From NCBI RefSeq assembly GCF_029784155.1, contig NC_073693.1:25642002-25706001 (forward strand): DNA of 64,000 nucleotides, written 5' to 3'. This document shows, piece by piece, positions 1 through 64,000 of this stretch. The notes below the pieces were generated by a model that saw nothing but the letters and a program-made list of their open reading frames with translations, had not been told where the DNA came from and made no database searches. Position 1 is the first letter of the stretch. Every line of letters starts with the position of its first letter. The stretch comes from Uranotaenia lowii (lineage: Eukaryota > Arthropoda > Insecta > Diptera > Culicidae). A program made the position numbers and the translations under genes.

Positions 1-475
1 TCAAAAAGAAAAAAAAAACGATTTATTTCATTAAACAAATTTGCAGAAGCTTGCAAACGATTTAGATTTTGATTTTAAAAATATCTTAAATTCAAATTGG
101 TTTGAAACTTTAAAAATATGTGAAAACTCCCGTATTTTAAACAATGGGAAAAATTAACAAAAAGAAGACTTCTATACACTTTTCTTGCAGCAGTCAAAAG
201 AGTTTGCGAAAGAAACAATTGATTTGAAACCTTTATCATGGAATTTTTAATAAAATTTTAAAGTCTATTTAATAAGAAAAGGTACAGAAATTTGTTTTAT
301 GGTTTTGCCCATTTAATAAAAATTATTAATACAGAAAACAAAATCGCATTTGTGTTCGGGTCGCCAAAATTTCTCAAAATCACCTTTAAAATTATCTGCT
401 CCTCGAAAAATTTTGAATTTTGTGCAATTTATCAAAATCCTTTTGTCATTTTTTCCGTTCTTGACAATTTTGTCA
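1..475. other. AT-rich unique DNA, no gene seen
   Basis: A/T-rich sequence with short poly-A and poly-T runs leading into the first satellite array. I see no exon, RNA gene or mobile element. The open frame starting near 292 only becomes long because it runs into the satellite. Confidence 0.6.
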
Positions 476-3400
476 TTTTTTGTCTTTTTTGTCATTTTTG
501 TCATTTTTGTCATTTTTGTCATTTTTGTCATTTTTGTCATTTTTGTCATTTTTGTCATTTTTGTCATTTTTGTCATTTTTGTCATTTTTGTCATTTTTGT
601 CATTTTTGTCATTTTTGTCATTTTTGTCATTTTTTGTCATTTTTGTCATTTTTGTCATTTTTGTCATTTTTGTCATTTTTGTCATTTTTGTCATTTTTGT
701 CATTTTTGTCATTTTTGTCATTTTTGTCATTTTTGTCATTTTTGTCATTTTTGTCATTTTTGTCATTTTTGTCATTTTTGTCATTTTTGTCATTTTTGTC
801 ATTTTTGTCATTTTTGTCATTTTTGTCATTTTTGTCATTTTTGTCATTTTTGTCATTTTTGTCATTTTTGTCATTTTTGTCATTTTTGTCATTTTTGTCA
901 TTTTTGTCATTTTTGTCATTTTTGTAATTTTTGTCATTTTTGTCATTTTTGTCATTTTTGTCATTTTTGTCATTTTTGTCATTTTTGTCATTTTTGTCAT
1001 TTTTGTCATTTTTTGTCATTTTTGTCATTTTTGTCATTTTTGTCATTTTTGTCATTTTTGTCATTTTTGTCATTTTTGTCATTTTTGTCATTTTTGTCAT
1101 TTTTGTCATTTTTGTCATTTTTGTCATTTTTGTCATTTTTGTCATTTTTGTCATTTTTGTCATTTTTGTCATTTTTGTCATTTTTGTCATTTTTGTCATT
1201 TGTGTCATTTTTGCCATTTTTGCCATTTTTGCCATTTTTGTCATTTTTGTCATTTTTGTCATTTTTGTCATTTTTGTCATTTTTGTCATTTTTGTCATTC
1301 TTGTCATTTTTGTCATTTTTGTCATTTTTGTCATTTTTGTCATTTTTGTCATTTTTGTCATTTTTGTCATTTTTGTCATTTTTGTCATTTTTGTCATTTT
1401 TGTCATTTTTGTCATTTTTGTCATTTTTGTCATTTTTGTCATTTTTGGCATTTTTGTCAATTTTGTCATTTTTGTCATTTTTGTCATTTTTGTCATTTTT
1501 GTAATTTTTGTCATTTTTGTCATTTTTGTCATTTTTGTCATTTTTGTCATTTTTGTCATTTTTGTCATTTTTGTCATTTTTGTCATTTTTGTCATTTTTG
1601 TCATTTTTGTCATTTTTGTCATTTTTGTCATTTTTGTCATTTTTGTCATTTTTGTCATTTTTGTCATTTTTGTCATTTTTGTCATTTTTGTCATTTTTGT
1701 CATTTTTGTCATTTTTGTCATTTTTGTCATTTTTGTCATTTTTGTCATTTTTGTCATTTTTGTCATTTTTGTAATTTTTGAAATTTTTGTAATTTTAGTA
1801 ATTTTTTGTAATTTTTGTAGTTTTTGTCATTTTTGTAATTTTGGTAATTTTTGTCATTTTTGTAATTTTTGTAATTTTTGTTATTTTTGTAATTTTTGTC
1901 ATTTTTGTAATTTTTGTCATTTTTGTAATTTTAGTAATTTTTGTAATTTTTGCAATTTTCGTCATTTTTGTAATTTTGGTAATTTTTGTCATTTTTGTCA
2001 TTTTTGTCATTTTTGTCATTTTTGTCATTTTTGTCATTTTTGTCATTTTTGTCATTTTTGTCATTTTTGTCATTTTTGTAATTTTTGTCATTTTTGTCAT
2101 TTTTGTCATTTTTGTCATTTTTGTCATTTTTGTCATTTTTGTCATTTTTGTCATTTTTGTCATTTTTGTCATTTTTGTCATTTTTGTCATTTTTGCCATT
2201 TTTGTCATTTTTGTCATTTTTGTAATTTTTTTCATTTTCGTCATTTTTGTCATTTTTGTCATTTTTGTCATTTTTGTCATTTTTGTCATTTTTGTCATTT
2301 TTGTCATTTTTGTCATTTTTGTCATTTTTGTCATTTTTGTCATTTTTGTCATTTTTGTCATTTTTGTCATTTTTGTCATTTTTGTCATTTTTGTCATTTT
2401 TGTCATTTTTGTCATTTTTGTCATTTTTGTCATTTTTGTCATTTTTGTCATTTTTGTCATTTTTGTCATTTTTGTCATTTTTGTCATTTTTGTCATTTTT
2501 GTCATTTTTGTCATTTTTGTCATTTTTGTCATTTTTGTCATTTTTGTCATTTTTGTCATTTTTGTCATTTTTGTCATTTTTGTCATTTTTGTCATTTTTG
2601 TCATTTTTGTCATTTTTGTCATTTTTGTCATTTTTGTCATTTTTGTCATTTTTGTCATTTTTGTCATTTTTGTCATTTTTGTCATTTTTGTCATTTTTGT
2701 CATTTTTGTCATTTTTGTCATTTTTGTCATTTTTGTCATTTTTGTCATTTTTGTCATTTTTGTCATTTTTGTCATTTTTGTCATTTTTGTCATTTTTGTC
2801 ATTTTTGTCATTTTTGTCATTTTTGTCATTTTTGTCATTTTTGTCATTTTTGTCATTTTTGTCATTTTTGTCATTTTTGTCATTTTTGTCATTTTTGTCA
2901 TTTTTGTCATTTTTGTCATTTTTGTCATTTTTGTCATTTTTGTCATTTTTGTCATTTTTGTCATTTTTGTCATTTTTGTCATTTTTGTCATTTTTGTCAT
3001 TTTTGTCATTTTTGTCATTTTTGTCATTTTTGTCATTTTTGTCATTTTTGTCATTTTTGTCATTTTTGTCATTTTTGTCATTTTTGTCATTTTTGTCATT
3101 TTTGTCATTTTTGTCATTTTTGTCATTTTTGTCATTTTTGTCATTTTTGTCATTTTTGTCATTTTTGTCATTTTTGTCATTTTTGTCATTTTTGTCATTT
3201 TTGTCATTTTTGTCATTTTTGTCATTTTTGTCATTTTTGTCATTTTTGTCATTTTTGTCATTTTTGTCATTTTTGTCATTTTTGTCATTTTTGTCATTTT
3301 TGTCATTTTTGTCATTTTTGTCATTTTTGTCATTTTTGTCATTTTTGTCATTTTTGTCATTTTTGTCATTTTTGTCATTTTTGTCATTTTTGTCATTTTT

Positions 3401-3556
3401 GTCATTTTTGTCATTTTTGTCATTTTTGTCATTTTTGTCATTTTTGTCATTTTTGTCATTTTTGTCATTTTTGTCATTTTTGTCATTTTTGTCATTTTTG
3501 TCATTTTTGTCATTTTTGTCATTTTTGTCATTTTTGTCATTTTTGTCATTTTTGTC
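476..3556 (+). repeat. 9-bp satellite array A1, unit TTTTTGTCA
   Basis: About 340 tandem copies of TTTTTGTCA (TGACAAAAA on the other strand). Ten-base units near 627 and 1013 shift the phase. Three adjacent TTTTTGCCA units lie near 1210-1236. A diverged band at about 1774-1990 is rich in TTTTTGTAA. From about 2245 to 3556 the array is essentially perfect, roughly 145 identical units. Because nine is a multiple of three and the common unit lacks a stop in several frames, long open frames arise on both strands; these are not genes. The array ends abruptly in unique sequence at 3557. Confidence 0.98.
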
Positions 3557-5260
3557 AGCTAACTTGGGCACCAAGTCGAATATTTTTTGAGCATTTTGTG
3601 GACATGTTTTCCGAAGCATATAGGATCTTTGGATTTTTTTTTCTTAGACTTTAAACAACGGAGAACTGAAGCATTGAGGCTGAATATTCTCTGAGTAAGG
3701 AGGTTCAACCGAGAATTGTCAAATTGACACTTAATGTCTGAGTTTGAGGTTTTTTTTCCTGGAATTTCAGGGTGCATCCATTAAAAAATAAATAATGCAA
3801 AATCAAAGATTCCTTGAATCCATTGAGGGTTCTCGAAGAACTTTTTTATATTTGGATACACCCGAACAAACATACAAGATGTCAAACTTCCAATAGTGTC
3901 ATATTAACACTCAAGATCGGATTAGGTTTAAATACCAAGAAATGTGTTTGATTTGCAGGCTTCGCTGGTTTGAAAAAGATCGTTTAAACTTTGTTTTTTT
4001 TTAACTTTTTTATCTTTATATTTTTCATAAAACTTGAAAAAACCAAGTACATTTCCTACTTAAAATGTTTAAATCAAATATTAAACACGTGAGCACAATT
4101 TCCCGCAAACGGTCTCGAACCCACATCAACCGAAGTTCAGACCAGAACCAGGATCCTGAATATTTGAACAGAAATCTTTTTTCCATCACCGTTTAGAACA
4201 TGCCGCCCGGTATTTCGGGTGGTTTTGCTCGTCTTCTCTGTATCAGCAACCGCTCCAGTTGTATTTGCGGTAGTCTCATTAAATTGGCAAAAGGCTTAAC
4301 AAGCAGCAGCAGTAGGAAAGCAAGGAAGGAATGTCGTTTGACAATTTTTCTTTTTCTGAACCGGCGGCGTCTTTTTGCTTCTATGTAGAGAGAAAGCAAC
4401 CAGCAGCATTTGAAAATTGAATTTTGGCAGATATCACCCGCACTCTCGCAATTACAGACCACTCACTTCTTCTGATGATGGTTTTGAGAGTCGGGAAAAA
4501 AGATGTTCTGGCACACCGACAAACCGTTTCGTTGTGGTAACAGCATTCCGGTGAAATCCAATATGTGCACGTTTTCCGGAAGAGTTGAGGCGTCTTTGCG
4601 CTGGACCCGTTGCTTCGGTTTCCTCCCAAACTGTATGTAGAAACCGGATAATAGGATAAAAATCTGCCCAAATTGCAACCACTTTGTATACACAATAAAG
4701 GTGGAAACGTGGCGTACTCCAAACCTTAGTAGGAAACCGGCTGAACTCTGTAGCATCGCAAAATCTTATGAAGAAGCGATGCGATTTCGAGTAATTGAGT
4801 CTTTGCCAGTAACATTTGTACCGACCGACCAACCGAGAGACCGGGATTCCGGATTCATTCTCCGGAAGCTGAAAATCCAATACTTTTTTACCCCCGGGAA
4901 GACATCCCCCCTTACCCTACATTCCGAGGCATTGGCATTGGCAGATTAAGTCAAGGTATCCGGGAGCAGCAGCCAGGTTCTAAATAATAGAAATGCTACA
5001 CTTACAGTCCCATGAAGTGGCAGCGTGGAGACGTGGCAAATTCTCCGGTGGGGAATCGCTCCGGAATTGGCACGCTTCGAACACAGTGGATAGCAGCGAT
5101 GCCGGGGCGTGGCGCGTCAGATGCCCATGAATGAATAAATTTCAATGATGTTTCGTACCGGAGCTTACTCTCTGTCTTCTCAGACTCGGTTTTATCATCG
5201 GAGGTGTCGTTAGCCCTGTCTGGGCGGTGGCACCGTGCGGTGAGTGCGGTGAAACTACAA
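3557..5260. other. unique, moderately GC-rich island
   Basis: Non-repetitive sequence with higher GC than its surroundings. Short frames are present on both strands (for example about 4381-4880, minus), but none has recognisable domains. One GWRAGGGGGGATGW word occurs at 4902-4915 on the minus strand. Function unknown; it may be regulatory DNA inside a large intron. Confidence 0.5.
4902..4915 (-). promoter_or_regulatory. G6 motif, GTAAGGGGGGATGT
   Basis: Minus-strand match to the dispersed consensus GWRAGGGGGGATGW. It lies in a unique island. The regulatory role is inferred only from recurrence. Confidence 0.5.
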
Positions 5261-6421
5261 ATTGAAAATTTTTGGAAAAATGTGATGTAGCAGTTCCTAA
5301 AGTGTAAAATAGTTAATCCAAATTGAAATGTTTTTAGTTAGATAGAGTAGTTTTGAAAATTTGTATGTTGAAGTCAGATACTCGCCATAGAAGAATTTAA
5401 AGTGAGTCTTTGATTGACACAATTCTTGCAAATTATTTGTTTTCAGACGCGTTGAAAATCCCTTTAACATCACTATGATTCGAAAATAGAAGAGACAACC
5501 TCAAAAATTCTACTTTTTATAATAACTTTAAGGTACTCACTTTTATGGTAGGAAAACTCTCAAACAAATTCAACTTAAAATAAGACATAACTCGAAAATT
5601 ATATTCAGTTGATTTTTATAAAAACAGGTTCAGAAGCGTGATCTGACAAAAAAGTTGGTATATTTTGCAGAATGACTACTATCACATTTGAAAAAATTAT
5701 ACAGACTTTCATAAAAAACGACAGGATTTGAACCATTTTCATGTCATTTTTATGGAATTTTGTTAACATGATGGTTTATAATGGCGCATTGATTAATTTT
5801 ATTGAGTGGTAATTCTCTCTTTTTTACGGTAGGACCCCACATAAAATCAGTGTAAATTTTGCCAAAACTTGAACAATTAGATGCGACTTTCGTAGAAAAT
5901 CAAGTTTTTGATATTAAAGAAAATTTCTTGTACTATCTTAATTAACACGGCCACTGATATCTTAAAAAGGGTGGTGCAACTGGACGACTTGTTGTATAGA
6001 TAAATAAGGCCGGAAAAAATTCCAAATCCTTCTTTTGGGAAGAGGATAGGTAGGAGATAATAAAAAATAATGCAAAAAAACAAAAAAATTGGAAAAATTT
6101 CACGAATGCTTGTATGCAACAAAATTGCTTACTATATCATTGCACAAAACCTATTAATCAAGTCATTTTTTTATATATAAAAAATTCAACAAAATCACGA
6201 ATACAAAAGGTGATAAAATCCTATCGTCCACAATTTGATGAATTTTTTCCTAAATTCCATAAACTTTTTCAAACTATATTTATACCCCTTTCCGACGATT
6301 TTTTGGAAATTTTGATGGTGTGGGGGGGAGGGATGGTGACAAAAGTAGAAATTAATATTTGTTTAGGAAAAATTTATCATAAATTTCATCACAAAGTTCA
6401 TACATGAAGGTTGTAACATAA
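5261..6421. other. AT-rich unique DNA, no gene seen
   Basis: AT-rich sequence with many stops in all frames. A purine run of seven G near 6321 resembles the G6 word superficially but lacks the ATGW end in register. No gene or repeat family recognised. Confidence 0.5.
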
Positions 6422-6885
6422 GGTTGCAAGATTTTTTTCAGTACACTTACGGGCTATTTTATCTAAAAATCTGGAAAAGTTACGGACGGCAATTGATTTC
6501 GAAATGTTCGTTCAAGAATCCTGCAAGTATCCGGATAAATTGGTCAAAACGATGAATTAAGTCAACAAAGATCAAGAAAAAATCCAGACAATTTTTTTCA
6601 TCAGAACTGTTCAGTAGATTTTAAGTACTATTTCAGGCTTCCAATAAACGTTGCATGATTGATTCAAAAAACTTGCTAAAAAGATTTGTTTTGGACGCAT
6701 AAATAAATAAAAAAAAATCGTGACACAATTTATTTTCGTTTGATTTTGCAAATCAAGTGAATAAATCCTGGTGAAATCTGGGTATAATTTCAATGAGTTC
6801 CAAGCAACCAGGCTGGCCAGACTTCTTCAAAACATTTAATTCAATATCCGGACAAACCCGGAAAAAAACCGGGCAATATGGCAAG
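6422..6885 (+). mobile_element. MITE-like element, family 1, copy 1
   Basis: Non-autonomous inverted-repeat element of about 465 bp. It opens with GGTTGCAAGATTTTTTTCAG and closes with GGGCAATATGGCAAGC. The same ends, in the better copies TTGCCAGATT and AATCTGGCAA, recur at 35348-35826, 52086-52489 and 52656-53138. The interior carries repeated CCGGATAAA and CCGGGCAA words. There is no coding capacity and I could not define a target-site duplication. The superfamily is not determined. Confidence 0.75.
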
Positions 6886-7289
6886 CTGTAGCATTATCAA
6901 ATGAAATGCGATTGACTACAAATATTAGTTTTCGAAATTTGAGTGGTCAATTATGGTTCGAATTATATTTCAAGTAGGTATAAATCAACATATGAAACAT
7001 TACAACTCGACCATTTAAACTGATTTTAACAAAAATGCCGACTAAAAAGATGGTTTAAATAAAATTTAAAGAGCTTTTTTGGTAAATGGGAACTGGAAGT
7101 GATTTCACAGAAAATTTATATAAATTTCAACAAAGCTTTCATAATGATGAAATATATTTAATCAACTTTGATACATCAACATTTCAAAACTATAGAGATC
7201 TGGCTAGCCGTTTGTCTTTAATAGGCTCAGACGTATTAAGACCAAGAGAGCTGAAATTTGTACTCATCAGTTCTCATCAGGACCATGAA
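6886..7289. other. AT-rich unique DNA, no gene seen
   Basis: A/T-rich spacer between the MITE and the 142-bp tandem array. A 69-codon frame at 7086-7295 has no recognisable features and I do not call it. Confidence 0.45.
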
Positions 7290-8950
7290 GGATGAAATTT
7301 TTATTTTTCAGATTTTCGGATGACTCTTTTGAAGGGGGTCGTCAATATAAACAAATTTTTTTTAGCAATTTTGTCGTTATTATAAGTTGTATTGAGATGA
7401 AAACTTGCACAACGGGGTTTTGAAGGACAGGCAATTGATTTCAGGTATCAAATTTTTTGTAAGGGATCGGCAAAAGGGATCGTCCAAATTAATTGTCTTT
7501 GCGATTTTGGCGTTATTTTGAATTGGATTGGAATGAAAATTGGCTCACAAGGGTTTTCAGAGAAGGGCAAACGATTTCACTATTCGCTGTTTTAGCGATA
7601 TCGGCTATGTTATTCACGAAATTGAAATGCAAATAAGTACACAGAAGTTTCAAAGAACGGACAATTGATTTTTGGTATCAAATTTTGTGTAAGAGGCCGG
7701 CAAAATGGAGTCGTCCATACAACACCCACACTGTTTAAGTGATATTGATGTGATTGTACATGGGATTGAGATGAAAATTTGAACACGGGAGTTTGAAAAA
7801 ACGGGCAATCGATTCCAGGCATCAAATGTTGTGAAAGGGTCGTCCAAATTATTTGTTAACTGTTTGACGATATTAACATTATTGTACACCAGTTTAAATG
7901 AAAATTGGCTCACGAAAGTTTCCAGGAGCAGACAATTGATTTCAAATATCAAATTTTGAGTAAGAAGCTGGCAAAAAGGGTCGTTCATACTTCACAAATA
8001 CTGACTTTGTGGAATTGACGTTATTCTACTTTGGATTGATATGAAAATTTGCACACAGGAGTATTCAAGGAAGGGTAATCGATTTCAAGAATAAAATTAA
8101 ATTTGGAGGGTCGAAGAAAAGGGTCGTCCATATAACCTGTTACTCGTTTTTGTGATATTGACGTGATTGTCAATTGAATTGTGATAAAAATTTGCGGATG
8201 AAGGGAAACTAATTTAAGTTGTACAATTTTGAGTGAGGGACTGGCAAAAAAGGTCGTCTTTATTAATTGCTAACTATTTTTGCGATATTGTCGTGATTAT
8301 GCATCAGATTAGAATGAAATTTGGAACACGGGAGTTTGGAGGGATAATCAATTGATCTCAACTGTCAAATTCTGGAATATTAATCGGCAAAAGGGGTCGT
8401 CAATATTTATGATTTACTGTTTTTGGGATATTGTTGTTATTTTGCATTAGTTTCAATGCTGGAGTTTTGAGAGCTGAAAAATTCATTTCAGATGTCTTCT
8501 TTTGGATCGGAAATCAGAAAAAGGAGCCGTCCATATACATTGTTCAATATTTTTACTATATTTACGTTATTTTGCATCGGATCGACCCGAAAATTGCAAA
8601 AGAGAGATTTACAGAACAATTAATCTTTTCCTGATTTCCAACTTTCTATATGGTAGAAATTAGGGGTCGTCCATTTTATCTGTTCAATAATTTTGCAAAA
8701 ATTGATTTATTGTACATGGGATTGAGAGAAATATTCACACAAGGGAGTTTTGCAAAACGGACAAACGACTGTTGGTTTGAAATATTCTATCAGAAGATAA
8801 AAAAGAGGTCGCTCATAATCACTTGTTTATACTTTTGTAATAGTTGTCTTTGTATCGTATCGAGAATAAAATTCATACATGCAATTTTTGCAGGACAGGC
8901 AACCTTTTTCGAATTCGGTATCCAACGACAGAAAATGGTATCGTTCTTTT
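7290..8950 (+). repeat. diverged ~142-bp tandem array
   Basis: About 11 to 12 diverged units. The anchor GGGGTCGTCMATATAA-like word recurs near 7327, 7471, 7700, 7838, 7979, 8121, 8251, 8395, 8521, 8665, 8808 and 8940. Spacings are mostly 126-144 bases, with one 229-base gap holding an extra partial unit. Each unit also carries an ATTGATTTCAA-type word, an AAATTTTG word and GGCAAAA before the anchor. Open frames on the minus strand simply follow the repeat. I do not recognise the satellite. Confidence 0.85.
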
Positions 8951-9226
8951 AAATTTTTAATGTTTTTGCAATAATATCGTTTTTTTTTACGTCCGAACAA
9001 GACGAAGAATGGCTCGCAATTGGTTGTTTTTTCGACTTACAATAAATTTCTTTTTTTTTTTTTAATAGAATACCTGGAAACTGATGGAATATCATGGAAT
9101 ATCCTGGAACTACAAACGAAAAACATAGAGCTCAATGTTAATCAGTTGAATTTTGTAGAAATACAAAAAAAATGGATTGTTAAAAGCCTTCGGCTCAAAA
9201 GGATGCTGAATCAAGAGCTTTTAATG
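8951..9226. other. AT-rich DNA between repeats
   Basis: AT-rich sequence with poly-T runs and a small direct repeat of ATGGAATATC near 9084-9100. An 85-codon plus-strand frame spans 9020-9277 but has no recognisable features. Confidence 0.4.
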
Positions 9227-9814
9227 TACCTGATCAGGAGAGCATATCAAAATTTCTGCTCAAACCCATCTCAATGAAATATTTCCATATTATTCAGATA
9301 TAGCTTTGATATAAAAATCTTTGTTAATGTCGTTTCGACAAAAAAAAAAATATTTTATACAAACAGTTATTTTTCTTGTCTCAATTTGCCTGCTTCAAAA
9401 GCTTTCATTTTGGCATTCTGAAGCACTCATTCCGATGCTTTAGGTATCGAGGTTCGAATCTCCTGGCTGTACCCAAACTTTTTGAGAGTTGTGCAAGTTA
9501 GAAACAATACATGAAAGTTCAAGTGCAAGGCAGGAGACAATGCAACCTTGCATACAAAAACTCGAGTCTAAAGCAAATATCGCATGCAAAAGTGTATGCA
9601 TGGCTCAAGTTTTGTATTTTTTGCTGGTCAATATCCTATCTAAGTGAGTTATAATTTTGTTATAATGCTATCAAAGTGTGATACAATTAAGTTATTCTTG
9701 TATGAACTTTTTGTTATAATTTGAGATATTTTTGAGATTTTTTTTTATATGAAAAAATTGAATATCAATATAGCTCATCTTGATATAATTATGTTTTTGT
9801 CTTCTGATCGGGTA
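9227..9814. mobile_element. MITE-like element with TA flanks
   Basis: The left end reads TACCTGATCAGGAGA. The right end, read on the other strand, is TACCCGATCAGAAGA, giving near-perfect terminal inverted repeats about 15 bases long with TA at each outer border. Length is about 588 bp. TA targets and short inverted repeats are typical of Tc1/mariner-derived MITEs; assigning this element there is an inference. The interior is AT-rich with GATATA words and contains GGTTCGAATCTCC at 9451-9463, which looks like a tRNA B-box, but no tRNA fold can be drawn. No transposase is encoded. Confidence 0.65.
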
Positions 9815-11560
9815 TGTTCATATTTTTTCCGAAAAAGGAAAACAAATATTATTTTTATTTATGTTTGATAGACAAGCAATTTCAAGTTCAATATTTTCTG
9901 GAATATTTTCAATATTCTCGTTCACCGTTTAAATACAAATTCCTCATCAGAAATTCAAATTTACTAGCAAAACGGAGTTCGTATGGAATCAGCTTAATTT
10001 TTGTTTACTAAAAAATGGAACTATTATGAAGGCGTGTATCTTTAAAAACTTTCTGCAAAAAAAAATGAGGGTAATCTATGGAAAAATACATAGAAAAAAA
10101 AATAAAAAAATTTATAAAAAATATTCATATTTTATTCTTGGTATCTCAAATCGTTATGTCACTGATCAGTTTTTATCACTTTTACTTCGTCAAATCAACA
10201 TTTCAGGTGACTGCATTGTTCTTCTTCAATTTCCGCTACTTTTTTGGCCAATCCTCCTTTTTTGACAGAAACTAGGGACAATTTGGTAGATTCAGCTGTT
10301 TCGATTTTAAAAAGACTTCATTATTTTTGTGCCAGTATAACACGTTTTCACAGAAATGTCAGCATTCAAAACCTCTTAAAAACACAGAAGAATTCATAAG
10401 TTTGAGTTAAAAATTAAATCGATCAGTTGAGATCGTAGGTTACGGAGTTATCAAGCAAAACTACCCTTTTAAGCTATTTAAAACATGAAATATCAATGCT
10501 TTCGTCATAAAAATTTTGGTTTTTTCGTTAACCGGAGCAGAACGAGCGACCTTGCCACGAGCAGAGTTAAAGCAGGATTTTTTAAGCCGTAATTTGTAAA
10601 TAATAATTTTTTTCGCAAGTTTTGTTGTCCATCGAATTTCAGCCGTCGCATTGGCTTGGCACTGACTTTTCAACATACAAGCTCTGGAACTAACAAACAT
10701 TTGTTTTTTGAAGTTTATTTAACATGATTAATTGCTGGGCAACACTTCTTGCCTCTTAGGGACAAATCAGCTGGACATTTCAGCGATCTACACTTGATTT
10801 TAAGCTCATTCATCATTTGAAATGCTGATATATGCTTTGACTTCCCTTGTGATCTTTAACCGTAGCTCTGATCATGAGCTGCACTCCACTAAACATTTGT
10901 ATCGAAGTATAAATAAGAAGGCCACGAAATGATCATAACTCAAATGTTTAGGATTTATTAATTGAACTATATTCTACAAAATTTAACACAACAATTTCGT
11001 TAATTCATAGATTCAAAATTTTTAGGATTTGGTCCCGTATTTTTGTGAGACAGGATGCCGAATTTTGATTTTTTTTGCTTTGATTTTTCGTGGACCTTAA
11101 TGTGGTGTCATAATTTTTATTTCACTAAAGAACATTTTCATTTTTAAATGGGTTTGTGCTCCATTTTCAACAAATTTTTATCGATCATGATTTTGATATG
11201 AACGTCATACAGTTTTTATTTTTTTATAAATTTTTTTCAGTCTTGAACACACAAACATGTTTTGATGTAGTAAAATCCATAGGATAGATTAAAAAAAACT
11301 GCCATTTTGAATTAAGAAAAATTATAAACCAAACCTTTTATTTTCTTAAAATTTGTTTGACTTACAAGTTTAACACATGATAGGATTTACTTGCACTTAA
11401 TCGATTTAATTTGAAAAATTTCAAGTTAGCCTTCTTCGGAAAAAATAGATACAAGAAAGCGCAAGACTTTATCATTATTGAGAAAATACAAGTGAACAGT
11501 CAAATTTCTTAGTTTATGCGATTTTTTTCGATTTGCAGCCGGCTGTTGTGAGAATCCTCG
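9815..11560. other. AT-rich unique DNA, no gene seen
   Basis: A/T-rich sequence with scattered short frames (up to about 80 codons) that lack motifs. A slightly GC-richer patch lies near 10530-10680. No repeat family recognised. Confidence 0.45.
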
Positions 11561-12261
11561 TTATAAAAAATACTTTTTTTCGGCAATGTTTTAAGCCTAG
11601 CCCCACGGTGCGCTAGTTGCCTTGCCACGCTCCATCAGCCGGGCGCAGATTTGGAACTATTGAATTAAATTTATTAAAATTTCATTCAATTTGAGCGTGA
11701 TATTTTATTGAAAGCAGCCGGCCGCTACTGCTTCACAGCAGTCGCAGCAGCTGCAATCTCTGGGAAGCGATCCAAACGGCGGCGTCTACTCTCGGCTGTG
11801 CAATATCTATGAGCCAGCTGTTTCCCGGATTGACTTCCTTCCTGTTTTTTTTTTGCGGGAGGCCTGTGACCCCGCAGCAATTGAATTTTGCGCCGGCTGT
11901 AGCCAATTTGCAAATGAACCTTTGCATAAACGAGTATCAAGAAACTCGGGGAAGCGAAACGCCTACGACGTTTTGAAACAAATTTTGTAAGTTTTCAAAC
12001 AGGGTCCACAGAGGATCTGAATAAAATTTATTCCAAATGGAAGTTCACCCTCAGGTATTGGGAATTGAAACCCGGCCTGGAACTGGCCATCTGCCAATAA
12101 TTACCGGGAATCAGAAACCGATACACGAAGCAGCACAAAATCACCGGCTGATTCCAATCCGGTAGGAGTTCCTTGGGAGTTGCCCTCCGGGTGCCGGTGT
12201 GATGGTCGATGTAATTAATGTGATAGTTAAGCATTATTGCTATTGTTGTGTCCTTTACGCA

Positions 12262-12275
12262 TCATCCCCCCATTC
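12262..12275 (-). promoter_or_regulatory. loose G6 motif, GAATGGGGGGATGA
   Basis: Keeps GGGGGGATGA but has GAAT in place of GWRA. Counted as a loose member of the dispersed family. Confidence 0.35.
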
Positions 12276-12350
12276 CAGGGACAGATAGGACGGGGTCATT
12301 CTCGGGTCATAACCAACTGGTCGTCGTCATCATCGTTATCATCTGCTGCT

Positions 12351-12370
12351 GATGACGACGACGACGACGA
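12351..12370. repeat. (GAC)n microsatellite
   Basis: Six to seven near-perfect GAC trinucleotides just after a (CTG/CAT)-rich stretch. Short and probably neutral. Confidence 0.8.
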
Positions 12371-12734
12371 TTTCTCGATAGGCCACTGGAAGCCTTCCTA
12401 TCGGCTAATGGTCAAAAGCTGGCTAGCGGCTAAAGTTTCCATTCGATGACAGGTTGATGGAGTGTTTCTTACCTCCACCATTTGTCGAATCTCGAATGAA
12501 TGTAGGTTCGTGTCTGTGCCTGAATGCGTGTCTGCCAGCCAGGTCATGAGGCCATCAGCATTCGAGCTGTCCCTCAAAGCAGAGGGAAAACCGCTGCAGA
12601 AGCAGAAAGCGCACAAAATTCAAGCCAGACGGGTTTGAAATACGAACGAACACCCCCCCTCCAGAAACAGAGACACACATCTACACACAGTTCACGCATT
12701 CTAATGGGAATCAATCTTTCATGCCCTCTAGAGC

Positions 12735-12751
12735 CAGTCAGTCAGTCAGTC
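12735..12751. repeat. (CAGT)n microsatellite
   Basis: Four tandem CAGT units in unique island sequence. Confidence 0.7.
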
Positions 12752-14209
12752 GGTAGTCGTCGATTCACATACGTCGTCTGGGGTTTGTTGCAGGAAAACC
12801 GGAAACGGGAGAACCCGGGATTACTCACCACCCGCTGATTTCCATGCCCCTTCCTTCACCATTCAGGGAAAAGAACCGGTCAAGATACAAAACTAATGGA
12901 CATGTGAAATTGGTTTTCAACTTCGGTCTGCTTCCCGGGGCCAGGATTTTGCTTCTGCTTGTCTGTACGTTTCCGTTCGTTCAAATCTTCTCTGCATGCT
13001 TCCCCATTTTACTTAGACGAAACGTAGCCGAGCTCCGAGAGCTACAACATAAGGTACAAGTGTGTGTAATTAATGCTAAAATTGAAATTTTCCACTCGGA
13101 ATGTTCGTTGAATACTGGGTGTGTGCTACTTAATGAGTTTTGCCTCTTCTTATCGGGTTCGAGTCCGACATTTGTTACAACAGGAACAGGTAACAGCATG
13201 TTGTCTGATGTGGCAAAAGTCGAACTGGTCGATAAACTGAAAAGAAGCCTGTTCGAGAAATGGATTTTTTTTTTGAATTTTTCAAAGCAAAACGATAAAA
13301 GTTTAAAAATAAAACAAAACAAAAAAAAATCACTTACCTATATGATTTTTTTTTCAAATGTCAAGGCTTCGTCATTTGACTTATTATCAAATAAGTTCAA
13401 AATGAACTTAAATTTTTTTTTTGCTTTTGAATTTTTTTTTTCAAGCACCGACAAAACTTTGTAGTTTTGAAAGATTTTCCATAACAAACTGAAAAAAAAT
13501 CCAATCGTTAAATGTTTTATTTGCTTTCCCAGAAAATCGCCCATTAAACAAAAGTTCTCTATTTAGTCTATTTCCCGGGCTAATTGTTTCTCGCCGAAGA
13601 AAACTATTAAACAAGCTGCAGCCCACAAATGACCTTTTCCGGGAAACAACTTTTCCTATTATCTAACCAACGACCGTAAAGTTATGCTCCACTTTTCGGA
13701 AAGTCCCTAAAACTAGAAGGTACCTTCCCGAAAGAAACCAAAAGAAAACCATCCACCTCGAAGACAATAACTTATTAAAATGAAAGATGGCCATCAAAAA
13801 TTAAACACAAATTACTTTTAATAGCAGTGCTGCCGTCGGGAAAAGCCGACACTTGCCTCGAGTGAGTAAATGAGCAGAGTGAATGGTGTGGCACCTTTTG
13901 ACTTTTGCTCGAATCAAGTTTCATCCCCAACTTCAGTTTTTCGAGAGTAGACAGAAAAAAACCCAAGAACAACTAAACGGTGAAAACTGATGACCGACCA
14001 CCTCTTTTGTCTTAATGTTTTTCAACTCTAGGGGTGAAGCACCACTTTCCATCGGTGGAAACATTTATAAAATGTGACATTCTTAAAACGGAGCATAAAA
14101 GTTGCTCGTTTGTTATGTTTAATGAAAAATTAAAATTGTTCCATAAATACTCGGAACGAAGAAAGAAAGGTGTACTTTGAGTGTTTATCCTAACTAACGA
14201 ACGAGGAGA

Positions 14210-14223
14210 GTAAGGGGGGATGA
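14210..14223 (+). promoter_or_regulatory. G6 motif, GTAAGGGGGGATGA
   Basis: Exact match to the dispersed consensus, followed directly by further TGATGA repeats. Confidence 0.55.
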
Positions 14224-14711
14224 TGATGACTTCGGGCTCACGTTTCAACACCAATGTTTCATTGAGTTTAAGCTGCTAACGTAAGAGGAGGGAAAGTGGT
14301 TGGAGGAGAATTTCTTCAACCATATATTTACCTTGCAGAGCACAAACTTTTTCCAAAGAAGAAAGCCTGCCAGCTCGGCCAAATGTGAGAATCTTGTTTT
14401 CCCGAAAGGGGTACGGAAACATCTTAATGCGTGTTTTGCTAAAGGAATTATGCTTCATCCTGGCACCAGGCATGTAATTAAATGGGGAAGAAAAGCGTGC
14501 ATTAAACGATGATGACCATAAAAATCTAAATTAAACATAAAATATGATGATTCGCATGAAAATCTCAGTTTATTCCGTTTTGAGACAGCTTGAATAAAAT
14601 AGAATGCGAAAAGTAGATTTAATTTTGAAAAATAAGCTGTAATATCGCCAAATGATAGATTAAGTGAGCTGCTTTGACAACATTGAAACACCCAAAATTT
14701 TTATCAATTTG

Positions 14712-16668
14712 GACAATTTTGACAATTTTGACAATTTTGACAATTTTGACAATTTTGACAATTTTGACAATTTTGACAATTTTGACAATTTTGACAATTT
14801 TGACAATTTTGACAATTTTGACAATTTTGAAAATTTTGACAATTTTGACAATTTTGACAATTTTGACAATTTTGACAATTTTGACAATTTTGACAATTTT
14901 GACAATTTTGAAAATTTTGACAATTTTGACAATTTTGACAATTTTGACAATTTTGACAATTTTGACAATTTTGACAATTTTGACAATTTTGAAAATTTTG
15001 ACAATTTTGACAATTTTGACAATTTTGACAATTTTGACAATTTTGAAAACTTTGACAATTTTGACAATTTTGACAATTTTGACAATTTTGACAATTTTGA
15101 CAATTTTGACAATTTTGACAATTTTGACAATTTTGACAATTTTGACAATTTTGACAATTTTGACAATTTTGACAATTTTGACAATTTTGACAATTTTGAC
15201 AATTTTGACAATTTTGACAATTTTGACAATTTTGACAATTTTGACAATTTTGACAATTTTGACAATTTTGACAATTTTGACAATTTTGACAAATTTGACA
15301 ATTTTGACAATTTTGACAATTTTGACAATTTTGACAATTTTGACAATTTTGACAATTTTGACAATTTTGACAATTTTGACAATTTTGACAATTTTGACAA
15401 TTTTGACAATTTTGACAATTTTGACAATTTTGACAATTTTGACAATTTTGACAATTTTGACAATTTTGACAATTTTGACAATTTTGACAATTTTGACAAT
15501 TTTGACAATTTTGACAATTTTGACAATTTTGACAATTTTGACAATTTTGACAATTTTGACAATTTTGACAATTTTGACAATTTTGACAATTTTGACAATT
15601 TTGACAATTTTGACAATTTTGACAATTTTGACAATTTTGACAATTTTGACAATTTTGACAATTTTGACAATTTTGACAATTTTGACAATTTTGACAATTT
15701 TGACAATTTTGACAATTTTGACAATTTTGACAATTTTGACAATTTTGACAATTTTGACAATTTTGACAATTTTGACAATTTTGACAATTTTGACAATTTT
15801 GACAATTTGACATTTGACAATTTTGACAATTTTGACAATTTTGACAATTTGACAATTTTGACAATTTTGACAATTTTGACAATTTTGACAATTTTGACAA
15901 TTTTGACAATTTTGACAATTTTGACAATTTTGACAATTTTGACAATTTTGACAATTTTGACAATTTTGACAATTTTGACAATTTTGACAATTTTGACAAT
16001 TTTGACAATTTTGACAATTTTGACAATTTTGACAATTTTGACAATTTTGACAATTTTGACAATTTTGACAATTTTGACAATTTTGACAATTTTGACAATT
16101 TTGACAATTTTGACAATTTTGACAATTTTGACAATTTTGACAATTTTGACAATTTTGACAATTTTGACAATTTTGACAATTTTGACAATTTTGACAATTT
16201 TGACAATTTTGACAATTTTGACAATTTTGACAATTTTGACAATTTTGACAATTTTGACAATTTTGACAATTTTGACAATTTTGACAATTTTGACAATTTT
16301 GACAATTTTGACAATTTTGACAATTTTGACAATTTTGACAATTTTGACAATTTTGACAATTTTGACAATTTTGACAATTTTGACAATTTTGACAATTTTG
16401 ACAATTTTGACAATTTTGACAATTTTGACAATTTTGACAATTTTGACAATTTTGACAATTTTGACAATTTTGACAATTTTGACAATTTTGACAATTTTGA
16501 CAATTTTGACAATTTTGACAATTTTGACAATTTTGACAATTTTGACAATTTTGACAATTTTGACAATTTTGACAATTTTGACAATTTTGACAATTTTGAC
16601 AATTTTGACAATTTTGACAATTTTGACAATTTTGGCAATTTTGACAATTTTGACAATTTTGACAATAA
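14712..16668 (+). repeat. 9-bp satellite array B1, unit TTTTGACAA
   Basis: About 217 units of TTTTGACAA (TTGTCAAAA on the minus strand). TTTTGAAAA variants are concentrated in the left 350 bp. A short deletion cluster at about 15803-15850 shifts the phase and splits the open frames. The right part is nearly perfect. The array joins a TTTTTGTCA array through a short non-repeat bridge at 16669-16683. Confidence 0.97.
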
Positions 16669-16683
16669 GAAAATTTTGACAGT

Positions 16684-17795
16684 TTTGTCATTTTTGTCAT
16701 TTTTGTCATTTTTTTCATTTTTTTCATTTTTGTCATTTTTGTCATTTTTGTCATTTTTGTCATTTTTGTCATTTTTGTCATTTTTGTCATTTTTGTCATT
16801 TTTGTCATTTTTGTCATTTTTGTCATTTTTGTCATTTTTGTCATTTTTGTCATTTTTGTCATTTTTGTCATTTTTGTCATTTTTGTCATTTTTGTCATTT
16901 TTGTCATTTTTGTCATTTTTGTCATTTTTGTCATTTTTGTCATTTTTGTCATTTTTGTCATTTTTGTCATTTTTGTCATTTTTGTCATTTTTGTCATTTT
17001 TGTCATTTTTGTCATTTTTGTCATTTTTGTCATTTTTGTCATTTTTGTCATTTTTGTCATTTTTGTCATTTTTGTCATTTTTGTCATTTTTGTCTTTTTT
17101 GTCATTTTTGTCATTTTTGTCATTTTCGTCATTTTTGTCATTTGTGTCATTTTTGTCATTTTTGTCATTTTTGTCATTTTTGTCATTTTTGTCATTTTTG
17201 TCATTTTTGTCATTTTTGTCATTTTTGTCATTTTTGTCATTTTTGTCATTTTTGTCATTTTTGTCATTTTTGTCATTTTTGTTATTTTTGTCATTTTTGT
17301 CATTTTTGTCATTTTTGTCATTTTTGTCATTTTTGTCATTTTTGTCATTTTTGTCATTTTTGTCATTTTTGTCATTTTTGTCATTTTTGTCATTTTTGTC
17401 ATTTTTGTCATTTTTGTCATTTTTGTCATTTTTGTCATTTTTGTCATTTTTGTCATTTTTGTCATTTTTGTCATTTTTGTCATTTTTGTCATTTTTGTCA
17501 TTTTTGTCATTTTTGTCATTTTTGTCATTTTTGTCATTTTTGTCATTTTTGTCATTTTTGTCATTTTTGTCATTTTTGTCATTTTTGTCATTTTTGTCAT
17601 TTTTGTCATTTTTGTCATTTTTGTCATTTTTGTCATTTTTGTCATTTTTGTCATTTTTGTCATTTTTGTCATTTTTGTCATTTTTGTCATTTTTGTTATT
17701 TTTGTCATTTTTGTCAGTTTTGTCATTTATGTTATTTTTGTCATTTTTATTATTTTTGTCATTTTTGTTATTTTTGTCATTTTGTAATTGTTGTC
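16684..17795 (+). repeat. 9-bp satellite array A2, unit TTTTTGTCA
   Basis: About 123 units of the same family and same strand orientation as array A1. Variants (TTTTTTTCA at the left end, TTATTTTTG-type units at the right end) cluster at both borders, and the centre is homogeneous. It lies tail-to-tail with array B1. Confidence 0.97.
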
Positions 17796-18239
17796 ATGTC
17801 TCAAAAATACGTTATGATAAAATTTTCCCTCTTTTGATTTTTACATTTTTAAGTCGAAATTTGAAAGTTGATTTGCTATGATATAATACAAAATTAATTT
17901 TGGGTGGAGGGGACCTTAAGTGATTTTCGAAGTTAAAAAAAACGAAACTTTGAGCTCGCTGGGACATCCCTAAATTAAGTCCATTTGAGCTGAAACTTTG
18001 CAAAGGTTAGTTTCTTGGGCTTATCAACCAAACGTTTATGGTCGGCTTTGAGAATACGACTTAGAAATTTTTCCCATTCATACATTGCCACTCTTTATAA
18101 CATACTTGAAAAAAACTTTATGGAATGGAACGACCGATTAAAAAAAATATTTAAATTCAAATGTTGATTAATGGAAAAACCATTGATTTCCTAGGGTTTG
18201 TTCCTTTCATTTAAATCGTACAGTCCCTTATCAACTCAC

Positions 18240-18484
18240 CTAGCTCATGAATCATTAGAACATCGTTTAACATCACCCCATCTTCAGAGTTGAAATCATA
18301 AAATAGGTCTCCTTTTCGCCAGGCTCTGCTAGTCCTGCAGAGAATTTTACATTGATCCAAACCTCCTAAATGACCACAACCGTGTCGTCCATACATGGTG
18401 TTGCGTTGTTCCAGGTAAGCGCATCGCTCCCGGCTTCGGCGTTGCATTATCATCAATGTAACCGTTATTTCAATCCGGGCCAAC
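18240..18484 (-). CDS. weak candidate internal exon, unrecognised
   Basis: Minus-strand open stretch of 81 full codons. Upstream is a pyrimidine/GT-rich tract ending in TTGGCCAG, usable as an acceptor; downstream is CTAG followed by GTGAGT, a strong donor. The phases are compatible with an internal exon. The peptide has several Cys and His residues (RERCAYLEQRN, GRHGCGHLGG, DQCKILCR) followed by WRKGDLFYDFNSEDG. I considered a decayed reverse transcriptase, because KGD and LIRD resemble parts of RT motifs, but the spacing does not fit. I recognise no family. The surrounding open frame runs 18211-18624 and could be chance. Confidence is low because similar-length frames occur elsewhere in these islands. 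Confidence 0.15.
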
Positions 18485-18691
18485 CTGGCCAAGTGAAACA
18501 AAACACAAACAAGCAAACATTTTTTCTCCCCGAAAAGACCGTTTAGGAGTCGAACTTTGACTGGTGAATAGATTTCGGGTTTTGTGATAACTTTTAAAGT
18601 TGAACGGTTTAAATTTTGACACAAATTACATCCGTGGGTCCAATTTTCGGAAACCCAACGGTAAGAGTTTCGATATCAATAAGGTCAGCAA

Positions 18692-18730
18692 CAAACAACA
18701 ACAACCCCAACAGCAGCAGCAGCAGCAGGA
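18692..18730. repeat. CAA/CAG microsatellite
   Basis: A run of CAA units passing into six CAG units. Typical of insect intronic or coding glutamine tracts; no convincing coding frame supports the latter here. Confidence 0.7.
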
Positions 18731-18909
18731 GGTGAAAAGGCTATTGTTTATATTGTCTGTAATCGACTGGACCATTGTGGAGTATTTTAATTAAAAACAG
18801 ACCGATGAATTACGCTACCGTAATTCAATCCCAGCCTCGGAGAATGGGAGAGATCCGAGATGAGTGGGTGCACCGAGAGACCACCATCGTTGTTGGTTGG
18901 TTTGGAAGG

Positions 18910-18923
18910 GAAAGGGGGGATGA
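18910..18923 (+). promoter_or_regulatory. G6 motif, GAAAGGGGGGATGA
   Basis: Match to the dispersed consensus, GAAA subtype. Confidence 0.55.
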
Positions 18924-19124
18924 ACTGTTTCGGAAATTAACTGCACTTTTGCACCGATTCGATCGGCCAATTGGCACACTCAGGGCCCCCAAACAACACA
19001 AATAACGGCACAGGCATCAACAACGTCGAATTCGACGAGGACTTTTCTCGGTGTGACGATGGATTGTTGTTGATTGTGGCCGCTGGGGTTAGTTGTGAGA
19101 AATGGCGGAAAAGGGCGGACATCG

Positions 19125-19138
19125 GTAAGGGGGGATGA
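19125..19138 (+). promoter_or_regulatory. G6 motif, GTAAGGGGGGATGA
   Basis: Exact match, GTAA subtype, 215 bp downstream of the copy at 18910 and in the same orientation. Confidence 0.55.
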
Positions 19139-20360
19139 CACAAAAACCCCAACCGGGAGGTTCGTATTGTGGAAATTTTAATTTTCCGTAACAGTTTCGA
19201 TTGGGGTCGTCGTTTTCCCGATCCCTGTCGGTCTCTCCTGGTGTGTATTTCCACCGAGGATGTTGGATGCTGGGATCCGATTGAGTCGATCGATCGCTGT
19301 GGTGGGGGTGCCTTTGCTTTTCCAAATGAGGTGCGACAATCGGCAGCGTCAGCAGGACAAAAACAGCACCAGAAAGTAAGCAGGACCGAGGGAGGAGTGC
19401 AGTTTAATAAACGAATAATGAAAATTTGCTCCACACCGACCAAGAGAATGGAAAAGTGAGAGGAAACCAGTGTTTCGGGCAAAGGAAAGTGGAAATTAAT
19501 ATTGTTAAGTTCAAAAGACCCCTTCGGGAAATTGGAATATTGTTGATTTCAATAAATTTCTTAATGATATTTATGGAATCAATAATCACAAGATACGTTA
19601 GGAGAGCGCCACCAAGTTTCTAGGATTTTCGCATGCAGTCCGGTGCCCGTTTTACCTCGCAGCTTTTTATGTCGAGAACCAGCGGAAAAATTTTTAAAAA
19701 AAGTTAAAAGGACCTAATCAAATTTTACCAGAATAAAATTGTGTTTTAAAAAAAAGCCTAAAATTTCTTACAAAGGGTTCACACAGCAAATTTCCCATCA
19801 TTAGCAGGGCCCATTCATTCGACAGGGGACAAGCATCCTCGAAAAGTTCCATTAACTTGGCGGTGTAACTTTCAACCCTTGATGGTTTCACGTTTACATA
19901 GGAAGGTATCTCTCCAGGTACCCAGAAAACACAACAACAACCACTCACTTATTTTATTAGCCTTCGCAAATAAAGTGACTCTTTTCGAAACTACACTACA
20001 ATCCCCTTAAAAGAGGCTACAAAACGCACCCGTAAAGCTTCTCGGAGCAGCAAGAGTAGATACACAAAAGAAATTCGTTTTTAATTTTTAATGCTAACGA
20101 CTCGGTACTCCTCGACGACGGTTGCCGGTTTAAGGTTGTTGGCTTTTGCGTTTGACTTGACAGCAGCCGAGAATCTCTCGTTTTCTCAAAAAGAGGTGGA
20201 TGGGTGTAAGTATGTGCATTTGTGACATGGCCATTGAGGACGACGACGTTGTTGTCTGGCGTAAAAGTTCTATCTCGAATGGCAAAAGCAACACTGCGCT
20301 ACTAAACATCACCTCTTATTATCCTCATTTTCGGTTCTTATTCCGTTTAATGTCTTACCG

Positions 20361-20374
20361 GTGAGGGGGGATGA
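20361..20374 (+). promoter_or_regulatory. G6 motif, GTGAGGGGGGATGA
   Basis: Match to the consensus, with G at the R position. A TAACACCA word downstream resembles a CAACACCA word after the copy at 14210, but I see no extended homology. Confidence 0.5.
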
Positions 20375-21092
20375 TTATGGGAATTCCCGGCTGCTCTCGG
20401 CTTTTTAACACCATCGTTCGTTCTCCGCTCATTGAAGAAGGTAAGGAGATGTTAACTTGTTCTCCCATTGATGTCCTCCTCATTCCTTGTTTTCCCTCAA
20501 GAAAAAAAGCAATCAGATCTCGACGGACTCAAGAAGAGGACCACCTTAAAAAGAGATAAGCATCTTGGCCCAGTTCCCGGCTAACGGCCGCATTGTGAAA
20601 CAAATGAACACAACCCCATTTGAAACATCATGTTCTTGCACTGGCTCTCGCGTAACTAAACTGGGCATTTATGGAACAACCTCAAAGCTAACAGCCAAGC
20701 AACGCGGCAGCCAGAGTAAATAAAAGTTAAGCAGTGCGCCTGATAAACATTATCATCGTAATTATTTTTACTTTCTCGCGCTAGTCGTTACGCGTTTCGT
20801 TTCGTTGTGCTGTCAATGTCTTGTCGTTCTTTTTTGGGGTTTGTTTTGGCATGCCCCTTCATTGGCGTTCTGGTGCGCAAAATTTTGGCTTTCCCCTGAA
20901 TGAGCAGGAAAGTCCATAAAGGACGCGTTAAACATGGTTCTTTATGGCCGGTGGGACCATCAAGTGATTTTATTATTTGTCTTTCGTTTTTTGAAGGAGA
21001 AATTTGAAAAAAGAAGGCTTGAAAGAATTTAAGTGGAAGATTCGATTTTTTTTTTGAGAAGCAAATTGATTGTAAAAATAATAAGCAATTTT

Positions 21093-22412
21093 TTGTCGAA
21101 ATTGTTAAAATTGTAAAAATTGTCAAAATTGTAAAAATTGTCAAAATTGTCAAAATTGACAAAATTTTCAAAATTTTCAAAATTGTCAAAATTAACAAAA
21201 TTGTCAAAATTGTCAAAATTGTCAAAATTGTCAAAATTGTCAAAATTGTCAAAATTGTCAAAATTGTCAAAATTGTCAAAATTGTCAAAATTGTCAAAAT
21301 TGTCAAAATTGTCAAAATTGTCAAAATTGTCAAAATTGTCAAAATTGTCAAAATTGTCAAAATTGTCAAAATTGTCAAAATTGTCAAAATTGTCAAAATT
21401 GTCAAAATTGTCAAAATTGTCAAAATTGTCAAAATTGTCAAAATTGTCAAAATTGTCAAAATTGTCAAAATTGTCAAAATTGTCAAAATTGTCAAAATTG
21501 TCAAAATTGTCAAAATTGTCAAAATTGTCAAAATTGTCAAAATTGTCAAAATTGTCAAAATTGTCAAAATTGTCAAAATTGTCAAAATTGTCAAAATTGT
21601 CAAAATTGTCAAAATTGTCAAAATTGTCAAAATTGTCAAAATTGTCAAAATTGTCAAAATTGTCAAAATTGTCAAAATTGTCAAAATTGTAAAAATTGTA
21701 AAAATTGTAAAAATTGTAAAATTGTCAAAATTGTCAAAATTGTCAAAATTGTCAAAATTGTCAAAATTGTCAAAATTGTCAAAATTGTCAAAATTGTCAA
21801 AATTGTCAAAATTGTCAAAATTGTCAAAATTTTCAAAGTTATCAAAATTGTCAAAATTGTCAAAATTGTCAAAATTGTCAAAATTGTCAAAATTGTCAAA
21901 ATTGTCAAAATTGTCAAAATTGTCAAAATTGTCAAAATTGTCAAAATTGTCAAAATTGTCAAAATTGTCAAAATTGTCAAAATTGTCAAAATTGTCAAAA
22001 TTGTCAAAATTGTCGAAATTGTCAAAATTGTCAAAATTGTCAAAATTGTCAAAATTGTCAAAATTGTCAAAATTGTCAAAATTGTCAAAATTGTCAAAAT
22101 TGTCAAAATTGTCAAAATTGTCAAAATTGTCAAAATTGTCAAAATTGTCAAAATTGTCAAAATTGTCAAAATTGTCAAAATTGTCAAAATTGTCAAAATT
22201 GTCAAAATTGTCAAAATTGTCAAAATTGTCAAAATTGTCAAAATTGTCAAAATTGTCAAAATTGTCAAAATTGTCAAAATTGTCAAAATTGTCAAAATTG
22301 TCAAAATTGTCAAAATTGTCAAAATTGTCAAAATTGTCAAAATTGTCAAAATTGTCAAAATTGTCAAAATTGTCAAAATTGTCAAAATTATTCAAACTGT
22401 CAAAATTGTCAT
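21093..22412 (-). repeat. 9-bp satellite array B2, unit TTTTGACAA on minus strand
   Basis: About 146 units reading TTGTCAAAA on the plus strand, so the B family is inverted relative to B1. The left border is degenerate (TTGTAAAAA and TTTTCAAAA variants). A block of TTGTAAAAA units with an eight-base slip lies at about 21686-21722, separating two homogeneous sub-arrays. It ends in unique AT-rich sequence. Confidence 0.97.
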
Positions 22413-24941
22413 TTTTGAATTGTTTTGAGTTCTGAATATTCTGCCGTTTTTGTTATTGTTTTTTATATTGAAAATATAATTCATGATTGAGGTTTGTTTT
22501 TCATTGAATTTTTAATAATTAACCTTTGATAAAAAAATTGTTTCAATGAAATTGGCTGATTTTCTATCTCAACGAATTATTAATCGAATTATTCTCGTCA
22601 AAATTAAACACATCTAGGACCAAGGAACTGAAATTTTGCCTGGAACGCCACTCATCACCCGCAAAAAAATGAACGAGCGAATGAATTATATAGCAAATTC
22701 ATAAGCATGAAATTGTTTTCTTAAAGTTTTTAATAAATTCTTTCGGATAAACCGATGTGATGGAGCACTTTTTCGTCGCGGGTAGCAGGTCTTCCTTCGA
22801 CTACGTCTGGGGTTGGCGATTATTTGCTAGGCAAGAAGCGCCATGTTCCTTCTAAGGTTTGCTTCGCTCGGTTGCCCTCGAGGCGACACAGAGAAGACGA
22901 ATGACTTGATCCGCCCTCGCTTTAGGTTTTTCCTAGCTGGGCTGGGTGACAAACTTCAGTCAGCGTTCCGAGTTGAGGTCATCCCCCATCCGGAGAAGAG
23001 ACAGCTTCTTCCAGCTGGCAATCTTTAATTTTGATTCCCCACCAGCCAGACGAAGAAGATGACGATCACCCGACCTAGTCCTCGGTGCTTTTGAAGTCTA
23101 GTTTTTATATTTCATTATTTGTTCCCGCTTCGTTTCCACCCCCATAAATAATCAGCATCTGCAGAGTAAAAACTATTTAGCAGAAGGAGTAAACAAACTG
23201 TTTGGTTCTCGTCCAGGCGGGACACATTTCGCGCTACAGAAACGGTTTACTCGTTTGGTGTCTCATTTGGATTCTGATGCTGAGCTTTACTTTTTACTTT
23301 AGTAGAAGGTTGATTTATCTTAGAAAATTGTTACTGCTCAGAAGGTTGAAAAATTGAGAGGATGTGCTTCAACCCGAGTGTTCTGTTCCAAACAAAAGTA
23401 TAAAAAAATACATATTGTTCTTAAAATTTGTTTTCTTTGATTTTTAAATTATTGGTAACACCAATGTCTCATCAAGGAAAGTGGGTCGCATCTCATTGCA
23501 GAAACATTTCAGAGCTTAAACAAATATTTACACTGAAAAGAGTAACAGAGAGATTTCAAACGCCCTCGCTCGTCCCGGGGGCTGGTTATTTTCACGCCAA
23601 ATATATTTACACACCTTTGTCGGGCCGATCTCAGATTGGTGCGTAAAACCAAACCAGATGCATGATGAATTTTCCCGGAAAATAAACTCCAAAACGATGG
23701 TGATGGTGCTGATTCTGATCGGAATTGATCAGCAGGTTTGCGGAGGTATTTGAGTATTTGGCTGTGTGGTTTTGTGAAATCCAATCCCGAAACTATACCG
23801 AGGAAAGGGGGGATGATTACGAGACAGGAATGTTAATTTTCTCGGTTACTCGATAAACGATTGGAAAATGAATAGAGTTAATTGAGCAATTAGTGCAAAT
23901 TTTGTGCAATGATTAATTCTGCTTTCGAGTTTTTTGAATTGATTCCGGACGACTCGATGGGAATTGGTTGTCTGGTCTGGAATATCCCATTTGGCTTCGC
24001 CGGACCCTTCCCGGTGTTAATTAAATTGATTGTTCGTTTTTCTCCTCGGCTCAAAGGTTGTTGTTTAATTGCCCCAATGAACGTGTTTCAAATGAGAATG
24101 TTGTTGAAACTGGGATAATCAGATAATAGCATCCGATTCCGTCAGAATTGTTTCCAGAAATTTTCATAAGGTAGCTCCCTGCAGTTTCTCTGCTCTTATC
24201 GCAAACACTGATGGTGACAGCTTCGAAACCATCATCACAAAACTACCACTAATGCCAACAGCTGTTGTGTACCTCTACACACAAGTTGCTTTTGCGCCCT
24301 GTCAGCGCGTGGCGTTGTGAAAAAGTAATTAAAATTTGTTAATGAAAGTATGAAATTTTGATGAAGCCGTGCCGGGGTTCCAGGCTCGAAGGAGAGCTAA
24401 AAAACCGCCGCCGTCACCAAACGATCATCACGTGACTCTTCAGTTCTTGGAGCCGGTACCACAACACAACAACACAAACAAACTTCACACCCCTCGGCAT
24501 CGTGTCACTGCCAATAAGATGGTTTGCTTCATGGGAGGTATCCAACCTTGGGTTTGCCCAATTTTGCCGGAGGCAGGCGACCTTCTTTTGGTTTGCACTG
24601 ATAGAAGGCAAGAATGGAAAGAGAAAAATCCTAAAAGAAAAATCAAAGAATGGCACCACACTCATTAGTCGTAACCACTGTTGATGCTTCGGTAAAAAAA
24701 GGGAGATATCGGGCTTTTTTGTTATTTTTTCTCTTTCAAATCGTAAAGTAAGAAAAAAAAAACATTTGCACGATTGAGAAGTAACTAACTCTGCTTTGAT
24801 GAAGTCCGAGTTGGGAGATTTGGACGTAAACAAATGCAATCAAAATGCATTATTTTCATCTAAAAAAACTACAAGTTTTTGAAACTGATCGGAAATGAAA
24901 TGATTTGGCTAAAAAAAATGAAAAGGTTAGCATGATTGAAT
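22413..24941. other. unique island with one G6 motif
   Basis: AT-rich at its left edge, then unique and GC-richer. Contains the G6 word at 23803 and a five-G near-match at 22979-22990. Short frames of up to about 140 codons lack recognisable domains. Confidence 0.5.
23803..23816 (+). promoter_or_regulatory. G6 motif, GAAAGGGGGGATGA
   Basis: Exact match to the GAAA subtype in unique sequence. Confidence 0.55.
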
Positions 24942-25662
24942 GACAATTTTGACAATTTTGACAATTTTGTCAATTTTGACTATTTTGACAATGTTGACAA
25001 TTTTGACAATTTTGACAATTTTGACAATTTTGACAATTTTGACAATTTTGACAATTTTGACAATTTTGACAATTTTGACAATTTTGACAATTTTGACAAT
25101 TTTGACAATTTTGACAATTTTGACAATTTTGACAATTTTGACAATTTTGACAATTTTGACAATTTTGACAATTTTGACAATTTTGACAATTTTGACAATT
25201 TTGACAATTTTGACAATTTTGACAATTTTGACAATTTTGACAATTTTGACAATTTTGACAATTTTGACAATTTTGACAATTTTGACAATTTTGACAATTT
25301 TGACAATTTTGACAATTTCGACAATTTTGACAATTTTGACAATTTCGACAATTTTGACAATTTTGACAATTTTGACAATTTTGACAATTTTGACAATTTT
25401 GACAATTTTGACAATTTTGACAATTTTGACAATTTTGACAATTTTGACAATTTTGACAATTTTGACAATTTTGACAATTTTGACAATTTTGACAATTTTG
25501 ACAATTTTGACAATTTTCACAATTTAGACAATTTTGACAATTTTGACAATTTTGACAATTTTGACAATTTTGACAATTTTGACAATTTTGACAATTTTGA
25601 CAATTTTGACAATTTTGAAAATTTTGACAATTTTGACAATTTTGACAAATTTGACATATTTT
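24942..25662 (+). repeat. 9-bp satellite array B3, unit TTTTGACAA
   Basis: About 80 units, the same orientation as B1. Scattered single-base variants (TTTCGACAA twice in the middle, diverged ends) mark the borders. It is the shortest array of the family in the window. Confidence 0.97.
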
Positions 25663-26450
25663 ACAATTTTTTCTTAATACATTTTTAATTTTCATTGTTT
25701 AAATTTGATTCCAAACTAAATACAATCAATGTTTTAATTTTTCTTGCTGTCACTTAAGCAAAAGCCATGAAAACTTCCTGAAAACAGCTTCAACTTGAAT
25801 ACGCGAAAGAATCCCAAACTTCATTAAAACTTTTTCGCCTGTTACTTTCTGCAAGTTCACTTAAGGCTGTCTCATTAACTGCTAATTTGTTCTGTTTTGC
25901 TGCCTAATCATCCTGTCTGGGCCCAGGATCTCCAATCATTGTCTAAAAATCTGCTCCATTTTCAGTGAACGCGTAGCACACAGTTGGTAGTAAAACTGAA
26001 ACGTCAGTTTTGGTCCAAGACACAAAACTCGTCCGTCTCCCCCCTGAAAATGCGCCACTAAAACTGTCCGTGGACCCAGACTCCCAGAGTCTCGTTTTTC
26101 ATCATCGTCAGGTTACTCGGTGAAAAGTCGTAAACCAACGTAGGTTCACTCAAATTTTCCGAAAAAAAGGAAAGGTCGTGGCCAATGAATCTTGGGGATA
26201 GGCGTTATCTAGCCGGATCTGGATCCTGGCAAGTAACCGAACTAAGTTGAGCAGCCGGAGAGCAACCTTCATAAATCAAATTTCTTTTACTGCCTATTTA
26301 AATCTCGGTAAAACAAACTACCCTGAGAATGGTCAACGGTTCGAAGAACTAGGGTGGTGAAATGGGCCAGCCGAAAAAGGAGAAAGTGGCAGTCGAAAGA
26401 CGATCGAAGTTAATTTTTGCCTCTTATCAACATTTAACAATCTCTTTAGG

Positions 26451-26464
26451 GAAAGGGGGGATGA
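26451..26464 (+). promoter_or_regulatory. G6 motif, GAAAGGGGGGATGA
   Basis: Exact match to the GAAA subtype. Confidence 0.55.
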
Positions 26465-27293
26465 ACGGAAAGCGGATACATTTTCTAATAAAAATAGGAT
26501 CCTTTTCTTTTGGAAGGTATTGTTTTTGTTGGGAAAGTTCATTTCAAGCTTCCCAACTAGTGCGAGTGAACAAAAGTTGGGTCGGTAAAGTTAACAAAGG
26601 AATCTAAAGGTAGGGGACGATTCCGGACAGGATGATTCGGTTATTTTTCACTCGAATGTTCTGTAACGTTAACAGCCTTTACAAAACAGGCACCCTGTGA
26701 GTATTCGAACCTAAAGAGCTATGTTTCATCTTTTTTTTCTAACCGGAAGTTCAAATCCTCTTACATCGTTTGCGACCCATTTTAAGTACTTTCATTTCAG
26801 TCAGCGTTATCAAGTTCTTCGTGAATAAAAAAATTCAGTAACATGAAATTCCAAATCAAATTGATGAAATTGACACCCTATTTTTGTGTATTTTTTCCAA
26901 TTCAACAAAGCAGAAATTGTTGAAAACCGAACGGCATAAACAAAGACAATCTATCTTGAAATTGTGCACTGTGTTTTGATTTTTTCTGTGATTTGTCAAA
27001 ATATCACAATGTTTAGGCAACTTCCGGAAACAGAGCTGCAAATCAATCAAAAAGCAAAATAGTCAATATGCAACTCTGCAGTTTCACATGCTTAAAATTA
27101 ACATTCGCAGCATGCACTTTCTTTGATGTTTGTCGCACAGACTACAAATCAGTTCCCGGGCAGAGCTTATGCGGTGAGATTATCGCTCAAATCTGAACTT
27201 ATCAGCAGCAGTCCAGACCTGCAGCTGACACTTGTGGCTGTCCACAACAAACGATAAATCTGCAACCGGTCAGTCGATCGATTGATTCAATCA

Positions 27294-27307
27294 TCATCCC
27301 CCCACGA
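27294..27307 (-). promoter_or_regulatory. loose G6 motif, CGTGGGGGGATGA
   Basis: Keeps GGGGGGATGA on the minus strand but lacks the GWRA start. Confidence 0.35.
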
Positions 27308-27568
27308 CAGGAGTGGTTTTAATCATGCTTTGAGCGAAATGCATCCAGTAGGACGAGAGAAAAAACGTACCAAATCCTCTTGATTCAATCTGGAGCTCTT
27401 CAAATCAGATAACAACTGCCGCACGAGAGTGTTTCGCGGTTGCCCGGAAATCCTGACCCAAGAGGATGCTTGCAGGAAACTCGCGGAAAATCCGAAAACC
27501 AGCAAGTGCCGACGATAAAACTCCAATTCTCAACCCCATAAAGAGATCTCATTATCATCCCTCCCAAA

Positions 27569-27582
27569 TCATCCCCCCTTTC
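27569..27582 (-). promoter_or_regulatory. G6 motif, GAAAGGGGGGATGA
   Basis: Exact minus-strand match, GAAA subtype, followed by a second weaker GGGAGGGATGATAA-like word. Confidence 0.55.
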
Positions 27583-28110
27583 CATCGGAAAAACTCTCTT
27601 CAAATCCCCGTTCCCAAATGTATCACAAAAAATATGCAACACCGGATGAACTGACAGTTAAAATAAAAAAAAACTGAAGCAGAAACTCACTGGTCAGCAG
27701 AAAATTTCCCTTCCTGACTCCCACCGGGACCCACCGAAAGGACGTCGGAAAATGGAAATCCGCGAACCAAGGTACTTGCCCGTAGCTGGCCACTTGCCGT
27801 TGCTTTTCCCTCTTTTTTTTTTCGCTGAGAGGAGGCGAACAATTCAGCGCACACCCGCGATAATTTATTCATCTGGTTATAATTCTGGCATGTCCGGTCC
27901 AGCCCGGCTAATTCTACCGGGCACAACACCGGTCTCCAGCCAGCGCTGAAACCGAGGGACATCCTGACGGTTTTGGAAGCAAATGTTATTTTTTCATCGG
28001 CCGCAAAAAGTGGCGGAGGTTTTCTGAAATGAGAATATTGAATATTGAAAGAGTGGCACATATGATTTGGAAATAGCAGCTGAATGTTCAAGATTTCCAA
28101 CTGGAAAAAT

Positions 28111-29270
28111 TATGGGAATGGCTTACTAAAAAAATGAGGTCAATCCTTCCAGTAATACTAAAATTGCTAAATTTGAAATCTAAGGAATTTGAAATATTCG
28201 ATCAGTTTGTTGATTTGAGAATTCCAAGAATAAAAAAAACTACGAATTTTCAACACAAAATTCTTTGAATTTGAAAAAAAAATTCGATAAAAATATAACA
28301 ATTTTTATTTTGTGACAACTGCCATTTTGAACTAAGTGAATTTGTCAAATGTTTTCTATCTTTCCAATTAGAAAAACTTGAAAAATTTCGAATTTATTAT
28401 AAATTTATTAACTTTTTTGACCTTGAAAAGATAGTCAAAATGAAGTTTTGTAAAGAAAAACAAAACAAAATAAATTTTCTCATCCTTATAAATTAAAATT
28501 TTTTCTTCATAAGAAGAATGAAATCTAATTAGACTTTTATAAAAAATATTTCTAAAAATTCCACAGAGTTTCTCAACATTTCTTAAAATTTCAAAATCAT
28601 AAAATTTCTATAAATCACGATTTTCATATTTATCAAGTTAATCAAATTTCTAATATTTCTCTGTCTTCTCAAAATAATAAATTTCTATTATTTGTCAAAC
28701 AATAAAAACTTTTCAAATAAGAACGAATGCGCAAATTTCTCTAAATTTCATTTTTTCCAATAAATTTATCAAATTTTGATATTTTTCCAATTGATTAAAT
28801 AACTTATATTTTGAACAGTTCGAAAATTTCATAAAGTTGAAAATTTTGGGAAATTTTACAAATTTTCAAAGCATTGTTTTCAAATTTCAATTTAATTTAA
28901 ATTTTTTTAAAATCTTTAAATTGAAGAAGTTTTGTTATTTTGAATATTTTTCAATTTTTTAAATTTTTTTCAATATACCAAATTTTTCAAATTTTTACTA
29001 TTTTTCAAATTTTCCAAAAATTTCAAATTTTTTAAACCATCCATTTTTTTGAATTTTTATTTATTTTAAAAATTTTTTTGAAAAAATAAAAAAATTTCAA
29101 ATTTGTCAAGTTTTGGAAATTGCTAACATTTCTGGAATTCCAAATTTCTCTTATTTTCAAAATATTCAAACTCTGGAATTGAGAAAAAAAAATTTAAATT
29201 ATGAAAATTAAAAAAAAAATAGTATGATTCTAAATTTTCAAAAAGCCTATAGCTGAAAATTTCTGAAATT
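28111..29270. repeat. decayed AT-rich simple sequence
   Basis: A/T-rich sequence dominated by AAATTT, TTTCAAA and TTTTTCAAA words. It grades into the TTTCTCAAA array and is best read as its decayed flank. No gene. Confidence 0.6.
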
Positions 29271-30535
29271 TCTGCAATTTCCCAAAGTTCCCAAGTTTTC
29301 CAATTTTTTCAAATTTCTCAAATTGATAAAAATTCTCAAATTTCTCAAATTTCTTTATTTCTTAAAATTTCTCGATTTCTAAAAATTTTCAAATTTCTTA
29401 AATTTCTCTTATTTCTCCAGTTTCTCAAATTTCTCAAGTTTTTGAAATTTCTCAAGTTTTTGAAATTTCTCAAATTTTTCAAATTTTTCAAATTTTCCAA
29501 ATTTTTCAAATTTCCCAAATTTCTCAAATTTCTCAAATTTCTCATATTTCACAAATTTCTCAATTTTCTCAAATTTCTCAAATATCTCAAAAATCTCAAA
29601 TTTATCATATTTCTTAAATTTCTCAATTTTCTCAAATTACTACATTTTCTCAAAATTTTCAAATTTCTCAAATATCTCAAATTTTTCATATTTCTCAAAT
29701 TTTTCAAATGTCTCTAAATACTCAAATTTCTCAAAATTCTCAAATTTTTCAAATCTCTCCATATTCTTAAATCTCTCAAAATTCTCTTATAACTTAATTT
29801 TTTCACATTTCTTTAATTTATCAAATTTCAAAATTTTTTCAAATTTTTAAAATTTTTCAAACGTTCAAATTTCCTTAATTTTAGAATAAAAATTAAATTT
29901 CTTTAAATTAACAAATTTTTAAAATTTCGCGGATTTTACATTTTTTGCCAATTTCTTAAATTTCTCAAACTTCTTAAATTTCTCAAATTTCACAACTTTC
30001 TCAATTATCTATACTTTCTCAAATTTTTAAAATTTTAAAAATTTCTTAACTTTTTAATATTTCATTTATTTCAAAATAATTTAATTTTTTTTAAATTTTC
30101 AAATGTTTTAATTTTCTCTAATTTCTCAACTTTCTCATATTTCTCAAATTATTCAAACTCCCAAATTTCTCAAATTACTCAAATTTCTCAAATTTCTTAA
30201 ATTTCTCAAATTTCTCAAATTTCTCAAATTTCACAAATTTCTTAAATTTCTCAAATTTCTCAAATTTCTCAAATTTCTCAGTTTTCTCAAATTTCTCAAA
30301 TTTCTCAAATTTCTCAAATTTCGAAATTTCTCAAATTTCTCAAATTTCTCAAATTTCTCAAATTTCTCAAATTTCTCAAATTTCTCAAATTTCTCAAATT
30401 TCTCAAATTTCTCATTTTTGATTTATTTTCCAAATTTTCCAAATTTTTTAATATTTTCAAATTTCTCAAATTTCTTAAATTTCTCAAATTTCTCAAATTT
30501 CTCAAATTTCTCAAATCTCTCAAAATTGCCTATTA
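29271..30535 (+). repeat. 9-bp array C, unit TTTCTCAAA
   Basis: Tandem TTTCTCAAA with many substitutions (TTTTTCAAA, TTTCTTAAA, TTTCCCAAA). The cleanest parts are at about 30160-30415 and 30455-30525. It has the same 9-bp period as families A and B but is more diverged. Open frames rich in Arg-Asn-Leu (minus) or Phe-Leu-Lys (plus) are products of the repeat. Confidence 0.9.
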
Positions 30536-32580
30536 ACTTAATTTTCTCAGATTTTTTTTATTTTTCAAATTTTTAAAATTTTTCAAATTTTTCAAATGTT
30601 CAAATTTTCGAATTTAGAATAAAAATAATATTTCTAAAAATTTAAAATTTTTAAAAATTTCTCCGATTTTACATTTTTCGCAAATTTCTAAAATTTCTCA
30701 AACTTCTCAAATTTCTTAAATTTCACAAATATCTCAAATTTTTCAAATTTTATAAATTTCACAACTCAAATTTCCACAATTTAAAAAAAAATCAAATTTT
30801 TTTTTATTTTCAAATGTTTAAATTTTCTTAAGTTTTTAAAATTTCTCCAATTTCTCAAATTACTCAAATTTCTCAAATTTTTCAAATTTCTATAATTTTC
30901 CATATTTCGAAATTTCTCAAATTACTCTCATTTTCTTAAGCTTCTAATTTATTTTAAAATTTTCAAATTCATTCAATTTTTCGATTTTCTAAAATAATAT
31001 TAAAAAATTCAAAATGTCTCAATTTTTTAAACCTATCAAATTTCTCAAATTTGAAAAAAATAAAAAAAAAATCAAATCTGCTAAATTTTTCCCATTGCCT
31101 AAAATTTCTTAAATTTCAAAAAAAATTTCAAATTTCTTAATTTTCTCAAATTTTTCATATATTTTTTTTAATTTCCCAATTTCTCAATTTTATTTCAAAT
31201 TTTTCCGAATTTTTCAATTTTTCCACATTTCCAAAATTTGAATATTAAGAATATTTCAAATTTACAAATGCTTTGAATTTCAAAAATATTTATTTAATTT
31301 TTTTTAATTTTAAAATTTTTCGGGTTTTTCAAAGTTTTTAGTTTTATTCGAGTTTTTAAAAAAAATGTTTTAAATTTTTCGATTTTTTAGAATAATTCAA
31401 ACTTTTCTGATTCGAAGATTAAATTTTTTATCAATTTCTTAGATTTTCCAAATTTCGTAACCGTGTGAAGTATAACTGTTTTCAAATTAATCAAAAATCA
31501 AATTTTTAGTTTTTTTTAATTTTTAAAATTTTTTCCAATAATTGCTTAAAATATTTCATATTACTCGTATTTGCTTATTTTTTTTGAAAATTTTTAAATA
31601 ACTCGAATAGGTTATTTTTTCCAAACTGCTCAGTAGTTTAAATTTAAATATTTTGAAATGTGACAATTCACTAATGTCAGAATTTGGAAGAATGTCATGA
31701 AAATTGAAGAAAAATAAAATTTGTTTCCTTTACTCAAGAAATTTGAAAAATTTCTTAGATTCAAGTAAAAGACACGAAATTGAGAAGATGAAGATTTTAA
31801 AAATTCAAAAACCATTTAAAATATTCAAAAGATTTCTTTCTTATAAATATAAAAATGTTGGTGAGTTTAAACAATATTCAAAATCTAAGAATATCACAGA
31901 AGAATATTTCTTTTTCATTCAATTAAAAAATTTAAAACTTTTAAAATAAAAATTTTGTTTTTTTAACTTTTAAAACATAAATTTCGGTGATTATTTTCTT
32001 CATAAAATTTAAAAATATAAGAAATCTATGATAGTTCGGCATAAGGGTTTTAATAAATACAAAAACTTAACAGATTACCATTTTTTCGTATATTTCACCA
32101 TCTTTTGTCATTTAATTAAGTCGTTGTCTTTTTCTCCTTGTTAGATTGAAAATAAGTTTGTGAAAATGCTCGTTTTAAAGATCGTTTTTCGCATAAAACT
32201 TCCTCCCAAAATTTTATAATTTTCAGATTAAGTATGGATTCGAAATATCTAGGTTGAATTCCTTGAATTCTAAGTTTGAGAAAAATTGCGATTTTCTTCC
32301 AGATTTTTTTCTATCTTTCAATTTTTTCTCTCTCATTTAATGCTTTTTCATAAAAAGTTAAAGTCACAGTAAAAAGAAAAAAATTAAGATTTCAAATTAA
32401 GACTATTATATTTTTATAAATCTAGGACTTTTTGTTCAATTTTATTTATGAAAAGGCTTGAATTGAGGAAATGATTTGAAAAATATCCAGTTTTGAATAA
32501 TGATTCTTTTTTCATAAGAAAATAAGTGCTTAAAAGTTATGCTTCAACTCAATTTATCTATATTGAAGAAATTCTAATCG
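30536..32580. repeat. decayed AT-rich simple sequence
   Basis: Right-hand decayed flank of array C. TTTCTCAAA-like words fade out by about 31250, after which the DNA is AT-rich with no clear period. No gene seen. Confidence 0.6.
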
Positions 32581-33097
32581 TCAAGAAAATTGCCTGGATT
32601 TAAATGACGCTGCCAAGCTGCCAATTGAACTGACTTGCTACTAGAGCTTTGAAGCTTCCGAATCCAAGAAAATTTCCCGAGAACGCACGTTCTACCTGCC
32701 TTCGTCAGTCATCCAACCAATTACCTATTTGTGACCGCGTCAACTAGTTTGCATGCCACAAATTGAATCCCGGTAACTTCAGAAGCAAAAGGAAAATGGA
32801 ACCAGAGGTGGAAGGAACGTTGGGAAGCTTCTCATTTTCGTTTGAGTTATGATGTGCCTTCGCCCCTGAATTCGCTACGTTTTGTGCCGAAGAGACGCTC
32901 GGCGGCACAAAAACAGGCGAGGGACACAAACACCCACGCACGGTTGATGGCAGAATTCTACCAGGCTGCGATTAATGGGCAAGTTGCAAGTTGCATCAGA
33001 GATGATCGGTGGGTGAGTGGGGGAGATAGATTCAGTGTCAGATCCGGATGGCTTTGTACCATTTCGTTCCGTTAACTGGCTGCTGTTGCTGTTCGGA

Positions 33098-33111
33098 GTA
33101 AGGGGGGATGA
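33098..33111 (+). promoter_or_regulatory. G6 motif, GTAAGGGGGGATGA
   Basis: Exact match, GTAA subtype. First of four within 1.25 kb. Confidence 0.6.
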
Positions 33112-33169
33112 ATTTTCAGCCGGCTATGTTTCGAACCGAGTGGCTTCAGAAGGTTTGAAAGGGAAATGG

Positions 33170-33183
33170 GTAAGGGGGGATGT
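33170..33183 (+). promoter_or_regulatory. G6 motif, GTAAGGGGGGATGT
   Basis: Exact match with T at the last position, 72 bp after the previous copy and in the same orientation. Confidence 0.6.
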
Positions 33184-33607
33184 TTATGTTGGTGGCTTGG
33201 TGGGTGAATGGATGAAGCCAATGTCAAACCTAGAGATGGTGCTGTTGTTGCTGTTTTTCGTCCGTCCGTATCAGGGAATGGTTCTAGCAGAAGCAGCAGC
33301 AGCAACAGGACCAGAAAATTGGTTGTCACACACAAAATGTGCCTTGTCTCTCGCATCGAGAATGGCATTGCCAGACGACGTGGATGTCACATTCGGCAAA
33401 ACGTACGCATCTACACACATACACAAACATAGTCTGATCCTCGACTATTCGAACGAACGCCGAGTGGACGATTGCTTGTAAATTATTTATTACAGTTCAG
33501 TAATAATTTATATTCCATAATTTGCTTCATGTACATATAATTTCTGGTCCCTTTTGTGGGCCAATACGACCACTAGTGGATTTTGTCGGTGCAGAGCTGG
33601 ATTTCGG

Positions 33608-33621
33608 GTAAGGGGGGATGA
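33608..33621 (+). promoter_or_regulatory. G6 motif, GTAAGGGGGGATGA
   Basis: Exact match, GTAA subtype. Confidence 0.6.
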
Positions 33622-34327
33622 AAACCTCAAAGCTGCCGCTCCCGGAGTGATTATTAGCATTGTTAGACTGTTGCCACTTGGCTATCCGGCTGTGGATTAA
33701 ATCCAGTGCATTCCAGAATGTTGGCACACATACACGACGTGGGAGAACTGTGACTTGAGTCTTTGGCATCAACAACAGCAGCAAGTAGCACAGTGCTCGG
33801 TGGCGTTGACATTATGATTTATTAATTGTTGATTTTATTCAAAGTGAATGCGAATGTTCTGCGAATGATGGCCGTCGACCGCCTTCCCTTTTCCCGATAT
33901 GTGTATCAACCTAGGCTTACTGACTGCTAGCTGCCGACGTCAAGAAGAGCGACGAGAGAGGATTAGTGTGATATGGCATTCACAAAAGATGAAATTCCTT
34001 GACTTCTGCGGGGGATTCGTTCGAAAAGGAAGTTCGATTCACTGGAAATGATTTATTGTGGTTGCTAAACAATCGCACGCCAGTTGCCAGCTGGAGAAGA
34101 TTAACGGTGTGACTGCCTTTTTTGTTTGGGGGTACAGATTCTTGAAGCTTGATTTTGTAATCCTTCCGTATTAAGTAGGTTCAACTGAGAAAATCTCTCG
34201 ACTGAGCTGTTTGGGGTTTAAAATTCATTCAAATACGGTAGTTACGTTGGTGGAAGTAGAAAGTTCGGTCACATCCTTTCAGATTCCAAAATCTCTCATC
34301 AAACTTCCGAAAAACGAAAAGGAATTT

Positions 34328-34341
34328 TCATCCCCCCTTAC
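34328..34341 (-). promoter_or_regulatory. G6 motif, GTAAGGGGGGATGA
   Basis: Exact minus-strand match, GTAA subtype; the opposite orientation to the other three in the cluster. Confidence 0.6.
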
Positions 34342-34534
34342 CTCAACCCATCAGATACAAACCAGACGGATTTCATCCAGCAGCAAACATACAAACACAT
34401 CCGGACACCCGGATTGACCATAACTACATTTCCGGGAGCGCGCTTTCGCATTTACTAAATTGATAAATAAATTATGAATTTATATTTCACATAATAACAA
34501 TAATTTGCATGCAATATTAGCCCCTCGAGGGGGG

Positions 34535-34569
34535 AGACTCCAAACGTCCGGCGCCCGTTACTGGAGTCT
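34535..34569. other. GC-rich hairpin
   Basis: AGACTCCA at 34535-34542 pairs perfectly with TGGAGTCT at 34562-34569. Inside, AACG at 34543-34546 pairs with CGTT at 34556-34559, leaving a two-base bulge and a nine-base loop. It could be a structured RNA or a chance inverted repeat. It lies next to the CCCCTCGAGGGG palindrome at 34521-34532. Confidence 0.45.
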
Positions 34570-35347
34570 GAAAAACGGAACAAACTGGTTCAGATTGAAG
34601 CAACATAAAAAACGGGGAAAATCCTGATGAGCTGCTACAGCCGCGTCAGCAGTTTGAGTTCCGGACCACCGGAAACCGAAAGCAACCGAGAGAGTAGTTA
34701 GTAGTAGTCTGGAGTCCGGTCAACAGCCAAACTTCGGTTGGAATTTACAAAAAAAAAAAAAACAAAATCAGTGGAAAGTAAAAAACAAAATCTGTTGCTT
34801 TGAGTCTCGTGTTTTGCGCGAGTTTCAGCAGTCGGTTTCGGTTTCGGTGGGAAGTGGTTTGTTTGGTGGAATTTATTTTCCTATAAATATCATCGGCGTT
34901 AATTTATGAATCTTTTTTTTTCTTACTGGGAATAAATGAATAATTTATTCATTTAGAATTCATTCAATGGATAATTATTTAAATTGGCTATTTTGAATTG
35001 CGGCATTTTTATCCTACCGTTTAAAAGTCAACAAGGTGTCATCAGAAAAGTATTTTAAGCTTGAATAATACATACATACATCTTTTGATTCAGTTGAATG
35101 AAATAAGCTTTCAGATTTGAATTTATTGAAATATGATATGGGCAATGTTCATAATTTTTTTTTTTTTTTGATATTCTCTATACAGCAGATAAATGATGGT
35201 TTAAACAAAGTTTGACGAATCCTCTTGATAAAGAGAAAAACCATCAATTCTGTCATTTCTTATTCCCCAATTCATCAAAAATCACAACAGTCGTACTGTA
35301 GATTGAAATTTTAAGTTAGTCTTCAGCCTAAGTAAACAGTAAATAGT

Positions 35348-35826
35348 TTCCAGATTGCCCAGTTTTATCCGGGTTTGTCCGGATATTAAATATTCAATTT
35401 TGGAAAAGTTCCGTCCAACTCGGTTGCCTGATATTGATTGGAAAAGCCCGGATTTTGTCTGGGCTTATTCTCATTTCCATAATCAATCCCAACTTAAAAA
35501 AAACGAATCGTGTTGTAAATTTTTTTCATTTATGCGTCAAAATCGAATTTCTTGAAGAAAATTTTATAAAAATTACGATGAAAGGTTTTTTTTTAAGTAA
35601 AAAAAATATTTAAAACCAGCTTATCATTTTGAAGAGAAAATTTTTTTTATACTTTTGATCTTTTTTTGCAATAAGTGATTTCTAGATTTTTATTACATTT
35701 CCCCGGATATTGTCTGGATTTCTGGAAGACAATTTTGAAATCTAAAGTCCGGATTTTGTCAGGTTTTTTGATAAAATAGCCTGGATTTGTCCGGCCGGGA
35801 AACGTGCTGAAAAAAATCTGGTAACC
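35348..35826 (-). mobile_element. MITE-like element, family 1, copy 4
   Basis: Reverse-oriented copy. Read on the minus strand it begins GGTTACCAGATTTTTTTCAG and ends GGGCAATCTGG. The interior has the same CCGGACAAAT and ATCCGG words and a run resembling copy 1. About 480 bp with no coding capacity. Confidence 0.75.
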
Positions 35827-36330
35827 AACAATCTTAAGTCAAATTTTAATGTGGTATTAAATAAAAATCTACAATAATGATTAAAAGAATAGATTTTTAA
35901 AATTGTTGAGCATAATAATAAGTTTATTCATAGAAAAAAACATTGTTTTGCCATTTTTTTTTATAAATTTATATGAATTCCGAAAAGTTTCTTAACAATA
36001 TCAAAAATATCACAGAACATTTTCAAACGTTCAAATGAGTTGATATGAGAAAATTTCTAGAGAATTTTCCAACAATTTCCATTCTTTTTCCAAACAACTT
36101 TTCTCGAGAGATTTAGTTTTTTTTTTATTTCTCCATCTCCGAAAAAAAAATTAAGCTTTGTTACAAACAATTTTTAGACAATTCTCAGAAAATGTTCAAA
36201 TTTCATTTAATTCAAACATTTTCAGAAAACATACAATCCATTTATTATAAGAAATAAAATAAGGTACTTAAATTTGAAAGACACCAATACTTTTTACACA
36301 TTTTAAACTATTTTCTGAAAGAATTTGGAA
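35827..36330. other. AT-rich DNA, no gene seen
   Basis: A/T-rich spacer between the MITE and the SINE with TTTTCAGAAAA-like words. Nothing else recognised. Confidence 0.45.
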
Positions 36331-36519
36331 ATTTTTTTTGAATTTTACGGTCTACTGATTCGCGAGTTCGAGCCCAAGAGTAAACATCGAACGCAGTTGT
36401 ACCGGATAGTTTTTCAATAACGATCCGCCAACTGCAACGTTGATAAAGTCGCGAATGCCATAATGATGGTAAAACGACTATAATCGAAACAAAAAAAAAA
36501 AAAAATTTTTTTGAATTTT
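36331..36519 (+). mobile_element. 5'-truncated tRNA-derived SINE with target-site duplication
   Basis: The element body runs 36347-36505: ACGGTCTACTGATTCGC, then GAGTTCGAGCCC (a tRNA B-box), a unique body, and a 15-base poly-A tail at 36491-36505. It is flanked by direct repeats, ATTTTTTTTGAATTTT at 36331-36346 and ATTTTTTTGAATTTT at 36505-36519, as expected of L1-type target-primed insertion. No A-box is present, so the 5' end is truncated. The B-box plus poly-A tail is characteristic of tRNA-derived SINEs; I do not assign a named family. Confidence 0.8.
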
Positions 36520-38800
36520 GAAAATATTTTAACAATCTAAGGTAACATTCTTGAAACTTTTAAACAACTTTTACAAACCTTCAGGAAATATACTTCCATG
36601 AACAATTTTCAGACTTTGTTCGGATTTGTAGTTAAAAACAATTAACAGATTAGTTTTTTGTTAAAACTTTATTGTACTTTTAGTAATTTTTTTAACATTT
36701 TTTCAAAACCTTTCGAAGATAATTTTCAGACAAGGTTTTAATAAATTTTATGAAATTTCAAAGTATTTTTCTGTTAGGTTTATAGCAATTTTTGAAAATA
36801 TTCCAATAAGTTTTCAATAAACTGTCGAAAAACTACAAATACTTTTCAGATAACTTTTACAAAGATTGAAGAGAGATATTGAAAAATTTTCAACAAATTT
36901 TTGGTCACTTACTGAAAATAATCCGGAAATTTAATAGAGATACTATAAAACTTCAGAAATTTTCCAAACAAGTTTAACATCTACACAAAAATTAACTTAA
37001 AATAGATTTTGAAAAACCCTTCTTCAAAATATCAAGACAAAATTTTAAATACTTTGCATTTAGTCATTTGAAACCTTCAAAAAATCACAAAGAATTTTCA
37101 AATATTTTTCAAAAAACCACTCAAGCCTTTATGTTGAATATTTTTGCGCAATTTCAAGACAAGTTTTTGACAGCTTCCATGCAATCTAAAATAATTTTTA
37201 ATTCAATTTTTAAACATTTTTAAAAGACGATTTTCAGATCAGTTTTTTTATTTCATCAAATTTCTGAGTAGTTTCCTGTTACTTTTAAAACATTTTTCAA
37301 AAGCAGTCCAATAAGTTTTCAATTAATTGTCGAAAAACTACAAATACTTTTCAGATAACATTGAAAAAGATTAAAGAGAGATATAAGATAAATTTCAACA
37401 AATTTTTGGTCACTTCCAAAAAAAAATCCAGTGATTCAAAAAAGATTAAAAAAATATTCTGAAATTTCCAAACAGTTTTAACAGTTGACTGACATTTTTT
37501 TCTGAAGCATAAAAAATACCTAAAAAAATCTACACAAAATTTAACTTTAAAAATAGCCTTTGATGAAACCTTCTTGAAAATATCTGAACACAATTTATAT
37601 CACTTTTCATTCAGTTATCTGGAACGTTTAAAAAATCACATAGAATTTTTAAAGATTTTTCAAAAAACCATTCAAGACATTATGTTGAATGTTTCCGCGC
37701 AATTTTAAGGCAAGTTTTAGACAGTTTTCATGCAATCCATAACATTTTTCATACCATTTTAAAAATCTGGCTTGAACATATAACTTTATGTTTAAGACAA
37801 ACTTGATACACACTTCAATTGAAAATTTGACGAAACATTAAATATCAAGATAAACGTCCATTAAAAATGCAAAGCTCACGAAATTAAAAATAAAATTAAC
37901 TCAAACAATTTTAAGAAAAAATAAAATATGCTTACCTTAATGAACATTTTTACTTACAAATTTAAACAATTTTCTGAAAATCTTTATAAAATGTTCTTGA
38001 ATTTGAAAATTTTATAACAACTTATGGCAACGTTTTTGGAACTTTCAAACATCTTTCATGAATTTTCAGGAATTCAACTTCCAGGAACAATTTTTTTTTT
38101 TTTGTATTATTTATAAAAAAAATTGTCTATTTTCTGTCCATTTCGTACACATTTTAACGACAATTTTCAAACCATTTTTTATGTCAAAATTTCTTGAAAT
38201 TTGGATTAATTTTCTGTCATTTTCAAACAATTTTCGGAAATGTTCGAATAAAATTTTTAATTAATTATTGAAAAACTACAAACACTTTTAAGACAACTAA
38301 CAGAAAGATTTAAGGGAGTTTAAAGATAATTGTTAACAATTTTTGTCATTTCCTGGAAAAAATCGGAAATATTTTAGAAAAAATTAAAAATTTGAGAAAG
38401 CTACAAAACAGTTTTCATATTTGAATGATACTTGTTTTCCAGAAACTGTAAGAAATAAATTTTACACAAAATTTCACAAAAACTCAATTTTTGAATTAAC
38501 TTTCGTAAAAAAAATATCCCGAATATATTGAAAAAAAAATTGCATACAGTTAATTGAAACCTAAAAAAATCACAAATAGTTTTCAGAGAGTTTTTAAAAC
38601 CAGTCAAGATTAAATTTTGAATATTTCCACGCAATCTCACGACATTTTTCATATAAACTCAAACATTTTTCAAATGATTGATATGAATCTGGCTTGAAAT
38701 TTGAAATCATTTTTAAGACAAACTTAGAGCATATTTTAATTGAAAATAAGACGAAGCATTAAAATCAAGATAAACGTCCAATGAATATTCCAAGCTCAAT
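36520..38800 (+). repeat. degenerate AT-rich higher-order repeat
   Basis: Words such as TTTTCAGA, AACAATTTTCAG and GTCGAAAAACTACAAA recur. A block beginning AACTACAAATACTTTTCAG occurs near 36830, again near 37336 and, more diverged, near 38273 and 41030. A second block containing AAGATAAACGTCCA occurs near 37850 and 38770. This indicates old tandem duplications of about 0.5 and 0.92 kb. No coding signal. Confidence 0.7.
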
Positions 38801-39320
38801 TTTGCAATTCATAAATAGGAAAAGTTTCATTCCAGAGAAGAATATTTAGACTGATTTGTTCTGGATTTTGGACAAATTCTCTATAAAAAATTTCCTAAAC
38901 AAACGCAGACAGGCTCAGTACTCAATCTTATTGAATGAATTTAACATTTAAACAAAGCAAAAAGTTAAACAGATTTTCTGAATTTTCATAATTTTATGAA
39001 TGTCCTGAACCATTTGCATTATTGGATTTTTGTTTTCCTATATTTAAAATCATCAGGGATTTGAATCTGAAAAAATTATAATTTTCTGATCTTGAGACTC
39101 AATTATTAATAATTTTCTGAAATTTTCCTTTTATCCTCGGATCGTTCAGATTCTTCTGTCCGGAATCTTTTCAATTTTTTATTTCACCTTAGTGCTCGAA
39201 AAAATTTAAAATTAAATAAAATTCTACTTTGACTCTTCTCATTAAAAAACATTAAGAAGGTTTTTGAAATTCGTAAATATGTTGAATTCTATCTACAAAT
39301 TGTTTAAAGTATTCAGGATC
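38801..39320. other. AT-rich DNA, no gene seen
   Basis: Transition from degenerate AT repeats to the 11-bp array. No features recognised. Confidence 0.4.
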
Positions 39321-40370
39321 TGTAATTTAAGTCTTAAAGAAGTCTTCCTTAGGTCTTCCAGAAGTCTCCTATAAATCTTCAATAGGTCTTCTTCAAATCT
39401 TCAAAAAAGTTTATTTAAGTCTTGTAGAAGTTTTTTTTGAGTCTTCTTGGAATCTTTGAAAAGTTTTCTTGAAATCTTAAAAAAATCTTCTTCAAATATT
39501 ATGAAATTTTCTAGTAGACTTCTTAGTCAATTCTAGAAGACTTTTAAAAGACAGAAGTCTTTTAAAAGACTTCTAAAAGACTTCTAGAAGACTTCTAGAA
39601 GACTTCTAGAAGACTTCTAGAAGACTTCTAGAAGACTTCTAGAAGACTTCTAGAAGACTTCTAGAAGACTTCTAGAAGACTTCTCAAAGACTTCTAGAAG
39701 ACTTCTAGAAGACTTTTAGAAGACTTCTAGAAGACTTCTAGAAGACTTCTAGAAGCCTTCTAGAAGACTTCTAGAAGACTTCTAGAAGACTTCTTAAAGA
39801 CTTCTAGAAGACTTCTTAAAGACTTCTAGAAGACTTCTAGAAGACCTCTAGAAGACTTCTAGAAGACTACTAGAAGTTTTCTAAAAGTCTTCTAGAAGTC
39901 TTCTAGAAGTCTTCTAAAGCTATCTGAAAGACTTCTAGAAGTGTTCTAGAAGTCTTCTAGAGGTCTTTTAGAAGTAATCAAGAAGTCTTTCAGAAGTCTT
40001 CTAGAAGTCTTTTGGAAGTCTTCTAAAAACCTTCCAGAAGACTTCCATAAGACTTAAAGAAGACTTCTCAAAGATTTCAAGAAGACTTCAAAGAAAACTT
40101 CTACATGACTTCTTCAAAACTTTTTGAAGACTTGAAGAAGATTTATTGAAGATTTCTAAAGGGCTTCTAGATGTCTTAAGAAAGACTTCTTGAAGCCTTT
40201 AATTCTAGAAATCTTGTAGAAGTCTTGTATAAGTATTGTAGAAGTCTTCAAGAAGTCTTATAGAAGCCCTCTTAAAGTCTTTAACAACTCTTCTAGAAGT
40301 CTTCTAGAAGTCTTCTATAGTCTTCTAGAAGACTTCTAGAAGCCTTTATAATGTATTCTGAGGTCATCTT
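39321..40370. repeat. 11-bp array E, unit AGAAGACTTCT
   Basis: Tandem 11-bp units, cleanest at about 39570-39870. The unit is nearly self-complementary (AGAAG, central base, CTTCT). Left of about 39870 the central base is mostly A and right of it mostly T, meaning the array switches strand. About two dozen TTCTAGAA dyads occur. The flanks decay into CTTCAAGAAG-type words. Confidence 0.92.
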
Positions 40371-41480
40371 GAAGCTTTGCTAAAGTGTTTTGAAAGGGTA
40401 TAAAAGTTTTCCAGAATTCTTCAAGGCTGTAAGTTGTTAATCTTTCATCCTTTCAAAAGTAATTAAAAGTATTCTAGAAGTTATATCAAAGTTTTATATA
40501 AAAGTCAAAAAAATTCAAGTCATTTTTTAGAATAAAAAAACCATGATTTCAATTTAAACTTTCATCATACATTTTCAAGTTATTTCTAACAATTTCAGAA
40601 CAATTGTCAGAAATTCTTCAAAATTTTGTTATAGTTCAAACCTTAAAAAAATACAAGCAATTTATTCCAAAAAATAAAATTTTCTAAATTTAAAAAGTTA
40701 TATTTGAAACAATTTTTAGAATTCACTTATGAAATTTTTCTGAATTTTGAAAATATTTTTTCAATATAAAGTAACGCTTTTGAAACATTCAAACAACTAT
40801 CATAACTTTTCAGAAATTTTATTTCCAGAAACAACGTTCAGACTTTATAAAGACTATTTTTAGACCAGTTTTATCAAAATTTCATTAAAATTAAAAGCTA
40901 TTTTTTATCAAATTTTAAAGAAAATATTCAGACTAATTTTTTATTAAAATTCTTAACATTATTGAGTGATTTTTTGTAAATTTTGTTTATGTTAACGAAA
41001 ATATTCCAGTTAGTTGTAAATTAATTGTCGAAAAAAGTCATTTCCTTTTCAGAAAACTAACAGAATGTTTCAACAGAGAGATTCAAAGTTATTTTGATCC
41101 ATTTTTTGGTTATTTCCTGAAAAAAACTACGAAATTTCTAGGAGTCCTCTAAAATTCTTCGGAAAGTTTTCAAGAAGTCTTCTAGAAGTCTTCTAGAAAT
41201 CTTCTTGAAGTCTTCTTGAAGTCTTCTAGAATTCTTCTAGATTCTAGACGACTTTTTAAGTCTTCAAGCCCTCAATTCAACTTTCAGAAGTTTTCTAAAA
41301 GTCGTTCGAATCTTCCAAAATAAGTAACAGCATTAAGCAGTCTTTGAAAATCTCCTGCATTTTTTTCAAGTACTATTTGATGGCTTCTAGAAATCTTTTC
41401 TTCGTATTTTTTAAGTTTTGTGAAAGTCTACATCATGTTTCAAAGATGTTTTCAAACGTCTACTACTAGTTAAATCTTCC
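40371..41480. repeat. degenerate AT-rich repeat with 11-bp remnants
   Basis: Diverged copies of the TTTTCAGA and AACTACAAA higher-order block, plus a short patch of AGAAGTCTTCT units at about 41150-41240. No gene seen. Confidence 0.55.
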
Positions 41481-42180
41481 ATATTTAAATGTTTTTCAAA
41501 GGCTTCTTAAGTAGGGAATGCGTTATATATTGAAGGCGATCCTAGTTTTGTATACCGTTCAATTGCGACCATACTTGCCGTTTTTTTCCACGAACTGTAA
41601 CAATATTTGTTTTACATAACATGTTAACTTCAACAAAACATAAAATCTAGATCTCTGTTTTGGGAAAATATTTTTCAAAACTTTACTTTTCGATTAATAG
41701 ACTGCCAGTAATCATCAAAACTTTAAGTTAAAAGAAGTTTTCTATAAATTTCGCGGAAGTTTACAAAGTCAACAAATAGTTTTAAATTCTGAATCTTCTT
41801 AACCATGGGTTGCCAAAATTTTCACCAAATATGCCTTATTTTTAAGGTAGCAGACAGCAGAAACTGATTTTTTTTTTGAAAATTTTGCATTATGGATCCG
41901 CCAGTGGGCTCTTTATGTGCATCGGAAAAAAAAATCGGGGGTCTTTAAAATCAAAACTTATTTGGCCTGCGGGCTGTAAGTATTTTGGGCCTCAAAGACC
42001 CCTGAATATATTTTTAAAAAATCCCTCAATGTACATACAAAGCGCACTTGTGAATCAATTATTCGTAATTTTCATAAAGAAATTCAGTTTTTGTTGTCTG
42101 CTCGCTTCAAAATAAGGCAATTTTGATTAATTTCTTGGCCAAACATTTCAAACATTTTTTCAAATTCTAAATAACTAGAT
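41481..42180. other. AT-rich unique DNA, no gene seen
   Basis: AT-rich DNA with a small GC-richer stretch near 41890-42010. A 79-codon frame at 41876-42115 has no recognisable features. Confidence 0.4.
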
Positions 42181-42430
42181 TTTTAATATTCTAATGCTTC
42201 TGAATTCTATCACCTCACTGCCAACGTCATTCAAATCAAAACGACAAAAACCGTAGTCTCCCTGCTTTCAACGCGAAAACCTTCAATTAAAGTCAGTATT
42301 CTTGATTTGTTTCTTTTCATTCAACCTTCAGTCAAGCTGTCCGGGGCTCGCATTGTCGAATTTCCCAGTCGAAACCACAAAACAGACAAAAACGACTGCC
42401 GAGATCATTTTTCATGTCAATTAGAGAGCG

Positions 42431-42456
42431 AGTCGTCGTCGTCGTCTTCGTCGTCT
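42431..42456. repeat. (GTC)n microsatellite
   Basis: Interrupted GTC/TCG trinucleotide tract in unique DNA. Confidence 0.7.
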
Positions 42457-43093
42457 GACGATCCCTGGCGATAAATTAACCCGATCATTTCCCCCAGTTT
42501 CCACGAGTTTCCGCGAGTATCTTCGCTTGTTTGCTCCCCAGGATTTCTAGTGGTTCATCAATCACCGAACCCTTTTTCTGGGAGCCGTGTAGGTTCGCAT
42601 TACCAATAACAATCTCTGTTTTCGCAGAAGAAGACGTAAAGAATCGAAAAATCCATCACAAACATAAAGCCACCCGTTGTTCTCGACTTCGTTCACGTTT
42701 TTGAGAGTGGGGGGAAGGACCTCCCGAAAAGCGTATCAATCAAGTCGAGCCTATTTTCATGGTCTGCAATTGTCGAGGATATTTCAATTGCTTTTATTTG
42801 GTTGTAATCAGATTACAATTTCCCGTTGTCGGGAGCCTAGGCTGCCTCAACCAATTCACGTTATTTGATCTCGACCCACCAACTTTGCCATCGTTAAGTG
42901 GAATAATCTGTCGGATGGGCCGCCACTTCTTTGGGGCTTTTGGGACCTGAAGTGCGATTCAATTTTCTTTCCGAAATCAACCCAGGTGACTTAATTAGTA
43001 TTGCTCGGTTAAATTTTCTCCGGGAGTTGACCAGAATCGGATTTAATTACAAACGAAATTATCCTCAGCTATTTTGCTACTGAATACATGGTG

Positions 43094-43107
43094 GTAAGGG
43101 GGGATGA
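43094..43107 (+). promoter_or_regulatory. G6 motif, GTAAGGGGGGATGA
   Basis: Exact match, GTAA subtype, isolated by more than 8 kb from its nearest neighbours. Confidence 0.55.
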
Positions 43108-45080
43108 TTTTCCTATATGTGTATGTGTGCGGCCGAAATCCAATCTTTCACCCGGAGGATGTTCGGTCAAATGAAATCGAAATTATAATTGAAAACTGTA
43201 TCAATTATTCCTGTACCGGGCCGGTTGTCCTCCCTTTCAATTGGATTTTTGCGAAAATTGAACAAATTAGAAGCCTTCGTCGTTGTTTTGTCCCGTGCCT
43301 AAGTGAAAGTCTGAAATCCCTCGGACCCGGGAAAACTATTCCGATAATTATGCGTTTGTGTTTGGTTGCTTCCGAAGACCAATTTATTACCCGATTGTGA
43401 TTGCGAAACGCTTTCGGAGGGCTGGGAGTGGGAAATGGTGGCTCCGATCATAATTGACAGCCGGATGGGTGATATTCAATTTATTTGCAGTCTCCGGGGC
43501 CACGCTTTTTCACATTCACAGAGGGACAACTTCCGATTCCAGGGCGAGGGCTTACCGGGGAACTAGAATCAAATGCAATTCGATGTGTTCCCAAATGAGC
43601 GTAAACCACAGAACGGGAAATGAATTGAATTTTCCTAGAGCCTGAGCCGAGTGAGGCCGTCCATTAGGGGAAAGTTTTGTAATCATATGATGACCAGAAC
43701 ACAAAGTATGGGGCTTCATTTTGTGGCATGACATTTTGACAGGTTTGAGCCTGGATTCATTTGTAATCATTTTTTATGGATGAAGTGGACCATGCTTAGA
43801 TTGGATCAGCCAAATTTGATTTCATGAATAAATAGTTCAAATTCCTGTAATTGAATGACGGTCATCTGAGTCAAAATTTTGTTATTTTCAGGTTAACATG
43901 ACATTAACAAGATTCTAAAAATTATTTTTTTCTATTTTCATTCCAGGTGAGTTAAAATTGAATTAGTTTCCACCAGAACACCCCCTAAATCCGTAAGTAG
44001 TCCTAAAACCAACAGAACGAGACTGAAGCGACAAATAAAAAACTTAAAATCAACTTTATCGGAAGGCACCGAACCAGAGCCCAAAGAAAGTCATTAAAAG
44101 GCGCGTCTGAAGCCACCATTAATTGAGTGACTAAGCCGGGGCTAAACCTTCTTGAGCTCCGTTCCCGAGACAATTCAACTATGTTGGGCCAAATCTTCGC
44201 CGGTCACGCGAATCCTCACATACACCTAACCAAAAGACATACATTCAGTGGGGAAACTTTCCCGTTTCTGGGCTCCGAGAACGAGACAATCCAAGTCGGA
44301 TAAAAGCTTTTAAGTCCGATTCCCCACCAATTCGTTCGGGGAACCCACTCTAAAGTGGAAAGCAGCGGAAAAACCCCTAACCAAACAATTCAATTGAGTG
44401 TGACTTTGCTTTTGTCTTCAGCACGCCTCTCGAATGAAATAGAATGTAGAAAAAAAGACACAGCTAGCTCCAGGGAAAAGGTTAATTCCGACTTGAAACG
44501 CTATTATTGTGGCATTTCCGTGTGTGTGCTCCCAAAATGGCCCTTTTTGCTGCCACATTTTCCTCCAAAACCTCCACTTTACCCAAGAAAAACAATAAAT
44601 ATCAGAAAAACAAGATCTTAAGAGTGGCTTTTCCCCCAAAATGTTGAGGAAAGTAGCTTGTGTGCTTCCCCATCTTTTGGAGGGACACTGTATGCAAATT
44701 TTGATATTTATTAACACATTCGTTATCCGGTCCAGCAGCTTACACCGGAAGCTGCAAGGTTCTAACTGTGGAAAATCCGTCCTTTTCCGTGCGTTGTGTG
44801 ACCACCGATGGTATTGTTGTGGGTTTTGTTTTGCGACGGTTTGAAATCAACAAAACCGGGATGAAAGGGATTTTTAAGAAAGGATTAGCTGATTTAAATG
44901 GAAGGTTTGGGTTTATTTTAAGCTTGATTTAAGAGGAATAATTGTTGAAGTTTGGACAAGTTCAAGAAATAATGATCTTTTTTATCCTTATTTTTGAAAC
45001 CATTATACACACATTGGTGATCAAGGATTCAAATATCTAATTGACTTAAAAATACAGGGTCATTTTTATTTTCAAACTAT

Positions 45081-47120
45081 TTTAGCTTTTTAATATGCTG
45101 CTGCCTGCAAGGCCTGAAAGGCTTCTGGAAGTCTTAAAGAAGTCTTCTGGAAGTCTTCTATAAGTCTTCTGAAAGTCTTCTGAAAGTCTTCTGGAAGTCT
45201 TCTGAAAGTCTTCTGGGAGTCTTCTGAAAGCCTTGTGGAAGTCTTCTGGAAGGCTTCTTGAAGGCTTCTTGAAGGCTTCTGGAAGGCTTCTGGAAGGCTT
45301 CTGGAAGGCTTCTGAAAGGCTTCTGGAAGGCTTCTGAAAGGCTTCTGGAAGGCTTCTGAAAGGCTTCTGAAAGGCTTCTGGAAGGCTTCTGGAAGGCTTC
45401 TGGAAGTCTTCTGGAAGTCTTCTGGAAGTCTTCTGGAAGTCTTCTGAAAGTCTTCTGGAAGGATTCTGGAAGTCTTCTGAAAGTCTTTTGGAAGTCTTCT
45501 GGAAGGCTTCTGGAAGGCTTCTAGAAGATTTCTGGAAGTTTTCTGGAAGTCTTCTGGAAGTCTTCTGGAAGTCAGCTGGAAGTCTTCTGGAAGCCTTCTG
45601 AAAGCCTTCTGGAAGTCTTCTGAAAGTCTTCTGGAAGTCTACTGAAAGTATTCTGGAAGTCTTCTGAAAGCCTTCTGGAAGTCTTCTGAAAGTCTTGTGG
45701 AAGTCTTCTGGAAGGCTTCTGAAAGTCTTGTGGAAGTCTTCTGGAAGGCTTCTGGAAGGCTTTTGGAAGGCTTCTGGAAGGCTTCTGGAAGGCTTCTGGA
45801 AGGCTTCTGGAAGGCTTCTGGAAGGCTTCTGGAAGGCTTCTGGAAGGCTTCTGGAAGGCTTCTGGAAGATTTCTGGAAGGCTTCTGGAAGGCTTCTAAAG
45901 GCTTCTGGAAGTCTTTTGGATGATTCCTGGAAGACTTCTAGAAGACTTCTATAAGACTTCTGGAAGTCTTCTAGGAATTTTTTTTGAAGCTTCTGGAAGT
46001 CTTCTGGAAGGCTTCTGAAAGGCTTCTAGAAGGCTTCTGGAAGGCTTCTGGAAGGCTTCTGGAAGGCTTCTGGAAGGCTTCTGGAAGGCTTCTGGAAGGC
46101 TTCTGAAAGGCTTTTGAAAGGCTTCTGGAAGGATTCTGAAAGGCTTCTGGAAGGCTTCTGAAATGATTCTGGAAGGCTTCTGGAAGTCAGCTGGAAGTCT
46201 TCTGGAAGTCTTCTGAAAGCCTTCTGGAAGCTTTCTGAAAGTCTTCTGGAAGTCTTCTGAAAGTCTTCTGGAAGTCTTCTGAAAGCCTTCTGGAAGTCTT
46301 CTGAAAGTCTTGTGGAAGTCTTCTGGAAGGCTTCTGGAAGTCTTCTGGAAGGCTTCTGGAAGTTTTCTGGAAGATTTCTGGAAGGCTTCTGGAAGGCTTC
46401 TGGAAGGCTTCTGGAAGGCTTCTGGAAGTCTTCTGGATGATTCCTGGAAGACTTCTAAAAGACTTCTATAAGGTTTCTGGAAGTCTTCTGGAAAACTTCT
46501 GAAAGGCTTCTAGAAGGCTTCTGGAAGGCTTTTGGAAGGCTTCTGGAAGGCTTCCAGAAGCCTTCTAGAAGAATTTTAGAAGTTTTCCAGAAGACTTCCA
46601 GAAGCTTCAAAAAAAAATTCTGGAAGACTTCCAGAAACCTTATAGACTTCTATAGAAGGCTTCTGGAAGGCTTCTGGAAGGCTTCTGGAAGGCTTCTGGA
46701 AGGCTTCTGAAAGGCTTCTGGAAGGCCTCTGGAAGGTTTCTGGAATGCTTCTGGAAAGCTTCTGGAAGGTTTCTGGGAGGCTTTTGAAAGTCTTCTGGAA
46801 GTCTTCTGGAAGTCTTTTAGAAGTCTTCTGAAAGATTTCTGGAAAACTTCTGGAAGACTTCAGGAAGACTTCTGGAAGACTTCTTGGAGTCTCCTGGAAG
46901 TCTTTCGAAAGTTTCCTGGAGTATTTTTTAAAGGCTTCTGAATGTCTCCCGGAAATCTTTTGGAAGTCTTCTATAAGTCTTCTAGGTGTCTTTTGGAAGT
47001 TTTTTTGAATTCTCCTGGAAATCTTCTGGAATGCTTTTGGAATTCTTCTGGAAGTCTTCTGGAAATCTTCTGGAAGTCTTTTGAAAGTCTTCTAAAAGTC
47101 TTTAAGATGACTTGTTAAAG
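45081..47120 (+). repeat. 11-bp array F, unit AGGCTTCTGGA / AGTCTTCTGGA
   Basis: About 180 units of an 11-bp repeat. Blocks with the GGCTTCTGGAA form alternate with blocks of the GTCTTCTGGAA and CTTCTGAAAG forms, giving higher-order structure. A local inversion at about 46550-46660 is flanked by a 31-bp palindrome at 46535-46565. It is the same basic unit as array E (CTTCTRGAAGN) with G replacing A. Confidence 0.95.
46535..46565. repeat. 31-bp perfect palindrome at array strand switch
   Basis: Fifteen-base arms around a single central G. The left arm reads GAAGGCTTCTGGAAG, and the right arm is its exact complement. It marks the point where the 11-bp unit changes strand. Confidence 0.8.
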
Positions 47121-48480
47121 TCTTTCATTAGTTTTTAAGGTGTCTTCAAGAAATCATCAAAATGCCTCTCAAAACTCATCAAATAGTTTTCAAAAGTTTT
47201 GATTTTGTAATTTTTGCCAATACTATCTTAAAATATTGATTTTCGTTCCCGATAAAGGCTCAATTCCTAAGCAATTTGCCCTGAAGTTGAAAAACATGCT
47301 CCCCGAAAAACTTTAGCCCCGGTGAGTATCGATTCCATTACATCATAACGGTGCCCCTGGGAGCGCCCGCAACTTTTCCGGCACCTTGGCGCGATAGGAG
47401 AAGCACAGCAATCAAAAGCAATGACCTGGAAAAAATCCGGTGGAAGAAACTTCTTCAGGAACCTCCCCATCCCCCTTTCGATATTATTGCAGCTTCAGGA
47501 AAATTTATTAACTTCATTGGAACAAGACGAAAACAAGATAATAAATTATCGCAACTTTGGTCCACACATCATCCAACAGCATCGTCCTCAGACTTCCGGC
47601 CAGCCACTCTTCGGTGCGGTTGGCGCCTTCACGAAAGTTGTCTTGCACCCCCGCCTCTTGGAACCCTCAAACCCTCAATGGTGCTCTGCTCCAGGAAATT
47701 CCAACTTCTGCAATCGAACTTTGAGGTGTTCGAATCACGTGGGATTCCGTGTGTGTTTGATGGGTGGTAAAAAAAAACAGAGAAAAAACTTGGCGAGAAG
47801 AACTACCTGTTGTTTTTTTTCTCATCCCTGTTATTGCTCAAGTGGCTTGAAGCTAAAGATTACACTTTGATGGTACCTACCTTTTTGGACGAGAAAACGT
47901 CACAATCTGAAGAAGTTGAAGAAGGGTGGTAAAATACTTGGCCTGGCTCGGCCTGAGTTGTTGGGTTTTTCCCGAAATGGAATTAGGATAATTTTATTAC
48001 CATCGAACCACCTCGTTTGGGGAGCACTTACCTATATCTAGAGATCCGGATGAAGAAGCTGAAAATGGCGGCTGGCTCGAATCAACGAAACGAAAAAGGC
48101 ATGAAATTGACTAAAGCGTCCCACCGAAACTTCAACTGAACTCAAACCGAACCGGGGTGATGAGTCCCCAGGTTTCGAAAGACGGCGACCACCACCACCA
48201 TCATTTGACTTGTCGGCTCTTTTCCGGAAGGTTTACTACATTCCCGGCCGAGGCAAACTATACCTATCGAACGGTTTCTCCGCCCGGCCATTTCGGGAGT
48301 GATTCAATCCTAATCAAATCCAATTACCAATGAAAATGGATATTCGAGAAGTTTGCCCCGGAATGGATCAATAAATCACAGTCTGCTTCCCGTTTTTTTT
48401 TGCCTCTAGGAGCAGGATGAGGATGTTTGGTGTATGATGAATCTTGAATAAAAGGTTTTGGTGAATTTTAAAAGTGAGAA
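47121..48480. other. unique GC-richer island
   Basis: Unique DNA. Two overlapping plus-strand frames of about 140-149 codons (47351-47770 and 47421-47870) have no recognisable domain. A five-G near-match to the G6 word lies on the minus strand at 47467-47479. Confidence 0.5.
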
Positions 48481-51400
48481 AAAAAAATTAGAACACTTCC
48501 TATTGAATTTTTGAATAAATTAAAGCATTTTAAAATTCTTATCGTTTTTAAGACTTCTAGAATAATTTAAAAGAATTTGATAATAACCAATCTTTCCCTT
48601 CAAGCCTTTGAAAGATTTTAAAAAGGCTCCCAATGACTTCTTCATACTTTCGATAAGATTAACAGCAGATTATTGACCTCAAGAGAACGTTTTTAAGACT
48701 TTCAGAAAAGTTAAGATCAAATTCTTCTGAAAACTGTTTGATAGACACCTGAAACACTTCTAAAGGAACGTTTTAATTCTTTTCGAAGACTTTTGGAAGA
48801 TTTCAAAATTCCCTGTATTCTGTTTTTTTTTTAGATTTCTAATGACAAATGAACTCGTTAATTTGTAGATGTTTTTGCTTCTTTTTCTAGTCCTGTGGGT
48901 ATCTACACAACCTGAGTTTAAACATTTCTAAGATTCAGTGGGAAAAAAATAGTTCAAACTTTTTTTAACCTAAAAAATGGTTTTATTTATTCGTTAATTG
49001 GCTAATGATTTAGTTCGTTCCTAAATTAAGTGTTAAAAACTGAAAAAAGAATTTAAAAGGACTGAAGCCTTCTGGAGATTATCTTTAAGACTTCTTAAGA
49101 ACTTTGAGAAGACTTTTGGAAGGCTTTGAAGATATTTTGATGACTTCTGGAGACCTTTCGATAAACTTTTAGAAGGCTTGAGATTTTTTTCAATGTTATT
49201 TCAGAAGCTTTCTGGAAATCTTAAAAAAGATTCCCAGAGTTCCTTCCTAGAGTTACACAAGACTTAAAAAAAACCGTTTAGAAGACTGCTTGAAAGTTTC
49301 TGAAATTCTTCTAAAGACATTTATTTGAAGATTTTTCATCCTTTTAGGATGATTCCATTATGCTCTGATTGATTTCAAAAAGACAACTGAAAGATATTTT
49401 TTTCAGTTTTCCAGAATAGATTTTCTTGAAAATTGTGGATGACAGTCAAAAAGCTTTTGTCAAATTTCTATAATATAATTCAAAACCATCTTAAGGGCTT
49501 GAAAATATGATCTGAAGACTAGTTAACGCTTCCAGATAACTTCTATTAAAGTTGTAAAAGATTTTTTGATGAATTATAGAACACTTCTAAAGCACTTCTA
49601 GAAAAAATTGGAAATTTGAAAAAAGACTTTTGAGACATCAAAAAGATTTCCGGAAAACTTTCAGAAGCCTTCGAAATGACTTGATTGGCTTCTGGAAGGT
49701 TGTTCAATCGATTTTTGAAGACTTTTAGAAAATTCGAGATGAATTTCGAAGCACGAAGACAAAACTTTGAGAAAACATTCAGAAGACTTTTTGAAAATGT
49801 TCAAAAGGCAGTCCGGAGGCTTTTAAAAGACATCTTTAAAGTTTTAGCAGGCTTGAAGGAGATTCCGGTAGGCATTCAAAGACTTCTAGAAGACTAATTG
49901 AAATGGTCAGAAGTTCAATAGAAGAGCTTTCAATGGTTTTTCATAGCCTTCTTGAAGAATAAGTGAAGATAAATAGATTAACTCCTGAAGATTTTAAACA
50001 GACTTTAGATATTTTTAATGAAATTTCAGACGCTTCCTAGAGAATTTTCAAAAGATTTAGAGAGTTCCTTTCAAGAATTTAGGAAGAAATTCAAAAAAAT
50101 AAATAGAAGACTTCTTGAAAGTATCTGAAAGACTTCAACATACTTTTATTTTGGATTTTCATCTTTTTCGGATGATTTATCCTTTTACTTTAAAAAGACC
50201 ATTAGGAGAAATTTGAACATTTTTTTCAGTTTTCCAGAAGAGATTCATTCAGTTTCTATAAGTTTTTTGAAAAAGCTCTTGACTTAAAAATATTATCCAA
50301 AGACTAGTTAAGACTTTCAAATTACATTTTAAAAAGTTGAAAAGGAAGTTTCGATAAATTATAGAACACTTCTATAACATATCGAGAAAATTTCGAAACG
50401 AAACTTTGAAACATCTAAGAGATTTTCGGAAGAGTTCGAAAAAATGTTAAGGAGCCATCAAAAGACTTTTGATGACTTTCATAGTCCTCCGGAAGATTTT
50501 TCAATGTTTTCTTGAAGACTTCTAAAAATTCAAGAAGCTTTTTCAAGATCTTCAAAAGGCCTTTGGAAGGCTTTTAAAAGACTTCTTGAAAATTTTTAGC
50601 AAGCTTTAATAAGACTTTGAAAAGTATTCAAAGACTTCTAGAAAACTATTGTAAAAAGACTGAAGTCAAAGAAAAAACTTTTAAAGGCTTCTTTGGCCCT
50701 CTAGAAGAGTTAGTGAAGGAAATAAGATGAACAACTTAGACCTTGGAACAACAGATCTAGGAATTTTTAAAGAAATTTCATACGCTTTTTGGAGAACTTT
50801 AAAACGATTTTTAGAGTTCCTTACAAGAGCTTAGGAAGACATTCAAAAAAATTTAGAAGTATCTGAAAGACTTCAACAAACTTTTTTTTCAGGATTTTCG
50901 TCTTTTTCGGATAGTTATTCCCATTTTCTTTAAAAAGACCACTGGGAGATATTTGAACACCTGTTTAAGTTTTCCGGAAGAGATTCTTTAAATTTCTTTA
51001 AGTTTCTATAAAAAAGCCCCTAACTTAAAAATTTTATCTGAAGACTAGTTAAGACTTTCATATTACATTTATAAAAGTTGTAAAAGAGTTTTCGATGAAT
51101 TATAGAACACTTTTAGAAAAAATCGAGAAAATTTCGAAAATAAACTATGAGACATCTGAGGATTTTCGGAAGACTTCAAGAAAATGTCAAGGAGCCATTC
51201 AAAAGACTTTCGACGACTTTAAAAGACCTCCGGAAGGTTTTTCAATTTATTCTTGAAGACTTCTAGAAAATTCTAGATTACTTTCAGAGGACATTTAGGA
51301 CTCATATCACAGACAGGAAAAAAAACTTCTCATAATTTTAAGAAGACATTTAAAGGACTTTTTTGAGGCTTTCAAAAGGCATTCGGAAAGCTTTTTAAAG

Positions 51401-52085
51401 ACATTCAAAGATTTCTAGAACACTTTTGAATATGGTGAAATATCCAATAGAAGATCTTTTAAATGATTTTTATAGGCTTCCAGAGGAGTAAGTGAAGACA
51501 ACTGAATGAACAACTTAGAAGACTTTAAGCAGATTTTAAAATATCTCAAGAAGGCTCTTCGAAGTCTTTTTGAAAAAAATTACACAAACCATCTTAAAAC
51601 TTCTGGTAGACTTTTAAAATATGTTAAGAAACGTTACTTCAAATCTTCACAGAAGACTACATCGAATTTTTTCATAAAGCTTCACAAAATATGTTAATAT
51701 ACCTTCACAATTATGGTTGAAGTAATGTTTTCTCATTTCAAAAATTTAATTCAATAAGGAGACTTCTTAAAACTACTAGCAGACATCTAGAACATATTAG
51801 AAGACTTTGAAAATTTGTAGAAAAAAAACTTCCATAAGAGGCTTCATAAGAATGACCACCAATTCAGGAAAAATACAACAAGAAGATTTCATGAAAAAAA
51901 TAGAAGACTTTTAGAAGACTTCTTGAAAATATTGTGAAGATTTTTAGACGATGTTTTTTAAAGAATTTTCAGAAAATTGTCGAAACATTCTAAGAAAATG
52001 TCTTCAAAACCTTAAAGGCTTCTAGAAGACTTTTAGAAGATCACGAGGAGCCTATTGAAAACTTTTATAGACTTTTAGAGTAAGA
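48481..52085. repeat. decayed 11-bp repeat with ~0.74-0.82-kb higher-order units
   Basis: GAAGACTTTT, TTCTAGAAGA and AAGACTTC words throughout show decayed array E/F material. At least three higher-order copies exist: a block beginning AGACTAGTTAA occurs near 49516, 50299 and 51043, and a block with ATCTTTTTCGGAT-like words occurs near 49340, 50155 and 50893. Spacing is about 740-815 bases. No gene seen. Confidence 0.8.
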
Positions 52086-52489
52086 ATGCAATAATTTTTT
52101 CACCACGTATCCGAGATATTTTATTTAAAAATCTGGCCAAATTCAGGCATTTGGTTTAAGAATTGTCGACCAAAAGCTCGGGCAATATCTGGAAAAATTT
52201 GGTGAAAATTGAAAAATAATTTTTTCATCAAAATTTATCTGTAACTTTCAATTTGTATTTCAGGATCTCAAAACACCATTCATGGTTATTTTTATTATCT
52301 GCTCGAAAAAAAAAATTTATGACGCAAAAAAAACTACAACATAATTTTTTTTTGTTTAATATGGCAAATAGAGTGAATAAATTTGGGCAAATTCCTTGCT
52401 TTCTTCAATAAACTCCCGACAACCGGACTCTCCTTAAGTTTTGTATAAAATATCCGGGAAAATTCAAATAAAATGGGCAATCTGGCAAG
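52086..52489 (+). mobile_element. MITE-like element, family 1, copy 2
   Basis: Begins TGCAATAATTTTTTCACCAC and ends GGGCAATCTGGCAAG. Shorter than the other copies, so it probably carries internal deletions. It lies inside the tandemly duplicated block 52086-53280. Confidence 0.7.
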
Positions 52490-52655
52490 TTTATTTTGGA
52501 GGATGTTAAGTGACTTTCTGATGTCTTCTTGAAGCCGTCAAGAAGACTCTATAGAGGTATTAAGATTACTTCTTTTAGACCTTAAGAAAACATCTGATGA
52601 CTTTGTGAATACGTTCAAATGGCTTTCAGATCACATTTAGAAGACTTCAAGATAA

Positions 52656-53138
52656 GGTTGCAAGATTATTTTCAGCACGTATTCGGGCCAGATAAATCCG
52701 GGCAATTTTAAACAAAAACTTGTCAAAAGCATTTGAATTAAAAATTAACGACCAAAAACCCAATCCGGGCAATATCCGGGAAAAATCTTTTTTTTTTTCA
52801 AAACCCAGAAATTACTTAACAAAAATCTAGAATTTTTTTTTTAAATCCATCAAAACTTATTGGCAGATTTTAAAATGTATTTAAAGCTATTAAAAAACTT
52901 ACCATGATACATTTTTATTAAACTTAATGGAAAAATTTTGTTTTAGGACATAATGAAAAAAAAAATACAACACAATTTGATTTTTTTTTTTGTTTTTTTT
53001 TGGCAAATAAAGTGGATAAATCCGGTCAAAATCCGTGCTTTTTTCAATGAAATCCGAGCAATCGGGCCGGACCGGGCTTTTTCAAACATGTTATAAAATA
53101 TCCAGACAAATCCGGATAAAATAGGGCAATCTGGCAAG
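52656..53138 (+). mobile_element. MITE-like element, family 1, copy 3
   Basis: Begins GGTTGCAAGATTATTTTCAG and ends GGGCAATCTGGCAAGC. The best-preserved plus-strand copy, about 483 bp, containing several CCGGGCAA and TCCGG words. It is the second unit of the tandem duplication. Confidence 0.8.
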
Positions 53139-53280
53139 CTGATTTTTGAGGACATCTAGTGGCTGTCTTGAAGCCATGAAGAAGACTCTATAGAGATATT
53201 AAGAATACTTCTTTAAGACTTTAAGAAGACATTTAATGACTTTTTGAATTCGTTCAAATGGCTTCCAGATCACGTTATGA

Positions 53281-53600
53281 ATAAAGTAGAAGACTTTTAA
53301 AAGTCCTCGAAAAATTTTAAGTTGTCTTCTAAATTTGGCTAAGGATACTTCTAAAATATATCTAGAAGACTTTTTGAAGGGTTGTTAGAAGACTCTCAAA
53401 GATTTTTAAGGAATTCTCGAAGATTTTGAACAGACTTTTTCGACATATAATGACAATTTGTTAAAACCTATACAAGTTTTTTAGAGAATGTATGACAAGT
53501 TTAATTCAGCTATGTTGAATAAATTTCTGAATAAGCCTGAATTCAACTTTTATAGGCATTATCACTCAACTGATACCAGTTCAATTTTTTACCTATTTTA
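53281..53600. repeat. decayed 11-bp repeat, right edge
   Basis: Last AAGACTTTT/CTTCTAAA words of the 11-bp field, fading into unique sequence. Confidence 0.5.
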
Positions 53601-53737
53601 AAGGTTTTTCAATAGTCCAAACCTTTAAAAAATATCCAAAGCACAGCCAAAATCCTCAATCGTAATAACTCAAGCCCTCGGTAACCCGTACTAATCAATT
53701 ATTCCAATTTTATGGTAGCATCAATTTTCCTCGGCTG

Positions 53738-53759
53738 CTGCTGCTGCTAGCAGCAGCAG
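53738..53759. repeat. 22-bp CTG/CAG perfect palindrome
   Basis: CTGCTGCTGCT followed immediately by AGCAGCAGCAG, giving a perfect hairpin with no loop. Confidence 0.8.
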
Positions 53760-55915
53760 ATTGAAAAATAAAGCTTACAGCCAGGACCATCATCAGAAAA
53801 TAGAATCATCCGTTGTTGCTTCGTTCCTAGATTCCGAAAAAAAAATTAGGGAAGGAGGAGAAGAGGCAATCATGGCGGACCACGCACTCGATATAGAGAT
53901 TTAGTGTTATCGGAGATAAGCGGGCAGCAGCAGCAGGCGGAGCAAAAATATATGACCGGAGCCAAAATCGATAGATTCCCCCCCAAGCTGGCGAAACCTT
54001 CAAATATCTACCGTGTTGGCGTATAGAAAAATGGCTGTGGCATTGATAAAATTTCGCCACAACTATTTGTTTTCACGGGTTGAATATTATGGGATTTATA
54101 AAAAAAAAACTTTCCCATCCAACAGGAGGCAGCTGGGACTTTGAGTCCAGCATGGTTTCAAAAACATCAAAGCTATTTTTACGTTCCCTTTTAAATGCCT
54201 ATTTGTTGGTGATGGTTCAAGTAAAAAATGGGAAAATTTATCACGAAAATCACTGAGAATGGCTCTGCCAACATACAATCCTTCAGTTAGATCCATCGTT
54301 GGCGTGGTTTTAAACTTTAAAATCGTGGTCTCTGTAATTTTCACAGCCTTTTTCATTGCTCTGCAGATTACTGCTTTTTTTTTGCATCCGATTCAGACTT
54401 CTATTCGAAGGCTGATATACTACTCAACAAAATTTTGGATTTTAATTTTTTTTTGTTTTTTAAACTTCAAATTTTAGTCGGTCTAATTCTCAGTCCATGA
54501 GCCATCGTTGAGATCGCTCACCGGGTCGTTTATTTGTATCTGTTTTGAAGGTAAAGTTGAAAACGAACATGTCCAGATTCTGAGCTCCACAAATGCCAGA
54601 AAAACCAGGTTCAGGTGCCAGCCGGGTCCTTAACCGTTAAAACCCACTTTTCGGTAGGAAAATAGTTTACGAGGTTTTCCGATGCGGCACCGCGGTTTGC
54701 CCATGGCCCGTTTTTGGCTGGCTGGGTGGGTGGACTAGGTTGGGAAAATGTGTAACCGTCATTGGAAACGCTTCAAGGGGTTTCCCTCTCATGGTTGACC
54801 ACATCAAGTGCAAGTTTTTGGCCGTTCGTTGACTCGAAAGAGTTGAAAGTTTTTTTTCCTCCTATAAACCAGCTGCGAATGCGAGTTATTTTGAAGGGTT
54901 GTGGTTCTATTTTGAAATTTTCCTACAAGGATTTTTCCCTCCTAAAAAAAATCAGCCTTTTTCTATAAATAATTCAACTTATTAGAACTCAGATTTTTTT
55001 CTAAAACTTTGTATTTTCTAGGCTAAAATCTGTGCAAACACCCTTAAACCCAGTAGAGGACATTTACCTCCTGGAAAACGATTCCAGTTGGTAACACAGA
55101 ACTAAGCAAATACAGCCAGCCAGTCGAAAGCGCGTTGAAATCGTCGTTAAATAGACTAACCTGGCCAAGCTTGAATGGACTCTAACCACATCAGCCAATC
55201 AAAAAGAAAACCCTTCCGGTTCAGACTGAACAAACAATGCCACTGGATCTGGATCCGATTAACTGCACGGAAGTGGTTTTGCTGATTTAAGAGGCATTTT
55301 TGCCGAAAGAAACATGGGACTTTGAATCACTCTAACATTAACTAGCAATGTTAAAAGTGGCTGATTATCAAAGTGGAGAAAACATACAAATTTAACAAAT
55401 TTGGAAGATCATCTTTCGAAAAATATTCCGATTTTTCCTAACACAACTTATTTGAACTGAGGAAAAGCTGCCACAAAAAGCTCTCAAAACTATCCCTAAT
55501 ATTTTCTCCACAAAACCAACGTGTGAGCAAGCTTGTTAATCTTGTACTCCAAAACGACTAAAATGACAAAATATTTCAAAATTCTCCCGGAACATGAGCT
55601 GTGGTTTTTTGTGATCATAAAAGTGGTCGCTCTTCTACACGTTTTCCTTTCTTGGCCGACGAGAGTTGTTGTTTTTTTTCGTCTCAAAAGGGATTTAAAC
55701 GCCCGGCAAAAGAAACACGCACATAACATTCGCTTGTAGTCTCTACGTGTGCTGAAATTTGAAGCCCGAAACCATGGGAAGGCCGACAAAATCTTTGCCT
55801 TTTTTTTTATTGTTTTTCAAGATTCACTTGAGTCGGTTCAGCTGAAGGCGACAAAAATGGGAAGAAAAGGAAACAGCAGAAGGTGACCGTTTTTCGTTCA
55901 TCGGAGGCAAGCGGG

Positions 55916-55929
55916 GAAAGGGGGGATGA
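55916..55929 (+). promoter_or_regulatory. G6 motif, GAAAGGGGGGATGA
   Basis: Exact match, GAAA subtype; rightmost copy in the window. Confidence 0.55.
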
Positions 55930-56805
55930 ATATTCACTTTACGGTGGGTTTCTGGATTTGGGTGTTCTTTACGATAAATTTTATTACCTTCGGCTATATT
56001 GGACATTACGGGTTTATTTCGCTGGCCCCAAAGCAGTACTTTTGGGAGTCAATTGCATTCCTAATGGATGAATTGAATTGTTGAGTCCTGGCCATTTTTT
56101 TGGTTTGTTATAAACCAGAAAAATCGATACACAAATTTGTCTATTTTCATTTGAAATTCTTTACCTCTTTTGTCACTTTTTACAGACAAGAAAAAAAAGA
56201 TTCCATTCATCTCCGCAACATTTGCTGCAGCTCATTGTTCAATGACAAAGTCAGCAAAAGGCAAAGCAATGTGGACTGTTAATTATTGCTTTCATGAATT
56301 TTATTAAAAACCACACAATTACACCTAATGAAGTCATTCATTGTCCGCTGCTGCCGGTTGGGTTGAGTTGGCCAAGCTCAGACTTCCCGTTTTTTTTTCT
56401 CCTGAACACTTTCCTAGTATTCTATCTCGAATGAGCCCGGGAAAAATTTCCAATTGTATTTTTCTTTCTCGCTGCCGCAAAACTTTATCTGCCGGGCCAG
56501 AAGCCACAAAAGCAGAAGCAGATCGCTCACTCTCTGTGTCTCTCGGAGGAATCGGAGTGGCTTAAAATATTAACTTTGTAGGAAGTTCTTCACTTTTTGT
56601 CGAGCAGCCGTCTTTTGAGAGACTCAACTCGAAGCAAAAATGGAGTGGGACCGCATTTCTCAAGCCTCGGGAGCCCGGGAGAAAAAATGAATGAATATTC
56701 TAGAACGGTTTTTTTCTTCAACTGCTGTACGCATCCCATTCTCTGAAACCCCTTTTCTTTGCGGTGCTCAATTCTGGCAAGCTGTCATTGTCATTTCAAT
56801 AAAAT

Positions 56806-56826
56806 TCATTCATTCATTCATTCATT
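56806..56826. repeat. (CATT)n microsatellite
   Basis: Five tandem CATT units. Confidence 0.8.
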
Positions 56827-57060
56827 AAACTTCTCCCCCCACTGTTGGACATGGGCAGCTAGAGATAAAGCTTGCACTTTTGCACCCGGCAGCAATTTTG
56901 TACAATTTTTTTTCATACCCTCTTGAAGAATTTTTCCGTTTTTTGTACGAAAAGTTTTCGTGAGCTGTGCCCATCAGTTGTTGCGTTCTAGCATAAAAAA
57001 ATTGAAAAACCTCAATTAAGGTGAACATTTTTCAGCTCCAGCTCGGACGGTGAGGTCAGA

Positions 57061-60000
57061 TGAATGCGCTCGTGTTTAAAAACTTTCGTGCATGTGAAAC
57101 ATTTTTAAAAATCATTTTTTACTTTGCGTTTTTGTATAAACTTTTTTTTAATTGTGAGGAGATATCTAGAGTAATTTTAACAAAATATTAATGTTAATAA
57201 TAATGAAATGTTTAGAAGTTCAATATTTAATCAATTCCCACTTACTTATTCCAACACTCTGGATTTTTTGAGTTTGAAATGCTAGATGTTTGAACCACTG
57301 TCGTATCAATTTTTGGATCATTTTTTAATGAGTTTCAAGTCATTTTTGAAACCTTTAATGAAACATTTTTGAAATTTTTTTAAACAAATTTAAAACTTTC
57401 TGGGGATATTTTGAGTCATTTTAAAATCAAATTCAAATCAAAACTCAATAATTTTTAATTCATTTGTCAATGATTTTTCAACCAAATTTTTTATGAACGA
57501 AATCAGATTATTTTTTTAATAATTTCTAAATAATTTGAGAAACATTTCTGAGTAATTCTTGAAAAATTTTTGAATCAGATTTTATTCTTGATTGAACTAT
57601 TTTTCTATCACTTTTTAACAATTAACGAATGATTTCGGATGATTTTTGATAAATTTTCCATATTTTTTCAATTTTTATGATCTTTTTAATCATTTTTGAA
57701 AAAAAAATTTATTTAATTTTTCAATAATATTTTACTTATTCATAACGCAGTCAGATAATTTCCAAATTAATTTTACTCGTTTTTTTGGTATAATTTTCAA
57801 TCATAGCTTAATCATTTATTAATTATTTGTGAATCAGTTTAATATCACTTTTGAATGACTTTTGACTCACTTTCGAATCAAGTTGAGTAAATTCAAATTA
57901 ATTATTTTATTTATTTATTCATCAAACCAATTTTGAATCATTTGGTTTTTATTCTCTTATCGTTTTTGAACCATTTTCTTATTATTTTGAATCTTTTGAG
58001 TTTTGTGAATATTTTTTTTTCTATTATTATAATCCATTTCTTGAATTAATTTTTCTTACACTTTGTATCATTTCTTAAATTAAGAAAGATTTTAACACAT
58101 TTATTTTTGTTGTTTTTGAATAATTTTCATTCATTTCATAATAAATTTTCGAATTATTTAACAATTATGAAGAATTTTTTTCAAATGTTTTTTGAATCAT
58201 GTTGAAAATAGGCAATGTTTTCGAAATAATCTGCAAGTTTTGAAGTTTTGAACCGTTTTCGGATCATTGCAGGAATCATTTTTGAAAATTTTTTAAACCA
58301 ATTTTAAATCATTTTGGAACCATTTTGAACCATTTTTTCAAACACAGTTTAAATTTATACTAAATTTTTTTTATTCTATTGCAAGAGTTTTTTTTAGCCA
58401 TTCTTTAATGATCATTAAATTATTCTCATTTATGTCATTAATTTTTAATCTTATGGGAATCCTTAAAAAATCGGATTATTTAAACCCCATTTTTATATTT
58501 TTGATTCAATTTTTAATCTTTGATTAATATCTGTATAATGTATTAATTTTTTTTATCATTTTTGAAAAGTTTTTGTAACATTTTTTATAACCTATTTGAA
58601 GAAATGTTGAATAATTTTTTACCTTATTTTCATTAAATAAGAATCATTTTTGAACAATTTTTGAATCATGTTTGATGAGTTCATGAAGAATTTTCGATGA
58701 ATTTTCGAAACATTTTTGGATTTTTTTTTGTATTATTTTTTTTAACTATTTTCCAATAATTTTTTGCTAATTCAAATTAAGTGAAATTATTTCGGAATCT
58801 TTCTTACAATTTTAAAATCACTTTTGGATACATTATCAATCGTTTTTAAATCATTTCTGAACCAATTTTTATCAGTTTAAATTCAAGTCATAACTTTTGA
58901 GTTACTTGAGACTCACTTTTGAATCTGTTTTGAATCATGCCAATTCTTTTTATAATTTTTAATCGATATTGAATTGTTTGAGTATCAACTTTTGGAATAA
59001 CTTTTATTCATTTTAAAATAAGTTTTTGAATCATTTTTTCAATTATGAAGAATTATTTTTTGACGATTTTTTTAATACTTATGAAAATTGAAAAGATTTT
59101 CAAGTTATTTTCTCAAATGTGATATTTCCAATATAATAAGTTTTTTTTTTTTAATAGTTTTAGCTCTTAACTTTCGAACTTTAAATAAAAAATAATCAAA
59201 TCGCTTTTGAAAAAATTGGTACATTTTTAATCAGTTTTAAATTGTTTTTGAATCCTTTCATGAATCATTTTTGAATAAATTTTTAATCGATTTTGAATCT
59301 TTTTGGAATCATTTTGAATTATTTTCTGCTCAAATTTGAATCATAACTGAGTTAGTTTTTATTTTTTCGTCCTTTATTTCGTAACCGTGTTTTTAATCTT
59401 TTGTGAATTATTTTCTTTGATTTGAATTTTGAGTTTTTATCATTTTTTTAAATGTTTTTTGAATTGTTAAAAAAAAGTTCGGATAATCTAAACACGGATT
59501 TTAAATATTTTTGATTCACTTTTAAATCTTTGATGAATCGCTTCAGAATTGTTTTCAACCATTCAAAATTAATATGTTAATAAATTTATAATCACTTTTG
59601 AATAACTTTTGACTCACTTTTTTTAACATGTTGAATAAATTTTAAATTTTTTTTAATAATTTTTTCTTATATATTTTTTTAATCGTTCGAGTATCATTCT
59701 TCAACCATTTCTGAACCATTTTTTAATCATTCTTGAATCTTTTTTATTTTGTGGTTAAATTCTTTTTATGACAACTATTATTCATTTCTATAATTTATTT
59801 TTGCTTAATTTGAATCATAACTTAAATAAAGAATCCATTGAAAAAAAATTTTTTTTGCTAGTCTTGAACCACTTTTGATTCATTTCAAAATAAATTTTCG
59901 AATCATTTTACAAATATGCAGAACTATTTTTAAAGATTTTGAAAATTTATTTTGACAATGGGCAATATTTGAGAAAATATTTGAAAATAATTTTTCAAAT

Positions 60001-61750
60001 ATGATTTTTTTTATAATTATCAGTTTCTTTTTAATCTTTTGAGCCTGAAATGAAAAAATGTTTGAACCGCTTTTGAATCAATCAGTTAATCATTAAATCA
60101 ATTTAAATCGTAATTCAAAATTGATTTAAATTTTTTTCAAAAATTACTCTTGGAAAAAACATTGGAATCAATTTTAAATTTTTTTGAAATAATTTTTAAA
60201 AAATTTAAATCAACTTCGAATCAAAACTTTTTTTTCAATGGTTTTGTACTATTTTTTATCATTTTGAAATATTCTAAGAATTTTTTTTCAAAACATTAAG
60301 AAACCGTTTTATTTCATTAAATTTATTCTATTTTGTGGTACATCTTTTTAGAGTTCAATTCTTTTCAAATTATTTTTGAAACATTTTTAAATGATACTTG
60401 AAGAACTTTTAAAACGTTTTCGATTTTTTTTTGTATCAGTTTTCAATAACTTTTGAACAATTTTGAATCATTCATGATGAATTTTTGATGAATTTTTAAC
60501 GAATTTTTGAAATTTTGTTAATCAATTTTCTTTTTAATTTCTCAATTTTTATTTACTGTTTCATAATTCAGTCAAAATTGAGATAAGATTTTATTTTTTA
60601 CTCATTTTTAAATCATTTTCGGATTTCTTTCAAACATTTCTGTATCTTTTATGAACTATTTTCTGATCATATTATTATGACTTTTGAATAACTTTAGACT
60701 CACTTTTGAACCATGTTGAAATTTTTTTAACTGTCTCAATTTCTTGTTTTATAATTTCAAAACTATTTTTGAATCATTTCAGTATACTTTTCTTCTCAAT
60801 AATTATTATGAAACCATTTTAAAAATTTATTTTTGTAATATTTTGCATCATTTTTATAGTTCCAAATCATTTTTCACTTATTTATTTTTGTTAGATTTGA
60901 ATCAGTTTTAATTCCTGTTTAAATGAGCTTTCGAATCATTTTAGAATGACGAATAATTTTTAAATAATTTTAGATTTGCAGTGTTCTTGAAAAGATTGTC
61001 AGGAGATATTTTAAAATAATAAGTAACGATTGAAAAAGGTTAAAACATTACCCATTTAAGACAAATTTTGAATGTTTTTTTTTTAAGGAAAAAAATGTAA
61101 TGTATAACTTGCTTTGAATTTTTTTTATCCAATTTGAAATTATTTTGAATTAGTTTCAAATCAATTTTAAAGTTTTTGTGGATTATCGTTCTTTAATTTT
61201 TTTTTAAATATATGTCATTTTTTATAAGTTTTTCATCATTTATTTGTCTTTTTAGTTTTTTTTTATAAATCATTCATTTGAAACGGCTCAAAACTTTTTA
61301 GTATTGTCATTTTTACTTTTTTTTTAAATTATAATTTTCAATTCAAATTTTTTTGTATAGTTTTTCAAAGTGACAATCATTTTTGAATTTATTTTAACAA
61401 ATTTATTTTCGTTTGTTCTTGATCACTTTTGAAACATTTTTAAATAAGTTTTTCAAACATTTAAAAAGTATGGATAATAATTTTTTTCAATAAACTTGAA
61501 ATTTGGCAATGTTTTAGAAAAGAATTGCAAGATTTTTTCAAGTGATATTTTTTTATAATTTGTAACGATTTGAAAAATGGTTTGAAAATGAATCATATTA
61601 AGATTAATTTTGATAGTTTTTTTTCCAAATTATTAATGTTTGATTTGCTTCGAATATTTCAATCAAATTTTAAATATTTTTTGCATCAGTTTTGAATTAA
61701 TTTGAAGTGTTTATGAATTATCATTTAAAACATTTAAATTGAATCATTTG
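57061..61750 (+). repeat. degenerate 11-bp field D, TTTTTGAATCA
   Basis: Words of the form TTTTTGAATCA, ACTTTTGAATA and ACTTTTGACTC recur at multiples of 11 bases. A larger block containing GGCAATGTTTTCGAAA-like words recurs near 58205, 59945, 60975 and 61500, so higher-order duplication is likely. AT-rich throughout with no coding signal. Confidence 0.75.
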
Positions 61751-62400
61751 AAAAAAAAAACAAGGAATCATCATTCACATTTCCCCATGTGCGAGCAATA
61801 TAATTGCATTACATGACATATTTTTGATTTCGTAAATTAATTGAACCTTTGATATTTCAACAAACATAAGCCAAATCGATTCACAGTTTTCAACAAAGTT
61901 GTTGAATGATTTAAAATCTCTTTTATGAGATATTGCTAGACTTTATTTAATGATGTCAGAAATAGTTGTAATTTTATCTAATTCAATTTCTAAATTGATG
62001 AATAATTTAATTTTTTGGGCGTTGTATCTCTGAAACAAGAAGAAAAAAAAATTATTCAAAATGAGGTTTAAGTAAAAAAATAGCTTTATTATCATCTTCA
62101 AAATTTCATCAAAAAACGACTCCAAAATTATATTAAAAATGGTCTGAGTTCTCTTTTGAATCATATTCTCTGACTTTTTCTACCTTTTTTGCTAATCTTT
62201 TGAAGGCCACCCTTCAAATTCAAGTTTTTGTTGCTTACGAAAATAAGATATTACTTGAAGCATCGTTAAAAGATTGGAAGCCGATTTAAAAAAAAATCAC
62301 AGAAAAAATCAGATGTCAGCGAAAAAAGATACTTTAAATATTTCGCCAATAGCATTTCAACCTTTAAATTTTTTTAAAATAATTTTTCATAATTATTTGT
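61751..62400. other. AT-rich DNA, no gene seen
   Basis: A/T-rich transition. A 73-codon minus-strand frame (61943-62164) is Ile/Phe/Asn-rich with no recognisable motif. Confidence 0.4.
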
Positions 62401-64000
62401 AAAACAACACTACTTTTAAGTTGAAATCGAATAAAATTTACTCGTTCATTTTTGTTCAAATATCGACCTGTACGCCCCTTTTCGGAAGCTATCAAAATTT
62501 TCAAACAAGTTTGAATAGACCCAATCATAACGTCTTAATCCATCATTTGAAGTGTACTTCCATCAACAGACTTAAAAGACAGCACTACCTCTCCCCATTC
62601 CGGTTGCAATATCTTCGCTCGTCCAGACCTGACTTTCCCGAGTGTTTTGCTCCAAATCCGTGAAGAATTTATCACGCTTGGGCTTCCTCCCAAGACGAAA
62701 GAAATTCTCAACAGCCCCATTATCGCTTCGATTGACTTGCCCGGTTTAGCTACAGAAAATCCCATTTGTTTTGCTGAAGTTTTTTTTTCATCTTTTTGGT
62801 GAACCAAACTCACAACTGGAAGGAATCCCAAAAACTGGCACACGACAGCTAACTAGTCAGGCAGAGATTCAGAGATGCACCACCACGTTCGAATCCCAAA
62901 AGCCAAGAGCTGTGTGGTTTTCTCTATTGTGGACTCCTAGCAGAAGCATCAGTCAATGTTGGCAGAAGCGGAAATAATAGCGAGAAAGTACTTTTACAAA
63001 TAAATAAATAAACAGAAAGGGAATTATCGGTGGCAAAATAATACTCCACCGTTTGTTCATCTGTGGCCGTCCATTTCAGTCGTGTTCGTTGCAAGGGAAT
63101 TCAAGAGCACTACTTCCCCGGGAGACCGAAAGTGGGGAAAAAAGTGGCTCCAGACACTGAGAAAACATAAAGGCAATGCTTGAAGTTCGATTTGAATTCT
63201 ATTACTCGAAGCGCGTCCAAATCCGAGTCGAATAAGCGGAGAGGGTGGTCCTTTGAGCTGGTTTCGGAACGGTTTTCGGTCCTTCGAACCAGTCAATCGA
63301 ATCGAAAATCGTCACCAGAGTTTTTTTTTCGTCCTTCGGGAGTTTATTGAAGCGAAAAATCTCGACACACCCTGGTGGGATTTTTTCGAGCAAAGGAATG
63401 AATAAACACTTCAGACTGGTTGTTGGGAATAAAAAACGCCGGGCAACAAATCCACCACCAAGCTCTAGAAACAACAGAAAAAGAGTAAAACCTTCGAGTG
63501 CAGCTTCCACCGCATTTGTAGTGGGAAAAAAAAACCTGTTAAGAGTAATATCAGCAAAAATTGTGTCTTCAGTGGCGTTTAGAAAATGGCAATCGAGGCT
63601 CCCCACTAACAGTTGGAAGCATCGCAGTGGCTCCTGATCGAAATATTTTTCCCGAATAAACAAAAACAAATGTTCCGGGGACAAAATCCAAAGGGGCGCG
63701 TCTCGCAGCTTCCACCTCGATCCAGAATGAAGTGGACCAGCAGCCATGAATGCCATTGAACCGAGATGAGTCCACTCGTTTGAATTTTTCTCGCGCTATC
63801 GCAAACTTTTTTTTTCTTTTGAATCCACCGTTGATTTTTTTCTCGCCTCAGAGCGAAGCTAACGTTTTTTTTAAAGCTTCGAAAAGATGGAAAGCTATGG
63901 ATAAAAATCCGATATCCACAGAGCCATATCCTAGAAGTGAAAAGGAAAAAACTCAGCTCTCGAACGCGCACAGAGCTGGAGGTGATTCGGGTTATTCAAA
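62401..64000. other. unique GC-richer island, cut by window end
   Basis: Unique sequence. The longest frame, 184 codons on the minus strand (63202-63756), has no domain I recognise and overlaps other frames of similar length. Contains a short (AAAT)n tract near 62997-63013 and no G6 word. Confidence 0.5.

Follow-up and report, generated by a model that had tools for sequence, protein, structure and literature searches.

Nematode pairing centers carry 12-bp repeats, that is, a fixed short word amid unrelated sequence, which are bound by the HIM-8/ZIM zinc-finger proteins. In flies, the available passages of a review (PMC5509000) describe CTCF, Su(Hw), Pita, ZIPIC, Zw5 and M1BP as multi-finger proteins which recognize long words at many dispersed sites, and state that C2H2 proteins bind long sites, with binding as a monomer being possible. 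The available part of a second report (PMC9531945) describes Kipferl, a ZAD zinc-finger protein of Drosophila which guides Rhino to piRNA loci and recognizes a G-rich word, and adds that two AT-rich satellites hold no Kipferl words. For mosquitoes, regulatory binding sequences and architectural proteins are named as work still to do in the accessible portion of a review (PMC7750206), and the mechanism of the conserved long-range loops of Anopheles is called currently unknown in the accessible portion of PMC9005712.

Here we describe a G-rich 15-base element which occurs in either orientation, in about 15 nearly letter-perfect copies, within the unique, non-satellite DNA of a window of 64 kb (the whole stretch that was analyzed). 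Scanning both strands of the whole 64-kb window with the strict word GWRAGGGGGGATGW yields 14, 1, 0 and 16 places at zero, one, two and three mismatches, respectively, and the empty two-mismatch class is a gap that separates the real sites from background. All fourteen strict copies claimed in the first-pass annotation lie where, and on the strand on which, it had placed them: (i) GTAAGGGGGGATGA at 14210..14223, 19125..19138, 33098..33111, 33608..33621 and 43094..43107 (+) and at 34328..34341 (−), (ii) GAAAGGGGGGATGA at 18910..18923, 23803..23816, 26451..26464 and 55916..55929 (+) and at 27569..27582 (−), (iii) GTAAGGGGGGATGT at 4902..4915 (−) and at 33170..33183 (+), the latter 72 bp past the 33098 copy, and (iv) GTGAGGGGGGATGA at 20361..20374 (+). 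The two loose copies reported along with these fared differently: GAATGGGGGGATGA at 12262..12275 (−) differs from the word by one mismatch and stands, whereas TCGTGGGGGGATGA at 27294..27307 (−) departs from the 14-mer at three positions and retains the 10-base core GGGGGGATGA alone, its 5' part being different. By eye, the orientations of the 16 sites run − − + + + + + + − − + + + − + + along the window. Two five-G relatives of the word are also present, at 47468 (−) and 22980 (−).

The word was initially taken to be 14 bases long and to exist in two subtypes, GTAA and GAAA. It is real, but every site has a G (14 of 16) or an A (2 of 16) immediately before the word, which extends the element by one base, to [G/A]GWAAGGGGGGATGA; both subtypes are found among the 14 strict copies (8 and 5, respectively), but are joined by a third, GTGA, in a single copy. 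Nine core columns (GGGGGGATG) are invariant at all 16 sites, and the information content is ∼28 bits (16 columns, 16 sites, chosen background), an upper view since the sites were collected by matching. ATG comes next after 16 of the 20 runs of exactly six G, as against 1 of 86 runs of four, 2 of 16 runs of five and none of three runs of seven. By its sequence the word is asymmetric, and therefore not a dimer palindrome.

All 16 sites lie at a local G+C of at least 0.38, a level found in 33.6% of the window (p = 3e-8), which persists when the word itself is excluded, and no site shares a base with any of the 44 tandem-repeat rows; the element is thus indeed confined to unique islands, as had been proposed. 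Its density amounts to 15 per 64 kb; relative to the 21,510 bases that reach a local G+C of 0.38, there is one copy every ∼1.4 kb. Comparison of 6- to 8-mers within ±150 bases of the sites with other island DNA revealed no clear partner motif, the best word having p = 1.3e-3 with many words tested. The host sequence is apparently non-coding. None of 60 translations (10 from ORFs and 50 from reading frames of GC-richer stretches, stops being written as X) reached the curated Pfam cut-off, and the matches below it, Imm42, POB3_N and TRAF3_RING among the ORFs and zf-LITAF-like (E 0.0087), Zn_ribbon_11, HVO_2833_C and Ogr_Delta among the frame translations, were taken as chance. This search covered the GC-richer parts and would be escaped by short exons devoid of a Pfam domain; it comprised all six frames of 11501-14500, 17881-20880, 22601-24930, 32601-35000, 42201-45110 and 53651-56650, four of six frames each of 4051-5250, 25701-28200 and 61801-64000, and two of six of 47201-48500. 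Two ORFs that span sites gave no match at E ≤ 1 in a search of 5.8 billion proteins, a result which does not point to conservation, and no tRNA was detected in the window (bacterial settings).

When compared with the systems outlined above, the element resembles the sites of the fly architectural and insulator C2H2 proteins and of the promoter factor M1BP, as far as the available text portrays them, in being a long word at many dispersed places, but its copies look more uniform than those sites. The core word of CTCF is AGRKGGCGC, from which the word described here differs, and no copy of this CTCF-like word was found in 23,950 hand-picked island bases, a weak test because 0.36 copies are expected. 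The word of M1BP, given as (T/C)GG(T/C)CACACTG in the accessible part of PMC5509000, is not the word found here either; within this group of fly proteins, the comparison covered the words of M1BP and CTCF. With Kipferl the element would share a G-rich word read by zinc fingers, but GRGGN, as it appears in the available part of that report, is short and loose, whereas 15 bp are nearly invariant here. The pairing-center word of nematodes is a different one, and the window looks, by eye, dipteran and not nematode. Judged by title, number of occurrences and opening lines of the abstract, none of the papers among the matches listed in a literature search for the word and its pieces appeared to treat the word as a motif, and no paper was retrieved for the satellite units. 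GGGG and CCCC are absent from the main text of PMC13342555 as far as available, the motif logos there being figures, and the one match to the word in PMC11469670 is inside a long DNA sequence printed in the appendix.

Several explanations other than protein binding have to be weighed. The word was chosen at first pass only after it had been seen, so that chance or an artefact of composition must be considered, but the probability of this is vanishingly small. Across 300 dinucleotide shuffles within 500-base blocks, which keep local composition, the mean was 0.003 strict copies (maximum 1) as compared with the 14 seen, in agreement with the initial expectation of far less than one copy; the core GGGGGGATGA was seen 14 times vs 0.093 in shuffles, and GGGGGGATG 16 times vs 0.25. 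The 12-mer TCATCCCCCCTT has 11 copies, with 0.008 expected from an order-3 Markov model of the 50,936 non-satellite bases, and, by arithmetic on this result, the excess stays beyond chance when corrected for every possible 12-mer. The lists of 9-, 10-, 11- and 12-mers in excess are each topped by a word of the motif; their remaining high words are triplet repeats and pieces of an 11-bp satellite. Near-identical copies amid unrelated flanks would also be left by a pasted short sequence, and it is conceivable, but improbable, that the word is a 15-bp trace of an insertion (short and mobile, or templated) or of a repair process, or else the terminus of a transposon family which is now heavily degraded. 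No common remnant is evident, however: the mean flank identities of 0.253 and 0.260 match the 0.255 of random island pairs, and, as claimed at first pass, the flanks do not align as those of a recently spread transposon would. Self-BLAST (±300 bases) gave one 19-base match between the sites at 18910 and 26451 (the word and a few bases) and one match of a simple-repeat stretch, 12321-12370, against itself. Moreover, old insertions should leave copies with two mismatches; with 14 exact copies, one at one mismatch and none at two, no decay series exists. An interspersed transposon family was rejected on both counts, that is, absent homology beyond the word and absent decayed copies, and a transposon or satellite origin of the word is unlikely.

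RNA-level readings had been put forward at first pass. G-runs are known splicing signals, and the short and degenerate RNA motifs of hnRNP H/F have a G-run core, as does the word. It may accordingly be envisaged, albeit with little probability, as a linear, unfolded G-run motif of introns or lncRNAs which would act in splicing or RNA retention through the binding of an hnRNP H/F-like protein. The borderline strand bias of the strict copies (11 of 14 on the plus strand, p = 0.057) leaves room for an RNA role, and 8 of these 14 start with GTAAG, resembling a 5' splice site; over all 16 sites, however, the split of 11 (+) to 5 (−) falls short of significance (p = 0.21), and the word, with its G-run of fixed length and the ATG that follows, goes further than what characterizes a generic G-run or an hnRNP H/F site. 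A 5' splice site, and with it the splicing-related element suggested at first pass, is unlikely because 5 of the 14 strict copies are GAAA and thus lack GT. A structured RNA element is unlikely as well: 114-base pieces around the 16 sites, each compared with 60 shuffles, exhibit no fold signal (mean z −0.03 for the motif strand, +0.20 for its complement), and Rfam gave no match at gathering scores in the window. Finally, the density is high for a 15-bp word, as might be seen for a meiotic or chromosome-scale mark concentrated on one chromosome region, like the nematode pairing-center motifs or X-recruitment sites; such a mark appears slightly less probable still, and the sites are no more clustered within the GC-richer DNA of the window than expected by chance (p = 0.32).

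Judged from sequence, a protein-binding site is the best reading of the word, and the first-pass interpretation as a whole is partly supported. We consider it probable that the word is the double-stranded DNA site of one sequence-specific protein acting as a monomer, most plausibly of the C2H2 zinc-finger type, and we infer both the binding and its maintenance by selection. As for C2H2 sites, the word is long, asymmetric and of monomer type, with sharp edges and flanks at random identity, and the use of both orientations is as for a site at the DNA level. A single protein would contact ∼15 bp, most plausibly with four or five fingers for which GGG-GGG-ATG would represent successive triplets; its sites would be scattered over unique, GC-richer, apparently non-coding DNA of an insect, probably a mosquito, and be kept nearly letter-perfect by selection on binding. 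The role would most likely be in chromatin organization or gene regulation via many sites per locus, and the putative site may be that of an insulator, an enhancer or another chromatin factor, or act in transcription. Ordinary transcription-factor sites vary more than the copies found here, so that the uniformity of the word is itself unusual and counts against this reading, as does the weak enrichment of known regulatory words in hand-picked islands (z below 2.5 for 10 of 11; 3.4 for CAGCTG).

Little is known about the genome-organizing proteins of mosquitoes, and so uniform a word of 15 bp makes an ideal bait, such that one pull-down could name the protein which we propose to bind it. It is tempting to speculate, if only tentatively, that the word may be the genome- or chromosome-wide address of an undescribed, lineage-specific zinc-finger architectural factor, which would find a site roughly every 1.4 kb in unique GC-richer DNA. 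If so, an architectural factor with an almost zero-tolerance 15-bp site would set the unique islands apart from satellites and AT-rich repeats, and would parallel, in an insect, CTCF or the pairing-center proteins, with sites that are far stricter.

The 14 strict copies of the 14-base G-rich word reported in the first-pass annotation were all recovered between positions 4902 and 55929, at the positions and on the strands claimed; of the two loose copies, that at 12262 (minus strand) stood, with one mismatch, but that at 27294 (minus) shares only the core. Over both strands of the window, 14, 1, 0 and 16 places match the pattern at 0, 1, 2 and 3 mismatches, and the 16 three-mismatch places, 27294 included, are background. 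The claimed rarity by chance was borne out: in 300 dinucleotide shuffles within 500-base blocks, which preserve island composition, the strict pattern averaged 0.003 copies versus 14 in the real DNA, with means of 0.093 versus 14 for GGGGGGATGA and 0.25 versus 16 for GGGGGGATG. A piece of the motif also heads all four lists of 9-, 10-, 11- and 12-mers from the 50,936 non-satellite bases, followed by triplet repeats and pieces of an 11-bp satellite, and the density of the motif is about one per 1.4 kb of GC-richer DNA. The G runs of the window provide a model-free internal control: where a run is exactly six long, ATG directly follows in 16 of 20 cases, versus 1 of 86 four-G, 2 of 16 five-G and 0 of 3 seven-G runs.

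When the 16 sites (strict and loose) are aligned on the word, the preceding base is G in 14 and A in 2, the second base out on the 5' side is G in 8, and columns further out are near background. The resulting consensus is [G/A]G[T/A]AAGGGGGGATGA, followed by a mild bias towards A or T; measured against a background of our choosing, its information content is about 28 bits in 16 columns. GGGGGGATG is identical at 16/16 sites, the next base is A at 14, and nine core columns are invariant, a uniformity due in part to the collection of copies by matching. The word is non-palindromic and occurs in both orientations (11 plus and 5 minus, p = 0.21; strict set 11 and 3, p = 0.057). A scan of the window allowing three mismatches anywhere yielded no additional motif family; two five-G relatives on the minus strand, at 47468 (GAAAGGGGGATG) and 22980 (GGATGGGGGATGA), may be weak, decayed or decaying sites.

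A transposon remnant or satellite can be rejected as far as tested, since the flanks are random-like and tandem repeats are not overlapped. Flanks said not to align beyond the word indeed do not: over 120 pairs per side, mean ungapped identity is 0.253 for the left and 0.260 for the right 48 bases (maximum 0.417 for both), versus 0.255 for 2,000 random island pairs (99th percentile 0.417). Self-BLAST of 300 bases on either side of each site returned a 19-base match between 18910 and 26451, made up of the word and a few adjoining bases, together with simple-repeat DNA at 12321-12370 matching itself inverted; no partner word stands out near the sites. Confinement to unique islands likewise holds, with local G+C of at least 0.38 at 16/16 sites versus 33.6% of the window, and zero overlap with 44 tandem-repeat rows; within GC-richer DNA, clustering does not exceed chance (4 sites in 1,245 bp, p = 0.32). 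The splicing-related reading is unlikely: the copies taken together are not splice donors, since GAAA replaces GTAA or GTGA in 5 of the 14 strict ones. An RNA element acting as a folded structure is likewise unlikely, given a mean fold z near zero on both strands and the lack of Rfam matches at gathering scores. Coding signal did not emerge: none of 60 translations, made up of 10 ORFs and 50 frames of GC-richer stretches (six stretches in all six frames, three in four and one in two), passed the Pfam cut-off, and a protein search with two site-spanning ORFs returned no relatives at E <= 1.

The window is otherwise marked by a 9-bp TTGTCAAAA satellite, an 11-bp TTCTAGAAGAC satellite and CAGCAG-type islands, features that with its overall character are reminiscent of culicine mosquito DNA. 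Four long 9-bp arrays of TTTTGTCAT / TTGTCAAAA type (441-3557, 14696-17722, 21093-22411 and 24941-25670) hold 81-346 copies and differ in A/T strand skew; in that at 14696-17722 the unit seems, from the frames, to change from AATTTTGAC to TTTTGTCAT near 16.68 kb. A diverged array at 29257-30927 (AAATTTCTC, 71% matches) has the period of the clean 9-bp satellites. The 11-bp satellites, based on TTCTAGAAGAC / CTGGAAGGCTT, lie at 39531-40346, 41136-41241, 45118-47102 and, scattered, at about 48450-53400, with numerous degraded single units visible by eye in the AT-rich DNA nearby; their TTCTAGAA resembles a heat-shock element. A text search of the literature matched neither the 9-bp nor the 11-bp unit. 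A 106-base unit containing the phrase AAAGGGTCGTCCA recurs seven times within 7360-8795, in diverged form (61-74% relative to the reference copy), and an apparent dispersed repeat with phrases of the type CCGGGCAATATCCGGG / GGGCAATCTGGCAAG was noted by eye at 35300-35800 and 52100-53150.

The binding-site reading of the first-pass annotation thus stays the most likely: a site of 15 bases with sharp edges, asymmetry, occurrence on both strands, a fixed G-run length and hardly any half-decayed copies points to a candidate target of one highly specific DNA-binding protein. Zinc fingers read DNA in triplets, one per finger, and GGG-GGG-ATG would divide into successive finger triplets, suggestive of a C2H2 zinc-finger protein. 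Long sites and possible monomer binding are described for such proteins in a review (PMC5509000). In the open-access text examined, including PMC13342555, PMC11469670, PMC9810180, PMC9531945, PMC5509000, PMC9005712 and PMC7750206, and among the papers listed, the word does not appear as a known motif. Under neutral decay, the counts at zero to two mismatches would by our arithmetic correspond to well under 1% divergence, which, together with unrelated flanks, implies that the word is either under selection or continually re-created. Old copies free of selection would not be expected to show such mismatch counts, and we favour selection keeping the word over repeated re-creation. Candidate roles for a protein binding it would be those of an insulator, an enhancer factor, a heterochromatin-border factor or another chromatin role.
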